35,767 bases of DNA. Source: Planoprotostelium fungivorum (Eukaryota > Evosea > Variosea > Cavosteliida > Cavosteliaceae). The notes under the pieces were generated by a model. That model searched no databases and was not told where the DNA came from. It saw nothing but the letters and a program-made list of their open reading frames with translations. Below, one piece after another: positions 1-35,767 of the stretch. The stretch lies in contig MDYQ01000258.1 in NCBI GenBank assembly GCA_003024175.1, forward strand, positions 1 to 35,767, given 5' to 3'. Position numbers and translations under genes: made by a program. Within the stretch, counting starts at the first letter, position 1. The number at the start of each line of letters is the position of its first letter.

Positions 1-1582
1 GAGAAAAGTCAGACATTCCATTCCTAAGATGACTTATGATGATGTGCGTATCAGCCATTTCATCACTGGGGCAAGTGGGGGTCAGAGACCCCAGCATACA
101 TCATTCTGACTCGGACAGATGCGCTGATTCCAACGGTGAAAGAGAAAAGTGGTAAAAGTCGTTTCCAGCTGAGATAAAGCCATTTGTACGCTAAGGCTTA
201 GCGTACGGACGCTAGACCTTAGCGTAATTTGCACTCATCTCTGATGCAAATGGTCGGAGGTAGAAACAGATACCACTCCTGGGTAGGCCAGGTGTTGTTC
301 TACATGGTCATGGTGTCAGACTTGACCCGGCACCCTCCCTAAGGTCAGACGTGATCCCGCTTCTCATGCATACATTTGGTGTCAGACCGATTTCAACTGA
401 CATTGTACTGACTCTCTGAGACGCGCTGATTCCAATGGTATATCACACGTGTCACGAAAACGATGCCCAACTTGAGCAAAGGGCATATTATGCTAATATT
501 TAGTGTACGTACGCTAATATTTAGCGTAATTCTCACTTTACTCTGATATGAACGTCCGGACGAAAAAATGGATGGCACCACCGTGTAGGCCATGTGTCTT
601 TCTACCTGGGAAAAGTGTGAAAACTGACCTGCCACCCTCACTGAGATCTGATATGCCCCTCTGGTCATAACTGTTGGGACTCCGTGGAACCAGGGGGTCA
701 GACCATTTCCAACCCACATCATCCTGACTCAGTCAGAGGCACCAGATGCCCTGATTCTGCCAAAATATGAGAAAAGTCAGACATTCCATTCCTAAGATGA
801 CTTATGATGATGTGCGTATCAGCCATTTCACCACTGGGGCAAGTGGGGGTCAGAGACCCCAGCATACATCATTCTGACTTGTACAGATGCGCTGATTCCA
901 ATGGTGAAAGAGAAAAGTGGTAAAAGTCGTTTCCAGCTGAGATAAAGCCATTTGTACGCTAAGCCTTAGCGTACGGACGCTAGACCTTAGTGTAATTTGC
1001 ACTCATCTCTGATGCAAATGGTCGGAGGTAGAAACAGATACCACTCCTGGGTAGGCCAGGTGTTGTTCTACATGGTCATGGCGTCAGACTTGACCTGGCA
1101 CCCTCCCTAAGGTCAGACATGATCCCGCTTCTCATGCATACATTTGGTGTCAGACCGATTTCAACTGACATCATACTGACTCTCTGAGACGCGCTGATTC
1201 CAATGGTATATCACACATGTCACGAAAACGATGCCCGACTTGAGTAAATGGCATATTACGCTAATATTTAGCGTACATACACTAATATTTAGTGTAATTC
1301 TCACTTTACTCTGATACAAACGTCCGGACGAAAAAATGGATGGCACCACCATGTAGGCCATGTGTCTTTCTACCTGGGAAAAGTGTGAAAACTGACCTGC
1401 TACCTTCACTGAGATCTGATATGCCCCTCTGGTCATAACTGTTGGGAATCCGTGGAACCAGGGGGTCAGACCATTTCCAACCCACATCATCCTGACTCAG
1501 TCAGAGGCACCAGATGCCCTGATTCTGCCAAAATATGAGAAAAGTCAGACATTCCATTCCTAAGATGACTTATGATGATGTG
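1..1582. repeat. 768-bp tandem satellite, two full copies plus a stub
   Basis: The unit beginning GAGAAAAGTCAGACATTCC occurs at 1, 769 and 1537, an exact period of 768 bases. Copies 1 and 2 differ at only a few positions, and the third stops matching at about 1583. Each unit appears to be a dimer: the block around GCGCTGATTCCAA at 121 recurs diverged at 422, and the block TAGGCCA...TTCTAC at 284 recurs at 585, both offset by about 301 bases. Each half also carries short palindromes built on TACGCTAA/TTAGCGTA, near 186-226 and 489-531 in copy 1. Open frames here repeat with the unit and do not look like genes. Confidence 0.93.
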
Positions 1583-1660
1583 CATAAATGCACATCACCA
1601 TCAATTCACTTAGTCATGTCATGTCTGACTTTTCTCATATTTTGGCAGAATCAGGGCATC
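1513..1660. repeat. Inverted-repeat hairpin at satellite edge
   Basis: The last satellite sequence, 1513-1551, is repeated as a perfect 39-base reverse complement at 1622-1660. The intervening 70 bases are themselves partly self-complementary (GATGTGCAT AA ATGCACATC near 1578-1600), so the whole block can fold back on itself. Satellite similarity ends here. Confidence 0.85.
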
Positions 1661-2162
1661 CGGTACCTCAATGGGTGTTCTGATACTCCTTTTGCCAATC
1701 CTTTTTTTTTCTTAGTGCATGTGACAGACATGGGACCAATACTCTCACAGTTTCTCTTCACAATCTATCAACTTCATTGTGACTTGTGGAAGACATGAAC
1801 ACTGGAGTTTAATCAATAATCCCACTTGTTGTGCAACTGCTTCATACAGTCAAATATCTGTGATGATTCTCATATTCACAGCCAACATTGTAAGTGGATT
1901 AGGGCATTGTTGAAATTTCACTTCAAGCAATATGTCTCATTGTTCATATGGCACCATCAAAATATCAACAAACAAACTCAGCAATGCCTCACTCACTGAT
2001 GTGAAAATCAGGAAGATGGCTCTTGAAACATTTGGATTACACCAGTATTTATATTACAAGGACTCCTGCTCTGTCTCTTCTCCCCCTCTATCACGTCTTT
2101 CCTTCATCTGGTACAGTCTTCTGCAGCTTCTTCTGCAACTCCATGAACAGATCCTGTCTCTA
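1661..2162. other. Intergenic, no gene recognised
   Basis: This AT-richer stretch lies between the satellite hairpin and the 3' end of the RhoGEF gene and includes a poly-T tract near 1701-1710. Open frames are short, overlapping and of low complexity. It probably holds the 3' untranslated region of the minus-strand RhoGEF gene. I see nothing else in it. Confidence 0.5.
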
Positions 2163-5100
2163 TCAGCTCTCTCCTCCTCTATTGCTCACGTGTCCCTTGG
2201 CTCCATCCACATTTGCCCTTCTCATGGTCAGTGTCTTTGTATCGTATTTGGCCTGGTTTCCAACAGATCCTGATCTCTGTGTGGCCTGCGTTGTTGTCTG
2301 AGTGGGTGAGGCAAGAGACACTGTTGGTCTCTTGCTGACATTTGGGTTGGACATGCTCTTGGTCACTTCAGGAAATTCAGGTGGTGGTGGGTTGTAGTTC
2401 GATCGGAGATTCCTAGGAGATTCCCCTCTCTCTGATTGCATGGAGGCACGCAGGGCAATGCGTGAAGCTGCATCAAATATTTGAGCCTGTGTGATGGTTG
2501 CCACAGGGTTACTGTTCAAGTGTAAGAATCAATCTATAACGAGCCACAACTCACCCCCTGAGGGTAGACGATCGACGGGCCCTTGCGTGGACTTGTACAT
2601 TTTTTGATGAGATCTCTTGCAGTTTTGTCAGCTCGGCAGGACTGTTGCATTGTACTGTGACAATCTCCACGTTGTCGTTGACTCGAAATTGGTAGAATAA
2701 CTCTGTGTCAAATGAGCCGCACGTCAATCGATCTACAACGCTCACCGTTGTTGGCCGTCTCTTCCCCCATTACGATGTCATCGAAGGATACGAGACATCT
2801 CACCTTGTGCTTCTTCTCTGTTACCTCCTCTGCTATGAGCAGAGTGTCGTTGAACACGTACACGGCCCAATCTTTTGGTCCCTTCCCAGATATCGTGACG
2901 GGTCTGATGCCTTCGAAGAGTAACCTCCTCTCTCTTCCATCTTCCAACGGTGGTAACTTGTTACCGGTTCGTTTGTCCACTTTTTTCACCTGTAAGAGTT
3001 TTTAATTTCTGTCGCGTTGTAGTTGACTCACCTTCTCTTCTTCTTCAGCCTTTCTCTGTCTCTCGTTGACAAAGGTGACGACCTTGGAGATCTTCTGCAG
3101 GGTGAGCTGGATGGAAAGGTAGTCGATTGCCTTCTCCGGTGTGGCTTTCAGTAGTTCCTGTCGTTTCATTCAGTCTCAGTGATGGGAAGATTTTGTGATG
3201 TGATGATCGTGTGTGATGATCATATCATGTGTGATGATCGTGCATGTTGATCATGTGATGATGTGATGATGTGATGTGATGATCACCTTGAATAAGAGCG
3301 GATATTTACACAATCTCTGCAACGGCTTCACGAGGAACGAGTTCAGATCCAGTCCCCTCGTCTCCGGTTGCTTTCTCACGTTCTACAACGCGTCACCCCT
3401 TTCACTCTCCCTCCTCTCACCTCCATAAATTCACGGAATGATTTCTGCTTGGCGGTCAACTTGATGATAAATCGCGTTGACTTCTGCTGTTTCGATACGT
3501 AATCTGCGTAAACCTTGAGGGCCTCGCAGGCTTCCTCAAATATGCGACTCGCAGTTGCGACTCCGACTTCGGCCGCATCTTCGAGTTTGACCATGTCCTC
3601 TAGCTCCATCAAAATGTTCATATTGACGCCTGTCACTCCATCAGCTCGACCATCTACAACACCCACCCTGTATCGTCATAATATTTCCGAATATCCTCTC
3701 CTGCTGCGCCTCGCTGATGATGTTCTGCGGAACCGTCTGCGAATTTTCGACGGAATTTCACGCACCTGGGCACGGAGTGGTTGGATGAAGACTTCCTCTA
3801 TGAGTCGCAGATCAGATACGTAGGCCCTCTCTGTGTCCACCAGCTCTTGCATCACCCTCTTCTTCTGTCGTTTCATCTTGTCCTCTTTACTGTCTCCTGC
3901 CTTGGCGGGAGCGCTCTTGAACGCATCGTCCACGATGATCTTACCACCTTCCGGTAGATGCCATCTACAACGAGTCAGTTCGTCGTGTGTGCGAAATCTC
4001 GATCGTACCGTGTGTCCATGGATTGTGCGTTGTAGTAACACTTCCTTCCATCCTCTGAAGCACACTCGTGCCATTCGTTCACCACCACTGCAGATGGATC
4101 CGTCCATGATGTGTCGTTGTTGACTGGATTCCAATAATAGAGATGACCCTCCTCGGTCGTCAGCCTCTGCCATCCACTGTGTCCGGACTACAACGCGTCA
4201 CCGGAAGATTGGAGAAATGTCGAGTCACCTGGTGGCTCGTTGTAGTGGGTGAATTACCATCGGTAGGATTTAATAAATGTCGACTGCCTGGAGGTGACCG
4301 GATGAGGCCGGGTCTACCTTCCGGTGGGGGTGGTGGCAGTCTCATCTGTTTTGTTCGACGAAATTTCACGTGGAGATGGTGGAAAACTCACGTTCTGTGG
4401 CCCGGCCGAACGATTTCGCGATTTGGGAAGGTTCTCTGGTGTGTTGATCTTTCTCGTCATGATGTTGTTCGTCTCCTGTCTCTTCTTCTCTACCTCGAAT
4501 AAATCGTCCCTCGAATATTGTTTCTCTGTTTCTCCGTCAGAATTGACGGACTACAACGAGGCGGGAGGCTCACCTTTCATAAAATTGAATCGGTTGTCGA
4601 TGGGAGAGGCCACGACGGGTGGTGGTAAGCTTGCCAATAGAGATTCCATATCTTGATTCGAATTCGTCTCTTCTTTCTCCCCTTTCTTCTCTACGCTCTT
4701 TTCTTTCTCTTCCTCTCCTCTTTCTTCTCCCTTCTCTGTTGTCCCTCTTGTCTCTTCCTCTTTTTCTTCCTTTTTCTCTTGGTTGTTCTCGTCTTCTTTT
4801 GCTTCTTTCTTCTCTTCCTTTTTCTCTTCTTTTTTCTCTTCTTTTTTTTCTTCCTTTTTCTCTTCTTTCTCTTCCTTCTTCTCTTCTTTCTCTTCCTTCT
4901 TCTCATTGCAGTTGTTCACATCGGTCAGATCGATCTGTGGTGGCTTTCGAATGGTAGGGATGGGAGGCTGTGGACGCGACGGCGGCGGCCTCGACACGTA
5001 CTGCGTCGCCGACGTCGTCTGTGACCTCTGTCGAGGTGCTTCCAACTGACTCTGACTCCGTGGTATCTGTCTCCCTTTCAATCCTCGCTCCCGGCATTTT

Positions 5101-5607
5101 TTTAAACGATGACTTCTCACCACTTTCTGTGAGGGGGTGGGAGGTAGCTGTCTGGTCTCTTTCACCGGTCGGATCGCTGTACGGTGTCACGTTGGTGGAG
5201 AATTTGCGGGAAACTCACTCTGCACTGGATTGGCTGATGCTTTCGGAGCGGGTGCAGGCGGTGCGATGGTGTTACGAGGTGATGTCTTTGGTGGCTGTGG
5301 ATTTGAGCCGACGGCGGGTGGTTGTATGATGATGGAAGATCGATTCTGACGGGGTACAGGTGGTGGTGGATTCGAGGGTGGACTACTCAATGGAGATGGT
5401 GATGATGTAGAGGTGGATCCGGTCGCCGCTGTGCGTGTCAGCATACTCCTCGCGTTCGCCAATGCTTCGCTCGAATCGGTGTGGATCAGTCGTCGTTTCG
5501 TCAACGTGGCTTGTCGAACCTGAAAAAGATGAGACCTACGCTCGAACGGAGTTGTGTATTACCCATTCGGAAGAGGTCTGGTCGGGTTTAGCCGGTGGCT
5601 GAGACAT
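2163..5607 (-). CDS. WW-DH-PH Rho guanine-nucleotide exchange factor
   Basis: Multi-exon gene on the minus strand of about 960 codons. It starts MSQPPAKPDQTSSEW at 5607 and ends at the TGA at 2163. In order: a Pro/Ser-rich N-terminus; a Lys/Glu-repeat stretch (about 4680-4915); two WW domains (one beginning GWQRLTTEEGHLYYWN, one EWHECASEDGRKCYYN); a DH domain beginning RVMQELVDTERAYVSDLR and containing the conserved FLVKPLQRLCKYPLLFK helix; a PH domain (WAVYVFNDTLLIAEEV); and a Ser/Thr-rich tail. DH-PH proteins load GTP onto Rho/Rac GTPases, and WW domains bind proline-rich partners; both are family knowledge. Intron joins were chosen so that the DH and WW cores read through in frame; for example the second WW core is restored only by splicing at the TAG at 3965. 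At least seven of its introns contain the CGTTGTAG motif. Confidence 0.9.
4680..4915 (-). repeat. Lys/Glu codon repeat inside the RhoGEF
   Basis: A purine-rich run on the coding strand (TTTCTTCTCTT on the plus strand) encodes dozens of near-tandem KKEEKEE repeats. It is likely an extended charged helix or a disordered spacer between the Pro-rich N-terminus and the WW domains. It also creates long spurious frames on the opposite strand. Confidence 0.85.
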
Positions 5608-5828
5608 GATCTCCTTAGTGTGGATCTCGAACGTGTTTGTGGTGTCCGACTGGATGAAACCCAATGTTAAGGTTGTATCGAGCCTCACAACTGAGACTCG
5701 GATGTCCCTGCCTGAAAGTAATCCGAAGTTCTTTACAAGTTGTTACTGTCAGCTGATGCTGCTGTTGGTCGATCGAAAAATGTTGCAACTGTCAAAATTT
5801 TCCAACATCACATCAGGAGAGGAGGATC

Positions 5829-6983
5829 ATGGACGTATCGGTCATCTTAGCACTCGTGTTCGCCGCTGCTATCGGAGCTTATCTCCTTTATGTACGTTCG
5901 AAGACTCCCAAGCCAGTTCAAGAACAACCCAGAGTTCAAGTTGTTGAGAGGAGAGCTGCGCAACAGCAGCAACAGGAGGAACAAAACATAGAAGAAGAGG
6001 TCAGTTATGGATTCTTGACCATATTGTTCCAAACATTGGATTACGTAGTCATTTAATGAACGGGTACAGGGTAATCGAGCGAACAGAAGAGGTCTGGGAC
6101 GTCTGAGAAATAGACAACAACAGAATGATGTGCCTCGCGAGCCCGATTATGTCAGACCAGATGGTAATACAAGCTCTCTCCGATCACACTCATTGACGAA
6201 CGCAGATGAACCCGCAGAAGAAGAAGAAGACACGTCTGGTCTCGGTAAGAAGAGAGCCGCAAAGCTTGCCATGAAGGAAGAGAAGAGACAGCAACGCGAA
6301 GCGATGGAATACGAGAGAGAACAGAGGAGAAAGGATGAAGAGAAAGCCTTCGAGGCCAGAAAGGCGAAAGAGGCAGAGGAAGCTGAGGAGGAGAGAAAGA
6401 AGGTGATGAGTGATTTCACGTCGCTCACCACTCACCATCATCAGGAAGAAGAAATCGAGAGACAGAAGAAGTTGAGAGAACAGCAAGAAGAAGAAGAATA
6501 CCAGCAGATGAGAAAAGAGATGGAGGTGATGTAATACCCTGGAAGAATCATTTGTTCACATTAATTCAGGTACTCGGCGAGGGCACACAGGTCAGCGACC
6601 AAGCCGAGAGAGAGGCGAGGATGGGTGAGGGGCCAGAGTGGCTGATTGTAGATTGACCCCACCAGGCGAGTTCGTCGAGTATATCTGGAAGAACAAGGTG
6701 GTTCTCCTCTCAGATTTGGCCTCCGAGTTCAACATGAAAGTTGCCGTGAGCATCATCGTGGATCACGAACATCATGGAACTGATGTGAGCACAGGAGGTC
6801 ATAGAACAGATCAACAAGTTGGAGACCGAAGGAAAGTTGAACGGTGTGACCGATGATAGAGGAAAGTACATTGCCATCACGAAGGAGGAGATGGACAAAG
6901 TGGCTGTCTACATCAAAAGAAGAGGAAGAGTAAGCATAGAGGAGATCGCCAAGGAGTCCAATCGACTGATTCAATTGAATTGA
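5829..6983 (+). CDS. DDRGK1: DDRGK domain-containing protein 1 (UFMylation)
   Basis: Starts MDVSVILALVFAAAIGAYLL, an N-terminal membrane anchor. A long Glu/Lys/Arg-rich coiled region follows (about 6220-6530). The C-terminal PCI/winged-helix-like DDRGK domain contains GEFVEYIWKNKVVLLSDLA, then VIEQINKLETEGKLNGV, the name-giving DDRGKYI, and a final KRRGRVSIEEIAKESN before the TGA at 6981-6983. Five or six short introns are removed; one (about 6621-6661) contains a TTGTAGATTGACCCC variant of the intron motif. DDRGK1/UFBP1 is known as the ER-membrane partner of the UFL1 ligase that attaches UFM1. Divergent from the RhoGEF with 221 bp between the start codons. Confidence 0.93.
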
Positions 6984-6999
6984 TAAAGAAAACAAGAAG

Positions 7000-7550
7000 T
7001 GTCTCATCCTTCGATGATGAATAATGACTTCCCCTCCATCCACTACACGAGACGGACAGATGAGACACTTCTTTAGACATTGACGTGTCTTCTATATGCA
7101 TCGGCTGTCTGCGCCTCTACTATTCTCCGCTGTGTCCGAGTCTCTTGTTTCCCAGGACCCGCCGTGGTGAATTCAACGACCAACTACTACTATATTAATA
7201 CATCCTCTCCACAGCACAACACCTCAATCTCCTTCCATTTTAGACGTCTAGATAGCTTCTATCTTCTTTGAGCGTGTCAGTGGAGCTCACCACACACTAC
7301 CACAGATAGAGGTGAGGAGGAGCCTTGGAGTGCACCACAGAGAACCATAGAATCTCGGGCGGTTTTCGCACATCACGTTGGTTTCTTAAGAGGAGGGCCT
7401 TAGGTGGTCTATCGATTTTTCTCTCAATTTCTGAACGGTGGGGTAGACTCGTCTGCTCCCCGCCCCAACACGCCTCAAGCACATCAGCAACATCATCATA
7501 TCACAACGCCACGACGATACGATTACGGATTATAATAGATACATTATCAG
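7000..7550. other. Intergenic or 5' leader, no gene recognised
   Basis: Between the DDRGK1 stop and the pseudokinase start. It contains only short frames and a few homopurine or AT runs. It probably holds the 3' UTR of DDRGK1 and the promoter and 5' UTR of the next gene. Confidence 0.5.
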
Positions 7551-9212
7551 ATGAGAGGAAACATTGGACGGAGACCCTTGATGAGGCCCAGATCAGAATC
7601 TGCAGAGAGAGAACTGCTAGATAGGCTGGTGCAAGACGCAAAGACATCATATAGCAGTCCAGATACAAGCATCGTGGATCAATGGAGTGATTCTGACGGA
7701 GAAAATCTGGATAGGGACTCGAACGATGATGTCAGAGGTGTGTCTGGATACTACACGGTTGGGACCATGAACGTGACTCACGCCTTCTTTAGACAAGACG
7801 GAGGACTCCCCTCAAGGAGCTTACAGAGATGTAATGATTGGTACAATGGAGGAACCCACGTGAGACGAAACACAAATCCAACTTACAAGCCTAAATGACA
7901 TCACAGGATAGGGGAGAGGAAGAGGAGCTCTTCTGTCTTTCGGTTCGAGGGTAATGATGGACGGTTTCGAACCAACTCCATCACGGATGAGCCAGATCCA
8001 TTCTTGCCTCTTTCAGGTATCATATTGTTCGTCTTCTGATGCAGGACGACGCCTCCCACGATCTCATTCCAATCAGATGCCTCCGGAGCCCACGAGAAAC
8101 GACTGAGTTTAGAGATGCACAATGAGCGTCTGGAGGTCAAACTGTCCGACATCAAGACAGAAGGCATCATCACGAGAGAGCTCGGTTTCATCGTCAAAAA
8201 GTGAAACCCCATCTTCCATCATCTCACACTCAAACTGATGTCCATCAGAGCACGAGTCCATGGCATCCAAGTTGTAGTGACCGAATTCATCGGCAAAGAA
8301 GAAGACCACGAACTCTTCGCTTACGAAGCCAAAGCCCTGCATCACCTCCGACACAATCACATCATGCAGTTCATAGGTGATGCATCATCGTTGGCGATGA
8401 ACACCCTCTAAACCTCTCAGGCTACACTTGTTCGCCTCCCTGCATCGTCTACGACTACTCGGACGTTACACCTCTGTCTACGCTGCTGCTGAGAAAGAGC
8501 CTGCGAATCAGTCACGACAATATATTTAAGACATTGATGGCCGTAGCCCGTGCCATGAGTTACATCCATTCACAGACACCGGAGATCCTCCACAAGAGTG
8601 AGTTCTACACGTCAATGACGATCGCGATCGTGATGATCATGTCACGATCGATCGATGATCGATGATCGATGTGGAGTTGATGATGTGCAGGGCTCAATTG
8701 TAAAGCGGTGATGATATCAGACAACTGGAACGACATCAAACTGACAAATTTCGCCAACACTTCGTACGAGACTGCTCTACCCCTGCAGATCACGTGGGTC
8801 ACGTGACCTGAAATCTCGCTGACTTTTCCAGCTTACCGGAGGGTAAAGTGTACACGACGAAGAGTGACTGCTACATGTACGGTGTCTTGATTTGGGAGTG
8901 CCTCACGCGCGTCATTGCCACGTCATCACAGATGGCCACCATACACATACCCAAGGTGGACCCACTTGACTCGTTGTAGTCTGACGTTCTCAGACTTGTC
9001 CACCGTTTCTAAAAGATCTGATGACGAGCTGCTGGCACAAACAATCGAACGAGAGGCCTGACTTCAGAGACATCACCTTCTTCCTGAAGAAGATGAACAA
9101 GTGGTTCGCACAGAAGCACAACTCACCCATACAGACCTCCTACCAATGTATACAATTAGAAACGGCACCCGAAGCCAGTGGAGAAGCGGTGGGTGGTCGG
9201 TTCCCGCCATAA
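7551..9212 (+). CDS. TKL-like protein pseudokinase
   Basis: Start ATG at 7551 opens a long first exon rich in Asp/Ser, which ends NGGTH before a GTGAGACG donor. Joined exons give a kinase fold of about 300 residues ending at the TAA at 9210-9212. The beta-3 strand reads GIQVVVTEFI, so Thr stands where the ATP-binding Lys belongs. An alpha-C Glu is plausible in FAYEAKALHHLRHNHIM. The catalytic loop reads ILHKGLNCKAVMI, so HRD is lost, and DFG is NFA in LTNFANTS. The glycine loop is unrecognisable. The APE-like LPEGKVYTTKSDCYMYGVLIWE and the helix CWHKQSNERPDFRDI are well conserved and typical of tyrosine-kinase-like families. A regulatory or scaffold role is inferred. Its intron at about 8955-8992 carries CGTTGTAG. 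Confidence 0.82.
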
Positions 9213-9215
9213 TTA

Positions 9216-9803
9216 ATGTCGACAGATCTTGTACATAAAGGCATACAGCTACTGCACGGAGAGGGAAGAGAAGGAGAGCCGTGACCTCTTGTCGACATTG
9301 TGGAGGGACCTGGGTAGTCTGGGTGGTGCCTGCATCATGACGTCATCGTTTGGCAACATTGTACATCTGGTTCCATTCGATACCATTCACAAACTCAAAC
9401 AAGCCGAACTCACAGCCAGATATGAACGTGATGCCGCCGGTGATTTTATTTCATTTTATTGTTCATCTACAGAGCTGATGTAGACGCAGGGATCTACGAG
9501 AAAATTGAATCCATCAGCTGCACTCGCTTTGAGAGATCAATGTACGAGGCTGTTCGTTACGATCTACAACCAGACGCTCGTCTCTGTCTGTGCATGAGAT
9601 TCAATATATCACGACACACGGAATCTAAATTAAGAGACGCTATGAGAAACCTCCTCCCCTCCTTCAGAAGCATCCAAGGCTACCGCGGCATCCTATGCAT
9701 GTGGTTGACGGACACCAGCAACCTGTGTCTCTTCTTAGACGAGAAGGAGAGCTTCAAGCAGCTGAAGAGTGAGCGACGAGAAGAGAAGGAAGAGACTGAT
9801 TGA
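9216..9803 (+). CDS. Unknown protein, start uncertain
   Basis: Two good coding blocks: SRDLLSTLWRDLGSLGGACI onward (about 9270-9440) and, after an intron with splice acceptor near 9482, AGIYEKIESISCTRFERSMY to the TGA at 9801-9803. The second block ends in an acidic/basic tail. I do not recognise the family. The ATG at 9216 does not stay in frame with the first block, so the start or a small first intron is unresolved, and these exons might belong to the preceding transcript. No membrane segment or signal peptide is evident. Confidence 0.5.
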
Positions 9804-10014
9804 AGCGTCAGGATCTGGCATTGTGCCCAAGTTGTGGTGTGGCATTGTAGAACAGTGTGGGCTGTCCATGCCCAGTTTCACGAGGTACGACGTGTTGTCC
9901 ACGTGGTTGCCACCGATATCTACATCGGCTGTAGAATAAAACACGCGCCTCACTTTTGCTCGTTACAAATGGATGGAAATCGAACGCCGTTGTGACGCTA
10001 ACGTGCTTCTTCAT
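9735..10014 (-). CDS. Possible hotdog-fold thioesterase-like fragment
   Basis: An ATG at 10012-10014 opens MKKHVSVTTAFDFHPFVTSK. Removing a 25-nt GT...AG segment joins it in frame to TDVDIGGNHVDNTSYLVKLG, which resembles the D-x-D-x-x-G-H-V-N-N-x-x-Y signature of acyl thioesterases. The rest is hydrophobic, runs antisense into the 3' end of the neighbouring plus-strand gene, and is not convincing. It is much shorter than a full hotdog domain, so it may be a small divergent gene, a remnant or chance. The other bases of 9804-10199 show nothing else. Confidence 0.3.
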
Positions 10015-10199
10015 CACACGTTGAATGGATCAATTCATCCTCTTGTTCAGCAACAACAATATGATACCTCTATCGGTCCAGTGGTTCCGTCGTCTGTACT
10101 GTGGCCGCGTAAAAGTTACAACAGAAAACATATTGGTGTCGTGCGACTGTCTACATTGAGTAATACTATTTTGACGTGTCAAATCATCACGAACTCACA

Positions 10200-11081
10200 A
10201 TGAGAAACTTGATCGGTCTGCTCTTCTTATCTACTCTTCTCGCCTCTCAGGCAATCAAACCGTTGCCCGCAGTACGTGAATCGGCTGCACTCGATCTTTG
10301 CCCTACATGTCAATCATTATTGGAGACCGCCCTACAAAACTTATTACAAATCATCGTCCGTGAGTCAGAATTCTTTCCAAGTTTTGAAGACCGATTAGAA
10401 GCCGGCATTGGTGGTTCATGTGATAAGATCTGCACCCAATTAGAGAACCAATACGAACAGATCGCCTGTGGACTCGTTTGCGAGTACGTGGGTGTCACTG
10501 AGTTCAGCAAGATTCTTCAGTCGTGAGTTCACATCTTCTTTGATCACCTCTCAAACTAGTTCAGAGTCGACCCTGATCCCATTTTTGTCTGCCAAGAGTT
10601 CGAACTCTGTCCCATCGTCGAGGGAGGACAGGTAATCATGTTTACAAATCGAACGAGCTGCTCACATGTTCTAAGGTCCGGTTCATCGCTTCCGGTGTCA
10701 ACCCTCTGTCTGGTCCCGCCGGCACCACCTTCAACATCCAAGTCGACTATGCAGTCATCAACTCCACTGGTCCCGGACTGGTGACCCTCTCCGTCGGCAA
10801 GGGTCTCGCAGCTTCTCTCGTCTCCACTTTCATCGAGGGACAGGTGAATCACCATCCTCTAGGAGGACATCGCGATGTCCATCTGAACTCGTATCCAGGA
10901 GCCAGGTCAATACGGCATGAGCTGGTCTCTCGACACCACCCCCAGCGATGACCAACCCTGGACTGTCGGTGCCTACCCCATCCTCTTCCAGATCTGTGAG
11001 GGAGACTGCACTGGAAAGCACTCGCACAGCAGAGTCTACGCACAGAGGACTTCCTCCCTGCAGATCACCGCTTCACAATAA
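10200..11081 (+). CDS. Secreted saposin-B protein, countin-like
   Basis: Start MRNLIGLLFLSTLLASQA is a clear signal peptide. The mature part has a saposin-B domain with the expected Cys pattern (LCPTCQSLL, GSCDKICTQL, IACGLVCEYVG, then FVCQEFELCPIV after the first intron). A beta-rich C-terminal domain follows (FNIQVDYAVINSTGPGLVTL, then ILFQICEGDCTGKHSHSRVY). The TAA is at 11079-11081. Three introns fall at about 10526-10564, 10632-10675 and 10842-10899. This layout matches what I recall of Dictyostelium countin and countin-like secreted group-size factors. Secretion is supported by the sequence; a signalling role is inference. An endolysosomal lipid-binding role is the alternative. Confidence 0.82.
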
Positions 11082-11158
11082 ATGAAGAGAAATGATTTAC
11101 GTTTGCCGTCTTTTTGAGTCGACGATCGAGAACATGTTGGAGATGGAGTGTCTATTCA

Positions 11159-12097
11159 TCACGGCAGGATCTTGGCCAACATCTGCTCTAATCCTAAACT
11201 CTCGCGGAGAGGATACAGGAGTGATACAGATCCCATGATGATGAAGGGTATGAACTTGGCTTCCACCGATGTCATCATCGGCCCACTGTCTGAATCGTAG
11301 TAGAGGTAGTCCATGGTCCTCCAGAAGGCAGTGGACAATGTCTTTGGCTCGTACTCTGTCAAGTACAAGATGAGAGCCAGGGAGAAACCAGCCAATATGC
11401 GGAAGCCTGAGTCGCACGATCAGATCATGCATAGAGGAGGATGATCACCTCCGGGAGTTCTAACGTCCATCTTCTTTGGGATGACTCCTCTCTCGACTCC
11501 ACTGATGAGAGCTCCTGTCGTCTATTGAGATTCCTTCAACGCGGCGATGAGAATGGTTGGATCACCTTGCAGACCTCTGGCAAATAAGTACAATACGATC
11601 TGGTTATTTACACTTCCACTGATGCCCTTGTTATCTCCGAAGGCCCAGTATCCTTTAGACGTGTTACATCATGATCTCTGCTAGGCGTGAAGAATGTGAT
11701 TCACCTCCAATGAATCCCGCGATCCAAGAGTCGACACCCCCAGAGACTCCAACATTACGGAAGACGCAGCAGAGTGATTTGTATATCATCACGAACAAGC
11801 CCAAGTTCTTTCCGTGGATAAACATCTGTTTGACCGTGAAGCTGATGCGCTCCGCCACCCTACATTATATTCATATGCCATCCTCTAATCTCCAACGAAC
11901 GACACTCACTTTCCCTGACGGAACAATATTCCATAGATGACCGCTTGAAACACGTAGGGTAATCGGATCCTAGCTCCCGTGATGATTCCGTTTCGAAATC
12001 CTCTGACGGAGGAGATGGCACAGATCAGATCATGATAAGGGTGCTTGTTGACGGGATGAAATGGAGGTTGGCTGTGGTGAGCAGGTGAACCGCTCAT
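11159..12097 (-). CDS. PXMP4/Tim17-family peroxisomal membrane protein
   Basis: Start MSGSPAHHSQPPFHPVNKHP at 12097. Conserved blocks in order: ISSVRGFRNGIITGARIRLP; KNLGLFVMIYKSLC; WIAGFIGGYWAFGD; NNQIVLYLFARGL; GFSLALILYLTEY; then MDYLYYDSDS before the TGA at 11159-11161. The order and the Gly-rich membrane segments match peroxisomal membrane protein 4 (PMP24), a Tim17/22/23-superfamily protein. Five or so short introns. The start codon lies 243 bp from the divergent RasGAP start, so the promoter region is probably shared. The molecular role of PXMP4 is poorly defined in general. Confidence 0.85.
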
Positions 12098-12340
12098 CTC
12101 TCCCTCTGTCTGTAAACCGGGAAACAGAATCCTCCCCTCTTTCTTTTTTTTTCGTGTCACACACCGACCACCAAAATGAACGAGATAAAAATGAAGAGGT
12201 CTCCTCTGGTGTGGCCGTGATGATAGAACCTCTAGGATTCGTGGTGGAGAGGAGATGTGAGGGGAGAGATAAATTAAATTGTGTGCGGCTTATTGTAGTC
12301 GTGACGGGTGGTTCGCACACGAAGACATCGGGAAGAGCTG

Positions 12341-15300
12341 ATGAGATGGTGAGCAAGTGGTTCTTTGGAAGATAGACTCATCCTCGTGTAGAGTAACAAC
12401 AAGGTTTACGATAATGTTTCCGTGGCCAGTTTAGAGTCCACCAAGATCAGAGATGGTTGGTTGAAGAAATGCTCCGAGAGCAGTGGAGTTACGACTCGTT
12501 GGAACAAGAGATGGATCGTCATCACACCCAAAGTCATCTTCTACTTCTCTTCGAAGACGGTAATGCAACCTCCGTACCTTCTTCAAACCTCTGAAACTCT
12601 ACAGGACAAATCTCCCGCTGGTTACTTTGAGATGGAGAGATACAATGAAGTGAGCTACCTCTCTGAAGAGCCGACTGAATGAACCTTAACGAAATGACAG
12701 GTGGTTGATGAGGATGATACTAAGGGTGCCTCCTTCACCTTCAAGCTTCACAACTCCCTTTCATCCATGAGAAGAGGACTCTTTGCCGCCGAATCGGAAG
12801 AGGGTGATGCATCGTATCATCCCCATTCCATTCACATCATACAGAGAAGAAGCAGTGGATCCAAGTCTTCCAAGAGGCCATCAAGGTACACCACCTCCTT
12901 CCATCCACAACCTCCAACTGACTCCCATCACAGAGAGCCGAGACACAGCAGCTCCTCAAGTCCAACAGTCCCGTTCGCGTCCACGGCACCTTCTACATCC
13001 GCGGTGATCGTCTCATCTTCCACGCTGTATCATCTCACTGATCCATCGCAGTTGCAGAGGCCCGCAACCTCCTCGCCTCAGATGCCAACGGTCTCTCCGA
13101 TCCATACTGCGTCATCCAAGTCGGTACGTCTTTCTATTCTCTCTAGATGATTTTAAAGTGATTTAATGTTTCAGGCTCTCACTCTGCGGTGACTCAGACC
13201 ATTTGGAAGTCTCTCAATCCTCTCTGGGGTGAAGAGTTCACCTTCAACATGGACAATTCCTTACCGAAGACGAACGCGGTAGTTACCGTGTTCGATCGTG
13301 ACGAAGTGGGAAAAGACGAGATCGTGAGGGAGGAGGAGAGGAGGAGAATTGACTCGTTGTAGATGGGAACGTACCGCATGCCCATACGTAACTTGTCGAT
13401 CCACCAGCAGGCCGTGGAGAACTGGTGGCCCCTGGAGCATCTCAACAGCAAGGTTCGATTTTTTTTGAAATTTGAATCGTTCTGATTGGCGCCAGAATTT
13501 CGTGAGTGGTGAGATCTTGGTGGAGTGTCTCTACAGGCTCTCGACTTCTCAGGTCGACATTCGAATCATCGAAGGTGAGAAGCTTCAGACGAAATAAAAT
13601 GAAATAAAATACCGATCGACCGCAGGAAGAGGATTGGCACAGAAAGACGCCAATGGTTTCTCTGACGTGAGTCGATGACTGTCGGTTTCAATTGAATGAG
13701 ACTGACTGTATCAGCCTTACATCAAAGCCTCCCACGGAAAAGAAAAGTTCACCAGCCCCGTCATCAAGAAGACTCTCAACCCCGTCTGGAACTTCTCCTG
13801 CACCTTGTGAGTTCATCTACAACGTTGTAGATTGACCCCCCCACAGCAAGGTCACGATCGACACCGTCAAGGAAGGAATCAAATTGATCGTCAGGGACAA
13901 AGACATGGTCGGAGCCTCCGAATTCATGGGATCCGTGAGTCGATCACAAATGTCGACGCCTGAATGTCGACAGACCACCGTCCCCCTCCACACCCTCCCC
14001 GCCAACGTGAAGGTCTCCAACTGGTACGCCTTATCGTCTGAAGGTTTAGAGGAGACAAAGATGAAGCTTCCCTCTTTCGGTGGTAACACGGACAAGTCGC
14101 CCGGTGATATTCGACTGAGAATGAAGTACACCGTGAGCGTTGTAGATGGAAGGTTCCGGGAAAATGACACTCCACAGGAGTTGAAGATCCTGAAGTTGGA
14201 CCAGTACGAGGAATTGTGGAAGGTAGTCGATACGCAGGATTACGCAGTTGTAGATGCTCTGGGAGAGGTAACAACATCTTTTCGATGTCTATTCACTTTC
14301 TTTTGTCTTTCGGCTGACGAAAATAGGTGACCGGCGAGAGAGACGATTGTGCCAAGAACTTGGTCAGGCTCTTCCAGGTGCGGTAGAAACGATTTATCCG
14401 TATTCACCCGGAGTCAGGCGAAATCGAAGGCCATTCCCATGCTCATCCACCTCACCACCAGAGAAGTCAACGACACCCGTGAGATCTCCTCGAAATTTGA
14501 TCCGTCACCACATTCATCACCATCCCCTCACATCAAACATCCATCACATCCAACATCCATTCCATCCCATCCAACATCCATTCCATCCCATCCAACATCC
14601 ATTCCATCCCATCCAACATCCATTCCATCACATCATTGATTGACATCGAACAGCCTCTGCCGATGTCATCTTCCGCGGTAACTCCATCGCCACCAAGTCC
14701 CTGGACTATTACATGAAGTTGATGGGAGGTCCATTCTTGAAGAGGACCATCGGCAGGAAAGTGAGAGAGGTGAGAGAAGAGTCGGATGATGTGAACGTGA
14801 TTGAAGATGAAAGATCTTGGCCTCGAAGCGATCGGCAGAGGTGGATCCCAGCAAGTTGGACAGCTCCGAGAAGTTGGAGGAGAATCAAAAGTATCTCGTG
14901 GAGACCGTAAAATCGGTGTGCGATCTCATCATCGCCTCCGTCGAGCAGACTCCCATGTGAGAACATTTTATTTACATTTAATTCACCTCTCGTACTCTTT
15001 TCATCTCGTTTAACTCGACTTCTTTAAGTTTTGTAATATAGAATCATAATGACGAATCGATATGATGGAACACAACTGACCGTTGTAGTGAGATGAGATT
15101 GGTCTTTGCCGCGCTGCAGAAGGCAGTGACTGCCAAGTACGGTGACGATCACGTGACCCGCTACACTTCCATCTCCGGTGACATTGATTGTCCATCTACA
15201 ACGTTGTAATTCGGACAGGTTTCATCTTTTTGAGATTCTGGGGTCCCGCCGTTCTGGGTCCCAAATTATTCGGACTCACCGATGAGCACCCAGGTTTCGT

Positions 15301-15955
15301 CGCCGGACGCACTCTTACCCTGGTGTCTAAAGTGTGAGTGCGGTCATGATGAGAGACCTCATCTGTCTCATGAGCTGATGAGGGTGAAGGCTGCAGACCC
15401 TGGGTAACATGGCATCCTTTGGAGGGAAGGAGCCTTACATGGAGTTCTTGAATGCCAAGTTCTTGGACGAGTACAGATCTCAGGCCAAGCAGTACCTTTA
15501 CACCATTTCCGTGAGTGATCATAATGACATCGATCACATCACGATGACGATCACATCGATCACGTGATGAGATGATCGACATCATCCGAGTATGAGACTG
15601 ACGATGACAGTCTCAACCATCTTCTGCTGCTCCCACTCAATTGGAGCACGTCATCGATGCCGAGGCTGAGATGGCATCCCTCTACTACAACTTGAAGAAG
15701 GAAGAGAGCAAGCTGGAGGGCGTGAGTCTCTCCCTCTTCCACACCATATACAACACTTCTCATCATCTCATAACACCCACATAAGCACACAACATACAAT
15801 ATACAACATAAAATGAACACGCACGATAACAAAAGAACGAAACACATTCCATCTCTGAAACGAAACAGAAGCCCGTGCACGATTCCGTGTCCACTGCCAT
15901 CAAGGCATTAGACGAGAGATACGCCGTCCACGAGGGAAAGACATCCTCTCCATAA
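12341..15955 (+). CDS. PH-C2-C2-RasGAP protein
   Basis: Best start is ATGAGATG at 12341, an 8-nt first coding exon spliced to 12431, giving MRCLESTKIRDGWLKK. The PH domain (DGWLKKCSESSGVTTRWNKR onward) is followed by C2 domain 1 (VAEARNLLASDANGLSDPYC), C2 domain 2 (VDIRIIEGRGLAQKDANGFS) and a RasGAP domain. The GAP domain shows VIFRGNSIATKSLDYYMKL, a conserved core helix FIFLRFWGPAVLGPK, and TLTLVSKVLQTLGNMASFGG. The C-terminus is a short helical tail ending TAA at 15953-15955. About 730 residues and more than twenty exons. GAP1/RASAL relatives have C2-C2-GAP-PH, so the PH-first order is different. Introns at about 13325-13362, 13807-13846, 14133-14176, 14947-15088 and 15180-15218 contain the CTACAACG/CGTTGTAG motif. 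Confidence 0.9.
13815..13832. repeat. Perfect 18-bp intronic palindrome
   Basis: ATCTACAACGTTGTAGAT lies inside the 40-nt RasGAP intron that starts at 13807. It is the full palindrome of the dispersed CTACAACG/CGTTGTAG motif. Confidence 0.9.
14479..14653 (+). repeat. Minisatellite in RasGAP intron
   Basis: This intron (C|GTGAGATC...GAACAG|CC) holds four near-perfect copies of a 21-bp unit, ATCCATTCCATCCCATCCAAC, between about 14550 and 14635. It is much longer than its sister introns because of the repeat. Confidence 0.85.
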
Positions 15956-15959
15956 ACAT

Positions 15960-17861
15960 CTACGTCCCTTCTGTATTCATCACGTTGATCTTCGTATAGT
16001 GTGGTGGCGTGTACTTGTAGACCACCCTCAGCTTACCTTGTCTCCCGTCAACTCTCTTCCATCATTCTCCTCACCGTTTCCATTCGAGAGGCTGAGCCAC
16101 GTGTCTTTCGTTTGATCGGGTTCTAAATCGTTCGTGTTTAACTCTACCCTGCCGATCATCGTGTCGACTGGGTTTCCCGGTGTGTTTCCTTTCACGGCCT
16201 GCAGGACGTTTGAGACGGGAATTGGGACGGGGATTGGGACTCACCAGGCCGATCTGTCCGAATTCCCGTTTCACCGGAATTTCCATCAGTTCGTCCCAGA
16301 CGGCAGACTTCATTCCCTGAGCCAATCGAGAGTTGTAGACGTTGATCCCGTTGTAGACGCTCACAAAGGGTACCGCCTTTTCTGTACCATTTCTCAGAAG
16401 GTGAAAATCGAATGAAATCTCACCGTCTTTCAGAACCAATCTCGCCTCCACTAATCTGAGATACAACACTCCTCTCACAGCTGCATTCGAATGGTGAGAT
16501 ACGAAAGAATAAAAGGAAATAAATCCAATATCGAAACGTTTTCTCACCGACAGTGCGGCTGATCTCGTCTTCGGAATCAGAGAAGAGAGCGAGTTTCCCA
16601 TCAAATTCAGAGTCCTCGTTTCGATCTACAACGACCTCGTCCACCTTCGAATCCCCCGGTCTGTAATGCAAGATGGTGATCTGGTTCGGCAGCACCATTG
16701 TGGTGGTGATCAGATGTTCCAGAGTCCGGTAGATCCAGTCCTGATTCGGTCAACGAACGTACGTACGTAACGTACGTACCTCGACGAAGGGAAAATCGAG
16801 TACGTTTACGCCCCTCATGGGTTTGATCTGGACTTGAAATTCCGGTAACTTCAAGAAGGAGCACTTGTAGGTGTGGAGGTACGGAGGGCGAGAGAGAAAA
16901 GTCAAGTCCATTCTCAGCTGCGAGCGTGAGGATTGGCGGGTTGTAGATGGCTCACCCTCCCGCTCAGCTTGAGGTCCGTGATGGAAATTGGGAGTCTCAA
17001 ATTGAGAAATTTCCCGCCGAGGGTGACCTCGATGACGGCCTGCAGCTCTCCAAAGTAACTCGTGTCGAGATCAAACGACTGAACCGATCAATCTACAACG
17101 ATGTAGATGGTCGCGACGGCCTCACGTAATCCAAATGCGGTGGCTTCGTACCCGATATGCTGCTGAATGTGGGTGGTGTGAGCCCGAACGAGATGTGAGA
17201 CACACTGATGGCTTCCTGTACTCTCCGTTATTCTCTCTCCCCGCATCACTCGATGGCACTCACGACACCAGCCGGTCGATTCTTCTCCAACGAATTTTCA
17301 AAGATATCTCTCATGGTATTCGTCGTAATCCTGGCGATGTTGTCGTGGAGGTGCGGCCACAGGACGCTGAAGAGCTGATTCAGCCACCGTGTCGTCTCTG
17401 ATTTCTGTTTCGTCTGGGAGAACTGAGAGAGGGTCAGAGTGGTTGGGAGAAGGGGAATACCAGTGAAGGTGTGACGTTGACTCTGGCGTTCACGATGGAT
17501 TTCCTGCTCTTCTCTTTCCTCTGTTTCTCTAGGTGGTAGATGCCGTACATCAACACGAACACCCCTTTAGAAGATGAGATTCGAGCGTGAAATCATCTTC
17601 TGTCGTGTGATGATATGTTGATGATACGTTGATGATATGTTGATGATATGTTGATCATATGTTGATCATATGTTGATGGAGAGAACTCACACAGCATGGA
17701 GAATCTGAAATAACCGACGACGAAACAGGCACCGACTAAAGATAACAGCTGTGCGATCTGTACAGGTTAAACAGATGAAACGTTGGATCTATAAATAGAA
17801 CACTCACCTTGTCTTCTCTGTCCCAAACGGATTTGGGCCTTACAGGATCGATTTGGGACAT
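15960..17861 (-). CDS. Extended-synaptotagmin/tricalbin-like SMP-C2 protein
   Basis: Start MSQIDPVRPKSVWDREDK at 17861. A hydrophobic hairpin follows (IAQLLSLVGACFVVGYF and MLWVFVLMYGIYHL), suggesting ER anchoring. An SMP-type lipid-transfer domain comes next: RWLNQLFSVLWPHLHDNIAR, ISFGLTPPTFSSISG, SYFGELQAVIEVTLGG, FLNLRLPISITDLKLSG and MRGVNVLDFPFV, ending near IYRTLEHLITTTMVLP. A C2 domain follows (GVLYLRLVEARLVLKDG, AVWDELMEIPV), and the final strand is KLRVVYKYTPPHYTKIN before the TAG at 15960-15962. E-Syts/tricalbins tether ER to plasma membrane and transfer lipids; that role is from family knowledge. Only one C2 is visible. Its stop codon is 4 bp from the convergent RasGAP stop. Confidence 0.85.
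17580..17688 (-). repeat. 11-bp tandem repeat in E-Syt intron
   Basis: Within an intron, about six tandem copies of TGATGATATGT or TGATCATATGT occur between about 17608 and 17676. Confidence 0.75.
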
Positions 17862-17899
17862 GACCACCTGCTTCCCTTCAGCTTCCGCGGAAACTCCGA

Positions 17900-19044
17900 T
17901 CACGTGATCACCTTGTCCACCAGCTCGTCCACTGTCGTGGCGTCATGCGTGGCCGTCTTGTTTTCGTCACTGTCAAATCCAAACCCCTTCCATCCATCCT
18001 CCTCTCTGTCTTTCATCTCCTTCCCTCCCTTCTCTCCTTCAGTCTCCGAGAAATGTTTTATTTCATTTTATTCTTTCTCACCTTGCCGTCTTCGACTCGA
18101 TCTGGACTGGTTCCCGCCTCTGTCTTCGTTTCGGGTTGTCGATGGAAGAGACGAGATAGGACGGAAGGTGAATTGTCGGCGCTGAACGTGTTACGTCTGT
18201 ACGTGTGTCATCATGCAGCGTGAGAGATGTGATGATGGATGAGATCAGATCGAACGTACGGGTTGGCTGATCTCTGAAAGAGGGGCTGGCCACCGAAAGA
18301 ACGATTTTCCATGACGGTGGCGCGATAGCCTCTCTTTGGTGCGATGCTGATGCCAGTGGTGCTACTACCCTGTCCTCTGTGAGAGGATCAGATGATGTGA
18401 GTCACGAGATGGAAGAGATCACATGGTGTAATTGCTGTTATCCTCCTCAGATGACGTCTGTTCGATCGATCAGGGATGGTGAGGAGATGGATCTCACCTC
18501 AGATCGAACCCTTCCGGACTGGGAGAGGACTCGACTCTGTGATTTCGTGTCTTTGTCATCGTCCCTGGCCGAGACCTGATTCTCATCAGACGGAGAATGA
18601 ATGACAGGACAACACCTCCAACGAAGCTGATCTCCTGTGAGATCTTTTGGGGGATAAAATACTCAGTAATGTGGCGCTCTTCTTCACTGCGTTAATGTGA
18701 ATGGATGATTTGACCACGTCGACCATTAAAAATGAATAGACGTCTATGAACGTATGTACTTGTCGATGACAGAGATATTGAATGATGGACGAGCGCTCAC
18801 TATCGGATGGTCCTGGAAACTGTCCTCTGTTTTCCGAAGCCACCTTCTTCAGAGGTGTGTGTCTCGTAGGAGGTGTGAACACAAACGGAGGCGATGTCTC
18901 CTCCGCTAATTTAGACAGAGGATCGTCCGCTAAAACACTCTCCATTGCCATCTCTTGATATTTGTGGAGAGGGGGAGAAGAGGCTACATTCTGATTCGTT
19001 GTCGATGGTCGTATCGTGTGCACTCTTTGTGTCCCCTCCTGCAT
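17900..19044 (-). CDS. Single-pass membrane protein, unknown family
   Basis: Start MQEGTQRVHTIRPSTTNQNV at 19044. The Ser/Pro-rich N-terminus ends near NRGQFPGPSD. Splicing then gives ERHITEYFIPQKISQEIS followed by the hydrophobic segment FVGGVVLSFILRLM and a strongly basic stretch (RIRSRPGTMTKTRNHR). Later exons include RGQGSSTTGISIAPKRGYRA, NTFSADNSPSVLSRLF and a C-terminus ATTVDELVDKVIT before the TGA at 17900-17902. The acceptor before ERHITEY was chosen to keep frame, and alternatives exist. It lies 38 bp upstream of the E-Syt start on the same strand. I do not recognise a family. Confidence 0.6.
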
Positions 19045-19244
19045 CGTTGATGTTGTCTCTGCTGTCGGTTTATCTCCGATCGACCGGGTTGTAAAATTCC
19101 AAACTTTCGATGATTTTTCAAAAATGCTCTAGCCACAGCACTTTCTCTCGCTCCATGCGTGCATCATCATCATCATCGTCCACCATCCTACCAGTGACAC
19201 GATCATTCGTCTGATCAGAGGAATAGAGATGTCTCTTCTCTTTA

Positions 19245-20090
19245 TCACACGATGGGTCTGTCCTCTCGACTGTAGAGTCGTCTGGCAGAGTGCGGGGGCC
19301 CAGATTCTTCTCTGGAGAAGGCGGTCTGCTCTAGATCGATGCTGAGGCTCTGTGACCGCGAGAAAATCGGTGGTGATTTCACAACTCGTTGCGGTGGTGG
19401 ATCGAATGGGCTTTGATGCGTCAGACGATGAGAAATGATGCACGGTGACTGTGTCACCTGATACTCCGCTCTGCAGCTGGTGGTGAGCGTGGTAATACCT
19501 TTGTGGGAGCGAAGGGAGAGATGTATGGAATAATGGTGGTGTCCATCGGTGGTGGTGTCTTGCAGCTCAATCGCCTCGGTGATATCTGGATGAAGGTAAG
19601 GTGTTGTCGAGGTTTCGAAGTATCTTACCTTTGGACTGCTCAACATCCTTCTCATCAGTTTCGGTGATTCGGTCAGAATCAGAGCCTCGCTTTTTCTCCT
19701 CTCCTCTGAAAACGAGAGGGGATTGGACTTCTCTGGCAGTGATGGAGGCTCTTCTAGATTTGTGACCACCACCTCATCATCGCTCACCACCTCTTCATCT
19801 GCGGTCGAAGAGATAGACTCGTCGATTTCGAGGCCCTTTAAGTGATCTGATGGGGTTCAATCGACGTCAGGCGCTAAAAAGGGATCACCTCCAGGCGGTG
19901 TTCTCAATAGAGTTCGTCTCGGAGCGAATGGACTACCGAGGCTCCTGTTGAACAAACCATTCACGGCCACCTTCCATCTTCAGCCTCCTATCGAGATGGA
20001 GTTCACCTCTATCGGTGGTTCAGGTCCATCTTTCGTGGGCGTGGTATGAACTGAGGAGGATGGAGAGTTGCTCTTTCTATCGTGTCGCAT
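19245..20090 (-). CDS. Disordered Ser/Pro-rich protein
   Basis: Start MRHDRKSNSPSSSVHTTPTK at 20090. Joined exons give VAVNGLFNRSLGSPFAPRRT, HLKGLEIDESISSTADEEVV, LILTESPKLMRRMLSSPK, ISPRRLSCKTPPPMDTT and SPCIISHRLTHQSPFDPPPQ, ending at the stop at 19245-19247. It is rich in SP and TP dipeptides with basic neighbours, typical of proline-directed kinase substrates. No folded domain is seen. It is divergent from the GAF-PAS gene with only 96 bp between start codons. Confidence 0.62.
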
Positions 20091-20186
20091 GAGCCAGCTG
20101 CCTGACTTAGATGGCCTCTTCTCTGTGGCACAATTGATTAGTCCCCGAGAAAAAGCCCTGGTTTTCGGCAGTTTGTCACGAGCATA

Positions 20187-21540
20187 ATGGCCAATGTACC
20201 ACGAAAGACTTCAGCTATCGTTATCGCCCCACCCAAACCAGCTAATGAGGCTGCAAGATTGGAGGCTCTGAAGAAATTAAACGTGAGAGGATTTTGGATA
20301 TGCGAATCTTCGTCTCACCTCTAGAAGATCCTAGACACTGAAGATGATGAAGTTTTCGACGCTATGACGAGAGCGGTTAAGAGGCACCTCAATGTTCCCA
20401 TTGTATTAGTGTCTCTTATCGATGAAAACAGACAGGTATATTTTTAACCGTTATATATCATCAAAGGTATCTCTAAACAATGTCAGTGGTTCAAATCTTG
20501 CATTGGTCTCGAGATATCGGAGACGAGTAGAGATGTCGCCTTCTGTGCATTCGCAATTCTATCCGGCACAAAAGACGTGTTTGTCATTCCAGACGCCCAT
20601 TCGGTGCAGAGCGAACAATTCACAGAGTATTACTAACCATACCAGGACGAGCGCTTCTATAATAACCCTCTCGTCACGAGCGACCCTTACATTCGATTTT
20701 ACGCAGGAGCACCACTCCTCACTCGAGAAGGTGATTGCCAATCATTTTCAAATGATGACAGTGAAAAGGTTACGCCCTCGGAACGTTATGTGTGATCGAT
20801 CGAACACCCAGAATCTTAAAGGACGACGATCTGGCCTTCTTACAAGACTGCGCCACTGTAGTCGTCAGGGTGGGTCTCCATCACACACCATCCATACATC
20901 ATGCAACTTGATCTCTTCAGATGGATTATGAATTGAAATCATCCAGGCCATGGAATTGAGGGCATTCGGTGAAGGTCTGACCTTCCAGCTCGGAAGAGCG
21001 AAAGAAGATGTGGACACAGTGATGAACGACAGAGGCAAGTTGCTGAACATCATCAACTGTTTCCAGGAGGGCTTCGTCATGTGGAACGACAAGCAGCAGG
21101 TGGATGCTGACGTGTTGTAGATCGATGACCTCATCTTCCATCAGATCGTCTTCTTTAACGATGGATTCTTGAAAATCACTGGAATGAGTCGAGAGCAGGC
21201 CCTCCAATGTGCGGGGCCAGACGTATTCATCTGCGCAGAGACCGACCCAGAGACTGCACGGTGAGGTCATCTCATCTCCATCATCGGCTCACCATCGTGC
21301 ATCGTGTAGACGCTGACCTTCTTCAGCAATTTACAGAGGAGTTTCGGCAGCCGTGAAGCGTGTCAAGTGGAGCTGGTATCTCAGAGGACCGATGGTAGGC
21401 TGTATTGGAACTGCTTATCAGTCAGGCCCATATTCAACGAAGAGAACAAGTTTACAAACTATTACGGTACACTGGTCGATCATTCAGAGAGAAAGGCAGC
21501 AGAGATGCAGATGGACATGATATCGAAGCTGGAGAGTTAA
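20187..21540 (+). CDS. GAF-PAS sensor-type protein without output domain
   Basis: Start [20 protein letters not shown] at 20187. A complete GAF domain follows: [83 protein letters not shown] domain follows: [33 protein letters not shown], then [19 protein letters not shown] and [14 protein letters not shown]. The TAA is at 21538-21540. In bacteria and plants such modules usually feed a kinase or cyclase; here the frame ends right after PAS, so any signal must pass to a partner. A 21-nt in-frame intron (21100-21120) containing a stop must be removed. The stop is 26 bp from the convergent gene's stop. Confidence 0.85.
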
Positions 21541-21566
21541 AAATCGTTTTTGTGTGTTTTATCTTC

Positions 21567-22284
21567 TCATGCGGTGCGGTAGAGCTGGAGGTGGCAGTAT
21601 GGACAGTGGTCCTTCAGTTTGAGCCATTGAAGGATGCACTCGCGGTGGAAATAGTGGTTCGTGCAGACAGGCAGCTTCACCACATCCCCCTGTTCATCCT
21701 ATGATGATGATGAGAACGCAGGTGAAATGAGGTGTGATTTACCTCTTCGAATTCGACTTGACAGACCATGCACTTCTCTGTCCTGTACGTTGAGGCATCC
21801 ACATCCTCAAACAATCCTTCCTCATTTCTAGCGATCCTTCTGACCATCCTCAAGTTACCTCCGCGATTGATCTGTATACGTTAAAATGACGGAAGAGTTT
21901 GGAGGGATGATGATACTTGTGCATATCGAACACCTTCGATCGGAAATTGGGAGGTTGGCCACACGAGGTAGAGTATATAACCCCCATTGTTCTTGAACCA
22001 CCCTTTAGAAAGGGCAACCTCTTGGTCTCCATTTTGAAATGCCTCTTCGATCTGCATGTTACTCTCCATGTCGTAAGGGATCCATTGGGTTGGATCAGCA
22101 GCCCATTGCCACGTGACTTCGACGTCTTTCGTGTCGGTTCGTACCTGCAAGATGGTGATCCCAGATGTGAACGGATATTCACCAAATAGCAGGCATTACA
22201 CGTGAGATCGTAATCCAAATTGATGAATGTACAACGTTCACAGGACCAAGTTCCTTCTTCCAAGGGGATCGTTGCATCTCCCAT
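21567..22284 (-). CDS. NZF-WWE-RING E3 ubiquitin ligase
   Basis: Start MGDATIPLEEGTWSCERCTF at 22284. An N-terminal RanBP2/NZF zinc finger reads W-x-C-x2-C-TF-x-N-x6-C-x2-C (residues about 13-33). A WWE domain follows (EVTWQWAADPTQWIPYDMES, then NGGYILYLVWPTSQFPIEGV). The C-terminus is a RING-H2 finger: EKCMVCQVEFEE, intron, GDVVKLPVCTNHYFHRECIL, KDHCPYCHLQLYRTA, with the TGA at 21567-21569. About 220 residues. WWE domains bind ADP-ribose units in poly-ADP-ribose, NZF fingers with a TF dipeptide bind ubiquitin, and RING-H2 recruits E2 enzymes; these are family properties. RNF146 is the nearest familiar RING-WWE protein but, as I recall it, lacks the NZF. Confidence 0.88.
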
Positions 22285-22406
22285 GTGATCTGACTTCTTC
22301 GAGCTGTTAGCTCTGTGAAATGTTTAACGTTGTTTCACGCAGTGAAGGGCGTGATGCGATCTGCTTGGTGACAGAAAAAACTGTGTCAGTCCACCAACGC
22401 GATCAT

Positions 22407-23646
22407 TTATTTCAATAAATTGTGCAACATCTTCAACGACTCCTCAATAGCTCCTTCTGCCCCCTCGTACATCTTGATGCATTTCTTCATCTCATTTGCT
22501 ACATTATTTACGTTAGTCTCTCGTCACGGTATTCTATTCACCATAACTGTCTATCTCCTCTGGAAAATCCACCAGAACATTATACACGATCGAAAAACAG
22601 ACCGCAGTGGTGTCTTCATGTGCATCCTCATCCTTAGCCATACATATCATAGTCGTCATGATCTCTTTCCTCTCTTGGTCCCTCTTCAGATGGTGGGTCA
22701 TGGGTGCCAGGGTTGTCATCATCTCAATGATCTGAAGCATGGACGTCACCGTCTCGGAGCTGTCTCTTGTTTACGAACGATCAAAGAGAGTTTCACGGTC
22801 GGTAGATCTCATGTTCACTCCACCTGATGTGCTCCGCTCGACGCACAACGTGAATCACGGCCGAATAGATGCCACCCTCGATGTAGTCAGAGCAGAATTG
22901 ATTCTCCCTGAACAACAGAGAGAGCAAGAGACCACTCGTCCTCTCTAATAGGGTGGAGTTTGTGTTACGTTCTATGATCTCCTTCAGTCTGGCCTGCACC
23001 AATTGTTCCCTGAAGATGTTCACGGCCGACGTAGATGCAGAATACGGTGAGCCCTCCTGGCAGTAGAGTGTTACGGAGAAGAGCCGCAGGACTTCAGAGA
23101 GGGTGAGTGAATCATCGCATTCTAATAGGATGTTCCGTAGCGTGAGACTGGGTGTGATCTCGTGGATGTCTGACGTCTGGAAGAGAGAGGATGGTACTTC
23201 ATTGGACGAGCACAGGTTGGCCATGATACCAATGATGACTTCCTGAGCGAGGTGAGTCGTGGAAAGAGTGAAAGTGTCACGTTGAGACGATTCGAATGAT
23301 CCCTCCAATCGATGATGATCTGATGGGCGATCTGGATGATTCCATGCTTTTTGAGAGTCTGTGCGTGCTCTGGTATCACGGATATATCCCACAAGAAGGT
23401 TCCCGACTCGATCATCTTCTCCTCTTCTCTGACGAACTCAGAAGCATGTCCTTCGTCATCTACTTAGCGTTCGAATCAGCTGTCAGAGATCTAAAACTCA
23501 CCGCAGTTCTCAAGGGTGACTGCATCCTGCTCTCCTTCAGGAGTCGATCGCCTCAGCTGTTTGGGTAGTAAATTGATGATGTGACTGAGGATCACGGATG
23601 GATTTACGAAAGACTCGTTGTCTTCGTGGCTTCCCTCGTGATCCAT
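22407..23646 (-). CDS. SAAL1-like armadillo-type protein
   Basis: Start MDHEGSHEDNESFVNPSVIL at 23646. Exons join to EEEKMIESGTFLWDISVIPE, TLKKHGIIQIAHQIIIDWRD, EVIIGIMANLCSSNEVPSSL, DSLTLSEVLRLFSVTLYCQ, SSETVTSMLQIIEMMTTLAP, FSIVYNVLVDFPEEID and a final KMYEGAEGAIEESLKMLHNL before the TAA at 22407-22409. The FLWDISVIPEHA block and the GIMANLC repeat match my memory of SAAL1 (serum amyloid A-like 1), a helical-repeat protein linked to proliferation in animals. Function here is unknown. Confidence 0.75.
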
Positions 23647-23781
23647 CCGTTCCGTCTTGCTGATGATGGTGTGACAACGGCCCAAAAAGATTAAAATACA
23701 TATTTTTGTGGAATATCGAACAGGCTGCTATACACAAACCACTTTATTCGCGGTCCTCCTGGTTGCAATTCCATTTCACAA

Positions 23782-24700
23782 TTATTCAGAGGCATCAGAG
23801 TCGGGAGCAATCTCCCAGTATTGGTCTCCCTTGGCTTTGGTCAACCACTTTCGGTACATCTTTGTCAACTTCCAACGGCCGTTCTGGTTCAGCTCTTTTC
23901 TGGCGGATTTGAAGTACCTTCGGTTGTGACTCAGGGTGTCTTGCAGTGCTCTCTTGATAGTTCGTCTGTCTCGGATGAGTTCATGTTTTGTGCATGAAAC
24001 GCATTCACTTGTGATGGGACTTCTGTGGGATGTAGTGGCTGTGAGTGAGGAGGAGAGGGTAGATGTCTTGGTTCAATGTGTACCAGTTCTTCGGATGGCG
24101 CAGCGTGAGGTAAGACAAGATGGCGAGGACCACCTCTCGGCTAAACATGCGTGAGAAGAAGGAGAGAATGTATGGGACTCACCAGCCCAGTGATTTCGAG
24201 TTGAGGTTCTGATCTTCGGAGTCGAGAAGTGACTGTATCCCATGAGTGCACAGGTAGCATGAGGAGTCCTTGCATTCTGAAACCCCCGTCTCGTTCTCTG
24301 TCTCTGTCTGTAACTCCGCTCTGGTCGGCAGCTTGACCTCGACCTTCTTTGTCGAGCCTTTCTGTTCCGCCTCAAACTGTGACATTACGTACTGGAGGGA
24401 TCTCTGGTTCGACATCCAACCTCCGTTAGGCAGCGGTGGTGTGACTGTAACTGTCTCGAGTGTTGTCGAGGGTCTAAGAAAAGATGGTGCCGTTGGAGTC
24501 GCCAGAAGAGAATATGTTGATGGGAGAGTAGTACTCGCAGGGACTGAGGGAGTAGAGCTGGATCTAAGAAAAGACCCCCCGTTCGCTGCCATCGAGCTCC
24601 ATAATGGTGCGGTGTTTAGAAATGCTGGAATGGAAGAGATGGGTGGTAGCTCTAATTTGTGAGTGCTCCGGTTGAGGAAAGAGGGTAGAGTGTCTTCCAT
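23782..24700 (-). CDS. Ser/Thr-rich protein with possible winged-helix C-terminus
   Basis: Start MEDTLPSFLNRSTHKLELPP at 24700. A long Ser/Thr/Pro-rich N-terminal half is followed by SECKDSSCYLCTHGIQSLLD, then after an intron REVVLAILSYLTLRHPKNWY, THSHYIPQKSHHK and RALQDTLSHNRRYFKSARKE, GRWKLTKMYRKWLTKAKGD, ending at the TAA at 23782-23784. The block A-L-x-x-x-L-S-H-N-x-x-F followed by a G-R-W-K-L strand resembles the recognition-helix/wing part of forkhead-type winged helices. That is a weak visual similarity only. A DNA-binding regulator is a guess. Confidence 0.55.
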
Positions 24701-25130
24701 CTCCTATACGCAAGTTTTCACGTGATGCTGCTGTCTGCAACTTGTGGTTGAGCGGCTTATCTAGACCAATTTCCGATGTTCCTGTAGCCATAGCGCTATT
24801 AATCCGAGATTTACCATAGCAACCGTCATCTTCTTTGACCGATATAGCTCAGGGAAACCACAGATCTCATTCTCTCTTTTATCCTCTGGAAAGAAAGAGG
24901 ATACAGGTGATCACACTCTCCTCTCTGGCCAGCTTAAAGAGTCCAACACAACCGGCTGAAACAGAAAAGTACGCCGACTTTGGTTCTGGGTAAGCCGAAT
25001 CAATTGAGAACGTTGACCAAGTCTTTCGGGGATGTCGTTGACAACTCAGGGGGGACTAAGGAGTTAGATGTGGAGTCACGTGAGCGACAACCACAGATTC
25101 GAGAATCATATACGCAACGACCACATCACC

Positions 25131-25670
25131 ATGCCAGAGATCGAAGATCGACCGACATCATGCAGTGAGTGGGAGTGATGACGGATGGGAGGGTGACTGA
25201 TGGCTCGATCAGATCATATGGACTTTCCTCTTGCACCACTTGAGATGATTCCACAACCTGAGATGGATGCATCGCAGGGGTTTCCATTCAAAATGGACGA
25301 TCCATTTCGTTTCCGTGAGTCAGCTCTCAAAGACATTTTTCATCTCAAATGAAATTGTGTGACGAATCGAAAATGTGACAATGGTATGCAGTCTTGATGT
25401 TTCATCTTTTCAACATGCCGGCCATCGCCTTCACGAGGATGTTTACTGGAGGGATGATAGACTCAGAGGGACCATATGGAATGTATCTTACCGTCCTCTG
25501 TGTGTTACTCTGGTCAGCAGCCTCATGGTGTCTCGGATGTTATTTCTGGTACAGGTGAACCGCGCAGCGTCCTCTTTATGTCTCTAATGATACCAAGATG
25601 GATTCTCCCACGTATGGCACGAAACTATTACGAAGAGCACAGGAGACACTTCTTCTTGTTTCACTATTGA
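25131..25670 (+). CDS. Small membrane protein, unknown family
   Basis: Start MPEIEDRPTSC at 25131. Joining in phase gives NHMDFPLAPLEMIPQPEMDA and KMDDPFRFLLMFHLFNMPAI, then an intermediate loop FTRMFTGGMIDSEGPYGMY, a long hydrophobic helix LTVLCVLLWSAASWCLGC, and a basic C-terminal tail (WILPRMARNYYEEHRRHFFL) before the TGA at 25668-25670. About 135 residues with one or two membrane helices. The last intron (about 25555-25599) is supported by the in-frame aromatic/basic continuation. The stop is 58 bp from the convergent RasGAP stop. Confidence 0.6.
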
Positions 25671-25728
25671 TGATATATAAATATGTACAGAGACGAACAT
25701 CCATCGCCATAATACATGCACTCTGTGT

Positions 25729-28353
25729 TTATTTATCGATAGCCTCTGCTTCTTCTGGTATAGATTCGGATAGTCTCAGAGCTATTATGTTGTCTGGTAT
25801 CTGCTTGAAGTGAGACAAAGTCTTTGTCTGTGACGTGTAGAACATGATGATGATGATGATGTCACCTTTGAATCTGGGAAGTAAGTCTTCAGTTCGTCAA
25901 ACGAAGAGAGATACTTCAGTTTGTTATAGAATTTCGTGCTGATGAAGGGACGGAAGGTACCCAGCAGGAGTCTCAGCCAAATGTTGGCTCTCAGTATCAA
26001 TAGGGCCTTCACGTTCTTCTTCATCCTGATGCATTCTAAATCCCCTTGCATGCGATGACGATGATCGTGTCGATGATGATGATGATGATGCATGATGTGA
26101 TTCGTTCTGATAGATGGAGTAACCTACCTAGAATCAAATAGACTGTATGCTTGTCTCAACCAAGCCAACGAAGGTCTGTGATGAGAATCCAGTGGAGCGT
26201 GCAGCCACACGATGAGGTACTCTTCGTTCCTGATCTGCTCGTGCATGAACTGCACAAAATACAACAGAACCGATTCCATGTCCACCTACTCCACATCACC
26301 CACTTGGCTCGTTGTAGACTCACCCTCTTTCCCACGAGAACATTCGGATTGAACACCATGACCGGTGAGTCGCTGGCATCTCTACCGGCGATGAACATGA
26401 GCTGTCGCGTGTCAACGTCAGACTACAACGAGCCACGCCTCACCCTAAGGTTGGCGATGTGAGAGAGATTTCTCGACTGAGCGAGGGAGAGGAGGGTCAT
26501 GTGTTCCGTCTGCATGGAGAGGGGTGGTGGCCCGATGGTGCTGATTCGATGTAGAACTTCTTTCACCCTCGTCAACGTCTCGTTCTGTCGGTGAATGTCA
26601 GTGTCTTTCATCTCATGGATCGACGCGATGATGATGATGATCACCTCCTCCCGATCACTCGTGTTGACGTGCATCTTTGTGACGAATTCAATGATCTTGT
26701 CGTTGTTCTTGTGGATGTAATTGAATATGAGATTCAGTGAACTCTCCACTTCCATGTCAGACGGTTTCGGTGCGTAGTCGGACACTCTCCCGCCTCGCGG
26801 TGGCTTTCGAATTTCAAAAAAGAGCCGTTACATCACTCCTCACCTGGGCGAGGTCCTCCACGTATTGTTCCACTTTGACCATGTTCGTGTTGAAAAACTT
26901 TGTCAACTTCATCATGTACTCTTCTTTCCCCACGTTCTGCGATCTCGTTCCATTCGCTAGTGTCTGGACGACCTTAGAGACCATGATGAGATTCCTCTGA
27001 CTCTTCGGTGTAACTGTGGTAGGTGAGCTGTCGAACTACAACGAGACAACTCACGATCGGGCATGAGGCGAGTCGGTGGGGTGACAATGAACGGGTTGAA
27101 AAATCGGAGAAAAATGAAATTGGCCACAATGGCATTGTCTTCTCCCTTGTACTTCTCGTTGATGCACTTACGTAACTGTACGTACACGTTACGTAGCTCA
27201 CTGTGAAAATGAGCGGGAGAGTGATGACATTCAATCGTCGCTTTCGATGTACGATGAAGCTCGTGTGAATCGAAAGAGTAATTCTCACTCTGGAAATTCA
27301 TCTACAGAAGCATACACGCGATTGAGAAGGTGCTGTGTGTGCTTTTCAAGAGCGACCAGATTCTTCTCCGTACTTTCGGTCATCTTCAGTCTCTTGGGGT
27401 CGATCTATTCATCCATCAGTATGTTGAGAGAGAGGAACTATTTTGCGTCTCATCTACAACGTTGTAGATCTCACCTCGAAGGACAGTTCGGCTTGTACGA
27501 TCTTCCTGACGGGCTCGGAGAGAACGTCCTCCATGTACTTTGTCGCCAACCTCTTCGTGTGGTATGTCATCAGACGACTCGACAAGTTGTTGCCTCGGAA
27601 GAGGGTCGTAGATTGAACTGGATGAGTTGAATCTCACATCCATGATGGAAGATGTAGAGTTCACACCTGCGCTGGCCACTTCCGCTTGAAAGAGTTGATG
27701 CAGTAGTTGGTCGATGAGAGAGAGCGAGGAGTATAGATTATATATACAAGAGATGAGACCTCCAACGTCCTCTACCGATGCCGATTCGGTTATGGCATTT
27801 AAGAGTACTACGTGATTAGGGCCGGTCACGAGAGCCTCTGAGAATTGAATCGCACGATTCAACATCTCGTCGGGCATTCTGCCTGTAAACATTCGCTGGA
27901 TGGTTGATTGGACACCTGCGAAGGTAAATGCACGAATCCCGTTGGCACGAGGCTCACTGGGAGGAAATTCTTCCTTCGATTCCTGGCTGTATGGGGGATC
28001 GACTACGATGATTTCTTGGTATTTAGAGGATGAGTCTTCCAATGTCTGCCTCGGTATCGCCAGAGAAGGGATCTCTACGGTTGTTTCTTTCGTCTTACTC
28101 ATTTTTCTAGAAGATCTCTTCGAGGAAGATGATTTAGACTATCCGCTTTTCAGCCATGAGTCGAGCTTATTATATCTATCACCCTCGGGCTTACTGGAGG
28201 CGATTCAACAGGTGATCCAGGTACATGTGGGTCTACGATCTCGTTATCGATACTCATATCTTCAGACAAAGTCTTCCTGTCTCCATTCTTCTTCATGAAT
28301 GTGGAAGACATTCGCTTAGCGAGGAAAGATAGTGTAGTCCCATCTGCCGCCAT
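25729..28353 (-). CDS. RasGAP with C-terminal CRAL-TRIO (Sec14-like) domain
   Basis: Start MAADGTTLSFLAKRMSSTFM at 28353; an in-phase join leads to SKSSSSKRSSRKMSKTKETT. RasGAP blocks: STLFRGNNLSSRLMTYHTKR (Arg-finger region), RKIVQAELSFEIDPKRLK, AIVANFIFLRFFNPFIVTPP, LMVSKVVQTLANGTRSQNVG-like, MMKLTKFFNTNMVKVEQYVE. The C-terminal half has VMVFNPNVLVGKRV, MESVLLYFVQFMHEQI, and the CRAL-TRIO signature ANIWLRLLLGTFRPFISTKF followed by YNKLKYLSSFDELKTYFP, ending with ALRLSESIPEEAEAIDK and the TAA at 25729-25731. Neurofibromin also couples a GAP domain to a Sec14-like module. Introns at about 26284-26324, 26409-26451, 27028-27054 and 27402-27482 carry the CTACAACG motif. Confidence 0.88.
27462..27479. 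repeat. Perfect 18-bp intronic palindrome, second copy
   Basis: The same ATCTACAACGTTGTAGAT as at 13815, here just inside the 5' splice site of an intron in the minus-strand RasGAP/CRAL-TRIO gene. Confidence 0.9.
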
Positions 28354-28778
28354 CAACGCCTGCGTGAAAAAGAGAAATGCTTGTCAAACTGGCGGTTGTG
28401 AAACTTGCTGGTTCACACGAACGCTGTTTCCTCTCTTTCAGAAGAAGCTATTCCATACAGTAACACAGGTTCTCACGCATGGGGCAATCAGCAGTTGCCC
28501 TCGTTAGGGGGATCAAGGAACTCTTTAAAATCTCATCCGTGAGCTCCCTATGGCTCACACCGTCCAAGATGAAGAGCATTCGTTTATCGTGATGGAACTT
28601 GGAGACTGTGGAAGAGGAGAGACCCTGCAGGCTTCCATTAGAGAGAAGATTGAGAGGTTTGGCTTTTCTACATCAGAATTTATAGAGGACAAGCCAGCGA
28701 CTTCTGATATCCAAAATTTACATCGTCTTCACGCTGTGTGGTGTCTGTTAGGAGATGCGAAGAGGTGTTCATATGAAC
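28354..28778. other. Region with unresolved coding potential
   Basis: A plus-strand frame from an ATG at 28550 reads DEEHSFIVMELGDCGRGETL and EFIEDKPATSDIQNLHRLHA, which looks protein-like, and a short upstream frame MGQSAVALVRGIKELFKISS ends in a good GTGAG donor at about 28540. I could not join the two in phase, and no family is recognised. It may be a small plus-strand gene running to about 28780 or 28903, or UTR of its neighbours. Confidence 0.3.
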
Positions 28779-29072
28779 TCACATCAACCAAGCCCCGTGA
28801 ACGAGATATCCAAACACGAGCGTACCGAATACTTTGTTCCTATATTTGTTGTTTCTCATCAAGATCCACGCTGATTTCGAAAAATGAGACGATGAATGTG
28901 TGAGTTGACTTTTACCTCCCGGTATCACACCAGCAGCGGTCAGCGGTGAGAGGAGGAGCCAGTGCTTTGATACGATGCCATTTCGATGTATGTCCAATTG
29001 ATTCCTACCGTATCGGTCCCTCACTGGGGCATCAGTCCGTGTATCCTTGACTCTACCAGCGTTGTCACTCAT
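28779..29072 (-). CDS. Small membrane protein, unknown family
   Basis: Start MSDNAGRVKDTRTDAPVRDR at 29072. The hydrophilic N-terminus leads into SKHWLLLSPLTAAGVIPGA, an intron of about 45 nt is removed in phase, and ILMRNNKYRNKVFGTLVFGY plus LVHGAWLM follows before a stop at 28779-28781. The last exon may instead splice at TTGAT|GTGAGT and continue. Two hydrophobic segments. No family recognised. It is 116 bp downstream of the UNC93-like gene on the same strand. Confidence 0.45.
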   Translation of the reverse strand: MSDNAGRVKDTRTDAPVRDRYGRNQLDIHRNGIVSKHWLLLSPLTAAGVIPGGKSQLTHSSSHFSKSAWILMRNNKYRNKVFGTLVFGYLVHGAWLM

Positions 29073-29188
29073 GTTGTTCACTGACGATGATCGCGATGCG
29101 ATACGTGATGGGGTCACGTGAGACGGTTGCACTACAAGCAGCTAACCCCACAATTCAAATTGCATTCGAATACTACACATCTGTACAT

Positions 29189-30843
29189 TCATTCCACACT
29201 TGTCAGTGCGATCTCATCTTCTTGTATCTTAGTTCTAGCGGTGAAGAGGTGGTACAAGAGGTAATATCCAACGAGAGACATAAGACCTAAGATGCAATTG
29301 ATGCCAGATATGACAGGCCACGGGGAGATCTGACACAACAGCATGATGATGCCAGTCGATGCAGAGTTGAAAGAGCGGAAGACTTTTCGAGTCAGAGGAG
29401 AAGGAGGTGTCTATCTCACCCGCAAATGGATTCTCCGTGTCTCTCTCCCAGATGTTCATGATGGTGGCGTTCACGATCACCATCAGCGCAGAATCACAGA
29501 ATCCGAGGCATGCAGAGGCCAATATCATACACCAGAGTTTGAGAGAATATACTCCTATGATAGTCATCGTATATCCCAATAGAAGGACGATCGTGTTCAT
29601 GATGATTGTCAACTTCCAACCGCAGCGGTCGAATAATTTTCCGGCCACAAAAGAAGCTTTGAATCGTATCAACCACATCAGGTATCAACACGGTGTCTCA
29701 CCTAACATGTTGGCAACGCCAAAGCTGAGGAACAGGTCCGAGACACGATTGACATCCACCATGGTTGGAAACGGTCCAAATGCAAAGGCCATGCTGATGA
29801 TGATCAGCTCAAGTAGGACATGATTGTTGTTGATGTGACGGATCGTTGATGCACGATCCATGTGATGAAGATCGCACTTGGTTCCCTGGAGGACGATGCT
29901 TGGGAGGAGACACAAGATGCGACGATCACACGTGGTGGCCCAGATGTCCTTCACTGCCGTGATGAATGGAGGATGCTTCGCCATATTCTTTTTTTCTACC
30001 CTCCTATCGCAACAGTGAGCACGTGAATCTCTCGCAAACGATCACCTGACAAAGAGGAAGAGAATGACGGCAAAGATACTGATGACGGAGATGACCTGGT
30101 CAACGGTTCACCATCGGCTTCTACGTCTTCTCACTTTGGGGAGGTCGTCGTAATCGAAAGACAGAGAGGTTCTCTCCAAGATGGACAGAGCTAACATACC
30201 TGATCGAGTGTCATTTGTGGCGATGTTTGAATCCTCCTCCACCGATGCACGTGTTGGCGCTGAATATACCGAAGAAGATTCCGTTGTATCTACCCACATC
30301 ATCTCCATTAGCCAATAGACTGACATAGATCTCGAATGAGTTCAGAGTTGATACAAATGAGACGTTTGTTCACCCCCTGTGACAACCAAAGGAGAGAAGC
30401 ACCCAAGCCCACCAAGAGCGAAGCGAAATAGACGAACCAGATCTGATTCAACACCAGAGAGATGTTAATTATAGGATAGGTTGCTGCACCTAGAATGAGT
30501 GACCACCTGAGATGCAATTAGGTGTATCGATCGATAGGCCAATTCATAAAGGTCTATCACTCACCTTGTTCCTACGCGTGATTCTATCTGAGGAGCCAAA
30601 ATACTGAAGAACCCAAAAGTGAGATAGACAATGGCAAAACTAACTAAACTGACGTGAGGAGGAAAGAGGGAGGTCAAGAATCCCTACGAATGTTTAACTA
30701 ATAGTGAGGTCCAGTTCAATCACTTGTGTCAATTGAACTGCAATGAAGAGAGCACAGAAACAGATCGCTAGATAAACTGTCCGCTTAAGGCCAGAAAGTG
30801 GTTTCGAGGTGACGATATCCCCATTGTAGCCATCTTCTGGCAT
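29189..30843 (-). CDS. UNC93-like major facilitator superfamily transporter
   Basis: Start MPEDGYNGDIVTSKPLSGLK at 30843, then LAICFCALFIAVQLTQ, GFLTSLFPPHVSLVSFAIVY, LTFGFFSILAPQIESRVGTR, ISLVLNQIWFVYFASLLVGL and GASLLWLSQG. The UNC93-type motif GDDVGRYNGIFFGIFSA follows, then VISVISIFAVILFLF, IIISMAFAFGPFPTMV, GVANMLGASFVAGKLFDRCG, WKLTIIMNTIVLLLGYTM and SACLGFCDSALMVIVNATIM. It ends EDEIALTSVE at the TGA at 29189-29191. About 10-12 membrane helices, as expected for the superfamily. UNC93 proteins act in channel regulation or receptor trafficking; the substrate is unknown. None of its introns shows the CGTTGTAG motif. Confidence 0.82.
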
Positions 30844-30935
30844 CGGAGGAAATCACTCATTCCAGCTGATGTTGTGCTCATCATGTACGCCTTGACGAAT
30901 ATTTACCCCGAATTGATAAACTGCTCGACAACTCA

Positions 30936-31007
30936 GGGTCCATAGCTCAGTGGTAGAGCATCCGGCTGCAGTCCGGCAGGTCCCCGGTTCAATCCCGGGT
31001 GGGCCCT
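30936..31007 (+). tRNA. tRNA-Cys(GCA), plus copy
   Basis: A 72-nt cloverleaf: acceptor GGGTCCA/TGGGCCC (one G-U pair), D arm GCTC-AGTGGTA-GAGC, anticodon loop CTGCAGT with anticodon GCA, variable loop AGGTC, and T arm CCCGG-TTCAATC-CCGGG. The 27:43 pair is a mismatch. A T5 Pol III terminator sits at 31009-31013. Confidence 0.95.
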
Positions 31008-31138
31008 GTTTTTCATCCGGAGAGCACTCTCTTTGTTACCTTTCCGTCTTTTCGTTTCTGTAAGATTTTGATTTTTAAGTTCTTTAGATTTTTGTCCCAA
31101 AGGAAAAGGGATGATTGTCCCACTGGTTCTCCAAAAAC

Positions 31139-31210
31139 AGGGCCCACCCGGGATTGAACCGGGGACCTGCCGGACTGCAGCCGGATGCTCTACCACTGAG
31201 CTATGGACCC
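31139..31210 (-). tRNA. tRNA-Cys(GCA), minus copy
   Basis: Exact reverse complement of the tRNA at 30936-31007, including the 27:43 mismatch and the T5 terminator (minus-strand T run at 31133-31137). The two genes point toward each other. Confidence 0.95.
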
Positions 31211-31221
31211 TGAGTTGTCGA

Positions 31222-31643
31222 TCGGATGGGTGAAGTCACAATGATGCCTAAAATTAGCAAATCGCATATCTATTACACGACACGTCGAAACCCTCGCAAT
31301 TCCACCTAACGAGGTGCGTTGGAAAGATCTTTGCAATCAATAGATACCTTTGAACTTGGCATCTCTGGAGTGAGAGGTTGCGAAAAGCGAAAAGAATTCA
31401 CGGAAGAGACTACACCGAGGCAGTTCGTCCAAGGAGGAGCAGGAATCCCGAGAGAAGAGCGCCACCAGGTAGGTTCCATCAATTCCGCTTAATCTTCGTC
31501 TGATCTCCTCTCTTCATTTTCACCCGCACATTACCGGATCGTTATGCACATTCATCGATCTCTCGACTACCTTCAACTCAACATGTCTTATTTAGCATCA
31601 GAAATCGTACTGTCAGCTTGATTCACTGACCGATCGAGCAGAT
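31222..31643. other. Intergenic or 5' leader of the kinesin
   Basis: No coding frame of note. It should contain the kinesin promoter and 5' UTR. I see no repeat. Confidence 0.5.
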
Positions 31644-34336
31644 ATGAGCACAGATAATGTTCTGGTCGGTGTTCGAGCTCGTCCTCTGAACGAAAAAGAG
31701 CTACGTTACGGTGAGTCTCACACGCGGTCACGAGTCGCATCCTCTAATGCCCATCGTTCATTTCATCTGTAGGACCATCCGTCCCGTGGAATTGCGATGG
31801 ATTAGCAAGGACGATCAGCTACTCTCCCTCAACTCAAAATGATGTTCCTATCTCCCCTATAAGACCACCCACTGTAGGTGATCCCTTCTCAACTCCGGAG
31901 AGGCCAAAGGTGGTAAACTTGAACATCTAACGAAGGGGACTGAAAGAATGACGACAGACGAAAACGCCCGCTGGAACGCCAGCGAGGGTGTCTACATTGA
32001 GGACGCCGATGGCATCGACTCCGATGAAAGCCAAGACACCTGCAAAGACCTTGAGAACGGGAGAGATGTCGCGAGAGCAGACTTACAGCTACGGTGAGCT
32101 TCATCATGATAACCGACGGCGTCACATGCTGAAGATGATGATGTAGATTGTGTCTTTGAACCGGACGATGTGACACAAGACGTGAGTATAACATCCTCTG
32201 ACGAATCAATTCTCAACATAAAAAGGTTTACGACACGATGTGCGGTCACGTCATCAAGGCATCGATGGAAGGATACAACGGAACCATTTTTACCTACGGC
32301 CAGACCTCTTCTGGAAAGGTACAGAGAGTTCTCGTCTTCTCTTCCTCTTCTCGTATACTGAACATTTACAAAGACATTCACGATGAAAGGAAGCTCGGGA
32401 CAACCAGGCATCATACCTCTATCTATTTATGACATCTTCTCCTACATCGAACAGTCGAGAGGTGAGGCATCCTATTGTTCATCTTTTCTAAGAAATAAAC
32501 GGAATTAAATCCATCAACACAGACCGAGAATTCGTCCTGCGTGTCTCTTATCTGGAGATCTACAACGAAATCATCAACGATCTGCTGGCGCCCGACAACG
32601 TCAACTTGAAAGTTCACGAGGATAAATCGGTGAGTCAATTCCAACTCGGCCACGGCTGAAAGTCTACAGAAAGGTGTTTACGTGGGGAATCTGAAAGAAG
32701 AGGTAGTGCTATCCCCCGAGCATGTCTTCTCTCTCATCAGCGGTGGTGAAGGTCCGTACCTTCCTTTTGACCTCTCGTTTAACCTCCATCAGCCCACAGA
32801 CACATCGGTGCCACCGATTTCAATGAACAGAGCAGTCGATCTCACACCATCTTCAGAATGGTCATAGAGAGTAGAGAGATCATCGCAGGCAATCCACTGG
32901 CCAAGACTCCCGTCAAATGTTCTCTACTGGTGAGTACGAGCGAGTGGATTCGTGTGAACAAAGACAGAATCTAATCGATCTGGCTGGATCAGAGAGGGCA
33001 TCACAAGACGTGAAAGACGGAGAACAGAGGAGGAAGGAGGGAGCTTACATCAACAAGTCCCTCCTCACTCTGGGTCAAGTCATCTACAAGCTCTCGGAAA
33101 AAAACGCCGACAGGTGGGATTCGAACTCGCGACTCCTGCTCACTCCCGGTAGCGTTCACATCCCTTACCGTGACTCGAAATTGACGAGAATCCTCCAGAA
33201 CAGTCTGGGAGGCAATGCAAAGATCGCAGTCATCTGTACGATCTCTCTCTGCCTCCTCAATTTTGAGGAGACCAATTCGACTCTGAAGGTGGGAGGAGAC
33301 GTGTGAAGGTGTGAGAGTGAGACGAAATAGTTTGCGTCGAGAGCAAAGAAGATGAAGAACACGGTGACACTGAACGAAGTCATGGATGATAAGACTTTGA
33401 TCCGAAAGTGAGTGTGTGAGTGATGGTGGGGTGCTGAAGGAGGATAGGTACCAGAATGAGATCTTGGAATTGAAGAAGAAATTGGAAGATGCGGAAAACA
33501 CACAGAAGTCACTGGAAGAACTCGATCACATCAGGTGATCATCTGATCATGATGATGATCATCACATCACCGACATCTAAATCTCCGCAGAGCTCAGAAA
33601 GAGAAAATGGAAGCCAACTTTTCGGAGATGAACGAGAAGCTCGCCGCCCAAGAGCTGGCCGTAGCTGCTTACCAAGAGAAGATTCGACATCTCAATCGGC
33701 TCATCCTCAATTCGAGCAATGTCACTCACTCTCAATCGAACGATTTCGTCTCCCCGCAGAATTCCACCGAACGAGCGGGTGACGAGATTTCTGCGACATT
33801 TCGCTCAGCTGTACAGTGCCCAGGTCGGGAGAGAGGAGGAACTCTCTGTACAGAAGTGGGGCGGGAAAGATCTTGGATTATTCTGCCGATCTGGTGGGGT
33901 CACCCACTACACCGAGGAGGAACCTACTCAAGAGCAGTGGTAACGACGAAGAAGAGATGGAAATTCTGCGGCGGGAGGTATGGATTTCAAATTTTGAATA
34001 CAGCTGAGAGGCGGCAGAATGCGGCGCTGAAAGAGAAATTGAGACAAGCGGAAGAGAGGGAGAGACAGAACAATCAAGTCAGCCGGGTGAGAAGAGAGAG
34101 GAGGGAGAGAGTGACGTCCTTAGGAGAAGGAGATGCAGGAGCAGCTATTAGAGATGGAGTTGCAAGTTCAGATTCTGAAGGCGGATAATAACATACTGAC
34201 CGAGCAACTGAGAGACTCGGAGGCTGAAGTGAGCTCACTCACGGCGGTGATGTCTACTTGGGTGAGATCATCCACTCCATCGATCAATGCCATGTCATTG
34301 ATGCTCGAACAGAAACAGAGGATGCAAGCCTTGTGA
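31644..34336 (+). CDS. Kinesin-7/CENP-E-like motor protein
   Basis: Start [20 protein letters not shown] at 31644. Motor motifs in order: P-loop [18 protein letters not shown] (completed across an intron), [13 protein letters not shown], switch [10 protein letters not shown], switch [50 protein letters not shown], and the neck region [15 protein letters not shown] after an intron. A coiled coil follows ([74 protein letters not shown]) ending at the TGA at 34334-34336. The motor is closest in wording to CENP-E/KIN7. Unusually, a Thr-Pro-rich insert sits between the first strand and YDCVFEPDD. The coiled coil is short for CENP-E, and more exons could follow. Confidence 0.9.
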
Positions 34337-34820
34337 GAAATAAAATGTGAATGAGATCGCCTCTTTCATCGGATCGCTTGTCGTGGATGATGAATATGAA
34401 ATCATGCAGCCGTACCAGAGTTGTCGTTTGTAGAGAAGATTGGCCTCATCAAAGATGTACAGGGCATCATCATCCTATCGAGGAGAAGCCGTGGCTGTAA
34501 GATCTATAAGAATTACGAACAGAAATCCTCGTCAAAGAGTTCAACATCCAAGAGATCCACCTGCCCCAAGACCATCTCCACTCTGAAGAAGTTACAATTG
34601 GATTACGTTTGTAGATTGTGTCTTTATTCTTCTTGTATTCGACATGTTCGAGATGAGAGATCACTTCGTGTAGATGTGTCATCTATTCTTGGACCTATGA
34701 CGAGCGCTCCCTGTTGTCTGTGGGTTAATAATATTCTGCTCTAATTTTGTTTGCGGGTGTGAATTTGGCGCCAAAATTGAAATAGTCTAGTCTTGCTGCG
34801 AGATTTGCGAGTGCATATCG
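34337..34820 (+). other. Downstream region with an unassigned open frame
   Basis: An open frame from about 34421 to 34744 begins after a plausible acceptor and reads FVEKIGLIKDVQGIIILSRR. In another frame the same DNA gives EAVAVRSI and EILVKEFNIQEIHL, which faintly recalls a kinase N-lobe broken by frame changes. It could be kinesin C-terminal exons, a truncated kinase relic or UTR. I cannot decide. Confidence 0.25.
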
Positions 34821-34823
34821 GGC

Positions 34824-34916
34824 GCTCCAATGGCGGAGTGGTAAAGCCCAGCCTCTTGTTTGAGTGTCTGGCCTTTGCGCTCTCGGTTCGAGTCCGGCGG
34901 AAAACCCATCTTTTTT
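34824..34916 (+). ncRNA. tRNA-like Pol III unit (SINE or tRNA relic)
   Basis: An A box TGGCGGAGTGG (34831-34841) and a B box GGTTCGAGTCC (34885-34895) match Pol III internal promoter consensus, with a T6 run at 34911-34916. The 54-base A-to-B distance suits a long-variable-arm tRNA (Leu/Ser type). However, the acceptor and D stems do not pair, so a functional tRNA is unlikely. Confidence 0.5.
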
Positions 34917-35247
34917 GCTCGCAGAGGAAAATCAGAAGAACAAACACCAAACAACACACGCCAAGAGAGCGACTGATTGGACGATTCAGACTCGCTGTGG
35001 ATCTCTCGTGTGACCTTCAAACGCTGAGGTCCTCAGAGATGATTCTGCTAGATTGTACGAGTTTCAAATGATACAGATGCATTAGGACACAATTCTAGAC
35101 TGATCTATCCTGACGCTCTGTGTGTGTGTCAACTGCCAGTGAGTGATTGGATTGAGATTGAGATGATTTTTATTCTCAATGCAGGCTCTTAATCTCTGGG
35201 TGAGTTCTGAGTAGCATGTCACGGGATAGTTGCAACATATTCAATAA
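34917..35247. other. Intergenic, nothing recognised
   Basis: Between the tRNA-like unit and the MITE there are only short frames of biased composition. No gene or repeat is recognised. Confidence 0.45.
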
Positions 35248-35608
35248 GGGTGGTGGCTAAGAGGCAGGAATTATACGCAACATTTTCTAAATCGTATTTT
35301 GGTCTCTTAACACTATAGGATGATGCATTATGCTCTGAAAGTACTCTATGTGCTGTTGGATTGATTTTTTGAAAAGTTTTTTGGTACTCTTGGTGATGAT
35401 TTTTACAAAAAGCTAAACAGCAAAAGCGATTTAGCTCTGATACTTAAGCAATATCGCTCTGCAGAGGAATCAGATGATCCATACACTATGCACTCATGGT
35501 CACAGACTGATCCCATAGTTGTTGGTAAAGCTAAAGCGATTTAACTGAATTGATGAACGCAATTTAGCCCAATGTTGCGTATAAACCCCGCCTCTTAGCC
35601 ACAACCCC
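35248..35608. mobile_element. MITE-like element with long terminal inverted repeats
   Basis: The left end (about 35248-35284, GGGTGGTGGCTAAGAGGC...ATACGCAACATT) is repeated inverted at about 35571-35608 with a few mismatches. The interior is about 285 bp, AT-rich, with no coding frame, and carries repeated AAAGCGATTTA words (about 35425, 35534). Size, TIRs and lack of coding fit a non-autonomous DNA transposon. A target-site duplication is not clear. Confidence 0.8.
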
Positions 35609-35687
35609 CCAATCAGGCCAGTAAAAACAGAACATGATATGCAATGACTATAATAAGATGAATATAATCAGGGTTCATAGCACATTT

Positions 35688-35729
35688 AGGGAGGGTGCCA
35701 GGTCAGTTTCCTCAGTTCCATGGGTAGAT
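35688..35729 (-). repeat. Fragment related to the left-end satellite
   Basis: The reverse complement reads CTACCCATGGAACTGAGGAAACTGACCTGGCACCCTCCCT, close to the satellite stretches around 300-345 and 602-645 (CTACCTGGG...AACTGACCTGCCACCCTC). The same repeat family therefore flanks both ends of the gene block. Confidence 0.6.
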
Positions 35730-35767
35730 GTACGTAAGAACTACAAGGAAATGTACACTAAACCACC

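Follow-up and report, generated by a model that had tools for sequence, protein, structure and literature searches.

Genes and word copies in the window

The window, the whole 35,767-nucleotide stretch of contig MDYQ01000258.1, includes a RhoGEF/WW gene, a kinase-like gene, a RasGAP/CRAL-TRIO gene and a kinesin gene, and over its length the exact 8-mer CGTTGTAG occurs 24 times, both strands counted (Table 1). Shuffled windows had a mean of 0.32 copies and never more than 2, and when up to one mismatch was allowed there were 63 sites against 16.8 expected. According to our gene models, 19 of the 24 copies lie in 17 introns and five in predicted coding exons (4028, 4238, 16349, 16626 and 32560). 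The recurrent word described in a sequence-only reading of this DNA is therefore real, and the intronic copies run both sense and antisense to transcription, as had been claimed.

Several of the positions then listed have changed. The copy placed at 4198 begins at 4188, and that at 27464 belongs to a full palindrome (27454-27467); the one at 13817 is intronic as described and is also palindromic (13817-13830). The sites at 2534, 3654, 16939 and 21113 are one-base variants, the supposedly intronic copy at 16349 falls in a segment that reads as coding sequence, and the other four exonic copies had been overlooked. The proposed coincidence with 3' splice sites holds at 3383, 3965, 13355 and 15081. 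At 4188 the gene finder picked an acceptor farther downstream, but the first Trp of a WW domain is recovered if splicing takes place at the motif, and the earlier assignment of a 3' splice site there is therefore probably right. Copies adjoining a 5' splice site, directly after GTGAG, were found as reported at 2733 and 14138. The kinesin gene (32024-34336) indeed has no exact copy in its 14 introns and a single exonic one, and the gene at 21567-23646 has no exact copy in its 10 introns.

Table 1. Exact copies of CGTTGTAG in the window, including those that form full or near palindromes.
Position	Strand	Feature
2733..2740	-	Directly after 5' splice site GTGAG; RhoGEF/WW gene intron 2703-2745
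3015..3022	+	Antisense to RhoGEF gene; intron 2990-3031
3383..3390	-	Last 8 nt (3' splice site); intron 3383-3420
3965..3972	-	Last 8 nt (3' splice site); intron 3965-4008
4028..4035	+	Antisense in RhoGEF/WW coding exon; encodes YN
4188..4195	-	Probable 3' splice site; intron 4188-4228
4238..4245	+	Antisense; predicted coding exon
4551..4558	-	RhoGEF intron 4526-4573
8972..8979	+	Kinase-like gene intron 8956-8993
13355..13362	+	Last 8 nt (3' splice site); intron 13324-13362
13817..13830	.	Full palindrome CTACAACGTTGTAG; intron 13807-13846
14138..14145	+	Directly after 5' splice site GTGAG; intron 14133-14177
15081..15088	+	Last 8 nt (3' splice site); intron 14957-15088
15196..15209	.	Near-palindrome CTACAACGTTGTAA; intron 15178-15218
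16349..16356	+	Antisense; predicted coding exon
16626..16633	-	Sense; predicted coding exon; encodes VVD
17093..17106	.	Near-palindrome CTACAACGATGTAG; intron 17079-17125
26310..26317	+	Antisense; RasGAP/CRAL-TRIO gene intron 26286-26323
26423..26430	-	Intron 26402-26443
27036..27043	-	Intron 27014-27054
27454..27467	.	Full palindrome CTACAACGTTGTAG; intron 27405-27474
32560..32567	-	Antisense in kinesin coding exon (SYLEIYNE); alone indistinguishable from chance

An exact word with a palindromic full form

Genome-wide there are 14,371 exact copies of CGTTGTAG (7,183 + 7,188) as opposed to 2,122 of the reversed word. With up to one mismatch the counts become 47,500 and 52,203, and there is therefore no halo of decayed copies. 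Among 602 introns we likewise found 97 exact copies against 30 for all one-mismatch forms summed (shuffle, 17.4).

The 8-mer is a half-site that pairs as a single palindrome, CTACAACGTTGTAG, at 750 places in the genome (control, 0). No other close spacing of two CGTTGTAG sites recurs: pairs within 60 bp comprise 22 palindromes and 5 others, each of the latter spacings being seen once. The full site is mostly embedded in ATCTACAACGTTGTAGAT, ATGGA tends to come next after a lone half-site, and an extended 19-mer form occurs 49 times (control, 0). In introns the flanks are largely scrambled. A pair of half-sites in inverted orientation at a constant distance is the arrangement of a homodimer site, and a sequence-specific protein probably binds CGTTGTAG/CTACAACGTTGTAG as a symmetric dimer, the binding itself being putative. 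At longer range no nucleosome-like periodicity was evident in the spacing of CGTTGTAG: pairs become slowly less frequent between 100 and 1500 bp apart, those closer than 100 bp are fewer (8), and within genes the spacing is about that of a random choice among eligible introns.

Distribution within genes

Gene models for 275.8 kb were made with our own self-trained HMM, without RNA-seq. Introns (49.2 kb) contain 144 copies of CGTTGTAG and 6 of the reversed control, coding exons (155.7 kb) 43 and 10, and intergenic DNA (71.0 kb) 5 and 10. When codons were shuffled synonymously, 10.0 exonic copies (sd 2.4) were expected in place of the 43, a few of which may lie in missed introns. A count by compartment, which the sequence-only reading had suggested for the whole genome, here gives an excess in introns and coding exons and none between genes: the word is dense in introns, as described, but not specific to them, coding exons being about 4-fold over synonymous shuffles.

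Within genes the word avoids both ends. Only 1/194 introns less than 400 bp from the start codon carry it, compared with 93/460 that are at least 1 kb away. Across the 21 complete genes that have two or more motif introns, it is present in 0/42 introns of the first 400 bp, 82/269 of the middle and 1/36 of the last 400 bp. A 50 kb holdout of low power, for which the gene finder was frozen, agrees in direction (0/35 introns less than 400 bp from the start and 9/84 at 1 kb or more; 0/25 at most 400 bp from the stop), with a 5' effect that alone is not significant (p 0.12); a prediction of more than 10% motif introns at 1-3 kb was not borne out there (6/63). Near the start no exonic copies were found and 0.76 expected by synonymous shuffle, which by itself carries little weight. 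One gene has as many as 17 copies, and with position controlled the motif introns are somewhat clustered by gene (164 vs 127, reached in 34/2000 shuffles).

Some bacteria maintain DNA uptake words by biased copying, and such words spread genome-wide irrespective of gene class, intergenic DNA included. A word kept in this manner would explain the sharp exact-match peak, the use of both strands and the codon-compatible exonic copies. We nevertheless regard it as very improbable here, as it should fill intergenic DNA and gene ends, which it does not (intergenic copies, 5 in 71 kb, number fewer than the reversed 10), and a copying drive should not skip the ciliary genes described below. The cyanobacterial highly iterated palindrome HIP1 (PMC4390886) is, as portrayed in that source, similar in being an exact palindromic word of high copy number, although bacterial.

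The positional pattern also bears on intron-mediated enhancement, whose motifs are described as short, located in transcribed sequence and able to act from exons (PMC12055998). CGTTGTAG resembles them as a short DNA motif within transcribed sequence, exons included, but these motifs, as presented in that account, are strongest near the gene start, where CGTTGTAG is almost lacking. On position, the one property compared, a signal of this kind is disfavoured.

Relation to splicing and to intron origin

Intronic copies are scattered but peak at the 3' splice site: 28 of the 144, of which 25 are lone and 3 palindromic, form the last 8 nt of their intron. Most copies at 3' splice sites are preceded by TGAC[T/G] and the left-flank preference is strongest there, all of which, along with the WW-domain reading at 4188, would suit an intronic splicing signal consisting mainly of the 3' splice site and an adjacent branch point. 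Palindromes apart, 25 copies at 3' splice sites and 48 other sense copies compare with 31 antisense, and the left-flank TGRCT is less preferred in antisense and exonic copies. Given this uneven orientation and flank pattern, splicing therefore accounts for part of the observations, and some RNA-level role is possible. As the explanation of the whole it is improbable: it leaves the 31 lone antisense copies, the exonic copies, the exclusion from both gene ends and the near-absence from three ciliary genes unexplained, and a splice signal should have one orientation and one fixed place and be restricted to introns. Sense copies in the context TGAC[T/G]CGTTGTAG also come with a 3' splice site and a stretch resembling a branch point already in place.

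A second possibility is that copies of a mobile element, an introner or tiny transposon, created the introns or the motif. High copy number and inverted-repeat symmetry are in keeping with this, as is the extended 19-mer, and in an all-against-all comparison of 864 introns of 25-120 nt, pairs with 80% identity across 25 nt or more numbered 12 between motif introns, 7 between other introns and 2 mixed. Two of six inspected motif pairs have a common extended form, one over 36 nt, but in the other four the likeness is mostly limited to the palindrome or near-palindrome with its flanks. The comparison did not show the introns to be copies of a repeat whose sequence is conserved. The one-mismatch halo is also missing, flanks are largely scrambled and motif introns are no different in median length from others (44 and 45 nt). 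Introners are characterized in one account as conserved sequences that are never in coding sequence (PMC3879977). While CGTTGTAG is like them a repeated sequence inside many introns, these introns have a core word in common, and exons carry the word too (43 vs 10 by synonymous shuffle). An introner origin is thus as implausible as the uptake-type word.

Companion words and gene classes

Zone limits of 450/250 bp, chosen post hoc, were used in the analyses of pair spacing, CpG, other words, palindromes, codon bias and ciliary genes. Among other words distributed like CGTTGTAG are TGACGTCA and GAAATTTC; ATGACGTC is found 55/1/1 times and AAATTTCA 37/0/2 times in interior introns, introns of the first 450 bp and intergenic DNA, respectively. 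The companions TGACGTCA, TCACGTGA and GAAATTTC are palindromic and TF-like. Simple CATCATCA/GATGATGA repeats rank high in the same scan, and therefore not every listed word is binding-site-like. Palindromic 8-mers are in excess in interior introns (292 vs 140), largely due to a few words, and we set aside the idea of a general palindrome excess.

The words are nearly missing from three ciliary genes, which are IFT140-like, axonemal dynein 6-like and dynein-2-like: in 10.9 kb of interior there is one copy of six words where 35 were expected, and for CGTTGTAG one against 15.5. Dynein heavy-chain matches at eleven places in the genome suggest that the organism makes cilia. From these three genes and a few for secreted enzymes we infer a class of 'vegetative genes' that carry the words. 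Of 58 genes, 31 have at least one CGTTGTAG per kb and 16 have none. Codon bias, a proxy for expression, did not differ between word-rich and word-free genes (medians 0.655 and 0.642, p 0.41), but the latter have shorter interiors (median 1,111 vs 1,974 bp, p 0.0015), and length or chance therefore explains part of this on/off split. CGTTGTAG shows the features of a gene-body mark, namely exclusion from gene ends and short genes and restriction to a class of genes, here a putative expression class.

The TF-like palindromic companions and the near-absence from ciliary genes would also be expected of intragenic enhancers, through which vegetative-stage transcription factors act on a gene's own promoter from inside, with no gene-body function. 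This is the strongest of the alternatives, although we consider it unlikely. Enhancer sites should also be found upstream and in first introns, yet intergenic copies are no more frequent than the reversed control and start-proximal introns are almost empty; the abundance within single genes, with a maximum of 17 copies, is likewise unfavourable.

Comparison with other gene-body signals

Gene-body methylation is absent from gene ends and from short genes. In the accounts consulted it marks the bodies of longer, constitutively expressed genes, is low in active promoters and has been proposed to suppress internal transcription (PMC8995044; PMC13345969). As described there for plants and invertebrates, it is like CGTTGTAG in occupying the bodies of longer genes and sparing the promoter-near part, and the word has a central CpG, so that it could itself be a target of cytosine methylation. 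We judge this scarcely more probable than an introner origin and slightly less so than splicing. CpG o/e is 0.86-0.98 across classes, with interior introns (0.98, or 0.95 once motif introns are left out) no lower than other classes (0.86-0.89), and introns hold few copies of the decay products TGTTGTAG and CATTGTAG (4 and 1 vs 97 of the exact word). Base composition thus bears no sign of methylation decay, and whereas gene-body methylation modifies CG sites in general, CGTTGTAG/CTACAACGTTGTAG is an exact DNA word of 8-14 bp. The PATCs of C. elegans introns differ as well: they are, by name, periodic A/T clusters, in contrast to an exact palindromic word that is also exonic and is excluded near the start.

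In the open-licence papers searched, the whole words CGTTGTAG and CTACAACG were not found and, of four long forms, only the 12-mer CTACAACGTTGT was, once in each of four papers with subjects unrelated by title. Among the titles listed for open-licence literature on related subjects, nothing resembling the CGTTGTAG system was seen.

A candidate gene-body element

Among the causes proposed in the sequence-only reading, a conserved binding site fits best, and both a splice signal and an introner remnant are disfavoured. We tentatively favour, at a little under even chances, a DNA-level gene-body element that lies inside the genes of a large class, for which CGTTGTAG would be the half-site of CTACAACGTTGTAG. 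Such an element would occupy freely variable intron sequence, and exons wherever codon choice permits. The bound protein, acting with partners on the companion words, may maintain suitable chromatin or elongation conditions over the bodies of vegetative genes, for example by suppressing transcription that arises inside them; close to a promoter or gene end, a site would interfere with normal initiation or termination and be selected against. For this functional part, which goes beyond the word patterns themselves, our confidence is at best equal to that in the element and perhaps lower.

The usual view is that gene bodies are marked through chromatin in the wake of transcription and not through words in the DNA. 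More speculatively, yet ahead of the enhancer explanation, gene-body identity might here be written in DNA, as a limited vocabulary of exact interior words, most of them palindromic, that are located in genes of the ordinary cell stage, kept out of gene ends and intergenic DNA and missing from stage-specific (ciliary) genes. Such a vocabulary would parallel gene-body methylation at the level of sequence, with DNA-binding proteins dedicated to reading it. Words of this kind would constrain codons and supply ready-made splice sites. If this is true, how a cell senses the interior of a gene would become testable by deleting or moving a site of 8-14 bp.

An exact word enriched inside genes

The 8-mer CGTTGTAG occurs 24 times in exact form on the two strands of the window, compared with a mean of 0.32 and a maximum of 2 in 100 dinucleotide shuffles. 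No other 8-mer in the window is as over-represented relative to a first-order model. The recurrence far above chance claimed in the sequence-only reading extends to the whole genome (36.86 Mb, 471 contigs), where there are 14,371 copies versus 2,122 of the same word read backwards, and where the 14-bp palindrome formed by two half-sites is found at 750 places (control, 0). When up to one mismatch to CGTTGTAG was allowed, there was no genome-wide excess over the control (47,500 vs 52,203); the word is thus exact, and not just the best-preserved part of a decaying family of copies.

Gene models were made with our own hidden Markov gene finder, trained on the sequence itself. Over 275.8 kb, made up of the window and 24 further 10-kb stretches, it returned 117 gene segments and 937 introns; the median intron length in its first run was 44 nt (600 introns). 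Segments of eight hand-picked predicted proteins all matched Pfam families (e.g. RasGAP with CRAL-TRIO, RhoGEF, Telomerase_RBD and citrate synthase), and one long predicted protein matched IFT140, which argues that the models are usable, with the proviso that individual splice sites can be wrong. At one window site where the 3' splice site had been assigned to the motif, we retain that assignment, the gene finder's acceptor there being a probable error.

Introns held 144 copies of CGTTGTAG per 49.2 kb (reversed word, 6) and exons 43 per 155.7 kb (reversed word, 10); intergenic DNA had no excess (5 per 71.0 kb vs 10). The exonic count is 4.3 times that of a synonymous-codon shuffle (10.0, sd 2.4), and the reading frames encode YN (23), VV (9), TT (7) and LQ (4). 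The motif had been described as intronic, which holds for 19 of the 24 window copies; the other five are exonic. Part of the 43 exonic copies are probably missed introns. One in-frame palindrome, in a RabGAP gene, is read in this way because, in our own reading, such a stretch is not expected in a TBC domain.

Coordinates of individual features (C1, C7 and L010 are contigs or loci elsewhere in the genome)
Feature	Sequence	Positions	Observation
Probable 3' splice site at the motif	window	4188	
Long direct repeat	window	1-1600	Unit about 768 bp, ~two copies; short palindromes, e.g. TACGCTAAGGCTTAGCGTA, lie within it
Telomerase reverse transcriptase gene (Telomerase_RBD)	C1	143520-147874	10 CGTTGTAG copies in 3.7 kb interior; tenth of 58 genes by density
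Palindrome in RabGAP/TLD gene	L010	2248-2261	In-frame, without stop, inside a predicted exon; probably a missed 39-nt intron, frame kept if retained
19-mer CGTTGTAGATGGAARATTC	C7	25346-25364	Example of the extended form
Holdout	C7	30-80 kb	Fresh 50 kb

The word is nearly absent from gene ends

CGTTGTAG was present in 1/194 introns less than 400 bp from the start codon, 93/460 introns at least 1 kb from it and 5/160 introns less than 400 bp from the stop codon. Genes shorter than 1 kb had it in 1/71 introns. As a control for short genes without the word, we took the 21 complete genes in which two or more introns carry it: there, it was present in 0/42 introns of the first 400 bp, 82/269 of the middle (p 2e-6) and 1/36 of the final 400 bp (p 1e-4), and in none of the 21 first introns and one of the 21 last introns. 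Exonic copies showed a clear interior excess (39 vs about 8.6 by synonymous shuffle); none of 39 lay less than 500 bp from the start, where the shuffle expects just 0.76, so this absence is weak evidence.

Three predictions were set before the frozen gene finder was applied to the holdout. As predicted, introns were enriched (14 copies per 8.6 kb vs 1 per 10.2 kb of intergenic DNA), and copies were absent from the 35 introns less than 400 bp from a start (this contrast alone is not significant, p 0.12); likewise none of the 14 exonic copies lay less than 500 bp from a start. At 1-3 kb, 6/63 introns (9.5%) carried the word, narrowly below the predicted >10%.

Anatomy of the element and companion words

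Lone intronic copies lie in both orientations relative to transcription, as had been noted (sense 25 at 3' splice sites + 48 elsewhere, antisense 31, palindromes excluded), the sense surplus being largely due to use as a 3' splice site. The right flank ATGG(A) is favoured in sense (A83 T77 G47 G68 A77, in percent) and antisense copies (A96 T87 G58 G48 A61). On the left, TGRCT stands out beside sense copies (e.g. T60 G62; at 3' splice sites T80 G76) and is weaker beside antisense ones (T48 G45), which suggests that part of it belongs to splicing. CGTTGTAG forms the intron's last 8 nt in 28 of the 144 intronic copies, most of them preceded by the branch-point-like TGAC[T/G]; in our view, splicing has put a DNA element to a second use in these copies.

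Within palindromes, conservation is good over the inner 18 bp, ATCTACAACGTTGTAGAT, and weak (38-52%) over the three bases beyond, TCC/GGA. Among close pairs of sites, 22 are palindromes and the five others (no more than 60 bp apart) each have a unique spacing; the single recurring arrangement looks like the site of a symmetric dimer. The extended 19-mer occurs at 49 places genome-wide (vs 0). It follows GTGAG in two sampled pairs, once per orientation relative to the gene, indicating that the flank itself is usable as a 5' splice site.

When the 298 8-mers present ten or more times in interior introns were compared with near-start introns and intergenic DNA, CGTTGTAG came out on top (141 interior, 1 near start, 5 intergenic), and ATGACGTC (55, 1, 1), AAATTTCA (37, 0, 2) and GAAATCTC (40, 1, 5) rank high together with shifted forms of these words and simple CATCATCA-type repeats. 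Genome-wide, ATGACGTCAT occurs at 1,603 places (vs 30) and GAAATTTC at 5,048 (vs 272). In the window and 29 loci elsewhere, TGACGTCA, GAAATTTC and GAAATCTC had a gene-interior distribution, less clear for GGCGGGAA and TCACGTGA. Holdout copies were few and mostly interior (TGACGTCA 3/4, GAAATTTC 6/6, GAAATCTC 5/5, GGCGGGAA 13/15, TCACGTGA 4/5; interior share, 27.2 of 50 kb). Words of this kind could be described as CRE-like, E-box-like or E2F-like.

Genes with and without the word

Of the 58 genes whose interior spans 600 bp or more, 31 have at least one copy per kb (maximum 4.9) and 16 have none; the latter are shorter inside (median 1,111 vs 1,974 bp), and codon bias did not differ between these two groups. 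The longest empty gene matches IFT140; a GMC oxidoreductase, an alpha-galactosidase and an aspartyl protease, whose starts resemble signal peptides, are also empty. We predicted in advance that axonemal dynein genes would be nearly empty, and then sampled 3.3 kb of the interior of two dynein heavy-chain genes each. The first is most similar to axonemal DNAH6, the second to cytoplasmic dynein 2, a motor that works in cilia. The samples contained 0 and 1 copies, the latter outside predicted introns. Over the 10.9 kb interior of these three ciliary genes, of which the IFT140 gene belonged to the discovery set and the dynein genes did not, six words of this kind total 1 copy versus 35 expected from the density in other genes. 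Dynein_heavy has sixteen matches on eleven contigs of the genome, suggesting a ciliated or flagellated organism. We infer that the genes rich in CGTTGTAG are those of the vegetative stage.

A predicted mark of gene bodies

These results come from one genome and self-made gene models, with zone limits set after inspection of the data and three genes in the ciliary comparison. The two orientations, the palindromic full site and the presence in introns and exons alike point to DNA rather than RNA, and the lack of intergenic excess with near-absence at both gene ends points to the gene body. Of the three causes first offered, a conserved binding site fits best, at the DNA level and in gene bodies; an introner-like remnant and a splice signal each fail a tested feature, as does an uptake word. 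The leading alternative is that the sites are ordinary enhancers acting from within genes. We favour a dimeric DNA-binding protein, predicted from the sequence pattern, that would bind the palindrome and act on gene bodies, its function being the least certain step. CpG depletion was not seen in base composition. In its distribution CGTTGTAG resembles gene-body methylation, a feature of longer, constitutive genes; one role proposed for such methylation is to suppress internal initiation (PMC8995044, PMC13345969). Unlike methylation, the mark here would be written as sequence.
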